Shown piece after piece: positions 1 through 64,000 of a DNA stretch of 64,000 nt (position 1 is the stretch's first letter; each line of letters starts with the position of its first letter). The notes below the pieces were generated by a model. It searched no databases. It had not been told where the DNA came from and was given only the letters and a program-made list of their open reading frames with translations. This DNA comes from Longitalea arenae (lineage in GTDB: Bacteria; Bacteroidota; Bacteroidia; Chitinophagales; Chitinophagaceae). Location: the NCBI RefSeq assembly GCF_016924755.1, contig NZ_JAFFJX010000002.1, forward strand, positions 310,001 through 374,000. Direction: 5' to 3'. A program made the position numbers and the translations under genes.

Positions 1-22
1 TAGTAAACTGTTAATTGCAATT

Positions 23-1813
23 ATGAAGATTCTATTCACGTATCTGAAACCATATAAATGGCTGGTCGTATTAACGCTTTTCCTGGCAGCCGTAAATACC
101 GGATTTTCATTATTTGATCCCATCATTTTTGGCCACCTTATTAACCTGGCCAATAACTACTTAGACAATCCAAACAATTTCCCCGGCAGATCATTTTTTA
201 CCGCCACCACGCCCTACTATGGGGTCATTTGGCTTTTATTGGCGTCCATTGGCGTGGCCATGGTAAGCCGTATTGCAAAGAACTTTCAGGACTACTGTTT
301 AAATGTGATCGTTCAGAAATTCGGCGCAAGGGTATTTACCGATGGGCTGAAACATGCTATGCGCCTGCCCTACCAGGAGTTTGAAGATCAGCGTAGCGGT
401 GAAACCCTGAGTGTGCTCACCAAAGTGAGAACGGATACTGAAAAGTTCATGAATTATTTCATCAATATATTATTTGGTGTATTGGTAGGCGTAACCTTTG
501 TAATGATCTACGCTTCATTGTGGATCAGCTGGTACATCACCATTGCATATGTTATCGGAATATTCCTTCTTACCTGGATCACTAACCTGCTGAGCAAAAA
601 GATCAAATCCATCCAAAAGAACATTGTATCACAAACGACGGCCCTGGCCGGTGCTACCACTGAATCTTTGCGCAATATTGAACTGGTGAAAAGCCTGGGG
701 CTTACCAACCAGGAAGTGACCCGTTTGAATAAGAACACCTATAAGATCCTGGGCCTTGAGCTTACCAAAGTAAAACGCGTGCGCAGCATCAGCTTCGTAC
801 AGGGCACTTTTGTAAATACCCTGCGCCAGGTAATTCTATTCATCTTAATGTATCTGATCTTCCACAAAGAAATGAACGCAGGCGAGATGGTGACCATGCA
901 GTTCTTCTCTTTCTTTATATTCAGTCCGCTGCAGGAGATCAGCAACATCATTATTGCCTACCGCGAGGCAGAAGCATCCCTGAACAATTTTCATAACCTG
1001 ATGCAAAAAAAGCCGGAAAGACAACCGGAACATCCGAAACACCTGGGCGATATTCAAACGCTCGATTTCCAGTCGGTAAGCTTTAAACACCAAACAGCAC
1101 AGCAAAAAGCGATCGACGATATCAGCTTTTCTGCCAAAACCGGTGAAACCATTGCCTTTGTTGGCCCATCGGGCTCCGGCAAATCAACCCTGATGAAATT
1201 GCTGGTGGGTTTGTATCGTCCGCAGGATGGCAAGATCCTGTATAATGGCATCGATGAGACCGACATCAATTTTGAAGACCTGCGTAACCAGATCGGTTTC
1301 GTGACCCAGGATACCCAGTTATTCTCAGGCACGATCAGGGAGAACCTGATGTTCGTTAATACAACTGCCACCGAAGAAAACCTGATGGATGCCCTTAAAA
1401 AAGCTTCCTGCACCAATTTGCTGGCCCGGGCAGAAAAAGGCCTGGATACCATGATCGGGGAAGGCGGTCTTAAATTATCGGGTGGTGAAAAGCAACGCCT
1501 GTCCATTGCGCGGGCACTCTTGCGCAATCCACGCTTGTTGATCTTTGACGAAGCCACTTCTTCCCTGGATTCACTCACAGAAGAAGAGATTACCAATACC
1601 ATAAAAGAGATCTCATCCCAGCGCAATCAGATCACGATCCTGATAGCTCACCGTTTATCAACCATCATGCATGCAGATCGCATATATGTACTGGAAAAAG
1701 GCGATGTAGTGGAAACCGGCAGCCACGAAAGCCTGCTCGAAGAAAAAGGTTTGTACTTTGCCATGTGGCGCCAACAGATCGGCGAACGTAAGAAAACCCT
1801 GGCAACGGCATGA
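23..1813 (+). CDS. ABC transporter, fused permease/ATPase (exporter type)
   Basis: 596-residue half-transporter with the membrane domain first (about residues 1-320, several hydrophobic helices) and an ATPase domain from about 345. The nucleotide-binding motifs are all present: Walker A GPSGSGKST at 381-389, signature LSGGEKQR from 485, Walker B LLIFDE ending in D509-E510, and the switch histidine H543 in IAHRLST. This is the MsbA/multidrug exporter architecture and it should act as a homodimer in the inner membrane, exporting a lipid or hydrophobic compound; the substrate cannot be read from the sequence. The ATG at 23 gives a normal family N-terminus. The frame is open upstream to the window edge, so a longer form is not formally excluded. 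It ends 46 bp before the DUF983 gene. Confidence 0.93.
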   Translation: MKILFTYLKPYKWLVVLTLFLAAVNTGFSLFDPIIFGHLINLANNYLDNPNNFPGRSFFTATTPYYGVIWLLLASIGVAMVSRIAKNFQDYCLNVIVQKFGARVFTDGLKHAMRLPYQEFEDQRSGETLSVLTKVRTDTEKFMNYFINILFGVLVGVTFVMIYASLWISWYITIAYVIGIFLLTWITNLLSKKIKSIQKNIVSQTTALAGATTESLRNIELVKSLGLTNQEVTRLNKNTYKILGLELTKVKRVRSISFVQGTFVNTLRQVILFILMYLIFHKEMNAGEMVTMQFFSFFIFSPLQEISNIIIAYREAEASLNNFHNLMQKKPERQPEHPKHLGDIQTLDFQSVSFKHQTAQQKAIDDISFSAKTGETIAFVGPSGSGKSTLMKLLVGLYRPQDGKILYNGIDETDINFEDLRNQIGFVTQDTQLFSGTIRENLMFVNTTATEENLMDALKKASCTNLLARAEKGLDTMIGEGGLKLSGGEKQRLSIARALLRNPRLLIFDEATSSLDSLTEEEITNTIKEISSQRNQITILIAHRLSTIMHADRIYVLEKGDVVETGSHESLLEEKGLYFAMWRQQIGERKKTLATA

Positions 1814-1829
1814 TCCCGGCTAATTTTTA

Positions 1830-1837
1830 TACTTTTG
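1830..1837 (+). promoter_or_regulatory. -7 box upstream of the DUF983 gene
   Basis: TACTTTTG matches the Bacteroidota -7 consensus TAnnTTTG and lies 22 nt before the start codon. No convincing -33 TTG is visible at the usual distance. Confidence 0.45.
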
Positions 1838-1859
1838 CCGTTCAACAATCAGGTTCATC

Positions 1860-2324
1860 ATGCCCGCTTCGTCAAAACCCAATTTCCTCTGGAGCATCCT
1901 AACCATGAAATGTCCCCGTTGCCGCCGTGGACCCATGTTCAGGAATAATAACCCCTGGAAGCTTAAAAAAGTGTTCGATATGCCTGTACATTGCGAAGAA
2001 TGCGGTCAAAAGTTTGAAATGGAAGTAGGCTTCTGGTACGGCACCGGTTATGTGAGTTATGCATTATCGGTGGCCCTCTCTGTAGCCACTTTTGTTGCCT
2101 GGTATGTGCTCATAGGTATGAGTACCCAGGACAACCGGTTCTTCTGGTGGTTAGGCATCAATATATTTCTGCTCATCGTTTTACAACCATGGCTCATGCG
2201 TATAAGCCGGGTCATCTATCTGTACTTCTTTGTACGCTACGATCCCAATTATAAGAACACCAGGGCCAAAAAATTCGATTATGAAACTGATTCTTACTAT
2301 GAGGGCGGGGAAAGCCAGCAATAA
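1860..2324 (+). CDS. DUF983 family membrane protein
   Basis: 154 residues. Two CxxC pairs (CPRCRRG near residue 19 and CEEC near residue 46) form a probable zinc ribbon at the N-terminus. Two hydrophobic helices follow (about residues 66-87 and 95-115). The arrangement and the phrase MKCPRCRRGPMF are typical of DUF983, an uncharacterised family common in Bacteroidota and Alphaproteobacteria. The biological role is unknown. An alternative start is the ATG inside MKCPRC (residue 16). It has its own -7 box in the short gap after the ABC transporter and is followed by a strong terminator. Confidence 0.88.
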   Translation: MPASSKPNFLWSILTMKCPRCRRGPMFRNNNPWKLKKVFDMPVHCEECGQKFEMEVGFWYGTGYVSYALSVALSVATFVAWYVLIGMSTQDNRFFWWLGINIFLLIVLQPWLMRISRVIYLYFFVRYDPNYKNTRAKKFDYETDSYYEGGESQQ

Positions 2325-2353
2325 ATAAGCGATCGTTCTCACAAGTATATAAG

Positions 2354-2385
2354 ACGCCATAAACGCTGTTTATGGCGTTTTTTTT
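2354..2385 (+). terminator. Rho-independent terminator after the DUF983 gene
   Basis: Perfect 11-bp stem (acgccataaac / gtttatggcgt) with a 3-nt loop, followed by a run of seven T. Confidence 0.93.
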
Positions 2386-2417
2386 ATGTTCAGGCCAGGC
2401 CAAACCACTCCATCCTG

Positions 2418-2445
2418 TTGCTAGATGATATTAGCACTAGTTTTG
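2418..2445 (+). promoter_or_regulatory. Promoter for the GH92 gene
   Basis: TTG at 2418-2420, 17-nt spacer, then TAGTTTTG at 2438-2445, a good Bacteroidota -33/-7 pair. It would leave a leader of about 70 nt before the ATG at 2522. Confidence 0.6.
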
Positions 2446-2521
2446 TAGGCTTCATTCTATTTATTATAAAAAAGATACATGTAAGTTAAAGGCCATCTGG
2501 CAAAAAATTAAACATATTTCG

Positions 2522-4804
2522 ATGAAAAAACGGTCGCTATTGTTATGGGTGTTACCCTTATCCGCATTTGCACAACAAAAGAACCTGGTACAATATGTAA
2601 ATCCATTGATCGGTACACAACGCATGGGACATACCTTTCCCGGCGCTACCGTTCCGTTTGGTATGGTACAGCTCAGTCCCGATACCGATACCCTGCCCTA
2701 TGAAATGAATGGAAAGTATAATCCCGATGTATATAAGTATTGCGCCGGTTACCAGTACGACGATAAAACCATCGTGGGTTTCAGCCATACCCATTTCAGC
2801 GGCACGGGCCATAGCGATCTGGGCGATTTCCTCGTTATGCCTACCAAAGGCGAGCTACAGTTGAATCCCGGCATTGCCACTGATACAAAGACCGGCTTCC
2901 GCTCTGCTTTTTCCCACGCCAATGAAAAAGCAGAAGCAGGTTATTACAAAGTACAGCTGGATGACGATAACATCACTGCTGAATTAACCGCCACTACGAG
3001 AACCGGATTTCATCAATACAGTTTTCCGAAAACAAATGATGCCCATATCATCTTCGACCTGATGCATGGCATTTACAATTACGATGACAAGAACGTGTGG
3101 ACCTTCGTTCGCGTAGAGAACGATACGCTGGTTACGGGTTACCGGCAAACCAATGGCTGGGCACGTACCCGCACCGTTTATTTTGCAATGACCTTTTCAA
3201 AACCTTTCAAGGAATATGGCTGTAAAGACTTCAGCAAAAAGCAGGTTTACCGCGGCTTCTGGCGCAAGTTCGATCAGTCGAAGAACTTTCCCGATCTAGC
3301 CGGCAAGCAACTGCGTATGTTCTTCAACTTTGACACAGAGGAAGGCGAAAAGATCAAGTTGAAGCTGGCCTTATCATCAGTAAGTACGGAAGGCGCCTTG
3401 CTGAACCTCCGAACAGAAATACCGCACTGGGATTTTGAAAGAACAAAAGCAGCCGCACAGGCCAGCTGGAATACAGAGCTGTCAAAGATCACGGTAGAAG
3501 CAGCCGAATCGGAAAAACAGAACTTTTACACAGCCTTATACCATGCCTTCCTGGGTCCTACTGTTTATATGGACGTTGACCGCAGGTACCGGGGGCTCGA
3601 TCAGAACATTCACACCGCCAGTAACTTTACCAACTATACCACTTTTTCGCTCTGGGATACTTACCGCGCCCTGCATCCTTTCTTCAACCTGGTACAGCCT
3701 GCGCGTAATGGCGATATGATCAATAGCATGCTCGCGCATTACGATCAAAGCGTGTTGAAGATGCTGCCCATATGGAGCCATTATAACAATGATAACTGGT
3801 GTATGAGCGGTTATCACAGTGTGTCGGTGATTGCAGATGCCCTCGTTAAAGGGAATAAATCATTTGATGCGGCCCACGCGCTGGAAGCCTGTGTTGCCAC
3901 GGCTACCCGCAAGAACTATGAAGGGCTCGACCAGTACATCAACAAAGGTTATATTCCCGATGAAAAGCTGGGCACCTCCGCTTCCACTACCCTGGAGTAT
4001 GCCTATGATGACTGGTGCATAGCACAGATCGCGCGCTTACAGGGGCGTTCCGATGTCAATGCCACATTCTTAAAACGGTCGGCCAACTTTAACAACGTGT
4101 ACGATGCAGGAACTGGCTTTATGCGCGCCCGCAGGGAAGATGGCAGATTTAAACAGGAATTTGATCCTTTAAGTACGCATGGACAGGGTTTCATTGAAGG
4201 TAATTCCTGGAATTACAGCTTTTTTGTGCCGCATGATCCCGGAGCATTGATCAACTTAATGGGTGGTAAAAAGAAATTCAGCGCCCGGCTCGATACCCTG
4301 TTCACCATGTACCTGCCCGATAAATATTTTGCCGAAACAGAAGACATTACCCGCGATGGCATCATTGGAAATTATGTGCATGGCAATGAACCGGCCCACC
4401 ATGTGGCCTACCTGTACAACTTTGCCGGACAGCCGGCGAAAACGCAGCAACGGGTAAGAATGATCCTGAAAAATCAATACAAACCAGCGCCTGATGGCTT
4501 AGGCGGCAATGATGATTGCGGCCAGATGAGCGCCTGGTATCTTTTTTCAACGCTGGGATTTTATCCGGTATCACCGGGATCTGCTGAATACCAGTTGGGC
4601 AGTCCGGCCATCAATAAAGCGAGTATACAACTCGAAAACGGGAATACGTTCAGGATCGAAGCCATTGGTCAAAGCGATAAGAATGTATATGTACAGAAGG
4701 TATTGTTGAATGGCAAACAACTTACGCAGCCGGTTATCAGTCATGAAGACATCAGCAAAGGGGGTACACTTACATTCTATATGTCGGCCAAACCCAATAA
4801 ATAA
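2522..4804 (+). CDS. Secreted GH92 family alpha-mannosidase
   Basis: 760 residues with a short hydrophobic signal peptide ending near AFAQQ (residue 18). The family start YVNPLIGT appears at once, followed by PFGMVQLSPDT, GFSHTHFSGTG, SLWDTYRALHPFF, GYHSVSVIADAL and GLGGNDDCGQMSAW. The probable catalytic acid is E559 in IEGNSW, and the calcium/base motif GND starts near residue 662. GH92 enzymes are calcium-dependent exo-alpha-mannosidases that trim mannan or N-glycans, in the periplasm or at the cell surface. No type IX sorting domain and no lipobox are visible, so a periplasmic place is likely. No SusC/SusD pair or other glycosidase is nearby, so it is not in a recognisable polysaccharide locus. 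Confidence 0.95.
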   Translation: MKKRSLLLWVLPLSAFAQQKNLVQYVNPLIGTQRMGHTFPGATVPFGMVQLSPDTDTLPYEMNGKYNPDVYKYCAGYQYDDKTIVGFSHTHFSGTGHSDLGDFLVMPTKGELQLNPGIATDTKTGFRSAFSHANEKAEAGYYKVQLDDDNITAELTATTRTGFHQYSFPKTNDAHIIFDLMHGIYNYDDKNVWTFVRVENDTLVTGYRQTNGWARTRTVYFAMTFSKPFKEYGCKDFSKKQVYRGFWRKFDQSKNFPDLAGKQLRMFFNFDTEEGEKIKLKLALSSVSTEGALLNLRTEIPHWDFERTKAAAQASWNTELSKITVEAAESEKQNFYTALYHAFLGPTVYMDVDRRYRGLDQNIHTASNFTNYTTFSLWDTYRALHPFFNLVQPARNGDMINSMLAHYDQSVLKMLPIWSHYNNDNWCMSGYHSVSVIADALVKGNKSFDAAHALEACVATATRKNYEGLDQYINKGYIPDEKLGTSASTTLEYAYDDWCIAQIARLQGRSDVNATFLKRSANFNNVYDAGTGFMRARREDGRFKQEFDPLSTHGQGFIEGNSWNYSFFVPHDPGALINLMGGKKKFSARLDTLFTMYLPDKYFAETEDITRDGIIGNYVHGNEPAHHVAYLYNFAGQPAKTQQRVRMILKNQYKPAPDGLGGNDDCGQMSAWYLFSTLGFYPVSPGSAEYQLGSPAINKASIQLENGNTFRIEAIGQSDKNVYVQKVLLNGKQLTQPVISHEDISKGGTLTFYMSAKPNK

Positions 4805-4805
4805 A

Positions 4806-4835
4806 ATCAAAAGCCCCGATGGTACCATCGGGGCT
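4806..4835 (-). terminator. Terminator between the GH92 gene and the sensor kinase gene
   Basis: Perfect palindrome agccccgatgg / ccatcggggct at 4812-4835. The T-rich tail is on the minus strand (ttttgatttt), so it best serves the sensor kinase transcript but may stop both convergent messages. Confidence 0.8.
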
Positions 4836-4916
4836 GTAAACATATATCATCAAGGGTTAGTAAGTAAAGGTATAACGTTAAGTTACAAAAATTATTATAA
4901 TCAGGCAATAGCCTAT

Positions 4917-6755
4917 TTACTTCTTTAATGTTACTGTAAAAACCGATCCCACCCCTATTTCACTTTCGCAGGTGATGCGGCCGTTGATCTCTTCCACAAT
5001 CCTTTTCACAATTGACAGACCAAGCCCATTAGAAGCTTCTCCATCTGTAGGCCGGGAAGAGATCTTGCTGTATTTCGAGAACAGGAAAGGCAATTCTTCT
5101 TTTTCAATGCCCACGCCTTCGTCGCGCACCTTAATAACAACGGTATCCTGCTCATCGTGAATGGTCATCCATACCTGCCTGCCATGTGGGGTATATTTGA
5201 TAGCATTCGATAACAGATTTTCACAAATGCGGCTCACCAGGTAGCGGTCGCTTAAAATGAACAGCTTTTTCCCCGAGACCTCTGTATGCAGGTGGATATT
5301 CTTTTTACCGGCCATCGGTTTAAAGTTGTCGGCCACTTCTTCTGCAAGGGCCTTCAGATCAAATTTTTCCAACTGCATTTTGTGATTACCGATATCTGCC
5401 CGTTCTACGTCGAGTATCTGCCTGATGAGGCGCTCTCCATATTCACCGGCCTGCAATATGCGTTTCAGCGCTTTTTGCTGTTCCGGCGATAAACGGGCGG
5501 CGTCATTCTCAAAGACCTGGCCCCAGATCTGTATGGTGGCAAAAGGCGTATTCAGGTCATGCGATACGATACTTATGAGCGAGTTCTTTTCATAGTTCAG
5601 TTCTGATAACTTTTCGTTTTGCTGTACAATGAGGTCATTGGTTGCCATTAACCGCCGGTGCGCGTTCCGTTTTATCACAAATCCTATTGCAATTAAGACC
5701 CCAATGATCCCGAGGGCTGCAGCTACCAGGGTAAGCTCACGGGTGCGGATGGTTTCCTTTTCTATTCTTGCCTGCAACAGTTTGTTCTCAGCATCGCGTT
5801 CACTGGCATGAAAGCGTTCCTGCAGGGCCGCAATGGTCTTATAGGTATCACTGTGCAGAATAGCCGTATCGAGCGAATACCATTTCTTAATGTACTGGTA
5901 GGCTTTACTGTAATTGCCCTGGTACTCAGCCAGCTTGGCCAGTATGGAATAGCTATCGGCCTCCTTGCTTTTTGATTCCAGCCTTTGCGCCAGTTCCATG
6001 GCGCTTTCTGCATACCTGGTGGCTGAATCAAACTGACGTTTTTCCGCATACAGATCAGCCAGGTTCAACCTGGCCACCCATAATCCGTTCAGATCACTAT
6101 CCCTTGAATGTTTGATGAGGTTCTGCCTGAAATAAGGCAGCGCTTCATCAAACTTTTTTTCTTTGAAATATAAATTGCCCAGGTTATTATAAGTGCTCGA
6201 TAAGCTGATAAGTCCCCGCCGCTCCAGTGGTTTGCCCAATTGCACGGCCTTTTCGAGCAGGATATGCGAGCTGTCGTATTGTTTCAGCTGGGTATAAATA
6301 ACCGCCAGGTTATTATACATATTGATCAGGGAAGGTATTTTTCCATCGGCTTCCGACAGCCGGGCGCATTGTAAATAAAACTCTTTTGCCTTTTCCGGTT
6401 CCCTGATCGCAAAATAAGCAATGGCCAGGTCGCTGAGGGCCGCAAGTTCATATTCCGGTGCATGAATTGACCGGGCGGCCTGTAAGGACTGCAGATAATA
6501 GGCAATGGCTTTTTCATAATTATTACTCAGGTCTTCAGAGATCCCTTTCAGCCGCAGGGAAAGCACATTGCCCTTATTGAATTTAAGCTGTTCGGCTTCT
6601 TTTGAGATGTAATCGGCGTAGTAGCGAATGGAGTCTATCTTGTCTTCGGAGAAATCGAGGCAACGGTCGTACAAGTTCTTTAACTGTGTTGTATCGACCT
6701 GTGCAAATGAACATACGCAGGAAATCAAAGCCCCTATTAGCAGATAGTATTTCAC
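4917..6755 (-). CDS. TPR-containing sensor histidine kinase
   Basis: 612 residues with a signal peptide (MKYYLLIGALISCVCSFAQ), about six tetratricopeptide repeats across residues 25-300, a coiled stretch, one transmembrane helix near 343-362, a HisKA domain with phospho-acceptor H399 in SHDLNTP, and a HATPase domain (N-box NLLSNAIKYTP near 510-520, DEGVGI, NGLGLSIVKRI). The TPR region faces the periplasm and presumably senses through a protein or peptide partner. It lies 123 bp downstream of a response regulator gene on the same strand and probably pairs with it. The H-box is of the classical HisKA type, although the neighbouring regulator is of the NarL type. Confidence 0.93.
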   Translation of the reverse strand: MKYYLLIGALISCVCSFAQVDTTQLKNLYDRCLDFSEDKIDSIRYYADYISKEAEQLKFNKGNVLSLRLKGISEDLSNNYEKAIAYYLQSLQAARSIHAPEYELAALSDLAIAYFAIREPEKAKEFYLQCARLSEADGKIPSLINMYNNLAVIYTQLKQYDSSHILLEKAVQLGKPLERRGLISLSSTYNNLGNLYFKEKKFDEALPYFRQNLIKHSRDSDLNGLWVARLNLADLYAEKRQFDSATRYAESAMELAQRLESKSKEADSYSILAKLAEYQGNYSKAYQYIKKWYSLDTAILHSDTYKTIAALQERFHASERDAENKLLQARIEKETIRTRELTLVAAALGIIGVLIAIGFVIKRNAHRRLMATNDLIVQQNEKLSELNYEKNSLISIVSHDLNTPFATIQIWGQVFENDAARLSPEQQKALKRILQAGEYGERLIRQILDVERADIGNHKMQLEKFDLKALAEEVADNFKPMAGKKNIHLHTEVSGKKLFILSDRYLVSRICENLLSNAIKYTPHGRQVWMTIHDEQDTVVIKVRDEGVGIEKEELPFLFSKYSKISSRPTDGEASNGLGLSIVKRIVEEINGRITCESEIGVGSVFTVTLKK

Positions 6756-6789
6756 CGGATTGCCGAATTATACTACCAAATTAAGGGTT

Positions 6790-6806
6790 TTTACTTATTA
6801 AGTAAA
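6790..6806. repeat. AT-rich inverted repeat between regulator and kinase genes
   Basis: tttactt, a 3-nt loop, aagtaaa. It may be an operator or a weak transcript-end hairpin; there is no clear T-run. Confidence 0.4.
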
Positions 6807-6878
6807 GTAATTGCTGTAATTAAAGTATCGTTACGTGATAGCGCCCTGTTTATTAAATGTTTTGAAGACAGGAATGGA

Positions 6879-7523
6879 TCATTCGATGAGCTTGTTCTTT
6901 AAAGCGAACTTTACCAGTCCCACAGTATTGTTTACGCCCAGTTTGGCGATCAGGTTCTTGCGATGGGTCTCTACCGTACTTACGCTTAAGAAAAGTTTTT
7001 TGGCAATTTCTGAATTACTGTATTCTTTGCAGATCAGGGTCAGGACTTCTATTTCTCTTTTTGATAATATTTCATCTACCTTCTTATCTTCAATAGTTAC
7101 CGTATTGCGGAAATCCTGGTTGGTATCGAGGATGTTGATCTCTTTACTGAAATATTTGTTGCCGCCGGCAACGGTTTCCAGCGCTTTGGTAAGTTCGGCA
7201 ATATTGGTATTCTTCAGCAGGTAACCCTGGATATCGTATTTCAACAGCTTGTGAATATAACGGGTGCCGCGCATGATGGTGAGGTACAGGATCTTCAGCC
7301 CCGGTTGAATCTCACGGATCTTCAGCAGCAGCTCTTCTTCGCCAATATCAGGTAAGTGTACATCAAGCAGCAGAATGTCGATTTCATTGTTCGGTAACTG
7401 GCTCAGGAGGCTTTCACCCGTAAAGGCGGAACCGATCACCTCTATGCCGGGTTGCTTGTTCAGCAATAAAACCAGGCCCTCAAGGTATAGTTCATGGTCA
7501 TCTGTTATAAAAACCTTCAACAT
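6879..7523 (-). CDS. NarL/LuxR-type response regulator
   Basis: 214 residues from the ATG at 7523. The receiver domain has the acidic pair D8-D9 and phospho-acceptor D54 in LLLDVHLPD. The C-terminal helix-turn-helix reads LSKREIEVLTLICKEYSNSE, then VSTVETHRKNLIAKLGV, the classic LuxR/NarL output. The reading frame extends two codons upstream to a TTG, but that TTG is the end of a -7 box (TAATTTTG at 7527-7534), so the ATG is preferred. It stands directly upstream of the TPR sensor kinase and is presumably its partner. The -7 box ends only 3 nt before the ATG, which suggests a leaderless message. Confidence 0.93.
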   Translation of the reverse strand: MLKVFITDDHELYLEGLVLLLNKQPGIEVIGSAFTGESLLSQLPNNEIDILLLDVHLPDIGEEELLLKIREIQPGLKILYLTIMRGTRYIHKLLKYDIQGYLLKNTNIAELTKALETVAGGNKYFSKEINILDTNQDFRNTVTIEDKKVDEILSKREIEVLTLICKEYSNSEIAKKLFLSVSTVETHRKNLIAKLGVNNTVGLVKFALKNKLIE

Positions 7524-7526
7524 AGT

Positions 7527-7534
7527 CAAAATTA
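7527..7534 (-). promoter_or_regulatory. -7 box of the response regulator gene
   Basis: TAATTTTG on the minus strand, a perfect TAnnTTTG match, 3 nt before the ATG. No TTG is seen at the expected -33 distance. The rest of the gap up to 7777 shows no gene or clear structure. Confidence 0.5.
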
Positions 7535-7776
7535 AAGACCGGTCAGTTTTCAGGAATAATGGTTATTTACCGATCCAAAGCAAATTAAAACTATTTACTG
7601 TAGGATAACAAAAAGGAGGCCATTCCATTTTTTTTAAATTCCTTATTGCGCAAGGCCATCGCTGCTGTTGGCGCATAGGCCCGCCCTGGCCGTCAGCCAT
7701 TTCCTTGAATCGCTGAGCATTTAGCAAGTTTTAGCAAAGCAGATGTTGCCGGCCATCAGCAAGCGTTGGGTTAAAT

Positions 7777-7808
7777 GAAAAAAGCCTCCTGGCAGAGGCC
7801 GGGAAGCT
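7777..7808 (-). terminator. Terminator of the DUF1800-DUF1501 operon
   Basis: On the minus strand agcttcc pairs with ggaggct (one G-T pair) with an inner ggc/gcc pair, followed by six T. It lies just past the DUF1501 stop codon. Confidence 0.82.
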
Positions 7809-7835
7809 TTCCTTATACGGATTAAATTTTCTACG

Positions 7836-9416
7836 TCATCGCGTTTTCAGCATGGGTCGTACCTGCTGGGTGGCGCCGTTTTGAAAACGGGCATAATAAA
7901 CACCCAATGGAAGCCCATACCCGTCGAAGGTTACAGTATAGGTACCGGATGTATATACTTTGTCTGTAAGCACTCGTATAACCCTGCCCATGGTATCCAG
8001 CACCTGTACCAGGGTATGGCCGCCTTTGGTATTGAAGGTGATGGTGGTTCTTTCAACAAATGGGTTCGGATAGTTGATGATCAACTGCTCGCCATCGTTC
8101 CTTACATCGTCGATACCGGTGGCGCCACAGGCCGGATTGATGACCAATGGAATGTTCGGGAAATCGCGCAGCAAAACGGTTTTCAGATCAGCATCGTTTA
8201 CACAGAACCATTGCCTCAGGATAGAAGCATAAATACTTCTGAAATCGTATTGATAAGGAACGTTGTCGTTTAAGCGCGCATTGGACGAAATGGTTGGATT
8301 GGTACCAATGATGCCGCCCCGGATATTCTTACCAAAGAGGATGACCGGTGCGGCAGCGCCATGGTCAGTACCATAACTTCCATTCGATTTTATACGGCGG
8401 CCGAACTCTGAAAAGGTCATACCGATCACCCTGTCCTCAACGCCCAGTCCTTTCAGGTCGTCCATAAAACATTTAATGGCATCAGACACGCGGGCCATCA
8501 GTTTGGCATGCGTTCCTACGGTTGTATCGGCAGTATCTACCTGGCTCGAATGGGTGTCGAAACCTCCGGTGCTAACCATGTATACACGGGTCTTTAAACC
8601 GCCTTTCACCAGCCGGGCTACGATCCGAAGCTGTTGGGCCAGGTCATTGTTACTCGGGTAAGACCCCTGGGATGTGACTTTGGCGGCAGCAGCTCTGATA
8701 ACATTTCCGTAGGCTTCCGTTTGTCCCATGATCATGCGGATATATTCCAGCTCTTTACCCCAGGGCGTTGCAGGCACCGGGTCATTTACGTTATCAAGGT
8801 AATCGTAGAAGGTGGAAGGGTCGCTGATGGTCATACCCATGGGGAATGAAGGCCCCTGCGATGCCAGCGATGCAACAGAACCGATCTGAATCGCCAGCGG
8901 ATCGGGCATTTGCGCTGTTGGATAACCAAACGGGAAGTTTGGAAATTCGAGATTCAGGTAGCGGCCGATCCATCCGCTGTAAAGTACCTGTTCCGAATCG
9001 GAAGCAGACATCCAGATATCGGTTGCGCGGAAGTGAGAAAAGTTAGGCCTGTCATATCCGACAGCCTGTACAATGGCCACTTTGTTTTCGTTATACAGGG
9101 TTTGTATACCGGTCATGCTGGGATGCAATCCTGTTTTTGAGGTTCCGTTCAAAGGAAGGATCTTGTTCTGGGCGATCGCAATATTGGAACGGGCATTATA
9201 ATAGTCTCTGTAAATTTCAATGGGGATCACCATGTTCAAGCCATCGTTACCACCATTCAGTTGTATCATCACTAATACCTTGTCGGTGTCGGTAGCCATG
9301 AGGGCCCTCACCAATGGAGAGGCGCCTGTAAAAGCCTTAACGGAAAAACCGTTGAGTAAGGCAGGCAGCGTTACAGATGCAGGCAATGTTTGTTTAAAAA
9401 AGTCTCTGCGCTTCAT
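7836..9416 (-). CDS. DUF1501 family protein with type IX sorting domain
   Basis: 526 residues. The N-terminus MKRRDFFKQTLPASVTLPAL resembles a twin-arginine-like export signal, as is usual for DUF1501 proteins. The central region has QLNGGNDGLNMVIP, GGFDTHSSQ, TFSEFGRRIKSNGSYGTDHG, all typical of DUF1501, a sulfatase-like fold of unknown function. The last 75 or so residues (NYPNPF onward, ending PLGVYYARFQNG...VRPMLKTR) form a type A type IX secretion sorting domain, so the protein should be delivered to the cell surface. It follows the DUF1800 gene by 16 bp in one operon; the two families co-occur very widely, but their substrate is not known. Confidence 0.93.
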   Translation of the reverse strand: MKRRDFFKQTLPASVTLPALLNGFSVKAFTGASPLVRALMATDTDKVLVMIQLNGGNDGLNMVIPIEIYRDYYNARSNIAIAQNKILPLNGTSKTGLHPSMTGIQTLYNENKVAIVQAVGYDRPNFSHFRATDIWMSASDSEQVLYSGWIGRYLNLEFPNFPFGYPTAQMPDPLAIQIGSVASLASQGPSFPMGMTISDPSTFYDYLDNVNDPVPATPWGKELEYIRMIMGQTEAYGNVIRAAAAKVTSQGSYPSNNDLAQQLRIVARLVKGGLKTRVYMVSTGGFDTHSSQVDTADTTVGTHAKLMARVSDAIKCFMDDLKGLGVEDRVIGMTFSEFGRRIKSNGSYGTDHGAAAPVILFGKNIRGGIIGTNPTISSNARLNDNVPYQYDFRSIYASILRQWFCVNDADLKTVLLRDFPNIPLVINPACGATGIDDVRNDGEQLIINYPNPFVERTTITFNTKGGHTLVQVLDTMGRVIRVLTDKVYTSGTYTVTFDGYGLPLGVYYARFQNGATQQVRPMLKTR

Positions 9417-9432
9417 AAGATCGGTTTTAATG

Positions 9433-11148
9433 TTAAGCTAATTGATACTCGGCCAGGTTCATCAAACGAAGGAACAGCGTTTGCAGGCGGGTAGCCACCG
9501 TATTGTACGCTGCCATATCGCCGGGCGTATTGTACAATTTATCGTATTCATCTGACCAGTAGTAATCCTGCACCTGGCCACTCAGCAATATTTCCCCTTT
9601 CAGCTTTGCTTTAACAGTAGCAGAAAGCGGTACCCGGTAAAGCACTTCCACGATCGCATCGATCAGGAGATTCGGATCGCGGGCAAGTGCTTGCGGCCAG
9701 CTGTTTTTCGTAAAGGCTACCGGATCAATGATCAGCTTAACATTATCGCGCATATAACCGCGCATCAGCATCGTCTCGATGAACCTTGCCCGTTTAGGCA
9801 CGGTATCGTGGTTGATCCACATTTCATAGAACTGTGGAAGCTGGTAGTAAGCGGGCCAGCCTGAAACGCCGGGCGGGTCTCCAATATTCTGCTGCATCAG
9901 CACCGACTGATTGTGCAGAAACTCCAGCATATTATAGTAATTGACATAATCAGAAGCGGCAGGCATGGCTACATCAAATTCCCGCATCAGCATTACGATC
10001 ATATCGAGCGGGCTCTTGATCAAACATCCCTGGCTATTGGGATCAAAGAAATGTTCGCTTTTTAACAGCGTAGCCAGCACCGGCTTAATTTCCCAGCCAC
10101 TATCGCGGAACTGCCGGGCCAGTGGTTTTATAACGTTGGTAATGGTATCGGGCTCAATAGTGTAATACACAAACCATGTGTACAGTTTTTTTACAATGAA
10201 TTCAGAAACCTCTACCGATTTGGTGAAGATCATATTGATGAGATCATCCAGCTCGGCCTCGCCACCGGTAGCATCGCTGCGGCCGGCTATTACGGCGCCA
10301 TTATAAAATGAAGAGAATGTTTTACTGTTCTTGTCGTGATCCTGAGGCTTGAAGTACACCGATTCATCTTCGGGCTTTATGCGCCAGCCGGTGAGTACAC
10401 GGGCAGCCGTCATCACATCGTCTTCTGTATAATTGGGATTGTTCTCTTTTCCCAGGGTAAATAATTCCTGCAGCTCCCGCGCATAGTTCTCATCAGGAGC
10501 CGTATAGGTGTTCAGATAGCCGTTGAGGTAACGCAGCATGGCAACGTTCAGGGTCATGTCTTTTACCAGTTTCTTAAAGTTGCCAACGGCGCTTTCACAC
10601 AACAGGTTATGATAACGATAACCATAAGTGCCTATTTCATCATACATCGTTGATTCGGTTGTCCAGTGATTGTGCCAGAACAGGATCATTTTTTCGCGAA
10701 TGCTTCTGTCCTGGTTGATCATGTTGCCGATCCACCAGCACTTCAAAGAATTCATACGCCTGATATTGGCGCCCGGATCTTTTGAAATGGTGTTCACCCA
10801 AGTTGCTCCCTGTGCTACCGTATAGTCTCCATCGGTAGCATCAATGTCGGCATTGTCGTAATTTTTCACGGGAGGCGCCGGGAGGGAAGTGGGTACATTC
10901 AACAGTTCATCAACCGCCTGGGATAGAGACATATTCTTGAAATGTTCAATGTCTGCTCTTTTGGCCCCGAACATGGTTCGTTTCAATAAATGAATGACTT
11001 CTTTTTCTGTCCAAGGACCGGAGTAAGGTGCTAATCCGGAGTAAATTTGCCGCAAGCCTGCATAGGGCTTCGGAGAAGTAGCTTTGGCTCTTCTTTTCAA
11101 TGTGAAGAATTCTCTTCTGTCCATAAGGTTGATTTTGGGAGATTGCAT
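9433..11148 (-). CDS. DUF1800 family protein
   Basis: 571 residues. Diagnostic blocks are HLLKRTMFGAKRADIEHF, the FWHNHWTTE segment, ENYARELQELFTLG, and AARVLTGWRI, all characteristic of DUF1800. There is no classical signal peptide; the MDRREFFTLKRRAKA stretch near residue 9 may be a degenerate export signal, and an alternative start is that ATG at 11124. The family is uncharacterised and almost always encoded next to DUF1501, as here. It is the first gene of the operon, with a promoter-like pair at 11180-11210. Confidence 0.92.
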   Translation of the reverse strand: MQSPKINLMDRREFFTLKRRAKATSPKPYAGLRQIYSGLAPYSGPWTEKEVIHLLKRTMFGAKRADIEHFKNMSLSQAVDELLNVPTSLPAPPVKNYDNADIDATDGDYTVAQGATWVNTISKDPGANIRRMNSLKCWWIGNMINQDRSIREKMILFWHNHWTTESTMYDEIGTYGYRYHNLLCESAVGNFKKLVKDMTLNVAMLRYLNGYLNTYTAPDENYARELQELFTLGKENNPNYTEDDVMTAARVLTGWRIKPEDESVYFKPQDHDKNSKTFSSFYNGAVIAGRSDATGGEAELDDLINMIFTKSVEVSEFIVKKLYTWFVYYTIEPDTITNVIKPLARQFRDSGWEIKPVLATLLKSEHFFDPNSQGCLIKSPLDMIVMLMREFDVAMPAASDYVNYYNMLEFLHNQSVLMQQNIGDPPGVSGWPAYYQLPQFYEMWINHDTVPKRARFIETMLMRGYMRDNVKLIIDPVAFTKNSWPQALARDPNLLIDAIVEVLYRVPLSATVKAKLKGEILLSGQVQDYYWSDEYDKLYNTPGDMAAYNTVATRLQTLFLRLMNLAEYQLA

Positions 11149-11179
11149 TCATATAGTCGGCCTTTTGACTACATGATGA

Positions 11180-11210
11180 CAATCCTAGTATGAACGGTGA
11201 TTGAACAAAA
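11180..11210 (-). promoter_or_regulatory. Probable promoter of the DUF1800-DUF1501 operon
   Basis: On the minus strand TTTTG at 11206-11210, 18-nt spacer, then TAGGATTG at 11180-11187, one mismatch from TAnnTTTG. Confidence 0.45.
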
Positions 11211-11259
11211 ATGTTGCCACTTGATGTTTTGGGGATAAGTGACGTACATTTTCATCGGC

Positions 11260-11279
11260 TGCTCGTACTAGTACGAGCA
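11260..11279. repeat. Perfect 20-bp palindrome upstream of the DUF1800 gene
   Basis: tgctcgtactagtacgagca reads identically on both strands. It lies 112 bp upstream of the DUF1800 start and 50 bp upstream of the suggested -33 element. It could be an operator for a dimeric regulator. It lacks a T-run on the appropriate strand for a terminator, and the true thiolase terminator is next to it. Confidence 0.75.
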
Positions 11280-11280
11280 T

Positions 11281-11311
11281 AAAAAAAGCTGCCTCCAATG
11301 AGAAGCAGCTT
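11281..11311 (-). terminator. Terminator of the thiolase gene
   Basis: On the minus strand aagctgc pairs with gcagctt around a 12-nt loop, followed by a run of T. Confidence 0.85.
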
Positions 11312-11332
11312 GCTACATAAAAATTATTTTTA

Positions 11333-12508
11333 CTAATTAATATTTTCTATAATCCCTGCGATACCCTGACCACCACCAACACATGCAGTAACGATCCCGT
11401 ATTTTTTATTCAAACGTTTCATGTCATGCGTAATTTGTATAGTCAGCTTACAGCCGGTACATCCTAATGGATGTCCCAGGGCAATGGCGCCGCCATTTAT
11501 ATTAACGATCTCAGGGTTCAGCTCAAGCTTACGGATAACAGCCAGCGCCTGCGAGGCAAATGCTTCATTCAATTCAACCAGGTCGATCTGACCCAGGCTC
11601 ATAGAAGCCTGCTTTAACACTTTGGGCACTGCTTCTACCGGACCAATACCCATAATACGTGGATGCACACCCGCTGATGCGCAGGCTACCAAACGGGCAA
11701 TGGGTTTCAGTCCCAGTTCGTTCACCATTCTTTCACTCATTACGATTACAAAAGCAGCGCCATCACTGGTTTGCGAAGAGTTACCGGCCGTTACCGTTCC
11801 GGTGGCTGCAAATACCGGTTTCAGTTTATTCAATACTTCCAGGCTGGTATCTTTCCGCGGACCTTCATCGGTATCAACTACATAAGTCCTGGTCTTCTTT
11901 TTATTCTTTTCATCGAGGTATACTTCTTCAACCGTGATCGGTAAAATGCCATTCTTAAAGTAGCCATTCGAGATCGCATTGATGGCCTTCATATGCGATT
12001 GATAAGAGAATTGATCCTGGTCTTCCCGGCTCACATTATATTCTTTGGCCACTGCTTCAGCAGTTAAACCCATGCTCAGGTAATAATCCGGTTCATCTTT
12101 CGCAATGGAATAGGCAGGTACTGTTTTCCAGCCGGCAGTTGGCACCAGGCTCATGCTTTCCGTTCCACCGGCAATGATGCACTCAGCCAGGCCGGTGCGA
12201 ATTTTAGCGGTAGCAATGGCGATGGTCTCCAAACCCGAGGCGCAGTACCGGTTCACCGTCATGCCGGGCGTATCAAAGCCCAGTGCACGGGCCGCAATGA
12301 TCCTTCCCACCTGTAAGCCCTGCTCTGCCTCTGGTACCGCATTTCCTACGATCACATCATCTACCCGTTTGGGATCCAGTTGCGGAACAGAAGCCATCAA
12401 ACCTTTGATCACATCAACGGCCAGATCATCGGGCCGGTAAAACCGGAAACCGCCTTTTTTGGCTTTTCCAACCGCTGTGCGGTAACCAGCTACGATATAT
12501 GCTTCCAT
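11333..12508 (-). CDS. Acetyl-CoA C-acyltransferase (thiolase)
   Basis: 391 residues, the normal thiolase length. The nucleophile C89 lies in NRYCASGLETIA, the catalytic H346 in GGAIALGHPLGCTG, and the second cysteine C376 in VTACVGGGQG. It cleaves 3-ketoacyl-CoA with CoA in fatty-acid beta-oxidation, or condenses acetyl-CoA units; the sequence matches the FadA-like degradative group best. It is not in an operon with other beta-oxidation genes here; an enoyl-CoA hydratase lies about 44 kb away at 56002. It has its own terminator at 11281. Confidence 0.93.
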   Translation of the reverse strand: MEAYIVAGYRTAVGKAKKGGFRFYRPDDLAVDVIKGLMASVPQLDPKRVDDVIVGNAVPEAEQGLQVGRIIAARALGFDTPGMTVNRYCASGLETIAIATAKIRTGLAECIIAGGTESMSLVPTAGWKTVPAYSIAKDEPDYYLSMGLTAEAVAKEYNVSREDQDQFSYQSHMKAINAISNGYFKNGILPITVEEVYLDEKNKKKTRTYVVDTDEGPRKDTSLEVLNKLKPVFAATGTVTAGNSSQTSDGAAFVIVMSERMVNELGLKPIARLVACASAGVHPRIMGIGPVEAVPKVLKQASMSLGQIDLVELNEAFASQALAVIRKLELNPEIVNINGGAIALGHPLGCTGCKLTIQITHDMKRLNKKYGIVTACVGGGQGIAGIIENIN

Positions 12509-12794
12509 ATTATAAAGTTTAGCCCCCCAGCCCCCAAAAGAGGCAGCAAGAAGCAGGTTAAAATTATTTTTATTTTACAGACATCCATCAGGCAGATATT
12601 GCCATTTATATTTTGCGTTTTCCGATGGTCTTTATACCTATCGTCGTTCTTCCGCACTTTGCGAACACGCAAACGTCATGATGCACTATACTACTAGTTG
12701 TTTATGCAACTTTCTATACCAAAGTTAAGGATTGCCGGGGGGAAAACAAAATTGCCGGGGATACCGGGTGGCAAGTTCGAGGTTACAGGTTACA

Positions 12795-12923
12795 GGTTAC
12801 AGGTTACAAGTTCCAGGTTACAGGGTGCAGGAAAATTCAGTTCCCGGTTACCGGTTTCCTGTCACCGGGCACAAACCAAAAGCATATTAATTATTGGCTG
12901 CCATGCAGAGATCAGGGCTGGCA
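12795..12923 (+). repeat. 129-bp direct repeat, copy 1
   Basis: Matches 12964-13092 with a single difference (C at 12866, T at 13035), an offset of 169 bp. The unit holds heptamer repeats followed by a unique segment. The near-identity shows a recent duplication. Confidence 0.93.
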
Positions 12924-12963
12924 ACTGGTAAACCGGAGACAGGTTACAGGTTTCAGGGGGTGC

Positions 12964-13092
12964 GGTTACAGGTTACAAGTTCCAGGTTACAGGGTGCAGG
13001 AAAATTCAGTTCCCGGTTACCGGTTTCCTGTCACTGGGCACAAACCAAAAGCATATTAATTATTGGCTGCCATGCAGAGATCAGGGCTGGCA
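12964..13092 (+). repeat. 129-bp direct repeat, copy 2
   Basis: Second copy of the unit at 12795-12923, directly followed by the ggtaactgg-type array that leads to the pyrD promoter. Confidence 0.93.
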
Positions 13093-13254
13093 GTTGGTAA
13101 CCGACAACTGGTAACTGGTAACTGGTAACTGGAAACCGGTAACTGGTAACTGGTAACCGACAACTGGTAACTGGTAACTGGAAACCGGTAACCGGTAACT
13201 GGAAACCGGTAACTGGCAACTGGTGAGTTCATCCCCTTTCCGGCTCCCTGAAAC

Positions 13255-13288
13255 TTGTACCCTGTAACCTGAAACTAATTTATCTTCG
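13255..13288 (+). promoter_or_regulatory. Promoter of pyrD
   Basis: TATCTTCG at 13281-13288 (one mismatch from TAnnTTTG) with TTG at 13255-13257, spacer 23 nt. Only 9 nt separate the box from the ATG at 13298, so the leader would be a few nucleotides at most. Confidence 0.5.
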
Positions 13289-13297
13289 CATCGAATT

Positions 13298-14464
13298 ATG
13301 TACAACTTACTTCGCCGCCTGTTGTTTTGTTTTCCTACAGAAACGGTCCATCATTTTTCCATGAATATGATGAAACTGGGCTGTTCTGTGGGCCCCATCA
13401 GAAAATCCATTTCCGCCCAATGCGCGCCCACTCAGGTCGGCCTGTCAAAAGAGTTGTTTGGCCTCCGGTTTAAAAATCCGGTCGGACTGGCTGCCGGGTT
13501 CGACAAAAATGCACTCTACCTTACCGAGCTGGAAGCCCTGGGTTTTGGCTTTGTGGAGATCGGGACTGTAACGCCCAAACCACAGGCCGGAAATGACAAA
13601 CCCAGGCTGTTCCGCCTGCCCAAAGACAAGGCCCTGATCAATCGCATGGGCTTTAATAATGATGGCGTACAGGTAGTGGCCCAGCGCCTCAAAGACTGGC
13701 GCGAGAAGCAAAGGACAACAAACAACAAGCAATGGCCAGGCGGCAAAATGCAAACTGCCGGCAGTAACAGTTCTCCTTTACATGAGGGTTCCCATTCACC
13801 ATTGACGATTGACCATTTACCGCTGATCATCGGCGGTAACATTGGTAAAAACAAGGTCACGCCCAACGAGGACGCCTGGAAAGACTACGAGATCTGCTTT
13901 CGCGCCCTGTTCGATTGCGTAGATTATTTTGTTGTGAATGTAAGTTCTCCCAATACACCCGGCTTACGGGAATTACAGGAAAAAGATTCCCTCCGCAAGA
14001 TATTATCCCACCTGCAAACCATTAATCAACAGGAAAGCGGCCAACAGGAAAGCGGAGCAGAAACCGATCGCAAGCCTAAACCTATCTTATTAAAAATAGC
14101 CCCCGATCTTACGCCCCAACAGATCGATGATGTAATAGACCTGGCTATGGAAATAAAATTGGATGGACTGGTTGCTACCAACACCACCATCAGTCGGGAG
14201 CAGCTGCAAACAACCGGTGAGCAGCTCGAGTCCATTGGCGCGGGTGGACTAAGTGGTGCGCCGGTGCGCAAACGTTCCACCGAGATCGTTCAATACATAC
14301 ATCAAAAAACAAAAGGGCAACTGCCAGTCATTGCCTCCGGTGGTATTTTTACGGCTGCCGATGCCCGGGAAAAACTCGCCGCCGGTGCTTCCCTGGTGCA
14401 GGTATGGACCGGCTTCATTTATGAAGGCCCGGCTATAGTAAAGAATATTTGTAATGGACTTTAA
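13298..14464 (+). CDS. pyrD: Dihydroorotate dehydrogenase (quinone), class 2, with internal expansions
   Basis: 388 residues; the family is usually about 340. It oxidises dihydroorotate to orotate in pyrimidine synthesis, passing electrons to quinone at the inner membrane. FMN and substrate motifs are clear: LAAGFDKNA at 64-72, GTVTPKPQAGN, RMGFNNDG, IIGGNIGKNK at 177-186, SSPNTPGLR at 216-224, LLKIAPD, ATNTTI, and GASLVQVWTGF. The extra length is in two places. Residues about 136-175, between the helix after RMGFNNDG and IIGGNIGKNK, are low-complexity and partly derived from a short-period tract. Residues 244-253 hold a tandem QQESG duplication. Both sit at likely surface loops, so the enzyme may still work. 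Confidence 0.93.
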   Translation: MYNLLRRLLFCFPTETVHHFSMNMMKLGCSVGPIRKSISAQCAPTQVGLSKELFGLRFKNPVGLAAGFDKNALYLTELEALGFGFVEIGTVTPKPQAGNDKPRLFRLPKDKALINRMGFNNDGVQVVAQRLKDWREKQRTTNNKQWPGGKMQTAGSNSSPLHEGSHSPLTIDHLPLIIGGNIGKNKVTPNEDAWKDYEICFRALFDCVDYFVVNVSSPNTPGLRELQEKDSLRKILSHLQTINQQESGQQESGAETDRKPKPILLKIAPDLTPQQIDDVIDLAMEIKLDGLVATNTTISREQLQTTGEQLESIGAGGLSGAPVRKRSTEIVQYIHQKTKGQLPVIASGGIFTAADAREKLAAGASLVQVWTGFIYEGPAIVKNICNGL

Positions 14465-14670
14465 ATGACCAGTGCGTGACCACCGGAAACTTGCAAAGGG
14501 TCATAAACCCAGCGGGTGATCGAAGGGCTGGCAACCATTTAAATACAAAACGCTAAAATGTTTTGTCTTTAGCTACCACTACATTATTGCCGGTTATTTT
14601 TTTATTCCTGTTGAAACAATTCGGCATATGTTCCTACTAATTAGGCACTGATGCAAAAAGAAAGCATAAC

Positions 14671-14704
14671 CATTGCATATTGCTTATTGCCTGTTGCCAA
14701 TTGG
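14671..14704 (+). repeat. Short-period array upstream of the first terC promoter
   Basis: Degenerate heptamers of the form attgcct / attgcat (cattgcatattgcttattgc and onward) end 10 bp before the -7 box at 14715. The rest of the 14465-14747 gap shows no gene or other feature. Confidence 0.8.
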
Positions 14705-14722
14705 TTTTTCGCCTTATTTTTG
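14694..14722 (+). promoter_or_regulatory. Promoter of the first terC-family gene
   Basis: TTG at 14694-14696 (inside the array), 18-nt spacer, TATTTTTG at 14715-14722. The leader would be about 20 nt. Confidence 0.65.
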
Positions 14723-14747
14723 CCCTTCATTTTTATTACCGACCAAC

Positions 14748-15536
14748 ATGCAAGAATTATTAACTGTAGACGGATTAATCAGCTTACTTACCCTAACGGT
14801 ACTCGAAATTGTATTAGGTATCGATAACGTGATCTTCGTGTCGATATTAATGGGCCGCCTCGATAAAAATCAACAAACGAAAGCCCGCCGTACCTGGATG
14901 ATCGCCGGTATTGCCGTGCGCGTTTGTTTATTAATGGGTATCGGCTGGTTGGTAAAGAACGGGAATGCCCGGCTGTTCGGTTTCGAATTCAGGGGGCACG
15001 ACGCTGCTTTTACCCTGCGCAACCTCATTATGCTGGCCGGAGGTTTGTTCCTATTGTATAAAACAGTAAAAGAGATCCATCATAAACTGGAAGGCGATGA
15101 AGAAATGTATGAAGGCAGCCCGCGTAAGTCATCTTTTGCCGCGGTAATGGCCCAGATCATTATTATTGATATGGTATTTTCTTTCGACAGTATCATTACG
15201 GCGGTGGGTCTTGCCCAGCATGTACCGGTGATGATAACGGCCGTTATCATTGCCATGATCATCATGTTCTTCTTTTCTGATAAAATTGCCAATTTCATCC
15301 ATAAGCATCCCACGCTTAAAATGCTGGCGCTGTCATTTCTGTTAATGGTTGGCTTCAGCCTCTTCTTTGAAGGCCTGGAACCTATACACGAAAGCCATAT
15401 ACAAAAAGGTTATATCTATTTCGCGATGGCCTTTTCGTTTGGCGTTGAATTGCTGAATATGTGGATGCGCAAAAAATCAAAACCGGTGCAGCTGCACGAA
15501 CCCATCGTTAAAAAGGAAGAACAGAAATCGATATAA
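14748..15536 (+). CDS. TerC family integral membrane protein (first copy)
   Basis: 262 residues from the ATG at 14748. The frame is open upstream, but that part covers the promoter and repeat array and is not coding. The family core is clear: LTVLEIVLGIDNVIFVSILMG with the acidic IDN motif, a second VFSFDSIITAVG, and about seven transmembrane helices. TerC proteins are linked to tellurium resistance and, in studied cases, to manganese export and metal loading of exported proteins. The gene stands alone, with its own promoter and terminator. A second, more distant TerC gene is at the right end of the window. Confidence 0.92.
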   Translation: MQELLTVDGLISLLTLTVLEIVLGIDNVIFVSILMGRLDKNQQTKARRTWMIAGIAVRVCLLMGIGWLVKNGNARLFGFEFRGHDAAFTLRNLIMLAGGLFLLYKTVKEIHHKLEGDEEMYEGSPRKSSFAAVMAQIIIIDMVFSFDSIITAVGLAQHVPVMITAVIIAMIIMFFFSDKIANFIHKHPTLKMLALSFLLMVGFSLFFEGLEPIHESHIQKGYIYFAMAFSFGVELLNMWMRKKSKPVQLHEPIVKKEEQKSI

Positions 15537-15551
15537 CCATAAGCAATTGAC

Positions 15552-15597
15552 AACAGGCAATAAGCAGATCATCTTCGCTTATTGCCTGTTTCTTTTA
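15552..15597 (+). terminator. Terminator after the first terC-family gene
   Basis: 14-bp stem aacaggcaataagc / gcttattgcctgtt with an 11-nt loop, followed by tcttttat. Confidence 0.8.
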
Positions 15598-15633
15598 TAT
15601 CAACACTGCTGTCTGGTTATGAAGTGGAAGATT

Positions 15634-15835
15634 GCCAATTGCCCATTGCGAACTGCCCATCGCCCCATTGCCCATTATGTATTGTTAATGCTCCTTTTAA
15701 GGGCCGGGGTTATTGCTCTCTGCTAACTGCCAACTGCCCATTGCCAACTGTGTATTGTTAACGCTCCTTTTAAAAGGCTGGGGTATTGCGAACTGCTAAC
15801 TGCCCCTTGCCAACTGCCTATTTTAAGGCCGTGGT
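15634..15835. repeat. Intergenic repeat field between terC and rsmE
   Basis: Heptamers of the form attgccc / aactgcc alternate with a longer unit that begins tgtattgttaa and contains gctccttttaa. The longer unit is present at 15678 and again at 15751, an offset of 73 bp, with a decayed third copy near 15815. It lies between two convergent genes. Confidence 0.88.
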
Positions 15836-15836
15836 A

Positions 15837-16565
15837 TTATTGCTCGGGGGTTATTGTTTTCAACAACACAGCCGCTACCATGCCGGCCGTTTCACTGCGC
15901 AGGCGGGTATCGCCCAGGCTTACCGGCATAAAATAGTGATCCGTTGCAAAAGTCACTTCTTCGGGTGTAAAATCGCCTTCAGGGCCAATTAAGATAATTT
16001 GAGAAGGAAGAGAAGCATTTACCAGCGCTGCCAGGTTTTGCTTGGAGCCGGGCATACAATGCGCTATGAACTTTTGCGAGGTAGCAATAACTTCTTCCTG
16101 CCTGAGTAACTGCCCGAACCCCACCGGCTGATGTAAAACAGGCAGCCATGCCTGTTGTGATTGCAGCATGGCGCTCACGAGGATCTGTTGCATCCGGTCG
16201 AACCGGAAATGTTCTTTTTCGGTTCTGTCGCAGATCAAAGGTATGATCTCGCTAATGCCGATCTCGGTCGCTTTCTCGAGGAACCATTCAAAACGGCTGC
16301 TGTTTTTTATCAGCGAAATGGCGATGCTGGTTTTACGGTTGGCGGGTGCTACAAACTGTTCTTTCAATACGGTTACACGGCACCGCTTTTTATGATCATC
16401 TGTAATGGCGGTAACTAACAAAAAGCCTTTACCATCGGTCAAATGCAGCTGTTCGCCTTTTTTCATGCGCAATACGTTCACCACATGTTTTGACGTGTCT
16501 TCATCCAGTTCAATGTCCGGCTGGCCGGTTATTACATCCGAAATATAAAAAAGCGGCAGGTTCAT
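15837..16565 (-). CDS. rsmE: 16S rRNA (uracil(1498)-N(3))-methyltransferase
   Basis: 242 residues, normal length. The N-terminal PUA-like part (residues 1-70, KHVVNVLRMKKGEQLHLTDG) and the knotted SPOUT methyltransferase part are present, with the SAM-binding loop IILIGPEGDFTPEE and the conserved SLGDTRLRSETA motif close to the C-terminus. It methylates U1498 of 16S rRNA in the 30S subunit. The stop codon borders the repeat field and no own terminator is seen. Confidence 0.94.
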   Translation of the reverse strand: MNLPLFYISDVITGQPDIELDEDTSKHVVNVLRMKKGEQLHLTDGKGFLLVTAITDDHKKRCRVTVLKEQFVAPANRKTSIAISLIKNSSRFEWFLEKATEIGISEIIPLICDRTEKEHFRFDRMQQILVSAMLQSQQAWLPVLHQPVGFGQLLRQEEVIATSQKFIAHCMPGSKQNLAALVNASLPSQIILIGPEGDFTPEEVTFATDHYFMPVSLGDTRLRSETAGMVAAVLLKTITPEQ

Positions 16566-16612
16566 GATCGGTTCTTTGCTGCAAAGTAATGCATATTATG
16601 TACCATCTAACT

Positions 16613-16643
16613 AACAAAAAGCCCCGGCGGTATCGTCGGGGCT
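16613..16643 (-). terminator. Terminator of dnaB
   Basis: On the minus strand a 10-bp stem (agccccgacg / cgccggggct, one G-T pair) with a 4-nt loop, followed by TTTTTG. Confidence 0.87.
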
Positions 16644-16667
16644 TCTGATAAAAAAGACAATATTGAA

Positions 16668-18251
16668 TTAAAACGGGGCCTCGTCATCATCACCGAACGG
16701 CATATCGTTCATTTTGCTGCCGGCCTGGATGTACAGCCTGGCTCCATCATCGCCACCTGCGCCGGCACTGCCGCCGCCATCAGGTACCGGTTTCCAGCTT
16801 CCGCCACCCATGCCCAGGCCACTGAAATCGTCACCTTCAAACTCAACAAATTTTTGAATATGCAACTGGGCCTTCAGCTTAATGGTTTCCAGCGAACCGT
16901 TACGGTGTTTGGCTATACGCACATGGGTTTCCCCTTTATTGCTTTCTCCCATTTCATTGGAAGTAATGTCATAGTATTCGGGCCGGTAAATAAACATTAC
17001 CATATCGGCATCCTGCTCAATGGCGCCCGATTCACGAAGGTCACTCAGCTGCGGCATTTTATTTCCGTCTTTACGCGTTTCCACCGCACGGCTTAACTGC
17101 GACAAAGCTATGATGGGAACCATCAACTCCTTCGCCAGCATTTTTAAGTTCCGTGAAATGGTACTGATCTCCTGCTCACGATTCGTGTTCTTACCGTTGC
17201 CCACGCCGCTCATCAGCTGTAAGTAATCGATGATGATAAGGCCGATATTGTGTTTGGTCTTCAAACGGCGGCATTTCGCACGCAGCTCGAATACGTTCAG
17301 GGCCGCCGTATCGTCGATAAAGATGGGCGCCTGCGCAAGTTTTTGAATACCCTTGGCGTACAACTGCTTCATCTCATAATCTTCCATCTTACCACGCGAG
17401 ATCTTCTCGAGCCACACTTCACTTTCAGCGCTCAGGATACGTGTTACCAGCTGCGCCGAGCTCATTTCAAGGCTGAAGAAAACGATGGGGGTTGGACGAA
17501 CCGTATTCAATGCCGCATTACGGGCCAGGTTAAGGGCAAATGCCGTTTTACCCACGGCCGGGCGTGCAGCCAGGATGATGAGATCGGAACCCTGCCATCC
17601 ATAGGTTACTTTATCAAGGGAAGGGAAACCGCTTGGCACCCCGGTAATATCATCGGTACGGTGACGCATATCTTCGATCCGCTGTACGGTTTGCACCAGT
17701 ACGGTATCGATACTGTCGTAGTTCTTCTTCATGTGGTTGTTCGTGATCTCGAACAGCTTCGCTTCGGCATCGTCGAGCAGGTCGAACACATCGGCACTGT
17801 CTTCATAAGCGTCACTAATGATCTCACCACTGATCCGGATCAACTCGCGCTGAATGAATTTTTGCAAAATGATCTTTGCATGCGCTTCTATATTGGCTGA
17901 AGAAACAACTGAATTGGTTAAACGGGTTACGTAATAAGGACCACCTACCATTTCCAGCTCTTCTTTGCTGCGCAGTTCTTCCACCACCGTTAAGATGTCT
18001 ATCGGCTGGCTTTTCTGCTGCAGGCTGAGCATAGCCCGGTAAATGCGTTGATGGGCGTCTACATAAAAGCATTCGGCTTTCAAAATTTCCACGGCTACGT
18101 CAAAGGCAGATTTTTCGAGCATGATAGCGCCAAGTACGGCTTCTTCCAGGTCTTTTGCCTGCGGGGGTACTTTACCGTACACCATCGTGCTCAGGTCAAT
18201 TGAACTGCGTCGGCGCTGTTTTCGGTCTTTGTTCAGATTTGTTAAATCCAT
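16668..18251 (-). CDS. dnaB: Replicative DNA helicase DnaB
   Basis: 527 residues. The N-terminal helical domain starts PPQAKDLEEAVLGAIMLEKSAF. The RecA-like ATPase follows, with Walker A ARPAVGKTAFAL (K near residue 235), Walker B LIIIDYLQLM, and the DLRESGAIEQDADMVMFIYR helicase motif. The C-terminal tail (about residues 480-527) is glycine-rich and ends in an acidic stretch, as in other Bacteroidota. It unwinds DNA at the replication fork. It is monocistronic, with a strong terminator, and is preceded by a 735-bp gene-poor region. Confidence 0.95.
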   Translation of the reverse strand: MDLTNLNKDRKQRRRSSIDLSTMVYGKVPPQAKDLEEAVLGAIMLEKSAFDVAVEILKAECFYVDAHQRIYRAMLSLQQKSQPIDILTVVEELRSKEELEMVGGPYYVTRLTNSVVSSANIEAHAKIILQKFIQRELIRISGEIISDAYEDSADVFDLLDDAEAKLFEITNNHMKKNYDSIDTVLVQTVQRIEDMRHRTDDITGVPSGFPSLDKVTYGWQGSDLIILAARPAVGKTAFALNLARNAALNTVRPTPIVFFSLEMSSAQLVTRILSAESEVWLEKISRGKMEDYEMKQLYAKGIQKLAQAPIFIDDTAALNVFELRAKCRRLKTKHNIGLIIIDYLQLMSGVGNGKNTNREQEISTISRNLKMLAKELMVPIIALSQLSRAVETRKDGNKMPQLSDLRESGAIEQDADMVMFIYRPEYYDITSNEMGESNKGETHVRIAKHRNGSLETIKLKAQLHIQKFVEFEGDDFSGLGMGGGSWKPVPDGGGSAGAGGDDGARLYIQAGSKMNDMPFGDDDEAPF

Positions 18252-18986
18252 CGTTAACGGTCTACAAAAATTTTAACCATTGGTTTGAAAAAAATAAAAA
18301 ATTGGATATCTCATGGTGCTGAAGTGTTTCTGATGTGCGGAGCCACTTCTGATTTATACTGCCAACCAATGACGCATTGGGTCGTTTAAGGCTAAGGTTT
18401 GTTACGGGAATATTATTGCACTGTTACCGCAATGTTACCCCTATTAGGTCAGGACGGCGAATATATACCCCTCTCAATTCCGGAAAAAAGAATTGCTGTT
18501 CTATAATTAATAACAACAATCCACACACCAATCCACGAAATTAGGGCACTTATCCCCAAGTTCCCGCCTATATATACACAATTTACAAAAGTTTGCCACC
18601 CTTGTTCAAACGAAATTCACACATCATGTGTGTAAGAATTATGCCCTGAATATTTGGAGATGACAGCGGGAAAATAAGATGCAAGCGGGATGGGAATTTC
18701 CGAAATCCGGTTAGTGAAAACGCTTACCAGTACAGCATTTTCCAGTTATGGGATAAATGAAACTGTGACTGACCGGTCCTTCCAGCGCCCCACCAACCCT
18801 GAAGTTCGCCACCCATGCACTTTCCAGCCCGGTTTTTTCAACCAATGGCATAAAATTGGCGTATACAGTAAAGAAGGAACCGGGATAAAAGAACGTCAAA
18901 CCGGAGATCAAAACAAAAAGATGATGTTCTAATATCAAATTTAACCGGAGTACCGTAAATTAGATTCTTTAATATTAAATCAGACC
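18252..18986. other. Gene-poor region upstream of dnaB
   Basis: No convincing gene. It holds an inverted repeat CACACAT-C-ATGTGTG at 18618-18632, three 9-mers sharing the core ATCC at 18517, 18529 and 18550 (the last is TTATCCCCA, near a DnaA box), and a minus-strand TAAATTTG box at 18936-18943. Two short overlapping frames on opposite strands between 18690 and 18938 have no recognisable domain. Confidence 0.5.
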
Positions 18987-19235
18987 ATGCGCGTATACCA
19001 GTTGCGGCATTATGAGGTAATGATGCCTGAAGAAAATAGCAAAGAAGCACAGCACCTGCTGTACTACGAACGGCTTTGTTACGACCTGCTCACCGCCCAT
19101 GCGATCAGCTTCTCGCGCGCTGTTGAGGTCATGAAACTGAAATACGGCCGTATTGAACAACGCCCCGGCCGCATTCACCGCATTTTAAGCGCCACAGAGA
19201 TCCCTGCTTTCTGTTTTATTGTTTGTAAGAATTGA
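18987..19235 (+). CDS. Small hypothetical protein, 82 residues
   Basis: No domain is recognised. The sequence starts MRVYQLRHYEVMMPEENSKE and has a predicted helical middle with many charged residues, no signal peptide and no membrane segment. The composition looks protein-like rather than random, and the frame is not a shadow of another gene, but no clear promoter or ribosome binding site was found. It sits in the gap between dnaB and pheT. It may be a lineage-specific gene or chance. Confidence 0.35.
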   Translation: MRVYQLRHYEVMMPEENSKEAQHLLYYERLCYDLLTAHAISFSRAVEVMKLKYGRIEQRPGRIHRILSATEIPAFCFIVCKN

Positions 19236-19350
19236 TCACTCCTCCTGCTTACCCCCCGTCTGGCCATCCTTCCGCCCGGCCTGCACTGCCTTCCCCAACT
19301 GTCTTCACCTGAAAACATTGAACTACAATTGCAAACCGGCAACTGTGCAC

Positions 19351-19377
19351 TTTGAACTTTGAACTAACCTATCTTTG
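19351..19377 (+). promoter_or_regulatory. Promoter of pheT with upstream heptamer array
   Basis: TATCTTTG at 19370-19377, a perfect -7 match, directly preceded by a short actttga array (tttgaactttgaac at 19351-19364) whose units resemble the -33 TTTG. The leader would be about 30 nt. Confidence 0.6.
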
Positions 19378-19414
19378 CCACCATCGTTAAATTATAAAAT
19401 TTATAGACTGATCC

Positions 19415-21847
19415 ATGACTATTTCCTATAATTGGTTGCACGATTATTTACCCGTAACCATTGATCCAGAACGGCTTAGTAAATTATTGACCTCCGTGGG
19501 CCTGGAAGTTGAAAGCCTGGAGCGCCACGAAAGCCTGAAAGGCGGCTTGCAGGGACTGGTGATCGGGGAAGTGCTGGCGGCCGAAAAACACCCTAACGCC
19601 GATAAATTAACCGTTACCAAAGTAAATACCGGTTCGGGAGATCCCCTGCAAATTGTTTGTGGCGCCCCGAATGTAGCAGCTGGTCAAAAAGTCGTAGTAG
19701 CAACGGTAGGCACCACTATCTATCCTAAAAATGGCGATCCGCTGACCATGAAAATAGCCAAGATCCGCGGCGTTGAAAGCTATGGCATGATCTGCGCTGA
19801 AGATGAGATCGGCCTGAGCGACGACCATGCCGGTATCCTGGTATTACCCGCCGATGTAAAAGTGGGCACCCTCGCCGCTGATTATTTCAAACCATATACC
19901 GACTGGATCTATGAAATTGGTTTAACGCCGAACCGTATGGACGCCATGAGTCACCGCGGCGTAGCCCGGGATGTGTGCGCGTACCTGTCATACCATGACA
20001 ATAAAGACCTGCAGGTAAACGCCCTGCCGGTGCACGGCTTTAGCGTAGAAAACAATTCCCTGCCCATTGAAGTAAACATCGAAAATACCAGTGCCTGCCA
20101 GCGTTACAGCGGTATAAGCATTTCGAACGTTACCGTAAAAGAAAGTCCCGAATGGCTGCAGAATAAGTTGCGGGCGATCGGTCAGCGGCCAATTAATAAT
20201 ATCGTAGATATTACCAACTATATCCTGCACGAGACCGGTCAACCCCTGCATGCTTTTAATGCCGATGCCATCACAGGCCGGAAAGTGCTGGTAAAGAACC
20301 TGCCCGAAGGCACGCCTTTTGTTACCCTCGACGAAAAAGAAAGAAAGGTAAATGCCGAAGACCTGATGATCTGTAACGGCAATAGCGAACCTATGTGTTT
20401 TGCCGGCGTTTTTGGCGGCCGGCACAGCGGCGTAACAGATACCACCAAAAATATCTTCCTGGAAAGCGCCTGGTTCAACCCGGTGGATATTCGCAAGACC
20501 TCTTTCCGCCACGGCATGCGTACCGATGCGGCTACCCGTTTTGAAAAGAATATCGATATCAGCAATACCGTAAATGTATTGAAGCGTGCCGCCCTCCTTA
20601 TTAAGGAACTGGCCGGGGGCGAAATTGCGTCTGACATAATAGATGTATATCCCAACCCAACACCGCAACCGCAGGTTCAGCTGAAATACCAGTTCCTGCG
20701 AAAGCTCAGCGGCAAAAATTATCCGGCAGCAAGCGTTAAGAAGATCCTGCTCAGCCTTGGCTTCTCCATCATAAAGGAAAGCGCCGATGATATCCTGGTA
20801 ACAGCACCTTACAGCAAACCCGACATTCACCTGCCGGCCGACATAGTGGAAGAGATCATGCGTATCGACGGGCTCGATAATATCGAGATCCCCAAGGCCA
20901 TCACCATTTCACCTTCGGTAGAAACAGATCGTAACAAACATATTTACCGCGAGAAAACGGCCAATTACCTGGTGGGATTGGGCTTCAATGAGATCTTTAC
21001 CAATTCCATTACCAACGCCGCCTATTTTAATGAAGAAGAACTGAGCACAACAGTTAAACTGCTGAACAACCTCAGCGCCGATCATAATATTATGCGCCCC
21101 TCCATGCTGCAAACCGGACTGGAAGCGATAGCGCATAACCTCAACCGCAAAAACAACGACCTGCGCTTTTTTGAATTTGGCAAAACCTACAGCACATCAG
21201 GGCCCGGAAAGTACAGCGAGCATGAACATGTATGCCTGTACATAACCGGCCAGGTGCAGGATGATGCCTGGAAAGGAAAAGGAACGGCAGCTGATATCTT
21301 TTACCTGAAAGGCATAGTGGCAAGGATATTGCAATTAACTGGCATCTCTAAAGCTGCCTTTGCCCCCGAAACAAGCGGCGGCAACCTGGTAAACGCCTTG
21401 CAGGTAACTATTAATAAAGATGTTATTGCGCGGCTGGGACAGGTGAAACCACAGGAAGGAAAACGTTTCGATATCAAGCAACCGGTTTTCTATGCCGATC
21501 TCGACTTCGAATTATTGCTGAAATACATCTCCGCCAACTCTATAAAAGCAAAAGAATTACCGCGCCAGCTGCCCGTACGCCGCGACCTGGCCATGGTAGT
21601 ACCGAAATCCCTTCCCTTTGCTGAGGTTGAAAGCACGGTGAAAAAAGTGAAACTCGAGAAGTTACAGTCAATACAGCTGTTCGATATTTTTGAAAGTGAA
21701 AAGCTGGGGGCCGATAAAAAGTCCCTCGCAGTAAGCTTTACTTTCCTCGATGAGGAAAAGACCCCCACCGATAAAGATATTGACGGTATGATGAATAAAA
21801 TTATGAATGCCCTGGAAACAACATTGCAGGCAGAGATCAGGAAATGA
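19415..21847 (+). CDS. pheT: Phenylalanine--tRNA ligase, beta subunit
   Basis: 810 residues, the usual length. Domain order is complete: N-terminal fold, tRNA-binding OB domain (VIGEVLAAEKHPNADKLTVTKV, residues about 45-60), B3/B4 editing domain, B5 domain (FLRKLSGKNYPAASVKKILLSLGF), catalytic-like core and the C-terminal anticodon-binding domain (LPVRRDLAMVV, ending ALETTLQAEIRK). It forms the alpha2-beta2 enzyme with PheS; pheS is not in this window. The stop codon overlaps the next gene by 4 bp (ATGA), so the downstream coiled-coil gene is probably translationally coupled. Confidence 0.96.
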   Translation: MTISYNWLHDYLPVTIDPERLSKLLTSVGLEVESLERHESLKGGLQGLVIGEVLAAEKHPNADKLTVTKVNTGSGDPLQIVCGAPNVAAGQKVVVATVGTTIYPKNGDPLTMKIAKIRGVESYGMICAEDEIGLSDDHAGILVLPADVKVGTLAADYFKPYTDWIYEIGLTPNRMDAMSHRGVARDVCAYLSYHDNKDLQVNALPVHGFSVENNSLPIEVNIENTSACQRYSGISISNVTVKESPEWLQNKLRAIGQRPINNIVDITNYILHETGQPLHAFNADAITGRKVLVKNLPEGTPFVTLDEKERKVNAEDLMICNGNSEPMCFAGVFGGRHSGVTDTTKNIFLESAWFNPVDIRKTSFRHGMRTDAATRFEKNIDISNTVNVLKRAALLIKELAGGEIASDIIDVYPNPTPQPQVQLKYQFLRKLSGKNYPAASVKKILLSLGFSIIKESADDILVTAPYSKPDIHLPADIVEEIMRIDGLDNIEIPKAITISPSVETDRNKHIYREKTANYLVGLGFNEIFTNSITNAAYFNEEELSTTVKLLNNLSADHNIMRPSMLQTGLEAIAHNLNRKNNDLRFFEFGKTYSTSGPGKYSEHEHVCLYITGQVQDDAWKGKGTAADIFYLKGIVARILQLTGISKAAFAPETSGGNLVNALQVTINKDVIARLGQVKPQEGKRFDIKQPVFYADLDFELLLKYISANSIKAKELPRQLPVRRDLAMVVPKSLPFAEVESTVKKVKLEKLQSIQLFDIFESEKLGADKKSLAVSFTFLDEEKTPTDKDIDGMMNKIMNALETTLQAEIRK

Positions 21848-22167
21848 TCCGCAGCAATGGCCAGGCTAAAATTTGTTCAATGGAGGGATTACAGGAACAA
21901 CTAACACGGATCACAGAAAAATTGCAGCAGGTGGTGCATCGCTATCAGTTGCTGCAAAAAGAGCACGAGCAATTGAGCAGGGAGGTGACTGCGTTGCGTG
22001 AAAAAGAGAAAGCCAGGCTGATACGTATTGACGAGCTGGAGATGAAAATGACAGCACTGCAAACCGTAACGGGACAACTGAATGAACCGGAAAAGAAAGA
22101 GGTGGAAAAAAGGATCAACCGTTACATCCGGGAAATTGACCGGTGCATCGCTTTATTAAGTGAATAA
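21844..22167 (+). CDS. Coiled-coil protein between pheT and zapA
   Basis: 107 residues, almost wholly a predicted coiled coil from about residue 13 to 90 (GLQEQLTRITEKLQQVVHRY, QLLQKEHEQLSREVTALREK). There is no signal peptide or membrane segment. The ATG overlaps the pheT stop by 4 bp; another possible start is the ATG at 21880. Size, coiled-coil nature and a place two genes before zapA suggest a ZapB-like division partner, but this is inference from context and no family motif proves it. Confidence 0.8.
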   Translation: MIRSNGQAKICSMEGLQEQLTRITEKLQQVVHRYQLLQKEHEQLSREVTALREKEKARLIRIDELEMKMTALQTVTGQLNEPEKKEVEKRINRYIREIDRCIALLSE

Positions 22168-22172
22168 GAGGT

Positions 22173-22457
22173 TCAAATCCTTTTAACGAGACGCATTTTC
22201 ATTTCATCATTGCCCTGCGAGAGCTCGAGGGTATAAACACCATAAGGCAGGTCGTTCAGGCCTTTCCAGGTAACTGATTTATCACCCTGGGGAATATTGG
22301 TTTCGAACCGGCTGCATTCATAACCCCGTTCATCGCGTAAAATGGCTTTCAGGCTCGACTGGATGGGTGCGATGAACTCCAGTGTAAGCGCGTCGATGAA
22401 GACGTTCGACCTTAGTTTAGCGAACATGGTAATCGTTTGGTTTTGGTGAGTAATCAT
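22173..22457 (-). CDS. Orphan protein resembling a type IX sorting domain
   Basis: 94 residues (84 if the second ATG at 22427 is used). There is no signal peptide. The whole protein follows the pattern of a type A type IX secretion C-terminal domain: VFIDALTLEFIAPIQSSLKA, then LRDERGYE, and GLNDLPYGVYTLELSQGN followed by MRLVKRI at the end. Such domains normally sit at the end of large exported proteins; here it is the complete gene. It is antisense to its neighbours, between the coiled-coil gene and zapA. Function unknown. It may be a small beta-sandwich protein that acts in the cytoplasm, or a remnant of a larger gene. Confidence 0.7.
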   Translation of the reverse strand: MITHQNQTITMFAKLRSNVFIDALTLEFIAPIQSSLKAILRDERGYECSRFETNIPQGDKSVTWKGLNDLPYGVYTLELSQGNDEMKMRLVKRI

Positions 22458-22567
22458 AGCATACGATAATTTGCATTATTACCATCCAAAACGATCCTTT
22501 TGAAGCCCGGAAGTATTCCTGATGTGTGTGAATAAAAATAGAACAAGCTTTTCAAAATTGCAAGCCC

Positions 22568-22858
22568 ATGGAAGAATTAATTCCCATTAATGTTTTAATA
22601 GGCGACCGAACATACCGCATTCGTATAGCCCCTACCGATGAAGAAGTGGTACGAAAGACGCTGAAGTTGATCAACGACAAGATCCTGGAGTTTAAAACCA
22701 CCTTTGCCGGCAAGGATATGCAGGATTATGTAGCCATGGTGGTTCTATGGTATGCCACCCAGCAAAAAGCCGGCGACAGCCAGCCCTTGGTAGATAACCA
22801 GACCTCCGAACAGTTACAGGCCATGGAGAAGTTGCTTGACAGGATGTTAGTTGATTGA
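22568..22858 (+). CDS. zapA: Cell division protein ZapA
   Basis: 96 residues, normal length. The ZapA pattern is clear: INVLIGDRTYRIRIAPTDEE at the start, the helix VVRKTLKLINDKILEFKTTF, then DYVAMVVLWYA and a C-terminal coiled coil (SEQLQAMEKLLDRML). ZapA cross-links FtsZ filaments at the division ring. The position before rny and after pheT with a coiled-coil gene is a plausible division cluster. Confidence 0.92.
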   Translation: MEELIPINVLIGDRTYRIRIAPTDEEVVRKTLKLINDKILEFKTTFAGKDMQDYVAMVVLWYATQQKAGDSQPLVDNQTSEQLQAMEKLLDRMLVD

Positions 22859-22972
22859 GTCACCAGTTACCGGTTCCCGGTTCCCGGGCTCAATACCCGG
22901 GAAGCCAGATAATTATCAGCACTCCGGAACAGGTACCCGGCAACTGGCGACTGGTAACCGGTGACTGATCCT
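22857..22972. repeat. Imperfect inverted repeat after zapA
   Basis: agtcaccagttacc at 22857 pairs with ggtaaccggtgact at 22957-22970 with one mismatch, and the interior holds ggttcccggttcccggg and a second cccggg arm. The units are of the same ggtaactgg type as the array before pyrD. It may end the zapA transcript. The rest of the 22859-23184 gap carries the rny promoter and leader. Confidence 0.7.
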
Positions 22973-23068
22973 TAGATCCCGGAACAAAAAATTTTGAAAT
23001 ACACGCCGTAACAAAGACACACTCAAATAACCAAATTCCCCATCTACAAACAACTGACTTCAAAATGC

Positions 23069-23102
23069 TTGCAGCGCTGCTGCCTCTTTTTTTGTATTTT
23101 CG
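23069..23102 (+). promoter_or_regulatory. Probable promoter of rny
   Basis: TTG at 23069-23071, 23-nt spacer, TATTTTCG at 23095-23102. The leader would be about 75 nt. Confidence 0.45.
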
Positions 23103-23184
23103 CACATTCACATCTCACTATGGTAAACCCGAGACACATAGAGAGGGAGAGACAATGTAGAATTCTTTAAACATGTAAAACACA

Positions 23185-24750
23185 ATGGATCAGAGTATGT
23201 TAACCGCTATAATAGGATTAGTGGCGCTACTGGCAGGCATAGTAGCGGGCAAATTCATATTTGCCAAAAACACTAAGCAAAAAATTGAAGAGGCCGAAAA
23301 TCAGGCCCGCAAGATCGTCGCCGACGCGCAAACGAATGCCGAAACCATCAAACAACAAAAACAGCTCGAAGCAAAAGAGAAGTTCCTGGCCCTGAAAGCC
23401 GAGCACGACAAAGAGGTGATGGAACGCAACCGCAAACTTAGTGAAGTCGAGAACCGCGCCCGCCAGAAAGAACAATCCATCAACCAGAAAGAAAGCCAGC
23501 TCGATAAGCAGATCAAGGAAAATGAAGCGATCAAAGATAACCTCAACCGGCAGATAGAAGTAGTAAGCCTGAAGCGCACCGAACTCGAAAAACACCAGGA
23601 AGAACATATCCGCCGGCTCGAAAAGATCGCTGGTTTAACTGCAGATGAGGCTAAGAAACAACTGGTTGAGAGCTTAAAACAGGAAGCCCACACCCAGGCC
23701 CTGGCCCTGCAGCAGGAAATTGTAGATGATGCCCGCCAGAAAGCGAATAAAGAAGCCCGCAAGATCATCATTCAAACCATCCAGCGCACCGCCGCTGAGC
23801 AGGCGATCGAAAACTCCATCACTGTTTTCAACCTCGAAAGCGATGAAATAAAAGGCCAGATCATCGGTCGTGAAGGCCGTAACATCCGCGCCATTGAAGC
23901 CGCAACCGGTGTTGACCTCATCGTTGATGATACCCCGGAAGCGATCATCCTTTCATCTTTCGACCCCCTTCGCCGGGAAATTGCCCGCTTAAGTCTGCAA
24001 CGACTGGTGGCTGACGGCCGTATTCACCCGGCCCGTATTGAAGAAGTGGTTGAAAAGACCCGCCGTCAGATCGAAGAACAGGTAGTGGAAATAGGCGAAC
24101 GTACGGTCATCGAATTGGGGATCCACGGTTTACACAAAGAGCTGGTGCGGATCGTAGGTAAAATGCGTTTCCGTTCTTCGTACGGACAAAACCTGCTAAT
24201 GCACAGCCGTGAAGTAGCTAATCTTTGCGGTATCATGGCGGCAGAACTGGGTCTGAACCCCAAACTGGCCAAACGCGCCGGCTTATTACACGATATTGGT
24301 AAGGTACCTGATGAAGAATCAGAACTGAGTCACGCCCTGCTGGGAGCCAAACTGGCTGAAAAATATGGCGAGAACCCCGCTGTTGTGAATGCCATCGGCG
24401 CCCACCACGATGAAATGGAAATGCAGTATGTGATCTCTCCGATCGTACAGGCCTGTGACGCCATCAGCGGCGCCCGCCCCGGTGCGCGCAGGGAGATCAT
24501 GCAGCAATACTTACAAAGGATCAAGGAGCTCGAAAACCTGGCCCTGAGCTACCAGGGAGTTGAAAAAGCCTACGCCATTCAGGCGGGCCGCGAACTGCGC
24601 GTCATTGTAGAAGCAGAAAAGGTGACCGATAACGACTCAGACAAGCTTTCTTTTGATATTGCCCAGAAAATTCAGACCGAAATGACCTACCCCGGGCAGA
24701 TCAAAGTGACCGTGATCAGGGAGAAAAGAGCCGTAAATGTGGCCAAGTAA
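23185..24750 (+). CDS. rny: Ribonuclease Y
   Basis: 521 residues. One N-terminal membrane helix (residues about 5-27), a long coiled coil (30-190), a KH domain ([20 protein letters not shown]), and an HD phosphodiesterase domain with [10 protein letters not shown] and AIGAHHDE. This is the standard RNase Y order. The enzyme is a membrane-anchored endoribonuclease that starts mRNA decay. The first ATG gives the expected short cytosolic-face tail before the membrane helix. Confidence 0.95.
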
Positions 24751-24813
24751 TAAAAAAATGCAGTAAAACCGGGTGGTTTCGGAAATTAAAAATGATTAAT
24801 TCGATTTTTTAAT

Positions 24814-24821
24814 TAACTTTG
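24814..24821 (+). promoter_or_regulatory. -7 box of rplS
   Basis: TAACTTTG, perfect match, 21 nt before the ATG. Its final TTG happens to be in frame with rplS and makes a false upstream start. Confidence 0.6.
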
Positions 24822-24842
24822 CCTCCCCAAAATTTGAATGTC

Positions 24843-25220
24843 ATGAATGCAGCAGTTCAATTTGTACATGAGCAGTTGACAGGAAAAAAAGAGTTCCCGA
24901 AATTTAAAGCGGGTGACAATATAACTGTGAACTATAAGATCATCGAAGGTGGTAAAGAGCGTATCCAAAGCTTTCGTGGCGATGTAATTAAACGCCAGGG
25001 ACAAGGTGGTACTGCTACATTTACTGTACGTAAGATCTCCGATGGTGTAGGTGTTGAAAGAACATTCCCCATTTATTCGCCCAATATCGAATCTATTGAG
25101 CTGAATAAAACAGGTCTGGTTCGTCGTGCAAAACTTTACTTCCTGCGTGAACGCAGCGGTAAGAGCGCCAGAATTAAAGAAAAACGCGTTAACACAACAG
25201 CTACTGCGGTGGCTCAATAA
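24843..25220 (+). CDS. rplS: 50S ribosomal protein L19
   Basis: 125 residues from the ATG at 24843. Typical L19 segments are [32 protein letters not shown], and the block [20 protein letters not shown], ending with [21 protein letters not shown]19 lies at the 30S-50S interface. The frame is open eight codons further upstream to a TTG inside the -7 box; that is not the start. A terminator follows. Confidence 0.96.
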
Positions 25221-25242
25221 CCACCTGTACATAAAACTATTT

Positions 25243-25271
25243 AAAGCGGGATCAGTAGATTCCGCTTTTTT
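25243..25271 (+). terminator. Terminator of rplS
   Basis: Stem aaagcgg / ccgcttt with a 12-nt loop and a T-run. Confidence 0.8.
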
Positions 25272-25368
25272 ATTAACTGCTTTGTTAAGCATCGGCAAAA
25301 AGGCCTTTTTTACCGTTAGGTTCATGTAATTTGCGTTGTAAATTCGCGTTTTACGTTCTAAAAGAGCG

Positions 25369-25376
25369 TAATTTTG
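25369..25376 (+). promoter_or_regulatory. -7 box of tatA
   Basis: TAATTTTG, perfect match, 27 nt before the ATG. The -33 region is unclear. Confidence 0.5.
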
Positions 25377-25403
25377 TATTCCTAACTATTTAAAAAGTTT
25401 ATC

Positions 25404-25643
25404 ATGTTAAGTATTGTAAACCTGTTGTTCATCTCAATGCCTGGTGGTAGTGAGTGGTTGCTGATCGTGCTCGCGGTCTTGGTTTTGTTCGGTGGACGTA
25501 AAATTCCTGAATTCATGCGCGGTATCGGCCGTGGGATCAGAGAATTCAACGATGCCAAGAACAACGTGAAAAAAGAGATCGAGGACGGCATCAACGAAAA
25601 GGACAGCAAACAAACACAGGCTTCCTCTTCTTCTGCCCGCTAA
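25404..25643 (+). CDS. tatA: Sec-independent (twin-arginine) translocase subunit TatA/E
   Basis: 79 residues. A short N-terminal membrane helix (SEWLLIVLAVLVLFGGRKIP) leads through the conserved FGGRKIPE hinge into an amphipathic helix (GIGRGIREFNDAKNNVKKEI) and a polar tail. TatA forms the pore of the twin-arginine pathway for folded proteins. tatC is not in this window. It precedes gatA by about 60 bp on the same strand, a loose pair with no functional link. Confidence 0.93.
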   Translation: MLSIVNLLFISMPGGSEWLLIVLAVLVLFGGRKIPEFMRGIGRGIREFNDAKNNVKKEIEDGINEKDSKQTQASSSSAR

Positions 25644-25709
25644 TTCCAAGACCTTACATATCTTTTTCCTCTAACCGGTTTGTGTATTCAGGCCGGTAAC
25701 AACCAACTC

Positions 25710-27155
25710 TTGTTTAAGTATCATTCAATAGCGCAATATCACCAGGACCTGCTTACCGGCACTACATCATGTGTGGGAGCGGTTCAATATTACCTGCAGC
25801 AGATAGATGCCCGCAAGCACCTGAATGCCTATGTAAATACCTATGGTGAAGAAGCGCTGGAACGCGCAGCAGCACTCGATGCAAGCCGGAAAGCCGGAAA
25901 ACCAACCGGTAAACTGCATGGCGTAGTGATCGCATTGAAAGATGTAATTGCCTACAAAGACCATCCGCTTACAGCCGCGTCGAAGATACTTGAAGGATTC
26001 AAACCTGTTTTTAACGCAACAGCCGTTGAAAGATTACTGGCCGAAGAGGCCATTATTATAGGTCACACCAACTGCGATGAGTTTGCCATGGGTTCTACCA
26101 ATGAAAACTCATCGTATGGTAAGGTGTTAAATGCGCTGGATGAAACCAGGGTACCCGGGGGCTCCTCCGGCGGTTCTGCCGTTGCCGTTCAGGCCGGGCT
26201 CTGTATGGTTAGCCTCGGCAGCGATACAGGCGGTTCGGTTCGCCAGCCGGCCGATTTCTGCGGCGTGGTAGGGCTTAAACCCACTTATGGCCGCATTTCG
26301 CGCCATGGCCTCATTGCCTACGCCTCCTCCTTCGACCAAATAGGCATCTTTGCCGCCAATGTGCCCGATGTGGCCCTGGTTCTTGAAGTAATTGCGGGCG
26401 CTGATGATTTCGACAGCACCGGCGCACAGCAGCCCGTAGACGCCTATAGCAACCTGAGCGCCTTACCCCGCAAGCCGCTGCGCATCGCCTACTTCAAAGA
26501 GGCGCTCGACAGCCCGGCCCTCGATAAAGAGATCCGCGCCTCCATCCTGGAGTTCACTGAAAAATTGCAGGCCGACGGACATACGGTTGAACCTGTAGAT
26601 TTCGAATACCTCGATTTCATCGTTCCTGCCTATTATATTTTAACCACTGCAGAGGCCTCTTCGAACCTCTCGCGCTATGATGGGGTAAAATATGGGCAGC
26701 GTAATAGGGCGAAAAACATTTCTTTAACAGATTTTTATTGTGCCACCCGGTCAGCCGGATTCGGCTGGGAAGTGAAAAGACGCATCATGCTGGGAACCTT
26801 CGTTTTAAGCGCAGGTTACTACGATGCCTATTTCACCAAGGCACAACAGGTACGCAAATTATTAGTAGATAAGATCAACCTGATCTTCAGCCAGTTCGAT
26901 GCAATATTATTGCCTACCGCCCCCTCCACCGCCTTTACCATCGGCGAGAAGACGGAAGACCCTATTTCCATGTACCTGGCTGACATTTTTACAGTATTTT
27001 CAAACCTCACCGGTATTCCCACCATCTCAATCCCGCTTTTTTGGCACAGTAATGGTATGCCTTATGGCGTGCAGATTATGACGAACCAATTTTCCGAGTT
27101 ATATTTGCTCCAGCTATCCCAGTTGTGGATGCAACAGTTCAGACATGCCGGCTAA
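25710..27155 (+). CDS. gatA: Asp-tRNA(Asn)/Glu-tRNA(Gln) amidotransferase subunit A
   Basis: About 481 residues. The amidase catalytic triad is visible: Lys in GVVIALKDVIAYKDHP, cis-Ser in SDTGGSVRQPA and nucleophile Ser in PGGSSGGSAVAV. Subunit A hydrolyses glutamine to supply ammonia that amidates mischarged tRNA together with GatB and GatC, which are not here. The start is uncertain: there is no ATG near the N-terminus. TTG at 25710 gives the natural MFKYHSIAQYHQDL, while TTG at 25680 would add ten residues. Confidence 0.93.
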   Translation: MFKYHSIAQYHQDLLTGTTSCVGAVQYYLQQIDARKHLNAYVNTYGEEALERAAALDASRKAGKPTGKLHGVVIALKDVIAYKDHPLTAASKILEGFKPVFNATAVERLLAEEAIIIGHTNCDEFAMGSTNENSSYGKVLNALDETRVPGGSSGGSAVAVQAGLCMVSLGSDTGGSVRQPADFCGVVGLKPTYGRISRHGLIAYASSFDQIGIFAANVPDVALVLEVIAGADDFDSTGAQQPVDAYSNLSALPRKPLRIAYFKEALDSPALDKEIRASILEFTEKLQADGHTVEPVDFEYLDFIVPAYYILTTAEASSNLSRYDGVKYGQRNRAKNISLTDFYCATRSAGFGWEVKRRIMLGTFVLSAGYYDAYFTKAQQVRKLLVDKINLIFSQFDAILLPTAPSTAFTIGEKTEDPISMYLADIFTVFSNLTGIPTISIPLFWHSNGMPYGVQIMTNQFSELYLLQLSQLWMQQFRHAG

Positions 27156-27303
27156 TGAAAAGCCTAAACCCTTCGACCCCCGGCTAAAATGTTGTCCTGT
27201 TACTCCAACAGATCCTAAGAAAACTGCATCCGATTCCATCCTGTAAAAACATTCGTTCAATCCATACCCCCGGGTCGATCATTCTTAGTTTTAACTAACG
27301 AAA

Positions 27304-28395
27304 ATGAAACGAAAACTTTTTATTTCGGGTATTTTAGGCCTGGGATGGTTATGCATGGCATACAGCACTGACCACGGAATAGCAAAGAAAAGAGTGAAGA
27401 GTGAAAAGATGTTGAACCGTTTTGTTCTTTCGCAGCAATTCGAATTCCCTGGAAAAGCAGTTAATGACTCCGCAGACCCCCAGGAAGAAGACATAACCCA
27501 CGCTTTTGAACTGGGTTACAACGCTTCCAATGGCATTCGGTTAAATCCACGCGCTATTCAATTCGTGCAGGATTACATGGAAAGAAATGGCGAAGACCTT
27601 CGTAAAATGAAGAGCTGGGCCACGCCGTATTTCAAGACAATAGATAATATTCTGTTGAAATACGGACTTCCTTCAGAATTAAAGTACCTCGCAGTTATTG
27701 AATCTGAATTGAAATCTACCGCCACCTCCTGGGCAGGCGCCGTAGGTCCCTGGCAACTCATGCCGCAAACCGCGCGTGACCTGGGCCTGAAGGTGAACCG
27801 CTCAGTTGATGAACGGAAGAGCTATACCAAAAGCACCCATGCGGCTGCTAAGTACCTGCGTGACCTGTACCGGGAATTTGGCGACTGGCTGCTGGTGATC
27901 GCTGCCTACAACGGCGGACCGGTGAATGTGTATAATGCTATCAGGAGAAGCCAGGGAAGCCGGAACTTTTGGAAGATCCAGAACTTTTTACCGGCTGAAA
28001 CCCGCATGCACGTAAAGAAATTCATCGGCACGCATTATATCTTCGAAGGCCAGGGGAGCGTAACCACTCTTACCAAGGCCGAGGTGACCGAGCAGTTAGG
28101 AGTTACGGCCACGCACCTGATCAACCGGCGCTTAACCAGCGCCGAACTGGCCAATGCCAAAAGTATGGAGGTATCGGGGAAATATTATTCGGCAGCCATT
28201 ATTAAGAACATTATGATGGACGCCGCAGAGTTTAACCGGTACAATCCCGATTTCGACGCTATTATGGCCAGTAACGACAATGCATACGAAATGAAATTGC
28301 CGGCCGATAAAATGGAACTTTTTATAGCTAATAAATATATTATCCTGAACGAGTCGGTTCAGTTGCTATTAAGCGGCGCTACAGTAATAAAATAG
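27304..28395 (+). CDS. Lytic transglycosylase (SLT/MltD-like)
   Basis: 363 residues with an N-terminal signal peptide (FISGILGLGWLCMAYS). The transglycosylase domain covers about residues 105-250: catalytic glutamate in LAVIESELKSTATSWAGAVG, then PWQLMPQTARDLGL and AAYNGGPVNVYNAIRR. These are the conserved blocks of the GH23 lytic transglycosylases. It cleaves peptidoglycan to anhydro-muropeptides in the periplasm. The C-terminal 110 residues do not show the canonical LysM repeats of MltD, although the tail KMELFIANKYIILNES may be a degenerate remnant. Confidence 0.92.
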   Translation: MKRKLFISGILGLGWLCMAYSTDHGIAKKRVKSEKMLNRFVLSQQFEFPGKAVNDSADPQEEDITHAFELGYNASNGIRLNPRAIQFVQDYMERNGEDLRKMKSWATPYFKTIDNILLKYGLPSELKYLAVIESELKSTATSWAGAVGPWQLMPQTARDLGLKVNRSVDERKSYTKSTHAAAKYLRDLYREFGDWLLVIAAYNGGPVNVYNAIRRSQGSRNFWKIQNFLPAETRMHVKKFIGTHYIFEGQGSVTTLTKAEVTEQLGVTATHLINRRLTSAELANAKSMEVSGKYYSAAIIKNIMMDAAEFNRYNPDFDAIMASNDNAYEMKLPADKMELFIANKYIILNESVQLLLSGATVIK

Positions 28396-28425
28396 GTCCT
28401 TGAGCCACATATCACATCTCATACT

Positions 28426-28451
28426 ATGCCATCCGCAAGGGTGGCATTTTT
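28426..28451 (+). terminator. Terminator of the lytic transglycosylase gene
   Basis: Stem atgccatcc / gggtggcat with a gcaa tetraloop and a short T-run; it touches the end of the convergent pabB gene. Confidence 0.8.
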
Positions 28452-29778
28452 ATTTATCACCCAAAACCTTTTTTATGGCAGCCGCCTTTAACAGGCATTC
28501 TTCATATTCCTTCGCAGGATCGCTGTAAAATGTAATGGCCGAACCGGCCTGGAAAGCGAGGTACTGGCTGGCAGCATTGTACATTATGCTGCGGATCACC
28601 ACATTGAAATCAAAATCGCCTTCCGGGGTAATATACCCTAATGCGCCGGAGAAAATGCCGCGCCGGGTTTGTTCATATTGCTCAATCAGTTCCATGACCC
28701 TTCGCTTAGGCGCACCAGTCATAGAACCCATGGGGAATGTTGCTTTAATTGCTTCTATAAAATGAATATCGCTGCGCAGCTGTCCACTAACGGTCGAGAT
28801 CATCTGATGCACCTGCGGAAAGCTGTAAATGCCAAACAATTCGTCTACCTGCACCGATGCTTCCTCGCAGATCTTCGACAGATCGTTGCGCACCAGGTCA
28901 ACGATCATTACATTTTCTGAACGGTCTTTTGCACTATTATACAGATCCTCTTTATGTTTCACATCTTTGCGGGCATCATGCAGGTCACGCTGGGAAGTGC
29001 CCTTGATCGGCTGTGAATAAATGCGCCTTCCCTCCTTCTTAAGATAGCGCTCAGGACTGGCACAAAGCAGATACTGTTGTCCGCTTTTATAATAAGCGGC
29101 AAATGGATTGGGTGAAGTATCGCTTAATGAGCAGTAGACCTGCAAAGGATCAATGGTTACCGATGTGGCAAAGAATTCCTGGCAGAAATTGATCTCATAA
29201 CAATCGCCCCGCAGAATATGCTGCTGTAATTGCCGGATGGTTTCAAGATAATCCGCTTTGCTGATGCGGTTGTTGATGGGTGTTGTTAATGCCTGCGCCA
29301 TTGCCTCAAAGGGCTCAATTGCACAGATGGCTTGAAAAACAGTTTCATGCCGGCCACCGAATGTACCGATCAGCAGCGCATCTTCGCTTAGTTGCAGTAA
29401 AACTTCGGGAATAAAAAAACAAAGGTCCGGGAAACCAAGATGATCGGTATTGGAACTGGTAAGGCCTTCTGTTTCATTCTTGAGATCATAGCTTAGATGG
29501 CCAAAAAGCCAGTCGCGGTTTTGTTCATACAGCTGCTGCAACTGATCAAATGCAGTACCGGCCGCAGTTGCAAGGGTTTGTACAGCCCCTGCCGCAGCCA
29601 TACATTCAAAGCTATGATGCGGTAAATGATAATGTTGGTTGTCGAGAAAACAACAAATGTTGAACTGGTTGGCCCAGCTCAACATTTGTAACTTGGTTCG
29701 CTGAAAATCAGCGATGGGAAATGATATGTATTGTCTGCGCACTGTGGAAACAGGGTGAGCAGTAAAAGAAGTAACCAC
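28450..29778 (-). CDS. pabB: Aminodeoxychorismate synthase component I
   Basis: 442 residues of the chorismate-binding family. The motif is PIKGT, with the lysine that marks PabB, where anthranilate synthase TrpE has PIAGT. Other blocks are VDLVRNDLSKICE, TFPMGSMTGAPKRRVMELIE and GIFSGALGYITPEGDFDFNV. It makes 4-amino-4-deoxychorismate for folate synthesis. The GTG start at 29778 overlaps the stop codon of the preceding acidic-protein gene by one base (TAGTG), so the two are probably translationally coupled. No pabA or pabC is adjacent. Confidence 0.9.
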   Translation of the reverse strand: MVTSFTAHPVSTVRRQYISFPIADFQRTKLQMLSWANQFNICCFLDNQHYHLPHHSFECMAAAGAVQTLATAAGTAFDQLQQLYEQNRDWLFGHLSYDLKNETEGLTSSNTDHLGFPDLCFFIPEVLLQLSEDALLIGTFGGRHETVFQAICAIEPFEAMAQALTTPINNRISKADYLETIRQLQQHILRGDCYEINFCQEFFATSVTIDPLQVYCSLSDTSPNPFAAYYKSGQQYLLCASPERYLKKEGRRIYSQPIKGTSQRDLHDARKDVKHKEDLYNSAKDRSENVMIVDLVRNDLSKICEEASVQVDELFGIYSFPQVHQMISTVSGQLRSDIHFIEAIKATFPMGSMTGAPKRRVMELIEQYEQTRRGIFSGALGYITPEGDFDFNVVIRSIMYNAASQYLAFQAGSAITFYSDPAKEYEECLLKAAAIKKVLGDK

Positions 29779-30239
29779 TAAAAGTCCTCCTCGTCATCAT
29801 CGAAGCCGCGGTCGTTGAAGAGGTCAAGGTCTTTGAATTCATCATCAATGCCAAGGTCGTCGTCATCGTCGCCGCCTTTGCCCTTTTTACCACTTCCGGT
29901 GCCACTACCACTAACTTTCTTTCCTTTTGATTTTGGTAAATCAAACTCTTCAAAGTCAGGGTCCCAGTCTTCTTCTTCCTCCGGCTTATCCCAATCATCT
30001 ACTTCGTCATCCAGATCCTCGTCGTCATCGTCATCCTCGTCTTCATCGGATTTCTTAGAAGAAGCTTTGCCTGCTTTTTTTGCATTCTTCGGCGTTTCTA
30101 ACTCATCATCTTCCATGTCTTCATCATCCTCATCTTCTTCTTTCTTAGGTTTTGATGAGGCTTTTTTCGGAGTTTCCTTAGAAGACTTTGGTGCAGAGTT
30201 TCCGCCGGTCTTTTTTTCCTTGTCAGATTTTGCTGCCAT
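29778..30239 (-). CDS. Highly acidic, disordered protein
   Basis: 153 residues. It has a lysine/serine-rich first third, then long runs of aspartate and glutamate with few hydrophobic residues, a GSGTGSGKKGKGG linker and an acidic end containing DLGIDDEFKDLDLFNDRGFD. No domain or enzyme motif is seen, nor a signal peptide. Similar acidic tails occur in histone-like chaperones and in the RNA polymerase delta subunit, but there is no folded part here to support either. It lies between purA (94 bp upstream) and pabB (1-bp overlap) on the same strand. Function unknown; the gene itself looks real because of the operon fit. Confidence 0.75.
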   Translation of the reverse strand: MAAKSDKEKKTGGNSAPKSSKETPKKASSKPKKEEDEDDEDMEDDELETPKNAKKAGKASSKKSDEDEDDDDDEDLDDEVDDWDKPEEEEDWDPDFEEFDLPKSKGKKVSGSGTGSGKKGKGGDDDDDLGIDDEFKDLDLFNDRGFDDDEEDF

Positions 30240-30333
30240 TGTCTGGTAAGATTGTGTTTGTAAAATTTCAGCGAAGTTTTTAATTCGCCAAATTTTTTAA
30301 ATAATTTTTCAATCAAAAAATCCGAAGTGAAAA

Positions 30334-31599
30334 CTACTGAATTTCTATCAATTGTTCACGCCCCGGACCATTTGAAATATAATTTATATTCACACCTAGA
30401 TATGAATTTATAAACGATACATATTCATTCATAGTTGCCGGTAATTCCTTAGCCGATCTGAAGCTGTCAGTTGGGGTTTTCCAGCCCTTGAAGCTTTTCA
30501 ACTCAGGGTTTATTTCCATCCTGGTCATCTGGAAAGGAATTTCAGCTGTTTTTTTACCACCTACGATGTAAGAGGTACATACTTTTAGTTCTTCAAAAGC
30601 GTCCAGCACGTCGGCCTTTGTCATAACCAGTTTCGTTACACCATTAACCATGCAGGCAAAACGCAACGCAACCAGATCGATCCAGCCACAACGGCGCGGA
30701 CGGCCTGTAGTAGCGCCAAACTCATTGCCAATGCGACGAAGCTCTTCGCCGGTTTCATCGTGCAACTCGGTTGGGAACGGTCCACTACCTACGCGAGTGC
30801 AATACGCCTTGGTAACACCGATCACTTCCCTGATCTTTTGCGGCGCCACACCCAAACCGGTACATACGCCCGCAGAAATGGTATTGGAAGAAGTTACAAA
30901 CGGGAAAGTACCAAAGTCAACATCGAGCATACTGCCCTGCGCACCTTCCGCCAAAACCTTTTTGCCCTGGCTTATTTTTTCATTGATGAAATATTCGCCA
31001 TTCACGATCTTGAATTCTTTCATGAATTCAAGCGCTTCAAAGAACTCTTCTTCCCAGGCAGAAATATCTTCATGAAAGTTGAGACTGTCGAGCAGCTTTT
31101 GATGCTTCAGCCGCAGACGGATGTATTGCGTAGTAAAGCTTTTATCCAACAGATCGCCAACACGCAAACCATTACGCCCTGTTTTATCCATATAAGCCGG
31201 TCCAATGCCTTTTAAGGTAGAACCTATCTTATCGTTTCCTTTTGATAATTCAGAAGCTTTATCCAATGCACGGTGCGTAGGCAATATCAGGTGTGTTCTT
31301 TCTGATATGAACAGGTTTTTCCGGTAGTCGATACCAAAGGCTTTAACCGTTTCGCATTCTCTTTTTAATGTCACCGGATCAAGCACTACACCATTACCAA
31401 TAAGATTCACTGTATTCTCGTGAAAAATACCGGAAGGAATTTGATGCAGCACAACTTTTTTATCGTTTACATATAACGTGTGGCCTGCATTGGGACCGCC
31501 CTGAAAACGGGCAATAAGATCATAACCGGGCGCAAAGTAATCAACGATCTTACCTTTGCCTTCATCGCCCCATTGAAGACCTAATAAAACATCAACCAT
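30334..31599 (-). CDS. purA: Adenylosuccinate synthetase
   Basis: 421 residues, normal length. The N-terminus VDVLLGLQWGDEGKGKIVDY carries the GTP P-loop and catalytic Asp and Lys. Other blocks are FQGGPNAGHTLY, GIGPAYMDKTGRNGLRVGDL, EGAQGSMLDVDFGTFPFVTS, VGSGPFPTE, TGRPRRCGWIDL and NGPGREQLI. It converts IMP and aspartate to adenylosuccinate using GTP, the first dedicated AMP step. Its promoter has a perfect -7 box preceded by a short-period array. Confidence 0.96.
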   Translation of the reverse strand: MVDVLLGLQWGDEGKGKIVDYFAPGYDLIARFQGGPNAGHTLYVNDKKVVLHQIPSGIFHENTVNLIGNGVVLDPVTLKRECETVKAFGIDYRKNLFISERTHLILPTHRALDKASELSKGNDKIGSTLKGIGPAYMDKTGRNGLRVGDLLDKSFTTQYIRLRLKHQKLLDSLNFHEDISAWEEEFFEALEFMKEFKIVNGEYFINEKISQGKKVLAEGAQGSMLDVDFGTFPFVTSSNTISAGVCTGLGVAPQKIREVIGVTKAYCTRVGSGPFPTELHDETGEELRRIGNEFGATTGRPRRCGWIDLVALRFACMVNGVTKLVMTKADVLDAFEELKVCTSYIVGGKKTAEIPFQMTRMEINPELKSFKGWKTPTDSFRSAKELPATMNEYVSFINSYLGVNINYISNGPGREQLIEIQ

Positions 31600-31633
31600 T
31601 ATTAATTTTTTGAATAATTTGTAGGAACGGGGG

Positions 31634-31641
31634 CAAAAATA
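31634..31641 (-). promoter_or_regulatory. -7 box of purA
   Basis: TATTTTTG on the minus strand, 34 nt before the ATG. The array at 31657-31692 lies 15 bp further upstream. Confidence 0.55.
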
Positions 31642-31656
31642 GGTTAAAAACGCTAA

Positions 31657-31692
31657 GAGATTTTGAGATTTTGGGATTTTGAGATTTTGGTA
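31657..31692. repeat. Short-period array upstream of purA
   Basis: Four to five degenerate units of gattttga / gattttgg (gagattttgggattttgaga and flanks). Confidence 0.85.
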
Positions 31693-31862
31693 TTTTTCTT
31701 CTCTGCAAAACCCAAGATCAAAGTACCAATACCGCGCTGCCTAGGTATGTAGATCTCAGGTACTTCGAAATCTTGAATTATACCATCGAAGCTTTTGACC
31801 ATATCTAAAATAGAACAATCGAAGCAGCAGATTTTGCGATTTATCTAAAAATCCCAAAATCA

Positions 31863-31914
31863 TATATCCGCGAAATCAGAAATCACGAAATCAGAAATCC
31901 CGAAATCAGAATTC
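31863..31914. repeat. Short-period array near the 3' end of the RelA/SpoT gene
   Basis: Units of gaaatcac / gaaatcag / gaaatccc. Read on the other strand they are close to the gattttgg units before purA, so the two arrays face each other across about 170 bp and could pair. Nothing else is recognised in the 31600-31921 gap. Confidence 0.82.
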
Positions 31915-31921
31915 ATAAATA

Positions 31922-34150
31922 TTATTGCTGTTCCGTATCGTACCTGTCGACCGTTTCAATACCGGGCAGCTTTTTGAGCCGGTTCACCAGTTCGTCCAGC
32001 TCTTCCTTATCATGCACGTATACCCTGATATTTCCATGGAATAAACCTTCCCGCGCTTCAATGGTCATGGCGTTGATATTGATCTTCATTTCACCCGAGA
32101 TGAGATTGGTGATCTTGTGAATTACCCCTACATCATCGAGCCCCACGATCTTCAAACCGGTGAGGAAGGAAATCTCCTTATTCTTTGCCCATTTGGTTTT
32201 TACCACCCGGTGCCCGTAGTTGGCCAACAACCGCGCGGCATTCGGGCAATTGGTGCGGTGTATGGTCAATCCCTTGCCGGTACTTACAAAACCAAACACG
32301 TCGTCGCCCGGAATGGGTTTACAACAGTTGGCCAGTGTGTACACGATCTTGTCGCTGCTTTCGCCGAAAATGATCAGTTCCGCATCTTTTTTAGGCAGGG
32401 CATGCGCCGGATCGTGCTTTATTTCCGGGCGGATTGGTTTGGGCGGTTCCAGTTTATCGCCCAGGACATGAAACTCGCTAAGTTCTTTCAGGTCGAGCGC
32501 CTTTACCGAGATCTGGTAATACAGATCAAGCGGCGAGGGTAATTTATAAAAAGAGGCCAGAATATCAACGTTATGCTGATTAAAGGCGGCGCCCATATTC
32601 TCCAGCTTACGCTGCAGCACGTATTTCCCATCATCGGCCACCTTTCTTTTTTCTTCCTTCAGCGCATCTTTGATCTTGCTTTTTGCCTTGGCGGTCACCA
32701 CGATATTCAACCAGTCTTCGTTGGGCTTTTGCTTGGCGGAAGTAATGATCTCTACCTGGTCGCCGCTGCGCAGTTTATGGCTGATGGGAACCAGCTTGTG
32801 ATTTATTTTGGCGCCAATACATTGAGAGCCCACCATACTGTGAATGGCAAAGGCGAAATCAAGCGCTGTACTGTCTACCGGCAGCATTTTCACATCGCCT
32901 TTCGGCGTATACACATATATTTCTTCCGCCAGGAAGCTGGTCTTGAAATCATGTAAGAAGTCGATGGAATCGCTGTCCTGGTTATTGAGCACTTCCCTGA
33001 TCTGCTGGAACCATTTATCGAAGCGGCTTTCGTCGGCCGTACCCTCCTTATATTTCCAGTGGGCGGCCAGGCCTTTTTCGGCGATCTCGTTCATGCGGCG
33101 CGTACGCACCTGCACTTCCACCCATTTTCCCTGCGGCCCCATCACGGTGGTATGCAGGGCCTCGTAACCATTCGATTTCGGATTGCTCAACCAGTCGCGC
33201 AACCGTTCGGGCGAAGGCGTATATTCATCGGTGATCACTGAATACACTTTCCAGCAACCTTCTTTTTCCTGTTCAAGCGGGATGTTCAAAATGACCCGGA
33301 TGGCAAAGAGGTCATATACTTCCTCGAAAGCCACCCCTTTCTTCTTCATCTTATTCCAAATGGAGTGTATGCTTTTCGGCCGGCCGTATATTTCAAATTC
33401 GTAGCCGGTTCTATCGAGCTTTTCTTTTATAGGCTTAATGAACTCATTGATATACCTCGACCGCTCGCGTTTTGTTTCCGCCAGTTTCCGGGCGATCTCT
33501 TTATAGGCTTCCGGTTCCAGGTATTTCATCGCCAGGTCTTCCAGCTCGGTTTTAATGGTGTACAAACCCATGCGATGGCTCAAAGGCGCATATACGTATA
33601 CCGTCTCAGAAGAAATTTTAAGTTGCTTTTCCCGCTTCATGCTGTCGAGGGTACGCATGTTGTGCAGGCGGTCGGCCAGTTTGATCAGAATAACCCGGGG
33701 GTCATCCGTAAGGGTAAGCAATATTTTTTTGAAATTCTCCGCCTGCGCCGATGCATTGACGTCAATAATATTAGATATTTTCGTCAACCCATCCACAATG
33801 CGGGCTATTTCAGTACCGAATTCCCTTTCAATATCTTCCAGGGTTACATCGGTATCTTCAACAGTATCGTGTAAAAGGGAGCAAATGGTAGAACGTACGC
33901 CCAGGCCGATCTCTTCCACGCCAATGCGGGCAACGGCCAAAGGGTGAAGAATATAGGGCTCGCCGCTTTTCCGGCGCATGGTCTTATGCGCATCGGCAGC
34001 TATTTCAAAGGCACGGCGAAGCAATTCTTTATCGCCCGGTTTCAGTTTGGGTTTCAGAACGCGTAAGAGGGCCCGGTATTCCCGAAGGATCAGCTTCTTT
34101 TCCTGCTCTTCATTCAAATTATATTTCGGTATCGCTGCAACAGAATCCAT
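31922..34150 (-). CDS. RelA/SpoT family (p)ppGpp synthetase/hydrolase
   Basis: 742 residues with the full long-RSH order. The HD hydrolase domain has YILHPLAVA (H69) and LLHDTVEDT (H94-D95, E98-D99), which keeps its metal ligands, so hydrolysis is likely. The synthetase domain has GRPKSIHSIWNKM and SNPKSNGYEALHTTV. Then come the TGS domain (EIYVYTPKGDVKMLPVDSTA), a conserved-cysteine region (LANCCKPIPGDDVFGFVS) and a C-terminal ACT domain. It makes and degrades the stringent-response alarmone. A single bifunctional enzyme is usual in this phylum. Confidence 0.95.
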   Translation of the reverse strand: MDSVAAIPKYNLNEEQEKKLILREYRALLRVLKPKLKPGDKELLRRAFEIAADAHKTMRRKSGEPYILHPLAVARIGVEEIGLGVRSTICSLLHDTVEDTDVTLEDIEREFGTEIARIVDGLTKISNIIDVNASAQAENFKKILLTLTDDPRVILIKLADRLHNMRTLDSMKREKQLKISSETVYVYAPLSHRMGLYTIKTELEDLAMKYLEPEAYKEIARKLAETKRERSRYINEFIKPIKEKLDRTGYEFEIYGRPKSIHSIWNKMKKKGVAFEEVYDLFAIRVILNIPLEQEKEGCWKVYSVITDEYTPSPERLRDWLSNPKSNGYEALHTTVMGPQGKWVEVQVRTRRMNEIAEKGLAAHWKYKEGTADESRFDKWFQQIREVLNNQDSDSIDFLHDFKTSFLAEEIYVYTPKGDVKMLPVDSTALDFAFAIHSMVGSQCIGAKINHKLVPISHKLRSGDQVEIITSAKQKPNEDWLNIVVTAKAKSKIKDALKEEKRKVADDGKYVLQRKLENMGAAFNQHNVDILASFYKLPSPLDLYYQISVKALDLKELSEFHVLGDKLEPPKPIRPEIKHDPAHALPKKDAELIIFGESSDKIVYTLANCCKPIPGDDVFGFVSTGKGLTIHRTNCPNAARLLANYGHRVVKTKWAKNKEISFLTGLKIVGLDDVGVIHKITNLISGEMKININAMTIEAREGLFHGNIRVYVHDKEELDELVNRLKKLPGIETVDRYDTEQQ

Positions 34151-34316
34151 AGTTAACGAATTTACGTAAAAATGCCCTATGTTTGCAACCCCAAATCGGC
34201 GGGGTAGTTCTTAGGTTAAAGTTTTAAGTTATTCCTTTACGCCTGGCTTCCCGTTATTTTCGGAAGATTGGCGGGCAGGAACCTTGCACTGGGAACTATG
34301 AACTTACGAAGAAAAA

Positions 34317-34398
34317 GCGCATGTGGTGAAATTGGTAGACACGTCAGACTTAGGATCTGATGCCGCGAGGTGTGGGGGTTCGAGTCCCTCCATGCGCA
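34317..34398 (+). tRNA. tRNA-Leu, anticodon TAG
   Basis: 82-nt cloverleaf. Acceptor gcgcatg / catgcgc with discriminator A, D arm starting tggtgaaattggtagaca, anticodon stem tcaga / tctga with loop cttagga giving TAG, a short class II variable arm, and T arm gggggttcgagtccctc. CCA is not encoded. Confidence 0.95.
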
Positions 34399-34408
34399 CT
34401 GAAACACT

Positions 34409-34445
34409 AAGGTGGGTCATCCTGTAAAGGCGGCTCACCTTTTTG
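34409..34445 (+). terminator. Terminator of tRNA-Leu
   Basis: Stem aaggtg / cacctt followed by TTTTTGCTTTT. Confidence 0.7.
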
Positions 34446-34596
34446 CTTTTGACCCTTTTGCTCCAGGCTGCCGGCTATCAAAAGAAAAAATGCCCTTTTT
34501 ATAATTTCCCATAAGAACTATTATTTGCCTTCCTGATCTTTATCATCCGTCACATATTCAAACTTGCTAACTTTATACAGCTTTAATTCTACATAT

Positions 34597-35418
34597 ATGA
34601 ACACCATTCTTGTGCCGGTTGACTTTTCTCCTGCCTCCCGCAACGCTGTGGCCTATGCAGCAGAGCTGGCCAAAGTACTCCAAACCAGGCTGCTCCTTTT
34701 CCATGCCTACATGCTGCCTACACCGATCAGTGAAGTGCCTTACGCGATGGTAACCGTAGATAACCTGCAAAAAGAGAATGAGGATATGTTAAAAAAGGAA
34801 GCCGACTGGCTGTTCAACCAGTATGGACTTGAGGTAGAAAGACTCGTTCGCATCGGTATTGCTTCAGACGAAATAAAGACCATTACCAAAGAACGGCCCA
34901 TCGGCCTTATCGTAATGGGCATGAAAGGCGCCGGCGGCCTCGACAAGATCATTGGCAGCACCACTACCAATGTGTCGCGCAAAGTTAAAACCCCGGTACT
35001 GGTAATTCCACACAATGCCACCTATACCCTCATTAAACACATCACCTACGCCAGCGATTTTTCTTACAAAACCAGTCCCGAACTGTTCAGACCCTTGCTC
35101 GAACTGGCCCGGGCCTTCGGGTCCAAAACCCATGTTCTTTTCATAAAACAAACCCATAGCGGCCATTCCGAAATGGAACTGACAGGCAAAAGAACCAATG
35201 AGATCATTTTTCAGGGGCTCGACCATGAATACGTCACAATTGAAGAACCTTCTGTAAATCAAGGTATTAGCAAATATTTGCAGCAGCAATCCAGCGAGCT
35301 GCTGGTAATGGTGGCCCATAAACATACTTTTCTTGAAAGGGTATTTTCGAAAAACCACACCACGGTCATGGCCTACCAGACCCATATTCCCCTGTTAATT
35401 TTACAGGATAAAGATTAA
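34597..35418 (+). CDS. Universal stress protein, tandem UspA domains
   Basis: 273 residues from the ATG at 34597 (the frame is open upstream but the family starts MNTILVPVDFSPAS). The first UspA domain (1-140) has the start VPVDFS and the loop IVMGMKGAGG, with GSTTTNVSRKVKTPVLVIP at its end. The second (145-273) is more diverged and ends THIPLLIL. Such double-domain proteins bind ATP or act in stress response and are numerous in Bacteroidota. It lies between tRNA-Leu and tig with no evident operon partner. Confidence 0.9.
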   Translation: MNTILVPVDFSPASRNAVAYAAELAKVLQTRLLLFHAYMLPTPISEVPYAMVTVDNLQKENEDMLKKEADWLFNQYGLEVERLVRIGIASDEIKTITKERPIGLIVMGMKGAGGLDKIIGSTTTNVSRKVKTPVLVIPHNATYTLIKHITYASDFSYKTSPELFRPLLELARAFGSKTHVLFIKQTHSGHSEMELTGKRTNEIIFQGLDHEYVTIEEPSVNQGISKYLQQQSSELLVMVAHKHTFLERVFSKNHTTVMAYQTHIPLLILQDKD

Positions 35419-35440
35419 CGGAATATACTCTGTTACTGGT

Positions 35441-35472
35441 TTTGACCGATTTAACTGTTTGCCTTACCTTTG
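35441..35472 (+). promoter_or_regulatory. Promoter of tig
   Basis: TTTG at 35441-35444, 20-nt spacer, TACCTTTG at 35465-35472. This is a textbook Bacteroidota promoter, 24 nt before the ATG. Confidence 0.75.
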
Positions 35473-35496
35473 CAACCCAATTTAAAAAAAAGCGCT

Positions 35497-36876
35497 ATGG
35501 CAACAGTAACCAGAGAGAATATCGGACTGCTGAATGACAAGATTACCATAAAAGTAGCCGGTGCAGATTATCTGCCGTCATTTGAAAAAGCACTCAAGAA
35601 TTATAGCAAACAAGCCAATATACCTGGTTTCCGCAAAGGCATGGTACCTACCGGCATGATCAAAAAAATGCACGGTCAGTCAGTATTTGCCGATGAGGTG
35701 ATCAGAACCGTGGAAAAGGAACTGAGCAACTATATGGTGAATGAAAAGCTGGAGATCTTTGCCCAGCCTTTACCGCTTGCACAGAACGAAGGCCCTAAAT
35801 TAGACATGAATAACCCCACTGAGTATGTGTTCGATTTTGAAGTAGGGTTGAAACCTTCGTTTACAGTTGCCGACCTGTCGAAAGAAACGATGACCCGCTA
35901 TAAAGTAACGGTAACCGAAGAAATGATCACTGAAGAAATGAACCGTTTACAGCTGCGTCATGGAAAAATGAGTGACCGCGAGGCCGTTTCTGAAGACGAA
36001 AATGTACTGAATGTGACATTTACAGAGACCGATGCCAACGGTAACGAAATTGAAGGCGGTATTAAAAAAGACAACTCTTTCCTGGTTAAATACTTTGCCC
36101 CAGATTTTCGGGGTAACCTTACCGGCAAGAAAAAAGACGACGTATTGAACATTCAGTTAAATAAAGCGTTCGACGAAAAAGAAAGAGAGTGGATCCTGGG
36201 TGACCTGGGCCTCGACAAACACGACGAAGCTGCTGCCGCCAAATTCTTTAACATGACCATTACCAAAGTGGGCCTGGTAGAGAAAGCTGAACTGAATGAA
36301 GAATTCTTCAAAGCTGTATATCCTAAAAAAGACATCAAATCAGAAGCTGATCTCCGCAACGAAATAAAAGAAGAGATCCAGGGCTACTGGGATAAACAAA
36401 CGAAAAATCATTTACAGCACGAGATCTATCACGTGCTGTTAGACCATACGAAGATCGAATTCCCCGAGTCATTCCTGAAACGCTGGATGCAAACCGGCGG
36501 CGAACAACCGAAGAGCCAACAGGAAGTAGAACAGGAATTCCCCACCTTTGCCAATCAGCTGAAATGGACCCTGATCATCGATAAACTGGTGCAGGAAAAC
36601 AATATCGAAGTAAAAAATGAAGATATTGAAGCTTTTGCCAAGCAACAGTTATTCGGCTATATGGGTATGAGCATGCAGGAAGATGAGCAACCCTGGATCG
36701 CCGAATACATCACCCGCATGATGAAAGACCGTAAGTTTGTGGAAGATGCCTACCATCGCATTCAAACCGAGAAAGTGTTTGAGCTGGCAGAAACAAAAGT
36801 AAATGCTGTTGAAAAACCGGTAACTGTAGAAGAATTCACGAAAGAAGCTGAAAAACACCAGCACCACCATCATTAG
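35497..36876 (+). CDS. tig: Trigger factor
   Basis: 459 residues from the ATG at 35497. The ribosome-binding domain contains IPGFRKGMVPTGMIKKMHG. A degenerate prolyl isomerase-like domain (about 155-250) and the helical chaperone domain follow. It binds nascent chains at the ribosome exit. The C-terminus is histidine-rich (EKHQHHHH), unlike most trigger factors. An upstream in-frame TTG at 35470 is the end of the -7 box, not a start. Confidence 0.94.
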   Translation: MATVTRENIGLLNDKITIKVAGADYLPSFEKALKNYSKQANIPGFRKGMVPTGMIKKMHGQSVFADEVIRTVEKELSNYMVNEKLEIFAQPLPLAQNEGPKLDMNNPTEYVFDFEVGLKPSFTVADLSKETMTRYKVTVTEEMITEEMNRLQLRHGKMSDREAVSEDENVLNVTFTETDANGNEIEGGIKKDNSFLVKYFAPDFRGNLTGKKKDDVLNIQLNKAFDEKEREWILGDLGLDKHDEAAAAKFFNMTITKVGLVEKAELNEEFFKAVYPKKDIKSEADLRNEIKEEIQGYWDKQTKNHLQHEIYHVLLDHTKIEFPESFLKRWMQTGGEQPKSQQEVEQEFPTFANQLKWTLIIDKLVQENNIEVKNEDIEAFAKQQLFGYMGMSMQEDEQPWIAEYITRMMKDRKFVEDAYHRIQTEKVFELAETKVNAVEKPVTVEEFTKEAEKHQHHHH

Positions 36877-36912
36877 CAGATCGCACACAGCCCATAGCTG
36901 TTTCAACATAAA

Positions 36913-36950
36913 GGACCCGGAATCTGAGGTATCAGGTTCCGGGTTTTATT
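36913..36950 (+). terminator. Terminator of tig
   Basis: Stem acccggaatctga / tcaggttccgggt (one G-T pair), loop ggta, then tttattt. The remaining gap to 37187 shows no gene or other feature. Confidence 0.85.
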
Positions 36951-37187
36951 TTATCCCTATTCCCCGCAAACAGCCCGCTCGATCAATCAACCTTGCTACA
37001 TAGAACCACATAGCCCGAAAAATGGAAACCCATTAGTTGCTGAGCAAGTGATAACAAACTGATTAAAAGCACCTTATACAATTCAGTTCACAATAATAAA
37101 CCCTTCTTATTTCCGTTTATATAGCTGATCATTCCGGCTCACATCATTGTATAACCTGAGAACCCTGTCCTGCTAAAAAATCCGTTG

Positions 37188-40100
37188 ATGAAATACCCTT
37201 TACTCGTAGCCTTTTCACTTTTCATTACCGTTACAGGCTCTGCCCAGGAGATCATTCGTCCCATTCAATTGAAAAGCGGCACCATCTCCAGGTCTAAGAA
37301 CCTGCGTAATGAATCGCATCTAACCGATTCCCTGTTCAAATACCGTTTCCGGAACAAATGCTATGTAATGCTTCAGTTCACCAAATTGCCTGATGCTGCA
37401 GAGCGCCAGTCCCTGGCCCGGGAAGGGATCTTACTTTACGATTATATTCCCGACAATACATTCCTGGCCGAAGTAACCGACCGGCTTAACCCCGCTTTGC
37501 TTAAGAAGAATACGATCGGCGGCGTATATACATTGAATGCAAAAGCCAAAATAGCCTCCTCGCTGAAAAAAGATCTAAGCGCCTCGCTGATGGATCCTGA
37601 TAAACTGATAGCGGTAAGTTTTTATGGCCATATGGATAAAGCCACGGCCATCGCCGAATTGAAGCAGGCCGGCGCCCAGATCGTTGAAACCAAGATCCAG
37701 CCGGCCCACGTGGTTTTTGTAAAAGCGGCAGCCGCTACGGTAGATAAAATTGCAGCACTCCCATTCGTAGCTTACGTGAGCAGCCAGCAGATGAAACCGG
37801 TACCACTCAACAATAATAACCGCGCTGCGCACAGTATTGAAATATTAAGCGCTGCATCGGGCCGTAACCTGCATGGCAGCGGCGTTGTGCTGGGAATCGG
37901 GGACGATGGCGATGCCAGCACCCATATTGATTTCGCAGGCCGGCTGATCAACCGGAACCCGGGCGCAGCCACCCTGCACGCTACCCTTACAATGGGCTGT
38001 ATGAGCGGCGCAGGCATTGTGAATCCCAGGTTCAGGGGTGTGGCGCCCAAAGCCACTATGATCGGTCAGAACTTCAGCGATATCCTGGTGAACGCGCCTT
38101 ATTATGTGACCGATTATGGAATGGTTATTACCAACAACTCATACGCCTACGCGCCAACCGGCTGCCCGGGGCAGGGCGATTATGATGTGCTGAGCCGGTA
38201 TATAGATAACATGGCCAATAACAACCTCACGCTTTTACACGTCTTTGCAGCCGGTAACGATGGCGGTTATACCTGCTCGCCCTTTCCACAGGCATTTGGA
38301 AATATTAAATCCGGTTTCCAAACCGGAAAGAACGTGTTGACGGTAGGTGGCATCAGTAATATAAACTTCAGCAATATTTTCAGCCGCGGCCCGGTTGATG
38401 ATGGCCGTTTAAAACCTGAAATAGTCGCCGGTGGAGATGCCGTTGGAACTACTGCGCCCAATAACAGTTACACGGTTCAATGGGGAACCAGTTTAGCGGC
38501 GCCTGCTGTTGCCGGCTCCATGGGGCTTTTATATGAACGCTACCGCCAGTTGCATGGCGGCGCAAACCCAACGGCCGCCCTGATAAAAGCACTGACCTGC
38601 AATGGCGCCGATGACCTGGGTAACCCCGGTCCGGATTTTACCTATGGCTTTGGCAGTCTGAATACACTCAAGGCAGTAGAAGCACTTGAAAACCATACTT
38701 ACTTTAACGGTACTGCCAACCAGGGCGGTTTCCAAACATTTACAGTAACAGGCGTACCGGCCGGTACGGCGCAGCTAAAGATCCTGTTGTATTGGAATGA
38801 CCCTGCAGGAACGGCCTATGCAGCATCTTCCCTGGTCAATAACCTCGACCTCACCGTTACTGCACCAGACGCCACCATCCACCGCCCGTTAATTCTGGAT
38901 CCATCACCCACCAACGTTACCGCTGTAGCGGTGGAAGGTCTCGACAGCCGCAATAATATCGAGCAGGTGGTGATCAATAACCCGCCTGCCGGTGATTTTA
39001 CGGTCCGGGTCAATGGCACCCATGTACCCCAGGGCCCGCAGGATTATGTAGTAGCGTACCAGGTAACTGCCCCCACCATTACCGTCACCTACCCTGCTGG
39101 CGAAGAAACGCTGGTACCCGGCGAAACTGAATATATCAGGTGGAGCGCTTTCGACGGCAGCACAAACAGTTTTACCATTGAATATTCTACCAATAACGGC
39201 AGCAGCTGGACGACCATCAGCAACAGTGTAGCGGCCAGTGACCGCTTATATCAATGGACGGTTCCTGCCACAGCCTCCAATGCAGCGCTTATCCGGGTAA
39301 GCCGGAACAGCACCGGAACCAGCGACCTAAGCGATCATACCTTCACCATTCTCGGTCAACCAACGGTACAACTCGCCGATACCTGCGCAGGTTATGTGTA
39401 TATGAACTGGGATGCCATACCCTCCGCAACCAGTTATGATATCATGATGTTAACAGGCAGCGAAATGAGCGTTGTGGCCAATACCAGCAGCACGGGTTAT
39501 TTGCTGGGCGGTCTGAATAAAGACAGCACCTACTGGCTCGCGGTTCGCCCGCTGATCGGTACTGTCGCCGGCCGCCGTTCAGTTGGTCAAAGTATTACTC
39601 CATCGGGTGGCCCCTGTCCATCGCCCGACTTTGATAACGACATTACCACCGATCTGCTCGTAGCACCGGTTAGCGGCCGCGAACATACTTTGTCTCAACT
39701 AGGTGCTGTATCACCCCAGATCCGCATTAAAAATCTTGGTGCTATAACCGCTACCGGCACATTCAATATCACCTACCAGGTAAATGGCGGCACACCGGTG
39801 ACCGAAGCCACTGCACAAAGTATTGCAGCCAACAGTACGTACACGTTTACCTTTGCATCTGCATACAATTTTGCAGCAACCGGCACCTATACCATAAAAG
39901 CCTGGGTTGATTTTGCAGGCGATCTTAAAAAGGCAAACGATACCCTGGTAACCGTCGTAAAGCATTTGCAGAACAGCCCCATTACTTTAAGCCCTTCATT
40001 TACGGAAGGATTTGAAAGCGCCACAGCCCAAAGTTATTCTACCGGAACCCGTGGTTTTGATGGCCTCGACCGCTGCGACTTCTTCGCAGGAAGCAGCAAT

Positions 40101-42488
40101 GGCCGCGCCCGCACCTTTGTGAATACCGGCATAGCAAGAACGGGCAACCGGGCAGTAACACTCGATCAAAAAGCCAATCTCAATGTGCTGCAGGCAGACA
40201 GCCTGATCACGACCTTTAACTTAAGTAATTATAACGCTACGGACCAGTTATGGCTGTCTTTCTATTACCAGAACCAGGGAATTGATTTCACGGCGCCCAA
40301 CAACCGCGTATGGATCAGGGGTAGTGAAACCGGCGCCTGGATCCCCGTATTTGTGTTGCCTGCGAGCACTGCTGATTTCGGGGTTTACCGCGCCGCTACC
40401 CCCGTTAACATAACGGAGACCCTGGCCAATGCCGTACCTGCCCAGGCGGTTAGCAGCAGTTTCCAGGTGAAGTTCGGCGAGCATGGCTACCGGTCTACCA
40501 ATTCGGTTGTTGTAAATGGCAACGTCGATGACGGTTATACTTTCGATGACATCACTATTACGCTTGCTACAGATGATATGACCATGGTTCAGCTGCAGGC
40601 CCCGGCCACCAACAATGTGTGCGCCTTCAGCAGTACGCAACCTGTAACCGTTCAGGTAAAGAATTACAGCACCGGAACACTTACCAATGTACCCGTATCT
40701 TACAAGGTTGATAATAACCCCGTGGTCACAGAATTCATCCCATCGATTGCAGGCGGTCAAACACTGAGCTATACGTTTACACAAACGGCCGATCTTTCAG
40801 CCTTTAAAGAATACACATTAATTACCTACGTTGACCTGGCTACCGATAACTACCGGGTAAATGATACCCTCACCGCTACCTTCCGCACCAAACCGCTTAT
40901 TACAAGCTTTCCCTACTATGAAGGTTTTGAGAACGACAATGGCGGCTGGTATACAGGCGGCATCAACAGCAGCTGGCAATGGGGTCAACCCGCCGCTGCG
41001 CTCATCAACAGGGCAGCCAACGGCACCAATGCATGGGTGACCAACTTAACAGGCAATCATAACGACAACGAATTGTCTTACCTGTATTCACCTTGTTTTG
41101 ACCTGAGTGGTTTAGCACAACCTGTGTTGTCATTCAGCCATAAGTATCGAACAGAAGACAATTGCACCTGCGATCTGCATTGGGTTGAATACAGCAACGA
41201 TGGCGTAAGCTGGAGCAAACTGGGCAGCACCAGCGGCGGTACCAACTGGTATGATAATGTTCCATTCCAGGTTTGGCGATTTTCCAATACCCGCTGGCAT
41301 GTAGCCAGCCATAATCTGCCAACACCTCCCGGCAGCACAGTACGGTTCAGGATCGTTTTCTACAGCGATCCGGGCGTAACATACGAAGGGGTGGGCATAG
41401 ATGATATCCATATCTTCGACAAAGCAGCCATTTACAGCGGCCCCAATATCACAAGCGGACTAACGCAGGCGGTTAGTGGTAATAACTGGATCCATTTCAA
41501 TTCGGGCGGTAACCGCATCGCTTCTATAAACCCCCATGGCCAGGACCTGGGCAATACCGAGGTAAAGGTGTATATCAATACCGCGGCTGTACGCAACGAC
41601 GGATCACAATATTACCTCGACAGGAACATTGTTATTCAACCTACCAATGCCCCCGGCAGTCCGGTAAGCGTACGTTTTTATTTTTTGAACACCGAGGCCA
41701 ACAAACTGATCAATGCTACGGGCTGTGGAACCTGCAGCACGATTTCCGATGCCTATGCTGCCGGTGTTACCCAATACAGTGGCCTGCCGGCAGAAGAGAA
41801 CGGCACCCTGGCCGATAACGCCAGCGCCTTGCCCAGCTTTATTACGCCATCCAATGTAGCCGTCATTCCTTACGACAATGGGTATTATGCCGAATACCAG
41901 GTGAACGGCTTCTCGGAGTTCTGGATCAACAGTGGTGGACCGGGACAAAATCAACCGCTGCCCATGATCTTGGGACAATTCACCGTTACAAAAAATAACA
42001 AAGCCGCTTTATTACAATGGACCACCCTGCAGGAAAACAATACCAGCCAGTTCATTATTGAAAGAAGCACTGATGGCGTCCATTATGCATCGATCGGTAC
42101 GGTGGCTGCTGCGGGTAATGCCACCACTGCCATCAAATACCAGTTCATTGATGCAGGAATGGCCAATGGTATCAATTTCTATCGCATTAAAACTGTGGAC
42201 AAAGATGGGAAGGCGGCATTATCGCCGGTGCGTTCGCTGAATAATGCAGATAATGATCTCACCATCAGCCTGCAGCCTAATCCGGTTACAAACGGCGTGG
42301 TTTATATCACGAGTTCGGTAAACAGTACCCGTATTGAATTACGGGATGCAGTGGGCCGCCTGATCAAAACAATGCCAGTGACCGGCACCCAGCATACATT
42401 GCCGGTTCATCAGCTTAACAAAGGCCTGTACTTCCTTACCATAATTACCGATAGCGGTTCAAAGATCGAAAAACTCTTTGTTGAATAA
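37188..42488 (+). CDS. Large secreted subtilase (S8) with type IX sorting domain
   Basis: 1766 residues. A signal peptide ends near TGSAQ (residue 20). A propeptide-like region precedes an S8 protease domain with candidate triad D239 (GIGDDGDAS), H264 (LHATLTMGC) and S435 (GTSLAAPAVAG), plus oxyanion N357 (AAGNDGG). The context of D and H is divergent from the usual DTG and HGTH. After it come beta-rich modules: a P-domain-like sandwich, a fibronectin-like segment near 700-790, CARDB-like repeats, two jelly-roll/MAM-like modules (FENDNGGWYTGG), and a final type A sorting domain (LQPNPV onward, last 75 residues). It should be exported by the type IX system and act as an extracellular protease or adhesin. 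Confidence 0.92.
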   Translation: MKYPLLVAFSLFITVTGSAQEIIRPIQLKSGTISRSKNLRNESHLTDSLFKYRFRNKCYVMLQFTKLPDAAERQSLAREGILLYDYIPDNTFLAEVTDRLNPALLKKNTIGGVYTLNAKAKIASSLKKDLSASLMDPDKLIAVSFYGHMDKATAIAELKQAGAQIVETKIQPAHVVFVKAAAATVDKIAALPFVAYVSSQQMKPVPLNNNNRAAHSIEILSAASGRNLHGSGVVLGIGDDGDASTHIDFAGRLINRNPGAATLHATLTMGCMSGAGIVNPRFRGVAPKATMIGQNFSDILVNAPYYVTDYGMVITNNSYAYAPTGCPGQGDYDVLSRYIDNMANNNLTLLHVFAAGNDGGYTCSPFPQAFGNIKSGFQTGKNVLTVGGISNINFSNIFSRGPVDDGRLKPEIVAGGDAVGTTAPNNSYTVQWGTSLAAPAVAGSMGLLYERYRQLHGGANPTAALIKALTCNGADDLGNPGPDFTYGFGSLNTLKAVEALENHTYFNGTANQGGFQTFTVTGVPAGTAQLKILLYWNDPAGTAYAASSLVNNLDLTVTAPDATIHRPLILDPSPTNVTAVAVEGLDSRNNIEQVVINNPPAGDFTVRVNGTHVPQGPQDYVVAYQVTAPTITVTYPAGEETLVPGETEYIRWSAFDGSTNSFTIEYSTNNGSSWTTISNSVAASDRLYQWTVPATASNAALIRVSRNSTGTSDLSDHTFTILGQPTVQLADTCAGYVYMNWDAIPSATSYDIMMLTGSEMSVVANTSSTGYLLGGLNKDSTYWLAVRPLIGTVAGRRSVGQSITPSGGPCPSPDFDNDITTDLLVAPVSGREHTLSQLGAVSPQIRIKNLGAITATGTFNITYQVNGGTPVTEATAQSIAANSTYTFTFASAYNFAATGTYTIKAWVDFAGDLKKANDTLVTVVKHLQNSPITLSPSFTEGFESATAQSYSTGTRGFDGLDRCDFFAGSSNGRARTFVNTGIARTGNRAVTLDQKANLNVLQADSLITTFNLSNYNATDQLWLSFYYQNQGIDFTAPNNRVWIRGSETGAWIPVFVLPASTADFGVYRAATPVNITETLANAVPAQAVSSSFQVKFGEHGYRSTNSVVVNGNVDDGYTFDDITITLATDDMTMVQLQAPATNNVCAFSSTQPVTVQVKNYSTGTLTNVPVSYKVDNNPVVTEFIPSIAGGQTLSYTFTQTADLSAFKEYTLITYVDLATDNYRVNDTLTATFRTKPLITSFPYYEGFENDNGGWYTGGINSSWQWGQPAAALINRAANGTNAWVTNLTGNHNDNELSYLYSPCFDLSGLAQPVLSFSHKYRTEDNCTCDLHWVEYSNDGVSWSKLGSTSGGTNWYDNVPFQVWRFSNTRWHVASHNLPTPPGSTVRFRIVFYSDPGVTYEGVGIDDIHIFDKAAIYSGPNITSGLTQAVSGNNWIHFNSGGNRIASINPHGQDLGNTEVKVYINTAAVRNDGSQYYLDRNIVIQPTNAPGSPVSVRFYFLNTEANKLINATGCGTCSTISDAYAAGVTQYSGLPAEENGTLADNASALPSFITPSNVAVIPYDNGYYAEYQVNGFSEFWINSGGPGQNQPLPMILGQFTVTKNNKAALLQWTTLQENNTSQFIIERSTDGVHYASIGTVAAAGNATTAIKYQFIDAGMANGINFYRIKTVDKDGKAALSPVRSLNNADNDLTISLQPNPVTNGVVYITSSVNSTRIELRDAVGRLIKTMPVTGTQHTLPVHQLNKGLYFLTIITDSGSKIEKLFVE

Positions 42489-42510
42489 CAAAGGACCTGT
42501 GTTGAGGTGC

Positions 42511-42547
42511 AAAGCGGATACGAGCAGGATCGTATCCGCTTTTTTTT
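42511..42547 (+). terminator. Terminator of the subtilase gene
   Basis: 12-bp stem aagcggatacga / tcgtatccgctt with a 6-nt loop and eight T. Confidence 0.93.
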
Positions 42548-42577
42548 ATTTACTTCCTGCGTTTTGCTTTCAGGTTT

Positions 42578-42697
42578 TGCGCTAAGCGCCTGTCCGTCTT
42601 TGGCGGATTCCGCGTTAAGCGGTTTTTACGTTCCGCGTTTGTGGCTCCCGTTTTCTTTGCGTTAAGCGCCTGCCGCGCCCTTTGGCGGATTCCGCGT
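42578..42697. repeat. Duplicated GC-rich unit upstream of the EamA gene
   Basis: A unit of the form gcg(c/t)taagcgcctg...tttggcggattccgcg occurs at about 42579-42616 and again at about 42659-42698, some 81 bp apart. The second copy supplies the TTTG used as -33 by the EamA promoter. Confidence 0.8.
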
Positions 42698-42710
42698 TTT
42701 CGTACTTTTG
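42681..42710 (+). promoter_or_regulatory. Promoter of the EamA transporter gene
   Basis: TTTG at 42681-42684, 18-nt spacer, TACTTTTG at 42703-42710. Confidence 0.65.
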
Positions 42711-42730
42711 CCTTCCAAAAAATCCAAGTT

Positions 42731-43639
42731 TTGAAGCAGCAAGGAGATCCCGGGATCTGGAAAAGATCGGCAGGCTGGTTATGGTTTTTAACAGGAATAG
42801 GTTTTGCCATTCTATGGCCTTCCGCTGCTGTAGCCACTAAATACGGTTTACAACACGCACAACCTTTCGTGATCTGCATTGTTCGTTTTTTTATAGCCGG
42901 ATTATTAATGCTTTTTCTTGCGCATGGCCTTTTACGCAAGCGCCTTCCGCAAAAGAACGAATGGAAACAACTGGCCATCTATGGCCTTTTGAACATTTCG
43001 CTCTATCTCGGCCTCTATGTACTGGCCATGAGAAATGTATCGGCAGGTTTGGGTTCACTGGCCATTGCCACCAACCCGGTGCTCATCAATTTGATGGCCA
43101 CCCTCTTCTTCGGCCACCGCTTACGGATGGTTACACTGGCAAGCCTCGTATTATGCATGAGCGGCGTATTACTCGCAGCCTGGCCCCTGTTTACAGATAG
43201 TTATGCAACACCCGGAGGTATTGGGCTTTTAATGTTTTGCATGATCATTTATTCTGCCGGTGTCATTTACTTCTCAAAACAAAACTGGGGCGATCTGCAT
43301 ATCCTCACCATTAATGGCTGGCAAACATTACTGGGCGGCGTATTCCTGATCCCGGCAGTTATATTCACCTACGACCAAGCAAAAAATGCCTGGGGTTTCA
43401 ACATGCTCGCGCCCATATTATGGCTCGCCATTCCGGTATCCATTGTGGGCGTTCAGCTTTGGCTTTACCTGCTAAAAGACAATGCAGTGAAAGCTTCCTT
43501 CTGGTTATTCCTTTGCCCGGTATTTGGCTTTATGATCGCCGGCTTTATGATGGCCGAACCGATCAGTTTATTTACCATTAGCGGCATGCTATTGACTTTA
43601 GCAGGTTTGTACCTGGTGCAGAAATACAAGTCGGAATAA
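42731..43639 (+). CDS. EamA/DMT family transporter
   Basis: About 302 residues, ten predicted membrane helices in two EamA repeats (first ILWPSAAVATKYGL to about 145, second from SAGVIYFSKQNW). This is the drug/metabolite transporter superfamily; the substrate cannot be inferred. A longer frame begins with GTG at 42641, but that part contains the promoter and the GC-rich repeat, so TTG at 42731 (MKQQGDPGIWKRSAG) is preferred. There is no ATG near the N-terminus, which leaves the start uncertain. Confidence 0.88.
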   Translation: MKQQGDPGIWKRSAGWLWFLTGIGFAILWPSAAVATKYGLQHAQPFVICIVRFFIAGLLMLFLAHGLLRKRLPQKNEWKQLAIYGLLNISLYLGLYVLAMRNVSAGLGSLAIATNPVLINLMATLFFGHRLRMVTLASLVLCMSGVLLAAWPLFTDSYATPGGIGLLMFCMIIYSAGVIYFSKQNWGDLHILTINGWQTLLGGVFLIPAVIFTYDQAKNAWGFNMLAPILWLAIPVSIVGVQLWLYLLKDNAVKASFWLFLCPVFGFMIAGFMMAEPISLFTISGMLLTLAGLYLVQKYKSE

Positions 43640-43792
43640 CCGCCGGCTTTCGCTGCTAAACGATGAGCAAAGCTATCTGCCTGAAGATCACCGGACTTGA
43701 ATTTTCCCTTGGGAAATGGGAGCTATTGTTTTCCGCATTGCGTAAATTCTCTTTCCAATCCCGTAAGCCGCGAATGCCTGTTTCGGAGAAAT

Positions 43793-43814
43793 TTGCGCAA
43801 ATTTATTTGCGCAA
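43793..43814. promoter_or_regulatory. Perfect inverted repeat before the TonB receptor gene (candidate operator)
   Basis: ttgcgcaaat, 2-nt spacer, atttgcgcaa: ten perfect pairs, ending 2 nt before the ATG at 43817. Each arm also contains the palindrome ttgcgcaa. The position would block transcription or translation start when bound or folded. It does not resemble the classical Fur box. Confidence 0.65.
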
Positions 43815-43816
43815 CA

Positions 43817-46297
43817 ATGAAAATTATTTACCCGCTTGCCCTGTTATTATTGACAGGACTTTATGCGATCGGTCAGCAAGCCACGGTTAAAGGCATCGTG
43901 AAAAACGAGAAAGGCGACACCCTTACAGCTGCTTCTGTATTTATCAAAGGAAAAAAGATTGGCACTTACACTTCCGCCACCGGTGAGTATGAATTGGTAA
44001 ACCTGGCTCCGGGTTCCTATACGATTCAGGTTTCACTGATCGGTTACGAACCCGCTGCCCAAAAGATCAACCTGGCTGCGGGCGAATCCCAAACCATCGA
44101 TTTCATACTGAAAGAAACTTTATACGAGCTGCAACAGGTGGAGATCACCGGTCGCCGCGAATCAGGCTATAAGAACACAAGCTCTTTTATTGGAACAAAA
44201 ACAGCGACTCCTCTGAAAGACGTTCCCCAGGCAGTAAGTTATGTTACCAAAGAGCTTATGCAGGACCAGGCGGCTGCCCGTGTAGGGGATGTGGTAAAGA
44301 ACTTCAGCGGCGTAAACCAGTTTTCCGCCAATAACGACATTACCATGAGGGGTTTCAGGGTGTACGCAGGCAATGGCACCATGCTGGTAAACGGCTTAAG
44401 AGCCAATGCTTCCTTTTGGAAACAGCCACCCGCGAACTACCTTGAAAGAGTGGAAGTGATCAAAGGCCCCGTATCAGCGCTTTTTGGCAATGCTTCCCCC
44501 GGCGGCACCATTAACCGCGTCACCAAAAAACCACTCGACCAACCCAGAAAATCCATCTCTTTTATCACCGGCAGTTACAATACCTTCCGGGCACTGGCCG
44601 ATTTTACCGGTCCCATGAACGAAAGTAAAACCCTGTTGTACCGGTTGAATGTGGCGTACGAAAATTCACAATCGTTCCGCGACCTGCAATTCGAGAAGAA
44701 TATTGTGGTGGCGCCATCCATCAGCTTTTTGCCCAACGATAAGACCCGCCTCAATTTCGACCTGGTGTATAATAAGTCGAACAGCCGGATCGACCGCGGA
44801 CAATCTGCCTTTGAGAACGATCTGTATTCAACCCCCGTCTCGCTTTCCCTGAATGCAGTGAACGATCACCTGAATGAAGAACAGTACAATATCACTACTT
44901 CCTTAACCCATAACTTCACCAGCAACACCAGCTTCAATATCGCCTATATACGCACCAGCTACTCAGAAGACCTTTTTGAGCATAGAAGCAATAATACCTA
45001 TGCAAAAGACGTAAACGGCAAGCCGGTGAACTTCCTGGTTGAGCGGCAGGTGTTCGACAGGCGATCAAAGGAGTTCAACGACAATATCTCTGCTTACTTC
45101 ACCCATAACATGTATACCGGTCCGCTCGAACATAAGATCGTAGCTGGCTATGATTATGCGCAAAGCAAATTACCGGTTGGATCAGCACAACTTACCGCCA
45201 GCGGTTACCTGAGAAAAGATGGTACTGCCGGTGGTTACAACGGCGATTCTTCGAAGTATGTAACCTACAGGTACACCACAAAAATAGATGGCCGTGACAC
45301 TACTTTGTACCTGGTGAAACCTAATGTACCCACCTATGACCTTACGAAGAACGAACATAACATGGAAGACGCTTCCAAATATGTATACACACCAACTGCC
45401 AATGAGGCCACCACGCCCCGCCTGAACTTTCTGCATGGGGCTTACGTTCAAGACCAGATACAGTTTGGCAGACTGCAATTGTTGCTGGGTTTACGGTATG
45501 AATGGTTTATCGATAAGGTAAACTATACCAGATCAAATGAAAAAAGAGTTACCCAAACCGCCTTATTGCCACGCCTTGGCCTCGTGTATGCGATCAATAA
45601 AAATATCAACGCTTATGCTTTATACGCACAGGGTTATAATCCGCAGGCCGCCAGCAGCCAGGCAGACACTGCCAAGGGCGGACCGTTCGATCCTTTGCAA
45701 AGCAAGATCATTGAAGCCGGTCTCAAATCAGAATGGTTTAACAAGCGTTTATCGGTAACCACTTCTGTTTACCAGATAGAACAAACAAATGCCTTGTATG
45801 ATTTTCCTACCGCAGCACATCCGCTTGGATTGGCCCAGATAGGGAAAGAAATATCAAAAGGGTTTGAGTTGGAAGTAGTAGGTCAGATCACCGACAACTG
45901 GAATGTGGTGTTGAACTATGCGTACAACGAAGCAGAGCTAACCGATGCCGGCAGCCTTGATAAAGACCTGATCGGCCGTCAGAAACCCAATGCACCGCGC
46001 AATATGGGTAACTTCTGGACGAAATATACGTTTAAGAACAAGGCGTTAAGGGGGTTAGGCATTGGCGTTGGCGGCAACTATGTAACAGAACGTTACGTAT
46101 CGCTGAACAGGACCCAAACCTTACCTGGTTATGAATTATTAAATGCGGCTCTGTACTACAGGATCGATAAATTTCAGATCCAGTTCAATATGAACAATAT
46201 TATGGATAAAACGTATTGGGTAGGTGGTTACGATTTTCTAAGGCTGTTCCCCGGTGCGCCGCGCAACTGGCTGGCCACGGTGGCCTATACGTTTTAA
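43817..46297 (+). CDS. TonB-dependent siderophore-type receptor
   Basis: 826 residues from the ATG at 43817 with signal peptide IIYPLALLLLTGLYAIGQQ. A carboxypeptidase-like regulatory beta-sandwich (about 22-110, VKGIVKNEKGDTLTAASVFI) precedes the plug domain (KDVPQAVSYVTKELMQDQ, RVEVIKGPVSALFGNASPGG) and a 22-strand barrel that ends in the outer-membrane signature VAYTF. The plug sequence and DVPQAVSYV resemble the ferric siderophore group (FoxA/FhuA-like). The frame is open upstream of 43817, but that part lacks a plausible protein start. A PepSY gene 300 bp downstream fits iron uptake. Confidence 0.93.
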   Translation: MKIIYPLALLLLTGLYAIGQQATVKGIVKNEKGDTLTAASVFIKGKKIGTYTSATGEYELVNLAPGSYTIQVSLIGYEPAAQKINLAAGESQTIDFILKETLYELQQVEITGRRESGYKNTSSFIGTKTATPLKDVPQAVSYVTKELMQDQAAARVGDVVKNFSGVNQFSANNDITMRGFRVYAGNGTMLVNGLRANASFWKQPPANYLERVEVIKGPVSALFGNASPGGTINRVTKKPLDQPRKSISFITGSYNTFRALADFTGPMNESKTLLYRLNVAYENSQSFRDLQFEKNIVVAPSISFLPNDKTRLNFDLVYNKSNSRIDRGQSAFENDLYSTPVSLSLNAVNDHLNEEQYNITTSLTHNFTSNTSFNIAYIRTSYSEDLFEHRSNNTYAKDVNGKPVNFLVERQVFDRRSKEFNDNISAYFTHNMYTGPLEHKIVAGYDYAQSKLPVGSAQLTASGYLRKDGTAGGYNGDSSKYVTYRYTTKIDGRDTTLYLVKPNVPTYDLTKNEHNMEDASKYVYTPTANEATTPRLNFLHGAYVQDQIQFGRLQLLLGLRYEWFIDKVNYTRSNEKRVTQTALLPRLGLVYAINKNINAYALYAQGYNPQAASSQADTAKGGPFDPLQSKIIEAGLKSEWFNKRLSVTTSVYQIEQTNALYDFPTAAHPLGLAQIGKEISKGFELEVVGQITDNWNVVLNYAYNEAELTDAGSLDKDLIGRQKPNAPRNMGNFWTKYTFKNKALRGLGIGVGGNYVTERYVSLNRTQTLPGYELLNAALYYRIDKFQIQFNMNNIMDKTYWVGGYDFLRLFPGAPRNWLATVAYTF

Positions 46298-46546
46298 CAT
46301 AAATGTCTTACAGACAGCTTGTTACTTGTAAGCGGGCGCCTTTACCCGAAAATAAGGCAAGTTCTTTACATGAGTGTACATAGTTAGACGTACATAAGGG
46401 TTTTATTTATACCCGGCAAACGATCTCTTTATTATTTTGCTGTTTACGGGTTTTAATGGAACTTTTACCTGTCGTTAAATAGCTTTTACCCGGTTGTATA
46501 TACTGGTAAGTAATACAGCCAGGTGTTAAGGCGCTGATTAGTTTGA

Positions 46547-46577
46547 AGTCCCGCCGCTCTGGCGGGACTCTTTTTTT
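46547..46577 (+). terminator. Strong terminator just before the PepSY gene
   Basis: 9-bp stem agtcccgcc / ggcgggact, 5-nt loop, then cttttttt. It lies 250 bp after the TonB receptor stop but only 21 bp before the PepSY ATG, so it may act as an attenuator. The remainder of 46298-46546 shows no gene. Confidence 0.9.
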
Positions 46578-46598
46578 ATTTATTTACAATAGCTAGCG

Positions 46599-47759
46599 AT
46601 GACATTGAAACAGATTTTTGGCAAACTGCATTTATGGCTCGGACTCGCGTCGGGGCTGGTGGTGCTGGTAGTTGCAGGAACGGGTATGCTGCTCGTGTTT
46701 GAAGATGAGCTGGATGAATGGGCCAACCATGATTTCTATTTTGTGTCAGTGCCGCCGAAAGCAGAACGCCTGCCTGTAGATAGCCTGTATCATACTGCGC
46801 GCGCCTACCATCCCGAGATCAAAGTAACCCGCATTTATATCGAAACCCAGGCGCCCGGGCGCTCCGTGATCTTCATGGCCAAAAAGGATAAAAAGTATAC
46901 CTGGCACATAGCAGTAAACCCATATACCGGTCAGTTGATAGAAGCCCGGGAATTTAATAAACGCTTTTTTGGCGTTGTGCTGAACCTGCACCGCCACCTG
47001 TGCATGAACGAAGTAGGCTTAGCTATCACCGGGGCTTCCTGCCTCATTTTTGTGGTCATGATCATTACGGGTATTGTATTATGGTGGCCCAAACGCTGGC
47101 ATATGCTAAAGCAACGCTCCCGCATTGCCTGGCGCTCGAAATGGAAACGGTTGAACTGGGACCTGCACGCAGTCGGTGGTTTTTATGTGCACCTGGTTTT
47201 GTTGGCCATCGCTTTAACCGGCCTTACCTGGGCGTATGACTGGTTTAATAACGCCATTTATCTGTTGGCCGATGGCAAACCCATGAAAAAGATAGAAGCG
47301 CCCGCCAATATTGTCAAGCAACCCATCCGGGCCGGATTTTATGAATCGTTATACCGGCAAACCAATCAACGGCTTCCTTATAAGGGACGTATCAGCATAC
47401 TATTACCTGCTGTAGACAGCCTGGCGGTAACTGTAAACAAAATGAATCACGAAGTGGCCGAGAACAATGTTACCGATGTGTTGTACTTTGAAAAAGGCAC
47501 CGGCCGCCTGCTGAAGGAAAAATTATTCAAAAGCTCTTCCACTGGCAATAAGATCCGGCGAATGGTTTATCCTATTCATACCGGAAAACTATACGGTTTA
47601 CCTACCCAGATCATAGCATTGATTGCCGCCATGGTAGCTTTCAGCTTACCCATTACCGGTTTACTCATTTACCTGGTGGGCAGAAAAAAGAGAAAAGCAA
47701 AAGCAGTTAAAAAGCCGTTACGCGTGGTTGTTGAAAATGAAGAAAGCATTGTGGTCTGA
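46599..47759 (+). CDS. PepSY-associated transmembrane protein
   Basis: 386 residues. The first membrane helix (KLHLWLGLASGLVVLVVAGTGMLLVFEDEL) is the typical PepSY_TM start. A periplasmic PepSY region follows, with VNPYTGQLIEAREF, then RHLCMNEVGLAITG, a helix with ITGIVLWWPKRW, NWDLHAVGGFY, and a last helix ending in LPITGLLIYLVGRKKRKAK. Such proteins are commonly encoded beside ferric siderophore receptors and are thought to reduce iron in the inner membrane through haem-ligating histidines. The neighbour upstream is such a receptor. Confidence 0.92.
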   Translation: MTLKQIFGKLHLWLGLASGLVVLVVAGTGMLLVFEDELDEWANHDFYFVSVPPKAERLPVDSLYHTARAYHPEIKVTRIYIETQAPGRSVIFMAKKDKKYTWHIAVNPYTGQLIEAREFNKRFFGVVLNLHRHLCMNEVGLAITGASCLIFVVMIITGIVLWWPKRWHMLKQRSRIAWRSKWKRLNWDLHAVGGFYVHLVLLAIALTGLTWAYDWFNNAIYLLADGKPMKKIEAPANIVKQPIRAGFYESLYRQTNQRLPYKGRISILLPAVDSLAVTVNKMNHEVAENNVTDVLYFEKGTGRLLKEKLFKSSSTGNKIRRMVYPIHTGKLYGLPTQIIALIAAMVAFSLPITGLLIYLVGRKKRKAKAVKKPLRVVVENEESIVV

Positions 47760-47797
47760 TGCGAAAGAAAAATGTTTAAGTGCCGCCGGTATAAAGT

Positions 47798-47835
47798 ATG
47801 CCCCCGAAGCTGTACAGTTTTGGGGGCATTTTTTT
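47798..47835 (+). terminator. Terminator of the PepSY gene
   Basis: Stem atgcccccgaa / tttgggggcat (one G-T pair), 9-nt loop, seven T. Confidence 0.9.
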
Positions 47836-47924
47836 ACAGCATTTGCGCTCCGGAACCCCTGAACTGCTCCCTGAGTAAATATTCGTATATTCACCGTTTA
47901 CAGTTCTAAAAATTATTTTTATAA

Positions 47925-48440
47925 ATGAAGGATGATGACGCAGATGAAATGGTTCTTCTCGAAAAATGTGTGGCGTTCCTGAACGATATTGGTATCGAGA
48001 CTACGTTCAGAAAGATTGGCAATAAAAGCTTTCTACCCGGTCTTTTGATCAATAAAGGCACCATTATCATTGATCTGGATGCCCTGGAACATCCCGGTGA
48101 TATTTTGCATGAAGCCGGGCATATTGCGGTAGTACCGGCTATTGACCGGTCAGGGTTGTCGGAAAGAAATATTATCAACAGATCAAACCGCGAAACAGAA
48201 GAAATAATGGCCATTGCCTGGTCATATGCCGCCTGTATACACTTACTTATTGATCCATTCTTCGTTTTTCACGAACAGGGTTACCGGGGCGGCCGGGATT
48301 ACATAACGGACAGCTGTCGCGATAAAAATTATATCGGTCTCTCCATGCTGGAAAGGATCGGCTTAACGGTGAACGAAAAAAATGCGCGGCGTTTGAAGGT
48401 ACTTTCCTACCCCCATATGATCAAATGGTTACGGGCATAA
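47925..48440 (+). CDS. Hypothetical protein with HEAGH zinc-peptidase-like motif
   Basis: 171 residues, no signal peptide. HEAGH at 62-66 follows a hydrophobic strand (GTIIIDLDALEHPGDIL). About 26 residues later comes NRETEEIMAIAWSYAA, with E92/E93 as possible third ligand. This order (HExxH, then an acidic helix with alanines) is like the ImmA/IrrE metallopeptidase group. The rest (HLLIDPFFVFHEQGYRGGRD) is not recognised. Whether it is active and what it cuts is unknown. It converges with the desaturase gene, with only 28 bp between the stops. Confidence 0.72.
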   Translation: MKDDDADEMVLLEKCVAFLNDIGIETTFRKIGNKSFLPGLLINKGTIIIDLDALEHPGDILHEAGHIAVVPAIDRSGLSERNIINRSNRETEEIMAIAWSYAACIHLLIDPFFVFHEQGYRGGRDYITDSCRDKNYIGLSMLERIGLTVNEKNARRLKVLSYPHMIKWLRA

Positions 48441-48468
48441 CTATTCGCTGCCTGTTCATTATAGCCGG

Positions 48469-49551
48469 TTAAGCCATCACCGGTTTCCTGCCCAGCGATC
48501 TTATAAACCGGAAATGCGATTGAACAGCCCGGTTGAAGGAAGGGATGCTGTTATAGGGAATATTGAATTCCTCACATTTTGACTGTACGATCTTACTCAA
48601 TGCCGGATAATGAATGTGGCTGATGCGGGGGAAAAGATGGTGCTCCACCTGGTAGTTCAGGCCACCGGCAAACCAGGAGATCAATTTATTATTGGGTGAA
48701 AAGTTGGAGGTCGTCTTTAATTGATGAATAGCCCATTCATTTTCAATAATGGTAGTTTCCTGTAAAGGCGCATACACAAATTCGGTTTCTTCTACCACAT
48801 GCGCCAATTGAAACACAATAGCAAGTGTAAAACCAAGTCCTGCATGCAGGCTTACAAAAAACACCAGCCACTGTTGCCATCCGGTAAGTATTATGGGCAA
48901 TGCGATGTAAAAAAACAGATACAAAAGTTTACTGATCCAGAAAACAAGATGATCGCCGGCTTTCATTTTCTGCAGTTCCGTATTATGCACTTTCCGTTTA
49001 AAATACTTTTCAAAATCCTGGAATAATATCCAGATCATTGAGCTGATCGCATACAGAACGGGCGTATATAAATGCTGAAGCCGGTGCATGGGCACCCATT
49101 GCTGCGAACTGCACATTCTTATGAATGGCGTTTTGGCGATATCATCGTCTATTCCGTCTACATTTGTATACGTGTGATGTATAATGTTGTGTTTATGCCG
49201 CCAGATAAAGCTATTGCCGCCTAAGGCATTTATTGTCAACCCAAGGGTATTATTAACCCATTTCCTGGAAGAATAGCTTCCGTGATTGGCATCATGCATA
49301 ACATTGAAACCTATACAGGCCGCTAAAAATCCTGCTATAATACCTACAAAAATGGTAAGTACTACGGGCATCGTAAAAGAAATTGCTACCAGGTATAAAG
49401 CGCTTATTGCAACGATCAGGATGATCGATTTATAATACAATCTCCACGAACCTGTTTTTCTGAGATCATTTTCACTGAAATATTTGTCAATGGCCATTTT
49501 CAAAGACGGGAAGAATACGGCGTTTTTATTATTGAAGACGGCTTTCGACAT
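48469..49551 (-). CDS. Fatty acid desaturase (membrane, three histidine boxes)
   Basis: 360 residues. The histidine boxes are HDANH at 86-90, HKHNIIHH at 119-126 and QVEHH at 301-305, with four or more membrane helices. The glutamine at the start of the third box is typical of front-end desaturases (delta-5/delta-6 type), but no cytochrome b5 domain is fused. It introduces a cis double bond in acyl chains of lipid or CoA esters using ferredoxin-type electrons. Regiospecificity cannot be read from the sequence. Confidence 0.9.
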   Translation of the reverse strand: MSKAVFNNKNAVFFPSLKMAIDKYFSENDLRKTGSWRLYYKSIILIVAISALYLVAISFTMPVVLTIFVGIIAGFLAACIGFNVMHDANHGSYSSRKWVNNTLGLTINALGGNSFIWRHKHNIIHHTYTNVDGIDDDIAKTPFIRMCSSQQWVPMHRLQHLYTPVLYAISSMIWILFQDFEKYFKRKVHNTELQKMKAGDHLVFWISKLLYLFFYIALPIILTGWQQWLVFFVSLHAGLGFTLAIVFQLAHVVEETEFVYAPLQETTIIENEWAIHQLKTTSNFSPNNKLISWFAGGLNYQVEHHLFPRISHIHYPALSKIVQSKCEEFNIPYNSIPSFNRAVQSHFRFIRSLGRKPVMA

Positions 49552-49707
49552 TTTAATTATTTGATGTAAAACGGTTAAAGGTATCTTTTATTTCCAAGGG
49601 TATATCAGTATAAATAGTTAAACCGGGCAATGCTGTAAAATAAAAGATCGCGCCAGGAGCGGGATCTCACTTTGTATTATCGAATTATATAGCTATTCAG
49701 TGGGGAT

Positions 49708-49910
49708 GCCAAACAAAATAAATGCGACGTTTACGCGCCTTTCTTTTTTATTTCTGCGCATTTGCCCGGGCGAGCCCGGCAAACCTGGGGATTGCCTCCG
49801 CTCCGCTCCGGCGATCCCTGGGTGGGGAATGTCAAATACAAAATAGCGCGGCGCTTGCGCGCTTTTCTTTTTTATTTCTGTGCATTTGCCCGGGCGAGCC
49901 CGGCAAACGC
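49708..49910. repeat. Tandem duplication next to tRNA-Ser
   Basis: A unit containing gcgcctttcttttttatttc and then gcccgggcgagcccggcaaac is present at 49735-49784 and 49859-49908, offset 124 bp, with a few differences. Each copy has a GC-rich hairpin ccgggc-ga-gcccgg. From 49552 to 49707 nothing is recognised. Confidence 0.85.
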
Positions 49911-49961
49911 TCCGAAATAAAAAACCCCTCGGCGATGCCGAGGGGCGCTATTTTGTATTTG
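49833..49961. repeat. 17-bp inverted repeat spanning the tRNA-Ser 3' flank
   Basis: caaatacaaaatagcgc at 49833-49849 and its perfect complement gcgctattttgtatttg at 49945-49961. The second arm is the sequence immediately after the tRNA-Ser discriminator base. Confidence 0.88.
49917..49945 (-). terminator. Terminator of tRNA-Ser
   Basis: Perfect stem cccctcggc / gccgagggg with a 3-nt loop; on the minus strand it is followed by TTTTTTATTT. Confidence 0.9.
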
Positions 49962-50048
49962 CAGAGAGGAAGGGATTCGAACCCTCGATACGTTTTACCG
50001 TATAGCCGCTTTCCAGGCGACCCCCTTCAACCACTCGGGCACCTCTCT
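49962..50048 (-). tRNA. tRNA-Ser, anticodon GGA
   Basis: 87-nt class II tRNA on the minus strand. Acceptor agagagg / cctctct with discriminator G, D arm cccgagtggttgaaggg, anticodon loop ctggaaa giving GGA, a long variable arm (tatacggtaaaacgtat), and T arm gagggttcgaatccctt. CCA is not encoded. Confidence 0.95.
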
Positions 50049-50131
50049 TTATTTCCTTCCTAAAGCAGACTAACTCGTTTAACCGAATACCTCCGCTTTT
50101 AAAAGGGCAGCAAATTTACATCTTCAAACCA

Positions 50132-50905
50132 TTAGTCCCCGAAAATTTTTTTCGCATTGGCGCTTGTGATCGCAGCTGCTTCTGCTACCCCTATTTCTTT
50201 CACCTCCGCTACCTTCTCCACAATATATTTTAAATAACTGCTCTCATTTCTTTTTCCCCTGAAAGGGACCGGCGTAAGGTATGGCGCATCCGTTTCCAGC
50301 ACGATCCGGTCCATACTAACCGCTTTTAACACTTCGCGTAAATGGGTATTTTTATACGTTATCACGCCCCCGATCCCCAGATAAAATCCCAGGTCTATGA
50401 TCTGTTGCGCCTCCTCCAGCGTTCCGGTAAAACAATGAAAAATGCCCCGCAACTGCCCTTTTTGATGCTCTGCAACGATCCTGATGCTGTCGGCCATCGA
50501 CTCCCGCGAATGGATCACGATCGGCAACTGATAGTGTAAAGCCCATTCGATCTGCTGGTGAAAGGCTTTTTGCTGCGCCTCCACAAATGTCTTATCCCAG
50601 TAATAATCCAGCCCGATCTCCCCTACTGCCTTGAACGGCCGCCTGGCCAGCCATTCACCTACCAGGGCCAGCTCCTGCTCAACATCTTCTTTTACAGAAC
50701 AGGGATGTAACCCCATCATCGCGAAACATTTACCGGGAAAATCCAGCTCCAGCTGCAGCATGTCGTTTATCACTTCACTATCAATTGCAGGCAGGTAAAA
50801 GCGCCGAACACCTTCATTCTCAGCCCGCTCAATAACCGCCCTGATGTCCTGCGCAAAATCCTTCCCGTATAAATGACAGTGAGTATCAATTAATTGAATA
50901 TCCAT
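50132..50905 (-). CDS. TatD family metal-dependent hydrolase
   Basis: 257 residues, the usual size. Metal-binding and catalytic motifs are IDTHCHL (H9, H11), VGEIGLDYYW, IVIHSRES, FHCFTG and LETDAPYL. TatD proteins are deoxyribonucleases of the amidohydrolase superfamily thought to act in DNA repair or quality control. There are no operon partners; the lipoprotein gene diverges from it. Confidence 0.93.
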   Translation of the reverse strand: MDIQLIDTHCHLYGKDFAQDIRAVIERAENEGVRRFYLPAIDSEVINDMLQLELDFPGKCFAMMGLHPCSVKEDVEQELALVGEWLARRPFKAVGEIGLDYYWDKTFVEAQQKAFHQQIEWALHYQLPIVIHSRESMADSIRIVAEHQKGQLRGIFHCFTGTLEEAQQIIDLGFYLGIGGVITYKNTHLREVLKAVSMDRIVLETDAPYLTPVPFRGKRNESSYLKYIVEKVAEVKEIGVAEAAAITSANAKKIFGD

Positions 50906-51012
50906 ATCGGCCGCAAAATTCCCAAAAAAATTATGAATCTTTTAAACTATTTACACAGGCCATCGTCATAAACCCCGATCCTGGTTCATCATATTCAGCT
51001 TTAATTTGTTTT

Positions 51013-51891
51013 ATGAAAACTATACCCAACCCCTGTAGCGGGTTATTGGTTCCAATTATGATCATCGCGGTCTTTTTTTCGGCCTGTAAAAAAGAGGACG
51101 ACGAGGCCTCCGGACCTGCCGCCCAGGCTGCATTTGCCGAAGCCGCTTCGCAATCCGATGCTGCAGCGGAAGTGGTCTTTGATGATGTTTTCAATAATGT
51201 AATGGGTGTAAGCACGGAAGTGGGCATCGGTGGAACCGGTGTTTTCAAAGTGGAAGGGCTTGATACAACCACCTGCTACGCGGTGGTTACCAAACAGTTG
51301 AATCCAGCCACCCGCTTTCCTTTACAAGTTACGATCGATTTTGGCTCCGGTTGTACTGGCCGCGACGGAAGAACCCGCAAAGGCAGGATCAGTATAGTAT
51401 ATTCCGGCAACCTGTTCTTACCGGGTAATTCAGCCGCAACCACTTTCGAAGGATATTATTTAAACGATCTCAAAATAGAAGGCTCGTATAAACTGGTAAA
51501 TACAGGCAGCCCGGATAAAAAAAGCTATACTACCACGGTTTCCAACGCCAGGCTTAGCACCTCCAACGGCAATTATATTCAATGGAATAGCGAAAAAACG
51601 ATCACCCAAACCGAAGGAGCTGCTACACCCCTCATCAGCCTCGACGATGTTTTTACCGTCAACGGCCAGGCAGCCGGATCGGTGCTGCTGAATGACAGGT
51701 ATTTTCAATGGTCAACCGCTATTACCACCCCGCTCACCAAAAGATTTATTTGCCGGTGGATCTCCCGCGGAACCCTGGCGGTGAAGAAAGGAAATGACGC
51801 AGTGGCAGTGCTCGACTATGGTTCCGGGGCCTGCGAAAACAAGGCAAGTTTTTCAGTAAATGGCCAGGTTAAGGAAATTACTTTGCATTAA
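51013..51891 (+). CDS. Hypothetical lipoprotein
   Basis: 292 residues. The signal peptide ends in a lipobox, FFSACKKEDDE, so C25 is the likely lipidated residue, and the KKEDDE tail after it is like that of surface-exposed Bacteroidota lipoproteins. The mature part is beta-rich, with VTIDFGSGCTGRDGRTRKGR and a second VLDYGSGACENKASF block with paired cysteines. No enzyme motif is recognised and the function is unknown. The gene stands alone. Confidence 0.85.
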   Translation: MKTIPNPCSGLLVPIMIIAVFFSACKKEDDEASGPAAQAAFAEAASQSDAAAEVVFDDVFNNVMGVSTEVGIGGTGVFKVEGLDTTTCYAVVTKQLNPATRFPLQVTIDFGSGCTGRDGRTRKGRISIVYSGNLFLPGNSAATTFEGYYLNDLKIEGSYKLVNTGSPDKKSYTTTVSNARLSTSNGNYIQWNSEKTITQTEGAATPLISLDDVFTVNGQAAGSVLLNDRYFQWSTAITTPLTKRFICRWISRGTLAVKKGNDAVAVLDYGSGACENKASFSVNGQVKEITLH

Positions 51892-52031
51892 TCAAAAAAG
51901 TTTATACCTTTAAGTCAGTTTTCATAGGGTACGGATTAAAAACGGGCCAGGGTGTCTACCCAGGCCCAACTTTTTTTAAGGACATACTGTCGCAAATTCA
52001 GGTCTTTCTCCCTCCTTATTTATAATATTTT

Positions 52032-52673
52032 TTACAGATTTATAGCCTCAAAACGGTATCCTTTTTCACTAAAATATTGCAGCGTTTTTGGCAGTGCTTC
52101 TTTCAGTCGGGGGAAAGCTTTTTCACTATCATGAAATACGATCACAGAACCCGGTTGTGCATTCCTGATCACATTTAATGCACATACATCACCTGATAGT
52201 GCAACATCAAAATCACCGCTTAGCACATCCCACATGATTATACTGAAGTTATTGTTCACCGGAGAATTTCGGATACCCGTCAATAACTTTACCTGAAAGC
52301 GGGTGATCCTTCCGTATGGTGGGCGAAAGAGATTGGAGTCGATATGTTTTCCCGCAGCTAAAATATTTCTCATATACAGCTCATCGGTAACTTTCCAACC
52401 ATTTAAATGATTGAAAGTATGATTGCCGGCGCGATGCCCTTCGTCTAACATATTGCGATATATATCAGGGTGCGCGGCAACATTTTTACCAATACAGAAA
52501 AAAGTGGCTTTGGCATTATATTGCTGCAGCTGATCTAACACAAATGGAGTAACTACCGGGTGTGGACCATCGTCAAATGTGAGATACAGAATTTTTTCTT
52601 TGACCGGAATGTCCCAAACACAACGCGGATAAAGCCTTTTAAGCCACCAGGGAGTTTTTACAAAATACAGCAT
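52032..52673 (-). CDS. Polysaccharide deacetylase (NodB domain, CE4)
   Basis: 213 residues. The NodB motifs are complete: catalytic TFDDGPHP (D34-D35), the metal-binding HRAGNHTFNH, and FRPPYGR. It removes N- or O-acetyl groups from chitin, peptidoglycan or similar polymers. No signal peptide is evident; a hydrophobic start (MLYFVKTPWWLKRLYP) could be a membrane anchor. It is 32 bp downstream of the DUF6569 gene on the same strand, so the two are likely co-transcribed. Confidence 0.92.
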   Translation of the reverse strand: MLYFVKTPWWLKRLYPRCVWDIPVKEKILYLTFDDGPHPVVTPFVLDQLQQYNAKATFFCIGKNVAAHPDIYRNMLDEGHRAGNHTFNHLNGWKVTDELYMRNILAAGKHIDSNLFRPPYGRITRFQVKLLTGIRNSPVNNNFSIIMWDVLSGDFDVALSGDVCALNVIRNAQPGSVIVFHDSEKAFPRLKEALPKTLQYFSEKGYRFEAINL

Positions 52674-52705
52674 GCTGCTATCCTCTGCGACAAAAATAAC
52701 TGAAA

Positions 52706-53638
52706 TTACTGTGCGTAACTTGTAATGTGTACTACTTTCTCTTTGTACTTGTACATCTTACCGTTTTTTTTAAGGTAAAGCTCCTGGCTTGTTTCATCTG
52801 TAAGTATGGGGTTCAGATATGCTTTTACTTTTTCATCCTCGATAACCGGTGTACTGCCAAAGCGGATCGCCTCTTCAATATACCCGTGCAACAGCGGTTG
52901 CAGTTCACCATAAAATAAATTACTGCCTGCATATATATCGCAGCCGATCACTTTATCGCCGCTCATACAAACAAAACCCATGATGCTGCTGTCAGTTTTA
53001 AAGGCATTGGTGAAATAACGTAAATATTCATCCTGCTCCGGTGTATACTTTTTTTCGCTGCGATGTGCCAGATAAGCCAGCGTGGGTGACTTAACACTGC
53101 TTTTATCCAGCTGTGATGCTATTTCTTTCCATACCAGCACCTGGTTCTTCGATTTATCCAGTACTTTGCGCAATGAAGGATCGGCATAATTACTATACTG
53201 AAATTTCTTTTCTTTATTGCTCCATCGCCCTTCTTCCACACACATCACCGGTATATACTGATCCTTGCGTGAAGGCGGCAGGATGGTATCCTTGGAAACC
53301 ATGCGATCCTGTCGCCCGCCCAGAATAATTTCTCCTGAACCTATATAAACCGATTCAGTTCCATTATTATTTATGCGAAGCCAGTGTACGTTCTCTGTAG
53401 CAGCAGAACCACGTTCGCTTACCACAACACTGCCATTGGCCAGTCCCTGGCTCAGCGATATTACCCCTGGAACCACCCGGGCCGGCCCAGCCCAGCCTTT
53501 TGGCCTGATTGGAATGATCTTTAAATTTTTGTAGGTCCAGGCGCTGTCATAGTCTACGTACAGGGTCTGATAGGTCAGCTGCGCCGGAACTATTTTGTAC
53601 ATAAATAAAAGACAGAGAAAGATCATCTTCTTTAGCAT
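52706..53638 (-). CDS. DUF6569 (ARPP-1 type) exported protein
   Basis: 310 residues from the ATG at 53638, which begins a good signal peptide (MLKKMIFLCLLFMYKIVPAQ). The frame is open further upstream to 53701, but that part overlaps the promoter. Family blocks are SGEIILGGRQDRMV, QYIPVMCVEEGRW and the C-terminal EEAIRFG. In other bacteria this uncharacterised domain often occurs with ADP-ribosyl-related and phosphatase domains; here it stands alone. It is upstream of the polysaccharide deacetylase in a probable operon and divergent from gltX, sharing a short control region. Confidence 0.78.
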   Translation of the reverse strand: MLKKMIFLCLLFMYKIVPAQLTYQTLYVDYDSAWTYKNLKIIPIRPKGWAGPARVVPGVISLSQGLANGSVVVSERGSAATENVHWLRINNNGTESVYIGSGEIILGGRQDRMVSKDTILPPSRKDQYIPVMCVEEGRWSNKEKKFQYSNYADPSLRKVLDKSKNQVLVWKEIASQLDKSSVKSPTLAYLAHRSEKKYTPEQDEYLRYFTNAFKTDSSIMGFVCMSGDKVIGCDIYAGSNLFYGELQPLLHGYIEEAIRFGSTPVIEDEKVKAYLNPILTDETSQELYLKKNGKMYKYKEKVVHITSYAQ

Positions 53639-53642
53639 ATGG

Positions 53643-53673
53643 TAAATATACAGGTAAGCTGAGCAAGTGTCAA
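53643..53673 (-). promoter_or_regulatory. Promoter of the DUF6569-deacetylase operon
   Basis: On the minus strand TTG at 53671-53673, 20-nt spacer, TATATTTA at 53643-53650 (one mismatch). The box ends 4 nt before the ATG. Confidence 0.5.
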
Positions 53674-53701
53674 GTCTGATGGCGTAGTTGCGGATGCTCA
53701 A

Positions 53702-53740
53702 TTAGTCAACCGATCAACTTGTCAACTTTTCAACTTCTTG
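53702..53740. repeat. Short-period array in the gltX promoter
   Basis: Units of gtcaacc / gatcaactt / gtcaactttt / caacttc. The array contributes the -33 TTG of gltX. Confidence 0.75.
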
Positions 53741-53748
53741 TATCTTTG
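53719..53748 (+). promoter_or_regulatory. Promoter of gltX
   Basis: TTG at 53719-53721, 19-nt spacer, TATCTTTG at 53741-53748. The box ends 5 nt before the ATG, so the message is probably leaderless. Confidence 0.7.
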
Positions 53749-53753
53749 GGCCT

Positions 53754-55295
53754 ATGTCTAAAAAAGTACGGGTACGATTCGCGCCTAGTCCAACCGGCGG
53801 CCTTCATTTGGGAGGGGTAAGAACTGTTCTATACAATTATTTGTTTGCCCGCCAGCAGGGCGGTGATTTTGTTTTGCGTATCGAAGATACCGATCAAAGC
53901 CGCTATGTGCCGGGGGCCGAAGAATACATTTATGAATGTTTACAATGGTGCAGGCTGCAACCGGATGAAAGCCCGCAGGCTGGTGGTCCTTATGCGCCTT
54001 ACCGGCAAAGCGAACGTAAAGCGCTGTACAGGCAGTATGCTGAATTTTTAGTGCAGGAAGGAAAAGCCTATTATGCATTCGACCGGCCCGAAGAACTGGA
54101 ATCGATGCGCGAACGGTTTAAAACAGCCGAAAATCCTTCACCCCAATACGATCACAAAGTAAGGCAGCAAATGCGCAATTCCTGCGCCCTTACATTTGAA
54201 GAGACCGAGCGCTTACTGGCAGATAATGTTCCTCATGTTATTCGCATCAGGATGCCGGAAAACGAAACAGTGACCTTTACCGATATGATCCGCGGTGAAG
54301 TCAGCTTCAATACCAGCCTGGTTGATGATAAAGTGTTATTGAAAGCCGATGGTATGCCTACTTATCATCTCGCAGTGGTTGTAGACGATTACCTGATGAA
54401 AATAACCCATGCCTTCAGGGGAGAAGAATGGCTGCCCAGTTCGCCTGTACATATCTTATTATGGAAATACCTGGGTTGGGAAAAAGAGATGCCGCAATGG
54501 GCGCACCTGCCTTTGATCTTAAAACCCGATGGCAATGGTAAATTAAGTAAACGGGATGGAGACCGCCTGGGCTTCCCGGTATTTGCCATGAACTGGACCA
54601 CCAAAAAAGAAGACGGCAGTGAAGAATTGACCAAGGGCTTTCGGGAAATGGGATTTTTGCCGGAAGCATTTATCAATATGCTGGCCATGCTGGGCTGGAA
54701 CGACGGTACCGACCAGGAACTGTTCACGCTGGATGAATTAATAGAAAAGTTTTCTATAGACCGCGTGCATAAAGGCGGCGCCAAGTTCGACTTTGAAAAA
54801 GCCAAATGGTTCAACCATGAATGGATCAAGAGATCGGATGCAGCGTATTTGCGGCCTGATGTAAAAAGAATCTTCCAGGAGCAGGGCATTCAAGTCAATG
54901 ATGATGCGTTACTCGAAAGAGTGATCGCCCTGGTGAAAGAAAGATGCACCTTATTAACCGATTTTGTTGAGCAGTCAAAATTCTTTTTCCAAACCCCGCA
55001 ACAGTGGGACCTGGCGGCCATTCAACCCAAATGGAATGAAGCGAAGCAGGCATTTTTTACAGAGGTGATCAGTTACCTGCAGCAGCAAAATAATTGGGTG
55101 GCAGCAGACCTTGAACAGGGATTTAAAGAGCTGGCCGCTGCCAAACAGATTAAACCGGGCGATGTACTGTTACCACTGCGTATAATGCTGGTAGGTGGCA
55201 AGTTTGGTCCCGGCGTATTTGACATCGCCGGCATTCTTGGGAAAGAAGAGACGGTAAACAGAATTAAAAAGGTGCTGGAGCAATTGCAGAAATAG
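53754..55295 (+). CDS. gltX: Glutamate--tRNA ligase
   Basis: 513 residues. The class I motifs are present: FAPSPTGGLHLGGVRT (HIGH-like site near residue 18) and KLSKR at 263-267 (KMSKS-like). The glutamate-specific region LRIEDTDQSRYV and the C-terminal anticodon-binding helical domain follow. In organisms with GatA this enzyme may be non-discriminating and also charge tRNA(Gln), which would then be amidated; gatA is in the same window. A terminator follows. Confidence 0.96.
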   Translation: MSKKVRVRFAPSPTGGLHLGGVRTVLYNYLFARQQGGDFVLRIEDTDQSRYVPGAEEYIYECLQWCRLQPDESPQAGGPYAPYRQSERKALYRQYAEFLVQEGKAYYAFDRPEELESMRERFKTAENPSPQYDHKVRQQMRNSCALTFEETERLLADNVPHVIRIRMPENETVTFTDMIRGEVSFNTSLVDDKVLLKADGMPTYHLAVVVDDYLMKITHAFRGEEWLPSSPVHILLWKYLGWEKEMPQWAHLPLILKPDGNGKLSKRDGDRLGFPVFAMNWTTKKEDGSEELTKGFREMGFLPEAFINMLAMLGWNDGTDQELFTLDELIEKFSIDRVHKGGAKFDFEKAKWFNHEWIKRSDAAYLRPDVKRIFQEQGIQVNDDALLERVIALVKERCTLLTDFVEQSKFFFQTPQQWDLAAIQPKWNEAKQAFFTEVISYLQQQNNWVAADLEQGFKELAAAKQIKPGDVLLPLRIMLVGGKFGPGVFDIAGILGKEETVNRIKKVLEQLQK

Positions 55296-55322
55296 TATAC
55301 CAGGATATACTTAAAATAAAAT

Positions 55323-55358
55323 GAGGGTCAGCTGTAGAAGGTGACCCTCTTTTTCTTT
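55323..55358 (+). terminator. Terminator of gltX
   Basis: 8-bp stem gagggtca / tgaccctc, 11-nt loop, then ttttttcttta. Confidence 0.85.
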
Positions 55359-55365
55359 ATTATGG

Positions 55366-55785
55366 TTAGAAGCTTCTATGTGTTACGACCCAGTCGGCAA
55401 TATAGGAAGCGATCTCGGTAGTAGGTGTTCCCGGCGCAAATAATTTTCCCACGCCCATAGCATTTAACTGCTGCATATCTTCTTCGGGAATAATGCCGCC
55501 ACCGGTCAATAATACATCGTCCATTCCCTTTTCCTTCATCAAGGCTACCACTTTAGGAAAAACGGTCATATGGGCGCCGGAGAGAATACTGATGCCAATG
55601 GCATCCACATCTTCCTGTAAAGCCGCATTCACCACCATTTCAGGGGTTTGCCGCAACCCGGTATAAATAACCTCCATACCGGCATCCCGTAAGGCCGTAG
55701 CAATTACCTTGGCGCCCCGGTCGTGCCCGTCGAGCCCAACCTTGGCCACCAGCACCCGCAGGGGGCGATTTACTTTCTGAGTCAT
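55366..55785 (-). CDS. Cobalamin (B12)-binding domain protein, methylmalonyl-CoA mutase C-terminal type
   Basis: 139 residues from the ATG at 55785. The B12-binding signature DGHDRGAKV (DxHxxG), ISILSGAH (SxL) and TGGGIIP are all present. It is equivalent to the C-terminal domain of methylmalonyl-CoA mutase as a separate small subunit, used in split mutases such as the isobutyryl- or ethylmalonyl-CoA type. The catalytic large subunit is not in this window. An upstream in-frame TTG at 55806 belongs to the -7 box. Confidence 0.9.
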
Positions 55786-55803
55786 GCAAGCAACATTTAG
55801 GTT

Positions 55804-55811
55804 CAAAAATA
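55804..55811 (-). promoter_or_regulatory. -7 box of the B12-binding subunit gene
   Basis: TATTTTTG on the minus strand, 18 nt before the ATG; no clear -33. Confidence 0.5.
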
Positions 55812-56001
55812 CGGTTCTTTGGCATACATTGAAGCCTGCCTTATGCGCGAGTACGCTTTTGTCGGCCAGCCCGGCTGCCTCAATATCACAGCCTTAAAAT
55901 CACCTATTTACTTTAGATTTACAATACCATCAAAGCACCTGCTGCAGGTGTGCGATAATGATAGGTAAATAACGAATTCAAACTGAATTAAAACCTGTAA
56001 C

Positions 56002-56778
56002 ATGTATACTGCCATCACTACATCTTTAGAAAATGCTATTCTGCTCATTACGATCAACCGGCCCGATAAGATGAATGCGTTGAATAAAACCGTTCTCGAT
56101 GAATTGAACAGCGCCATCGATGAAGTATATAGCAATCATGCGGTGCGGTCGGCGATCATCACGGGCGCCGGCGCGAAAGCCTTTGTGGCCGGCGCTGATA
56201 TCAGTGAGTTCCAGGGCTTGAAACACAATGAAGGAATGGACCTGGCGCACAAGGGCCAGTATATTTTTAAGAAGATCGAAGATGCGCCCAAACCTGTTAT
56301 TGCTGCCGTAAACGGATTTGCCCTGGGCGGTGGCTGCGAACTGGCCATGGCCTGTCATTTCAGGCTGGCTTCCGAGAATGCCCGTTTTGGCCAGCCCGAA
56401 GTGAACCTGGGCCTCATTCCCGGCTATGGCGGCACCCAGCGCCTCACCCAGCTGATCGGCAAAGGAAGAGCGATAGAATTGCTTATCACCGGCAATATGC
56501 TCGATGCGGCTACGGCGCTGCAGTACGGACTGGTCAATTATGTGGTGCCGCAGGAAGAATTACTTCCCAAAGCAAAGTCGATCCTCGAGCTGGTAAATAC
56601 GAAAGCGCCATTGGCCGTTGGGCGCTGTATCAAAGCCGCCAACGCCGTTTTTGATCATACTAAAGATGGATTTACTGAAGAAGTGAAGCTCTTCGGCGAA
56701 TGCTTTTCCACCCAGGATATGATCGAGGGAACTACCGCATTTTTGGAAAAAAGGAAGCCGAATTTTCAGGGGAAATAA
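56002..56778 (+). CDS. Enoyl-CoA hydratase/isomerase
   Basis: 258 residues, crotonase fold. The oxyanion-hole segment KAFVAGADISEF and both catalytic glutamates are present, E113 in GGGCELAMA and E133 in GQPEVNLGLIPGYGGTQR. This supports true hydration of trans-2-enoyl-CoA in beta-oxidation or a related pathway. It stands alone between the B12-binding gene (divergent) and the LacI-type regulator gene. Confidence 0.93.
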   Translation: MYTAITTSLENAILLITINRPDKMNALNKTVLDELNSAIDEVYSNHAVRSAIITGAGAKAFVAGADISEFQGLKHNEGMDLAHKGQYIFKKIEDAPKPVIAAVNGFALGGGCELAMACHFRLASENARFGQPEVNLGLIPGYGGTQRLTQLIGKGRAIELLITGNMLDAATALQYGLVNYVVPQEELLPKAKSILELVNTKAPLAVGRCIKAANAVFDHTKDGFTEEVKLFGECFSTQDMIEGTTAFLEKRKPNFQGK

Positions 56779-56783
56779 GGTCA

Positions 56784-56887
56784 ATGTGCTGATGTGCTGA
56801 TGTGCTGATGTGCTGATTTGCTAATCATAGCTGCCATGTAACTTTGATTCCATTAGCACATTAGCAAATCAGCAAATTATCACATTA
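56784..56887. repeat. 8-bp tandem repeat with inverted counterpart
   Basis: Four perfect copies of atgtgctg (56784-56815) and a fifth, altered copy. gctgatttgctaat at 56812-56825 has its perfect complement attagcaaatcagc at 56860-56873, so a hairpin with a 34-bp loop can form. It lies between the hydratase stop and the regulator promoter. Confidence 0.9.
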
Positions 56888-56893
56888 GATTCC

Positions 56894-56938
56894 GCAATCG
56901 TTTGCTTACTTATCTTAAGGGTACATTGTTTATCTTCG
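56894..56938 (+). promoter_or_regulatory. Promoter and candidate operator of the LacI-family gene
   Basis: TATCTTCG at 56931-56938 is a -7 box (one mismatch), with TTTG at 56901-56904 about 26 nt upstream. gcaatcgtttgc at 56894-56905 is a 12-bp near-palindrome centred on CG, as LacI-family operators usually are, and covers the TTTG. Confidence 0.5.
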
Positions 56939-56950
56939 GTACCACACTGT

Positions 56951-57964
56951 ATGGAAAAGAAACTCCCCACCATAAAGGAAATCGCCCGCCGCCTGAATAT
57001 TTCAGCTTCTACTGTATCCCGTGCCCTACACGATCATCCCAGTATTGGCCTTCGCACCAAAATGGCGGTAAAGAAACTGGCTGCCGAACTGAATTACGAA
57101 CCCAACCAAACTGCCATCTTCTTTAAGCAGCGCAAAACGTTTACGATCGGACTGGTAATACCCAACCTGCGGGAGGAATTCTTTTCCGCCGCCATCAATG
57201 GCATTGAGGATGTAGCGCTCGATCACAATTATATTGTGCTCATCGGTCAATCGCACGATGACCTGGCGCGTGAACAAAAGCTGGTGGAAAGTATGAAGAA
57301 CCATCGCGTTGATGGCATCATTGCCTCCATCAGCAGCAGCACCACGCATATTGAGCATTTTGAACAAATGAAGAATTACGAAATTCCAGTCGTATTCTTC
57401 GACCGCGTGCCCGATGCCAAAGACATTCATTCTGTAAGCTGCAATTTGTACGACAGTTCCGTGGAAGCCGTGGAATGGCTTATAAAAAAAGGACATAAAC
57501 GCATTGCGTACCTGCAGGGGCCGCCTACCCTGAACATGAAGAATGAAAGGCTCGACGGGTATATGGAAGCGCACAAGAAACACAAACTCCCCGTTGATGA
57601 ATCGCTGATCGTAAGTACCGACCTGTCGGTGGAAGGCACTAAAAAAGCATTTGATGCTTTAATGCAGCTTAAAAAACGCCCAACCGCCATCCTTTCCTTC
57701 AATGATTATGTTACCCTCGACGCCATTCACTATGCCCGGCAAAAAAAACTGACCATCAATAAAGACATTTGCTTTGTAAGTTATGCCAATGTGCCGGTAA
57801 CCCAGTACGTTGAATATCCGCCGCTGGCCTCGGTAGAGCAGTTCCCCTATGACCAGGGTGTGAGCGCCACCGAGCTGCTTTTCCGCCTGATTGAGAAAAA
57901 AACCTCCCGCCAGGAAGCGCCTTACGAAAACATTGTGCTTAAAAGTGAACTTATCATCCGGTAA
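56951..57964 (+). CDS. LacI family transcriptional regulator
   Basis: 337 residues. The N-terminal helix-turn-helix (TIKEIARRLNISASTVSRAL) and hinge (LAAELNYEPN) are typical, followed by a periplasmic-binding-like sensor domain (TIGLVIPNLREEFFSAAING, VFFDRVPD, GHKRIAYLQGPP, SFNDYVTLDAI). It represses or activates genes in response to a sugar-like ligand. No sugar genes are adjacent, so the target may be elsewhere. An operator-like site overlaps its own promoter. Confidence 0.94.
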   Translation: MEKKLPTIKEIARRLNISASTVSRALHDHPSIGLRTKMAVKKLAAELNYEPNQTAIFFKQRKTFTIGLVIPNLREEFFSAAINGIEDVALDHNYIVLIGQSHDDLAREQKLVESMKNHRVDGIIASISSSTTHIEHFEQMKNYEIPVVFFDRVPDAKDIHSVSCNLYDSSVEAVEWLIKKGHKRIAYLQGPPTLNMKNERLDGYMEAHKKHKLPVDESLIVSTDLSVEGTKKAFDALMQLKKRPTAILSFNDYVTLDAIHYARQKKLTINKDICFVSYANVPVTQYVEYPPLASVEQFPYDQGVSATELLFRLIEKKTSRQEAPYENIVLKSELIIR

Positions 57965-58000
57965 ATAAGGGTTATCAGGTAAGGAGTGCGATTTCTTTTA

Positions 58001-58134
58001 ACGAGTTACAGGTTACAGGTCGCAGGTTGCAGGGCCCGCATTCCTGAACGCAGCATAAAATTCCGCAAACTGATCTATTGAAGAAAGCTTGAAATTAGCG
58101 AACCGGTAACCGGGAACTGGTAACCGGAAACGTG
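58001..58134. repeat. Short-period repeats upstream of fumC
   Basis: ttacaggttacaggtcgcaggttgcagg at 58004-58032 and aaccggtaaccgggaactggtaaccggaaac at 58101-58131, the same unit type as before pyrD. The second array touches the fumC -7 box. Confidence 0.85.
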
Positions 58135-58142
58135 TATTTTTG
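58135..58142 (+). promoter_or_regulatory. -7 box of fumC
   Basis: TATTTTTG, perfect match, 15 nt before the ATG at 58158. Confidence 0.6.
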
Positions 58143-58157
58143 CGCAAATTTTACTTT

Positions 58158-59555
58158 ATGGAATTCCGGATAGAAAAAGATACCATGGGAGAAGTGCAGG
58201 TTCCTGCCGATGCCCTCTATGGCGCACAAACTCAGCGCAGTATTGATAATTTCAGGATTGCACAGGATATCAATAGAATGCCGAAAGAGATCATCCGGGC
58301 ATTTGCTTACCTGAAAAAAGCAGCCGCGATCACCAATTTCGAAGCAGGGGTTCTGCCCAAAGAAAAAAGCGATGTAATAGGCCAGGCATGCGACGAGATC
58401 CTGGAAGGTAAACTGGACGCTTATTTCCCCCTGGTAGTCTGGCAAACCGGTTCCGGCACCCAGAGCAACATGAACGTAAATGAAGTAGTTGCTTACCGCG
58501 GGCACCTGATCAAAGGTGGTAAACTCACCGACAAAGAAAAATTCCTCCACCCGAATGACGATGTAAATAAATCACAGTCTTCGAACGACACCTTCCCTAC
58601 CGCCATGCATATTGCGGCGTATAAAATACTGGTTGAAGTTACCATCCCCGGCATTGAGAAATTACGCAACACCCTGGCTGAAAAAAGTAAAAAGTACATG
58701 AATGTGGTAAAGATTGGTCGTACGCATTTTATGGATGCTACACCGCTTACCGTTGGCCAGGAGTTCAGTGGATACGTTTCACAGCTCGATCATGGTTTAC
58801 GCGCTATCAAAAACACGCTGGCGCACCTGAGCGAACTGGCGCTGGGTGGTACTGCCGTGGGAACCGGCATTAATACACCGCCAAATTATGCAGAAAATGT
58901 AGCCAAACACATTGCCAGGCTCACCGGTTTGCCTTTTGTAACTGCTGAAAATAAATTCGAGGCCCTGGCTGCCCACGATGCGATCGTGGAAGCGCATGGC
59001 GCATTAAAAACAGTAGCGGTAAGCCTGATGAAGATCGCGAATGATATCCGCATGTTGTCTTCAGGCCCCCGCAGCGGCATCGGTGAACTGTTCATTCCCG
59101 ATAATGAACCCGGTTCTTCCATCATGCCTGGTAAAGTAAACCCCACGCAGTGTGAGGCATTGACCATGATCGCTGCCCAGGTAATGGGTAATGATGTTGC
59201 GATCAATATCGGCGGCGCCACCGGGCATTTTGAACTGAACGTGTTCAAGCCGGTTATGATCTATAACTTCCTGCACAGCGCCCGCCTCATTGGTGATGGT
59301 TGTGTAAGCTTTAATGATAAATGTGCCGTAGGTATTGAGCCTATTGAAGCCAATATTAAAAAGCACGTTGATAATTCCCTGATGCTGGTAACTTCCCTCA
59401 ATACAAAGATCGGTTACTACAAAGCGGCAGAGATCGCACAGAAAGCACATAAGGAAGGCACTACCCTGAAGGAAATGGCTGTAAAGCTGGGTTATGTTAC
59501 CCCTGCGCAGTTCGATGAGTGGGTAGATCCGAAAGATATGGTGGGAAAGATCTAA
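58158..59555 (+). CDS. fumC: Fumarate hydratase, class II
   Basis: 465 residues from the ATG at 58158 ([13 protein letters not shown]); an in-frame TTG at 58140 lies in the -7 box. The fumarase/aspartase signature [11 protein letters not shown] starts at residue 319, and [14 protein letters not shown] and [16 protein letters not shown] are present. It interconverts fumarate and malate in the citric acid cycle in the cytoplasm. It is monocistronic, with a bidirectional terminator. Confidence 0.95.
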
Positions 59556-59605
59556 TGAAATCGATCGTGTAAAGCGAGTGTCCCCATCTTCGCTAGCTAT
59601 AAAAC

Positions 59606-59640
59606 AAAAATGTCGAAGTGAATCACTTCGACATTTTTTA
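59606..59640. terminator. Bidirectional terminator between fumC and lspA
   Basis: 15-bp perfect stem aaaaatgtcgaagtg / cacttcgacattttt with a 3-nt loop, T-rich on both strands. Confidence 0.92.
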
Positions 59641-59663
59641 TTGAGATCTTTTTATTCAAATCA

Positions 59664-60353
59664 TTATTGATCACTATACACCTTCACGGTATCTTTCAGA
59701 TCGTCCTTTTTTAAGTTAACGGGCGTTTCTGAACCTTCCATTATTTCTTTTCTGAAAAATCTTTTCTGGAACACCAGGATCGCAATTACGCCTGCTGAAA
59801 TAGAAGCATCGGCTATGTTGAAGATGGGTGAGAAAAAAGTGAAGCGCTCACCGCCCCAAAAGGGTATCCATGCGGGTAAGACCTTATTCTCGATGATGGG
59901 CGCATAGATCATGTCTACCACTTTGCCATGCAGGAAGCCGGCATAACCGCCTTCGGGCGGGAACATGGTCGCCAGCGGTAATCCATCATCGCTGCGCGAG
60001 AAGATCATGCCGTAGAACATACTATCGATCAGGTTGCCAAGGGCACCTGCAAAGATCATTGACACGCAAATAATAAAACCGGGATGGTATTTTTTCTGGA
60101 TAATACTGCGGATATAATAAACACCAAAGATCACGGCGATCAGTCGAAAGATGGTCAATGCCAGTTTACCCCATTCGCCGCCAAACTTCCAGCCCCAGGC
60201 CATGCCTTCATTTTCGATAAAATACAGCCTTAATGACCTGCCCAGCAAAAAGATCTGCTCTCCGTAACTCATGCTGGTTTTCACCCATATCTTTAAAGCC
60301 TGATCGGCGATAATAATTCCTAGTATTACCAGGGCAACTGTTCTGATCTTCAC
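59664..60353 (-). CDS. lspA: Lipoprotein signal peptidase (signal peptidase II)
   Basis: 229 residues, longer than the usual 160-170. Four membrane helices. Conserved blocks are GALGNLIDS (D110), KVVDMIY (D147) and FNIADASIS (D182); D147 and D182 are the probable catalytic pair. The extra length is an insertion at about residues 111-143 between the NLID and VVD motifs, common in Bacteroidota LspA, and a C-terminal tail. It removes the signal peptide of prolipoproteins in the inner membrane. Confidence 0.94.
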   Translation of the reverse strand: MKIRTVALVILGIIIADQALKIWVKTSMSYGEQIFLLGRSLRLYFIENEGMAWGWKFGGEWGKLALTIFRLIAVIFGVYYIRSIIQKKYHPGFIICVSMIFAGALGNLIDSMFYGMIFSRSDDGLPLATMFPPEGGYAGFLHGKVVDMIYAPIIENKVLPAWIPFWGGERFTFFSPIFNIADASISAGVIAILVFQKRFFRKEIMEGSETPVNLKKDDLKDTVKVYSDQ

Positions 60354-60372
60354 TATGCTAAAATTTAGTTTC

Positions 60373-60380
60373 CAAAGATA
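60373..60380 (-). promoter_or_regulatory. -7 box of lspA
   Basis: TATCTTTG on the minus strand, perfect match, 19 nt before the ATG. Confidence 0.55.
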
Positions 60381-60544
60381 AGGTTTTATTGCTTCAAGGT
60401 TCCCGGTTCGGGGTTTACAGATTAGTCCCTGACACGGATTTCGGACCAGTGGTCTTTATTTGATGTAATTGGGGCCAGGCGACCCGAACTTTGGCAAAAA
60501 GACCCTGTTTCAAGGGCTTTATACCGTGGACTTTGAACTTTGAA

Positions 60545-63040
60545 TTATTCTTCAAAATACACCCTTTTTACCCTCTGTGAAATACCGGCAAGCAATTCAT
60601 ACGGAATGGTTTGCGCCCAGTGTGCAACCTGTTTAACCGGTAAGTCACCGCCAAAAACGATCACTTCATCGCCCTCCCGAACATGTGAAATATCAGTAAT
60701 ATCAATCATCGTCATATCCATGCACACGGATCCAATGATGGGGGCCAGGTGACCGTTTACCAGCATTTTTCCGGTGCCATTTCCCAGGCGGCGGGGGTAG
60801 CCATCGGCATAACCGATGCGCACAGTTGCAATACGAGTATCCCTGGTTGCCACACCCCTGCGGCCATAGCTTACCGTTTCTCCTTCCTTCAGCTCTTTTA
60901 TCTGCGCAATGGTCGACTTAAGGGTAGAAACCTCCCGCAGGTCGAGGCCGCCCTCACCGCTGCTGTCGCCGCCGTATAGGCCAATGCCCAGGCGCACCAT
61001 ATCGAGGTGCCATTGGGGATGGCGAATGATACCCGCTGTATTTACCACATGCCTGATGAAGGGATAGGTCAGCACCGCCTTTAATTGCTCCACCATCTGC
61101 AGGTACAAAGCGCCTTGCTGATGCGTGTAGGCATCGTGCTGCGGATCTTCGCTCGATGCCAGGTGCGTAAACACGCTTTGCACTTTAAAGAAGGGAGTGC
61201 GCAGTGAATTTATTACGGCGGGCAATTCAGCCAGGGAAAATCCCAGGCGGTTCATCCCTGTTTCCAGTTCAATATGTACCGGAAATTGTTGAATGCCCTG
61301 TTTTTTAACAAAATCTTCAAATAAAGCGAGGATGCCGGGCGAATAAAGATCGGGCTCCAGGTTGTACTGTACCAGCACGTCGAAAGTGGATTCTTCCGGG
61401 TTCATCACCATGATGGGCAGGTTGATTCCTGCCTTACGCAATTCAACGCCTTCGTCGGCATAGGCAACCGCCAGGTAATCGACCCGGTGGAACTGCAGGG
61501 CATTGGCGATCTCATAACTGCCGCTGCCATACGAAAATGCTTTTACCATGGCCATAATGCGGGTGGCCGGCTGCAACAGCTGCTGAAACTGCTTCAGGTT
61601 ATAAGCGACTGCGGTAAGGTCTATTTCCAGTACGGTTTGATGTACTTTCTGTTGCAGCAGGCGGTCGATCTGCTCGAGCTCGAAAACCCGTGCGCCCTTT
61701 AACAAAATGGTTTCATCCCTGAACGGAATATGATTGTTGAGCTCTTTTATAAATGCGTCTACCGACGAATAAAACGTCAATTCCGGAATGCCGGCTGCCT
61801 GGAAAACTGCCTGGTGATGCGAAATACGTTCGCCGATGCCCACCAGGCGGTTCACCTGGCGTTGCTGCAATAAGCGCGCTACTTCGGCATACAGGTCTTT
61901 TTCAGACCGGCCGCTTTGTAAGATATCTGAGAGAATGACCGTTTTGCGGCCATGCTGTTGTTGCTGGCTTAAAAAATCTAGGGCAATGGTAAAGGAGCTG
62001 AGATCGGCGCTGTAACTGTCGTTGATGATCGAACAATTGTTAAGGCCTTTTTTCAACTCCAGCCGCATGGCCACAGGGCCCAGCAGTTCCATCTGCTGTT
62101 TGATCCTTTCCTGCGGAACCTGCAAATGCAGCAGCACGCACCAGCAATGGATGGCATTCTCCAGGGAAGCTTTATCAGTGAATGGTATTACAATACTGAT
62201 CTCCTCCTGCTGAAAGCTGGCCGTAATGGTCGTCCTTGCATTTTCCTTTACCACCTGCCTGATCTGCAGGGTGGCTTCCGATACCATACTCCAGCTGAAA
62301 ATTTCAAAGCGTTTGTTATTGGGCAGCTGTTGCCATAATGCAGCAACCCCGCTGTTGATCTCATGATCGTCCTGGCAGTATACCAGGGTTTGCACATGCC
62401 TGAACAATTGCAGCTTTTCATTCACTTTCTGCCGCAGGGTCACAAAACCTTCGCTGTGCGCTTCGCCGATATTGGTAAAAATGCCAATAGTGGGCTGAAT
62501 GATCTTTTGCAGCTGTTCCATTTCGCCGGGCTGTGAGATCCCCGCTTCGAAAATGGCCAGCTCATGCTGCTCGTTGAGCGGCCAAACACTCAACGGAACA
62601 CCTATTTGCGAATTGTAACTTTTCGGACTTCTGATGATCGTGTACTGCTCGTCGAGCAACTGGTTCAGCCATTCTTTTACAATGGTTTTTCCGTTGCTGC
62701 CGGTAATGCCTATTACCGGTAAGCTGAACTGCCTGCGGTGCCAGGCTGCCAGTGTTTGCAGGGCCTGCAGCGTATCGGTGACCTGGATGATGTTGGCGCC
62801 GGCTAACTGTGTAATGTCCACCGCTTCGCTCACCACGAAATTGCGAACGCCTTTTTTATACAGGGCTGTAATAAACGAATGCCCATCGCGCCGCGGCCCT
62901 TTGAGGGCGAAGAATAAGGACGTTTGCGGAAAGATCAGTTTGCGGCTGTCTGTCAGCAATTGTTCTATTAACGAATTCTCGTGCTGCATCAGCCACTGCC
63001 CCTTGATGATAGAAGCAATATTGTCAATAAAATATTTCAC
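60545..63040 (-). CDS. murF-alr: Bifunctional UDP-MurNAc-tripeptide:D-Ala-D-Ala ligase / alanine racemase
   Basis: 831 residues, a natural fusion. The MurF half (1 to about 450) has the ATP loop GITGSNGKT (K118), NIGEAHSEGF and SYSADLSSF. The racemase half (about 465-831) has the PLP lysine K500 in MAMVKAFSYGSG, ELETGMNRLGF, YGRRGVATRDTRIATVRIGY and SVCMDMTMID. One half makes D-alanine, the other attaches D-Ala-D-Ala to the peptidoglycan precursor. The fusion is typical of Bacteroidota. It starts 13 bp after the downstream end of the TerC gene, so the two probably share a transcript. Confidence 0.95.
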   Translation of the reverse strand: MKYFIDNIASIIKGQWLMQHENSLIEQLLTDSRKLIFPQTSLFFALKGPRRDGHSFITALYKKGVRNFVVSEAVDITQLAGANIIQVTDTLQALQTLAAWHRRQFSLPVIGITGSNGKTIVKEWLNQLLDEQYTIIRSPKSYNSQIGVPLSVWPLNEQHELAIFEAGISQPGEMEQLQKIIQPTIGIFTNIGEAHSEGFVTLRQKVNEKLQLFRHVQTLVYCQDDHEINSGVAALWQQLPNNKRFEIFSWSMVSEATLQIRQVVKENARTTITASFQQEEISIVIPFTDKASLENAIHCWCVLLHLQVPQERIKQQMELLGPVAMRLELKKGLNNCSIINDSYSADLSSFTIALDFLSQQQQHGRKTVILSDILQSGRSEKDLYAEVARLLQQRQVNRLVGIGERISHHQAVFQAAGIPELTFYSSVDAFIKELNNHIPFRDETILLKGARVFELEQIDRLLQQKVHQTVLEIDLTAVAYNLKQFQQLLQPATRIMAMVKAFSYGSGSYEIANALQFHRVDYLAVAYADEGVELRKAGINLPIMVMNPEESTFDVLVQYNLEPDLYSPGILALFEDFVKKQGIQQFPVHIELETGMNRLGFSLAELPAVINSLRTPFFKVQSVFTHLASSEDPQHDAYTHQQGALYLQMVEQLKAVLTYPFIRHVVNTAGIIRHPQWHLDMVRLGIGLYGGDSSGEGGLDLREVSTLKSTIAQIKELKEGETVSYGRRGVATRDTRIATVRIGYADGYPRRLGNGTGKMLVNGHLAPIIGSVCMDMTMIDITDISHVREGDEVIVFGGDLPVKQVAHWAQTIPYELLAGISQRVKRVYFEE

Positions 63041-63053
63041 CCGGTTGATTTGA

Positions 63054-64000
63054 TCAGTGAATTTCCCGGTCTATACCTGCATCTGTTGGTTTGGATTCAA
63101 GGGCGCGGTTACTTACGTTGATAGAATAAATGATAGAAGCAACAATGCAGGTTACTATTACCAGCAGGGAAATATAAACTGGAATTTCAATATGGAAATA
63201 CTCCACCAGCATTTTTATACCGATAAAGATTAAAACGATGGCAATGCCCTGTTGTAAATGCGCAAATTTGTTGGCTGCCCCTTTCAGCAAAAAAAACAGG
63301 GAGCGCAAACCGAGCACCGCGAAAATGTTGGAAGTATATACTACCAGCGGTTCGGGCGAAATGGCAAATACTGCCGGAATAGAATCCAGGGCAAAAACAA
63401 TGTCGGTAGTTGCCAGCATCACTACTACCACAAACAGGCTGGTGTAAAATTTTTTGCCATTGATCCTTGTCGTCCATTTACCGCCACCGTCATCCGTAGT
63501 CAGGGGCAGCACGCGTTTCAGCAGGCGGTATACCCGGTTGTTTTCCAGGTCGGCCTCTTCATCGTGTTTTGCCCGGAACATGGAGATACCGGTATATACC
63601 AAAATGGCTCCGAAAATGTACAGGATCCAATGGAACTGTTTTACAAGGCCAATACCAATGGAAATAAAGATGATCCTGAAGAAAATGGCCATCAGGATAC
63701 CGATCAGCAGCACCCGCCCATAGTATTGTTCCTTGACCTTGAAAAATCCGAAAATCAGAATGAATACAAAGATATTATCAATGCTTAGCGACCATTCCAT
63801 CAGGTAAGCGCTCACGTAACTGAGGGCAATTTCATGGCCGTTCTCGATCCACAAAAAACCAAAGAAAAGCATGGCCAGTTTTACCCAGAAGGCAGTTTGC
63901 CATATCGCTTTTTTTATAGTTATCTGGGTACCTTTTTTACTCAGTAGTCCCAGGTCAAACGCCAATGCCAGTATTAATAAACATCCAAACGTTAAAAACG
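63054..64000 (-). CDS. TerC family membrane protein (second copy), cut by the window edge
   Basis: At least 315 residues; the frame stays open through the right edge, and the residues upstream of position 63965 (GCLLILALAFDLGLLSKK) continue a normal family helix, so the true start is outside the window. Membrane helices carry the acidic motifs EWSLSIDNIFVFILIF and ATTDIVFALDSIPAV. It is of the longer TerC/Alx-like subgroup, which has been linked to manganese handling. It is distinct from the shorter TerC at 14748. It leads directly into murF-alr, 13 bp away. Confidence 0.92.
   Translation of the reverse strand, partial: FLTFGCLLILALAFDLGLLSKKGTQITIKKAIWQTAFWVKLAMLFFGFLWIENGHEIALSYVSAYLMEWSLSIDNIFVFILIFGFFKVKEQYYGRVLLIGILMAIFFRIIFISIGIGLVKQFHWILYIFGAILVYTGISMFRAKHDEEADLENNRVYRLLKRVLPLTTDDGGGKWTTRINGKKFYTSLFVVVVMLATTDIVFALDSIPAVFAISPEPLVVYTSNIFAVLGLRSLFFLLKGAANKFAHLQQGIAIVLIFIGIKMLVEYFHIEIPVYISLLVIVTCIVASIIYSINVSNRALESKPTDAGIDREIH

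What the first reader, a model, noticed from the sequence alone, without database searches (positions are those of the whole stretch)
12777..58142. Short-period intergenic arrays end at the -7 boxes of many housekeeping promoters
Degenerate tandem arrays with a 7-8 bp period lie immediately upstream of the -7 box in front of pyrD (13100-13270), terC (14671-14704), pheT (19351-19364), purA (31657-31692), gltX (53702-53740) and fumC (58101-58131). Each locus has its own motif, so they are not copies of one element; the position is what is shared. Several units contain TTG or TTTG, the -33 core, so an array may offer the sigma factor several alternative -33 contacts, or act as a spacer that evolves by slippage. 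I know of no described function for this layout.
Basis: partly seen in the sequence, partly recalled or inferred. Interest (0 to 1): 0.72.

Follow-up and report, generated by a model that had tools for sequence, protein, structure and literature searches.

The report
Genus-wide short-unit repeat arms between genes
Niastella bacteria carry hundreds of short repeat arrays with 7- or 8-letter units, mostly between genes and often facing each other in inverted pairs; they fill free space up to promoters and gene ends, and whole repeat families appear or vanish genome by genome, so something acting across the genome may make or spread them.

Summary
The arrays are real. In 840 kb of this Niastella genome, intergenic self-similarity occurs at lags 7 and 8 (61 and 58 segments), none at lags 2-6; coding DNA has 3 and 0. 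Each cited locus has an array 3-16 bp from a -7 box (pyrD only a weak one).

The reading changes. In this genome arrays are densest between convergent genes and abut stop codons more clearly than -7 boxes; about 10% lie within 30 bp of a box. They are not locus-unique but belong to roughly ten genome-wide families (GTTNCCR, ATTGCCN, ATTSACC, ATTAKCAM, GATTTYGR). Arms mostly face each other: GT-rich left, AC-rich right. Sister species refill the same gaps with other families beside an unchanged -7 box (gltX, purA, pheT). Whole families are present or absent per genome; one family's spelling changed genome-wide at least twice, matching (by eye) the arms upstream of a single-copy Y1 (RAYT-like) gene in 10 of 10 genomes. 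Unit order is not shared between loci; neighbouring units are alike; variation sits in fixed unit columns.

Best explanation: trans-seeded repeat elements that grow locally in tolerant DNA and stop at genes and promoters. The -33-contact idea is not supported. Function is untested.

The parts
12780..12831 (+). 7-bp array GGTTACA (strand given = strand on which the arm is GT-rich), faces the 13095 array
12969..13000 (+). second GGTTACA arm inside a 169-bp tandem duplication (12795-13100)
13095..13224 (-). 7-bp array TGGTAAC upstream of pyrD, inverted relative to 12780
   Evidence: fold
13247..13275 (-). short weak 7-bp array CCTGAAA next to the pyrD box
   Evidence: score 30
13281..13288 (+). 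pyrD -7-like box TATCTTCG
13792..13821 (-). ATTSACC-type array inside the pyrD coding sequence; loop of varying length and filling in sister species, shortest in G009
14672..14698 (+). 7-bp array ATTGCNN upstream of terC
14715..14722 (+). terC -7 box TATTTTTG
   Evidence: orthologs
15631..15750 (.). 7-bp arrays ATTGCCC and CTGCCAA between convergent genes
19342..19365 (.). 7-bp array AACTTTG upstream of pheT
19370..19377 (+). pheT -7 box TATCTTTG
   Evidence: orthologs
22859..22964 (.). inverted element starting right after a stop codon; left arm array 22859-22887
   Evidence: fold of 22855-22970, z -6.00
31634..31641 (-). purA -7 box TATTTTTG
   Evidence: orthologs
31657..31696 (+). 8-bp array GAGATTTT beside the purA promoter
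31871..31915 (-). inverted partner arm CGAAATCAGAAATCA at the other end of the purA gap
53645..53739 (.). gltX inverted element; right arm 8-bp array TCAACTNN at 53706-53736
   Evidence: (z -3.07)
53741..53748 (+). gltX -7 box TATCTTTG
   Evidence: orthologs
56784..56825 (+). 8-bp array ATGTGCTG, left arm starting 5 bp after a stop codon
56851..56887 (-). 8-bp array CATTAGCA, right arm of the same hairpin
   Evidence: z -5.41
58005..58033 (+). 7-bp array GTTACAG, left arm in the fumC gap
58100..58131 (-). 7-bp array AACCGGT, right arm beside the fumC promoter
58135..58142 (+). fumC -7 box TATTTTTG
   Evidence: orthologs

Best explanation
The arrays are arms of a class of intergenic repeat elements: degenerate tandem arrays with a 7- or 8-bp unit, often in inverted pairs, the GT-rich strand mostly running 5' to 3' towards the middle of the gap. 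Each genome has roughly ten unit families (count by eye). Shown: neighbouring units are alike, as local tandem duplication would give; unit order is not shared between loci; the same gaps ('slots') are occupied in sister species, with change of family; whole families and one spelling differ genome-wide. Inferred: a trans-acting, family-specific factor seeds or maintains the units at many sites and tandem duplication lengthens them. Arrays end at -7 boxes and stop codons because selection removes what goes further, not because they are promoter parts. For the ATTS(A/M)C(C/G) family the best candidate factor is a single-copy Y1 HUH (RAYT-like) protein (inferred, about 35%).
For: Lags 7/8 stand out, almost only intergenic, repeated in held-out and second-species DNA. 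Stop adjacency 37/111, 22/55, 17/36 against null 11.4, 7.6, 3.7. Polarity: left GT-rich 44:12, right AC-rich 54:26; held-out 14:9 and 30:9; G005 15:7 and 10:7. Inverted partner 68 against direct 46 of 132; 31 against 14 of 61; 25 against 9 of 40. Slots: where the own gap has an array, 35 of 64 ingroup ortholog gaps have one; where an own gap of at least 150 bp has none, 9 of 90. Family change beside fixed boxes. Column-specific variation shared by loci: GTTACCG set columns 4 and 7 in 34/40 arrays each, columns 1 and 5 in 3 and 4; ATTCACC column 4 in 10/10. Local growth z -6.95. Shared 24-mers between loci 131 against unit-shuffled mean 134. ATTAGCAC pattern 135, 131, 132, 93, 44, 25 in six genomes, 5, 0, 0, 0 in four. 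ATTSACC|ATTSMCG matches: G000 219|8, G001 280|7, G003 60|18, G006 134|37, G007 343|32; G002 30|414, G004 3|190, G005 1|61; G008 61|71; G009 2|1. Y1 upstream arms, classed by eye: ACC in the first five, MCG in the next three, mixed in G008 (read after its counts), none in G009. G002 and G006 are sisters on a purA tree, so at least two changes.
Against: Whole-gap RNA folding is not generally stronger in array gaps (medians with/without: -0.87/-0.84, -0.79/-0.51, -0.97/-0.10 (p 0.006), -1.05/-1.67). Arms match their own partner no better than other same-family arms (percentile 0.46, p 0.27), so a functional stem is not shown. About half the arrays have no detected inverted partner. Masked gaps show a fourfold higher rate of similarity between array gaps (11 of 9730 pairs) than between others (52 of 191890), so some copying is not excluded. 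Column specificity is weaker in the ATTGCCA set (columns 5, 6, 7 vary in 11, 11, 19 of 27). Pattern counts are overlapping matches: one array gives 14 of the 61 in G005, and the backward control of ATTSACC hits 40 times in G000 and 109 in G001, probably because it spells part of the GTTACCA family. No factor is identified for most families. Y1: both arms lie upstream; of 28 out-of-genus homologues read (out of 76 non-genus genomes with a hit) two had 7-bp arrays upstream, G108 and G119; the ACTSAC family of the G119 flank (86 matches) is also in G004 87, G005 163, G009 123, G084 25 and G123 10, none with it at this Y1 gene; the pyrD loop of G002 is ACC-like against its genome. Polarity is weaker in G005.
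Confidence: 0.6

Rival explanations
1. Promoter part: arrays supply alternative -33 contacts or a slippage-tuned spacer upstream of the -7 box.
For: Arrays lie 3-16 bp from boxes at the cited loci; excess at gap <=15 bp, P 0.001 in the discovery set, 0.045 in G005.
Against: Held-out P 0.23 at <=15 bp and 0.056 at <=30 bp; densest between convergent genes in the own genome; TTG at spacing 18-21 in 2 of 6 loci; no sharp TTG peak in 13 array promoters; arrays beside stop codons and inside pyrD.
Confidence: 0.1
2. Plain minisatellites: polymerase slippage or unequal exchange on chance seeds in unconstrained DNA, 7 bp being favoured by the replication machinery (proposal of Mrazek 2007 as cited in PMC4679880).
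For: Neighbouring units alike, 169-bp duplication at 12795-13100, a long nearly perfect array in slot 9 of G005, rarity in coding DNA.
Against: Same unit families at unrelated loci and in other genera, column-specific variation, genome-wide presence/absence and spelling change, polarity.
Confidence: 0.2
3. 3'-end RNA hairpins (terminators or mRNA stabilisers), as proposed for REP elements.
For: Arrays start right after stop codons; three elements chosen by eye fold strongly, z -5.4, -6.0, -3.1.
Against: 16 of 94 divergent gaps, which have no 3' end, carry arrays; no general folding excess; in slot 9 some species seem to carry a separate terminator-like hairpin between the arms (by eye).
Confidence: 0.15
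4. Telomerase-like templated repeat addition (compare DRT10, PMC12632851): an RNA-templated enzyme adds GT-rich 7/8-nt repeats to broken 3' ends, then the ends are rejoined head to head.
For: Fixed unit length, genome-wide spelling, GT-rich strand pointing inward; an RVT_1 protein of similar length in each of the nine genus genomes searched (orthology not tested).
Against: No RVT_1 match in array-bearing G022, G075, G081, G123, G160; unique sequence between arms; units duplicate locally; the DRT10 product is protein-primed cDNA.
Confidence: 0.05
5. REP-like elements moved by the Y1/RAYT-like protein, for all families.
For: 10 of 10 genus genomes concordant for one family; a second conserved Y1 (about 200 aa) has no array within about 260 bp on either side in 7 of 7 genomes.
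Against: One such gene against roughly ten families; G009 has the gene but other families; no shared unit order; exceptions.
Confidence: 0.12

Closest known systems
TAACTGA heptamer direct repeats (MacGregor 2015, PMC4679880; abstract, sections 3, 12, 24 and passages read)
   Same: 7-bp unit, intergenic, in Beggiatoaceae, Cyanobacteria and five Bacteroidetes, close to starts; arrays up to 43 copies in some; other heptamer repeats noted in the same gaps and relatives lacking them noted; forward upstream of starts and in one case reverse right after a stop, which fits the polarity seen here.
   Different: One motif studied and no genome-wide families; no inverted-arm rule, replacement of family in orthologous gaps or genome-wide spelling change in the parts read; here units of 7 and 8 bp.
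Heptanucleotide-rich long simple sequence repeats (Mrazek 2007, known only through PMC4679880 section 3)
   Different: Survey; no polarity, pairing or orthologous slots in the passage read.
Cyanobacterial STRR heptamers (name in search listings; motif details only recalled)
   Same: Dispersed short tandem repeats.
   Different: Not compared here by sequence.
REP/RAYT and REPIN elements (PMC2817692, PMC3116915; passages read)
   Same: Dispersed inverted repeats and a single-copy Y1 gene beside one family.
   Different: Arms are tandem 7-mers; both arms lie on one side of the Y1 gene.
DRT10 tandem-repeat cDNA synthesis (PMC12632851; passages read)
   Same: Short fixed-length repeats set by a trans template.
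   Different: cDNA with 9-nt repeats in the Eco3 system; no chromosomal arrays in the passages read; RVT_1 not found in five array-bearing genomes.

Membership tests
[quoted passage not shown]
   An inverted pair exists in nine of ten genomes but both arms are upstream; no array in the 137-257 nt downstream in ten
REP/RAYT system | REP with GT(A/G)G head and short palindrome | tested here: inconclusive
   Arms are 7-bp tandem units; heads looked for by eye only
REP/RAYT system | Single-copy Y1 HUH protein | tested here: met
   PF01797 E 1.1e-21; one strong hit in each of ten genus genomes; DHMH motif
Heptamer tandem repeats (LSSR/TAACTGA/STRR kind) | Tandem arrays with a 7-bp unit, many per genome | tested here: met
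   (with an equal class of 8 bp in this genome)
Heptamer tandem repeats (LSSR/TAACTGA/STRR kind) | Mostly intergenic | tested here: met
   lag 7/8: 61/58 intergenic, 3/0 coding
Bacteroidetes promoter with -7 TAnnTTTG and -33 TTG | -7 box at the cited loci | tested here: met
   5 of 6 exact, pyrD TATCTTCG; five seen conserved across species; no transcription data
Bacteroidetes promoter with -7 TAnnTTTG and -33 TTG | -33 TTG supplied by the array | tested here: not met
   TTG at spacing 18-21 in 2 of 6
DRT10/telomerase-like system | Reverse transcriptase present wherever the repeats are | tested here: not met
   No RVT_1 match in five array-bearing genomes
Intrinsic terminator | Stem followed by T-run at transcript 3' ends | not tested
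   No terminator scan run; arrays also in 16 of 94 divergent gaps

The most novel reading that the evidence does not exclude
Chitinophagaceae harbour an undescribed class of intergenic elements built of oriented 7/8-bp unit arrays whose unit spelling is set genome-wide by a trans-acting, family-specific factor (an HUH/Y1 protein or a templating RNA). The factor writes or maintains the same degenerate word at hundreds of independent sites; when it changes or is lost, the word changes or disappears across the genome.
Probability: 0.35. Interest if true: 0.85.

Novelty: new variant of a known kind. Interest (0 to 1): 0.6.

Why it matters
Heptamer repeats have been noted in bacteria without an agreed mechanism. 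A genus in which unit families and one spelling change genome-wide, beside orthologous promoter cores that stay fixed, makes the question testable: compare close strains, find the factor, watch new arrays form. It also warns against reading arrays at -7 boxes as promoter elements, and suggests that promoter cores here tolerate replacement of the DNA directly upstream.

Tried and rejected
Whole-gap RNA folding z-scores: no general excess in array gaps; my null was a Markov resample of varying composition on up to 400 nt, so the test is weak. Mirror copying of arms: own partner no better than other same-family arms. Copy-paste between loci: no excess of shared unit order; masked similarity rare but four times as frequent among array gaps. 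Shared loop core: AATACA in 13 of 131 inner flanks, mostly beside one 8-bp family; not general. Telomerase-like RT: not consistent. Second Y1 gene: no arrays. -33 supply: not supported.

Literature: nine searches, of which only the top rows are listed. In those rows I saw no title or abstract on inverted heptamer arms, family replacement in orthologous gaps or genome-wide spelling change in Chitinophagaceae; the library lacks most subscription papers. Passages or sections were read in PMC4679880, PMC12632851, PMC2817692 and PMC3116915; the rest are listings.

Limits: gene calls are from my own simple caller with approximate starts. Statistics use 1.24 Mb of the 7.28-Mb genome and 0.4 Mb of G005. 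One genome per species, so no strain variation. Exact-pattern counts miss degenerate arrays. The class of the Y1 arms and the number of families are by eye.
Full report
What was checked. The window is bases 310001-374000 of contig C22 of a 7.28-Mb genome. By gltX similarity the closest named relatives are Niastella and Longitalea, family Chitinophagaceae. In 840 kb of the genome the gaps of at least 60 bp (512 gaps, 140.8 kb) hold 61 segments at lag 7 and 58 at lag 8, none at lags 2-6 and 5 at lag 9; 693 kb of coding DNA hold 3 and 0. Held-out own DNA (C11 400-800 kb) gives 29 and 24, and the first 400 kb of G005, another species, 21 and 12; there lags 9 and 11 follow with 3 and 4, and 6 and 4. 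Over 80 gltX loci (1.41 Mb) the pooled counts are 54 at lag 7, 17 at lag 8 and at most 7 at the other lags from 5 to 12.

Promoter boxes. The six boxes exist, five as TAnnTTTG and pyrD as TATCTTCG. At gltX a TAnnTTTG box near the start is kept across the Niastella relatives read while the adjacent array differs: TCAACTNN-like in own, N. soli, N. caeni, N. yeongjuensis and the right part of OAS944; ATTAGCAC-like in Longitalea and N. populi; none called in N. vici, Paraflavitalea, Pseudoflavitalea and BIN41 (by the same threshold N. caeni and N. populi also count zero, their arrays being seen by eye). purA keeps TATTTTTG in the nine species of the slot table, with a GATTTTGA-type array in six (own, G007, G001, G009, G005, G004) and other sequence in G006, G002 and G003. 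pheT keeps TATCTTTG with different arrays. fumC keeps TATTTTTGCGCAAATTTTA in the seven ingroup species; its arrays are of GTTACC type where present. Arrays lie within 15 bp upstream of the last TAnnTTTG box in 11 of 31 cases (null 3.9), 5 of 15 held-out (null 3.6, P 0.23), 2 of 4 in G005 (null 0.4); within 30 bp 13, 8 and 3 (null 6.2, 5.4, 0.8). The totals of arrays are 137, 64 and 44, so most arrays are not at such boxes.

Stop codons and gene context. Within 12 bp of a stop: 37 of 111 (null 11.4), 22 of 55 (7.6), 17 of 36 (3.7). Within 12 bp of a called start: 10 of 105 (8.6), 12 of 44 (4.7), 2 of 34 (3.3). Array share of gap bases between convergent genes is 8.3, 7.9 and 3.2%; in the other three contexts 3.4-3.9, 2.4-6.4 and 1.5-3.5%. 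So convergent gaps are highest in both own sets, but in G005 one tandem context (3.5%) is slightly higher.

Anatomy. Arms are mostly oriented: left half of a gap GT-rich 44 against 12 AC-rich, right half AC-rich 54 against 26; held-out 14:9 and 30:9; G005 15:7 and 10:7. Inverted partners in the same gap beat 20 shuffles in 68 of 132 arrays (direct 46), 31 of 61 (14), 25 of 40 (9). Three window elements chosen by eye fold well (z -5.41, -6.00, -3.07), but array gaps as a class do not, and partners are not specially matched. Paired arms in the window: 12780/13095, 31657/31871, 56784/56851, 58005/58100.

Families and column rule. Units fall into shared families. In the GTTACCG set (40 arrays in 28 gaps) columns 4 and 7 vary in 34 arrays each, columns 1 and 5 in 3 and 4, columns 2, 3 and 6 in 14, 9 and 9; in ATTCACC (10 arrays) column 4 varies in all ten and the others in 0-2; in ATTAGCAC (49 arrays) columns 3 and 8 vary in 36 and 46, columns 1, 2 and 6 in 0-3; in ATTGCCA (27 arrays) the contrast is weaker. 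Arrays were admitted by similarity to a seed, which limits variation but does not choose the column; the GTTACCG and GTTACAG sets can share arrays. Adjacent units are more alike than permuted ones (1.424 against 1.684, z -6.95). Unit order is not shared between gaps beyond shuffles (16- to 32-mers: 461, 291, 131, 51, 22 against 458, 283, 134, 52, 20).

Slots. Of 32 window gaps with orthologs, nine hold arrays in the own genome. Their ingroup orthologs hold arrays in 35 of 64 cases; orthologs of array-free own gaps of at least 150 bp in 9 of 90, and of shorter ones in 9 of 79 (outgroups and double entries left out; species are related, so cases are not independent). Gaps such as 22428-22567, 24751-24842, 29686-29777 and 30240-30333 hold none in any species read. 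In the gap 56779-56950 called arrays are own 2, N. caeni 2, Longitalea 1, N. yeongjuensis 1, and none in N. soli, N. vici and OAS944; at a lower threshold N. soli and OAS944 show one each, with several different unit families. A coding case: a loop of pyrD holds ATTSACC-type units in own, G007 and G001 (own and G007 with one ACG unit), ATTCACG units in G005, CGGCAAT in G004, a degenerate ACC-like stretch in G002, almost nothing in G006, and is shortest in G009; G003 and G008 gave no readable loop. Direction of change was not tested.

Genome-wide change. RTTNCCR x3 occurs in 10 of 10 genus genomes (34 to 690 matches) and in 8 of 29 others with 1-9. A related pattern is in 35 of 147 family genomes, and the 8-bp ATTAKCAN pattern in 13 of 147. 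In the genus the latter counts 135, 131, 132, 93, 44, 25, 5, 0, 0, 0 (G008, one of the zeros, is 61% complete). ATTSACC against ATTSMCG: G000 219|8, G001 280|7, G003 60|18, G006 134|37, G007 343|32, G002 30|414, G004 3|190, G005 1|61, G008 61|71, G009 2|1. These are overlapping matches; one array gives 14 of the 61 in G005, and the backward control of the first pattern is not zero in G000 (40) and G001 (109), probably because it spells part of the GTTACCA family. The gap upstream of a single-copy Y1_Tnp gene (PF01797) holds, by eye, ACC-type arms in the first five (with single ACG units in G003 and G007, and a degenerate right arm in G001), MCG-type in the next three, a mixture in G008 and no array in the 300 nt upstream in G009. 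On a purA tree G002 and G006 are sisters (support 1.0), so the spelling changed at least twice. This may mark the Y1 protein as the factor, or only show that this slot follows its genome's vocabulary; the slot carried no other family in the genus. Against the Y1 reading: both arms on one side; of 28 out-of-genus homologues read only G108 and G119 have 7-bp arrays upstream; G119 fits with 86 ACTSAC matches, but G004 87, G005 163, G009 123, G084 25 and G123 10 have that family without it at this gene; and one gene stands against roughly ten families. A second conserved Y1 gene is array-free in 7 of 7 genomes.

Conclusion. The arrays are oriented, often paired repeat arms that occupy tolerant DNA, bounded by genes and promoter cores. 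They belong to the known kind of heptamer repeats (PMC4679880) and differ by paired polarity, family replacement in orthologous slots, and genome-wide family and spelling changes that point to a trans-acting factor. The function, if any, is untested.

Noticed in passing
L162 4265..4693 (own genome G000:C40:99265-99690) and orthologs: Single-copy Y1/RAYT-like HUH protein in all ten genus genomes, after a chorismate-mutase-like gene (name by eye), with inverted 7-bp arms upstream in nine of ten.
   Followed up: yes
L225 2490..4004 (own genome G000:C2, minus strand): RVT_1 protein of about 504-529 aa; a match of similar length in each of the nine genus genomes searched and in G108 and G015. Class and orthology not determined.
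   Followed up: partly
window 13700-13830: PyrD has a loop that differs in length between species and is partly filled by heptamer-like sequence in frame.
   Followed up: partly
window 53741-53754: The gltX -7 box starts 13 nt before the start codon, so the mRNA may be leaderless; 5 of 13 array promoters have box-to-start distances of 13-23 nt.
   Followed up: no
L153 (G005), ortholog of window gap 15537-15836: A nearly perfect TTCTGCC/TTCTACC array of roughly 30 units in G005 looks like a recent expansion.
   Followed up: no
window 12795-13100: 169-bp tandem duplication (97% match) containing an array arm and its loop.
   Followed up: no
own genome C22 and C11, inner flanks of arrays: AATACA (GAAATACA, GGAATACA) recurs just inside arms, mostly of the ATTAGCAC family: 13 of 131 inner flanks, 5-fold over background.
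   Followed up: partly
L248 (G004:C28): A third Y1-like reading frame is short in G004 (51 aa), with a 16-bp TATTGCC repeat right after its stop; the G009 relative (L247) is 189 aa.
   Followed up: no
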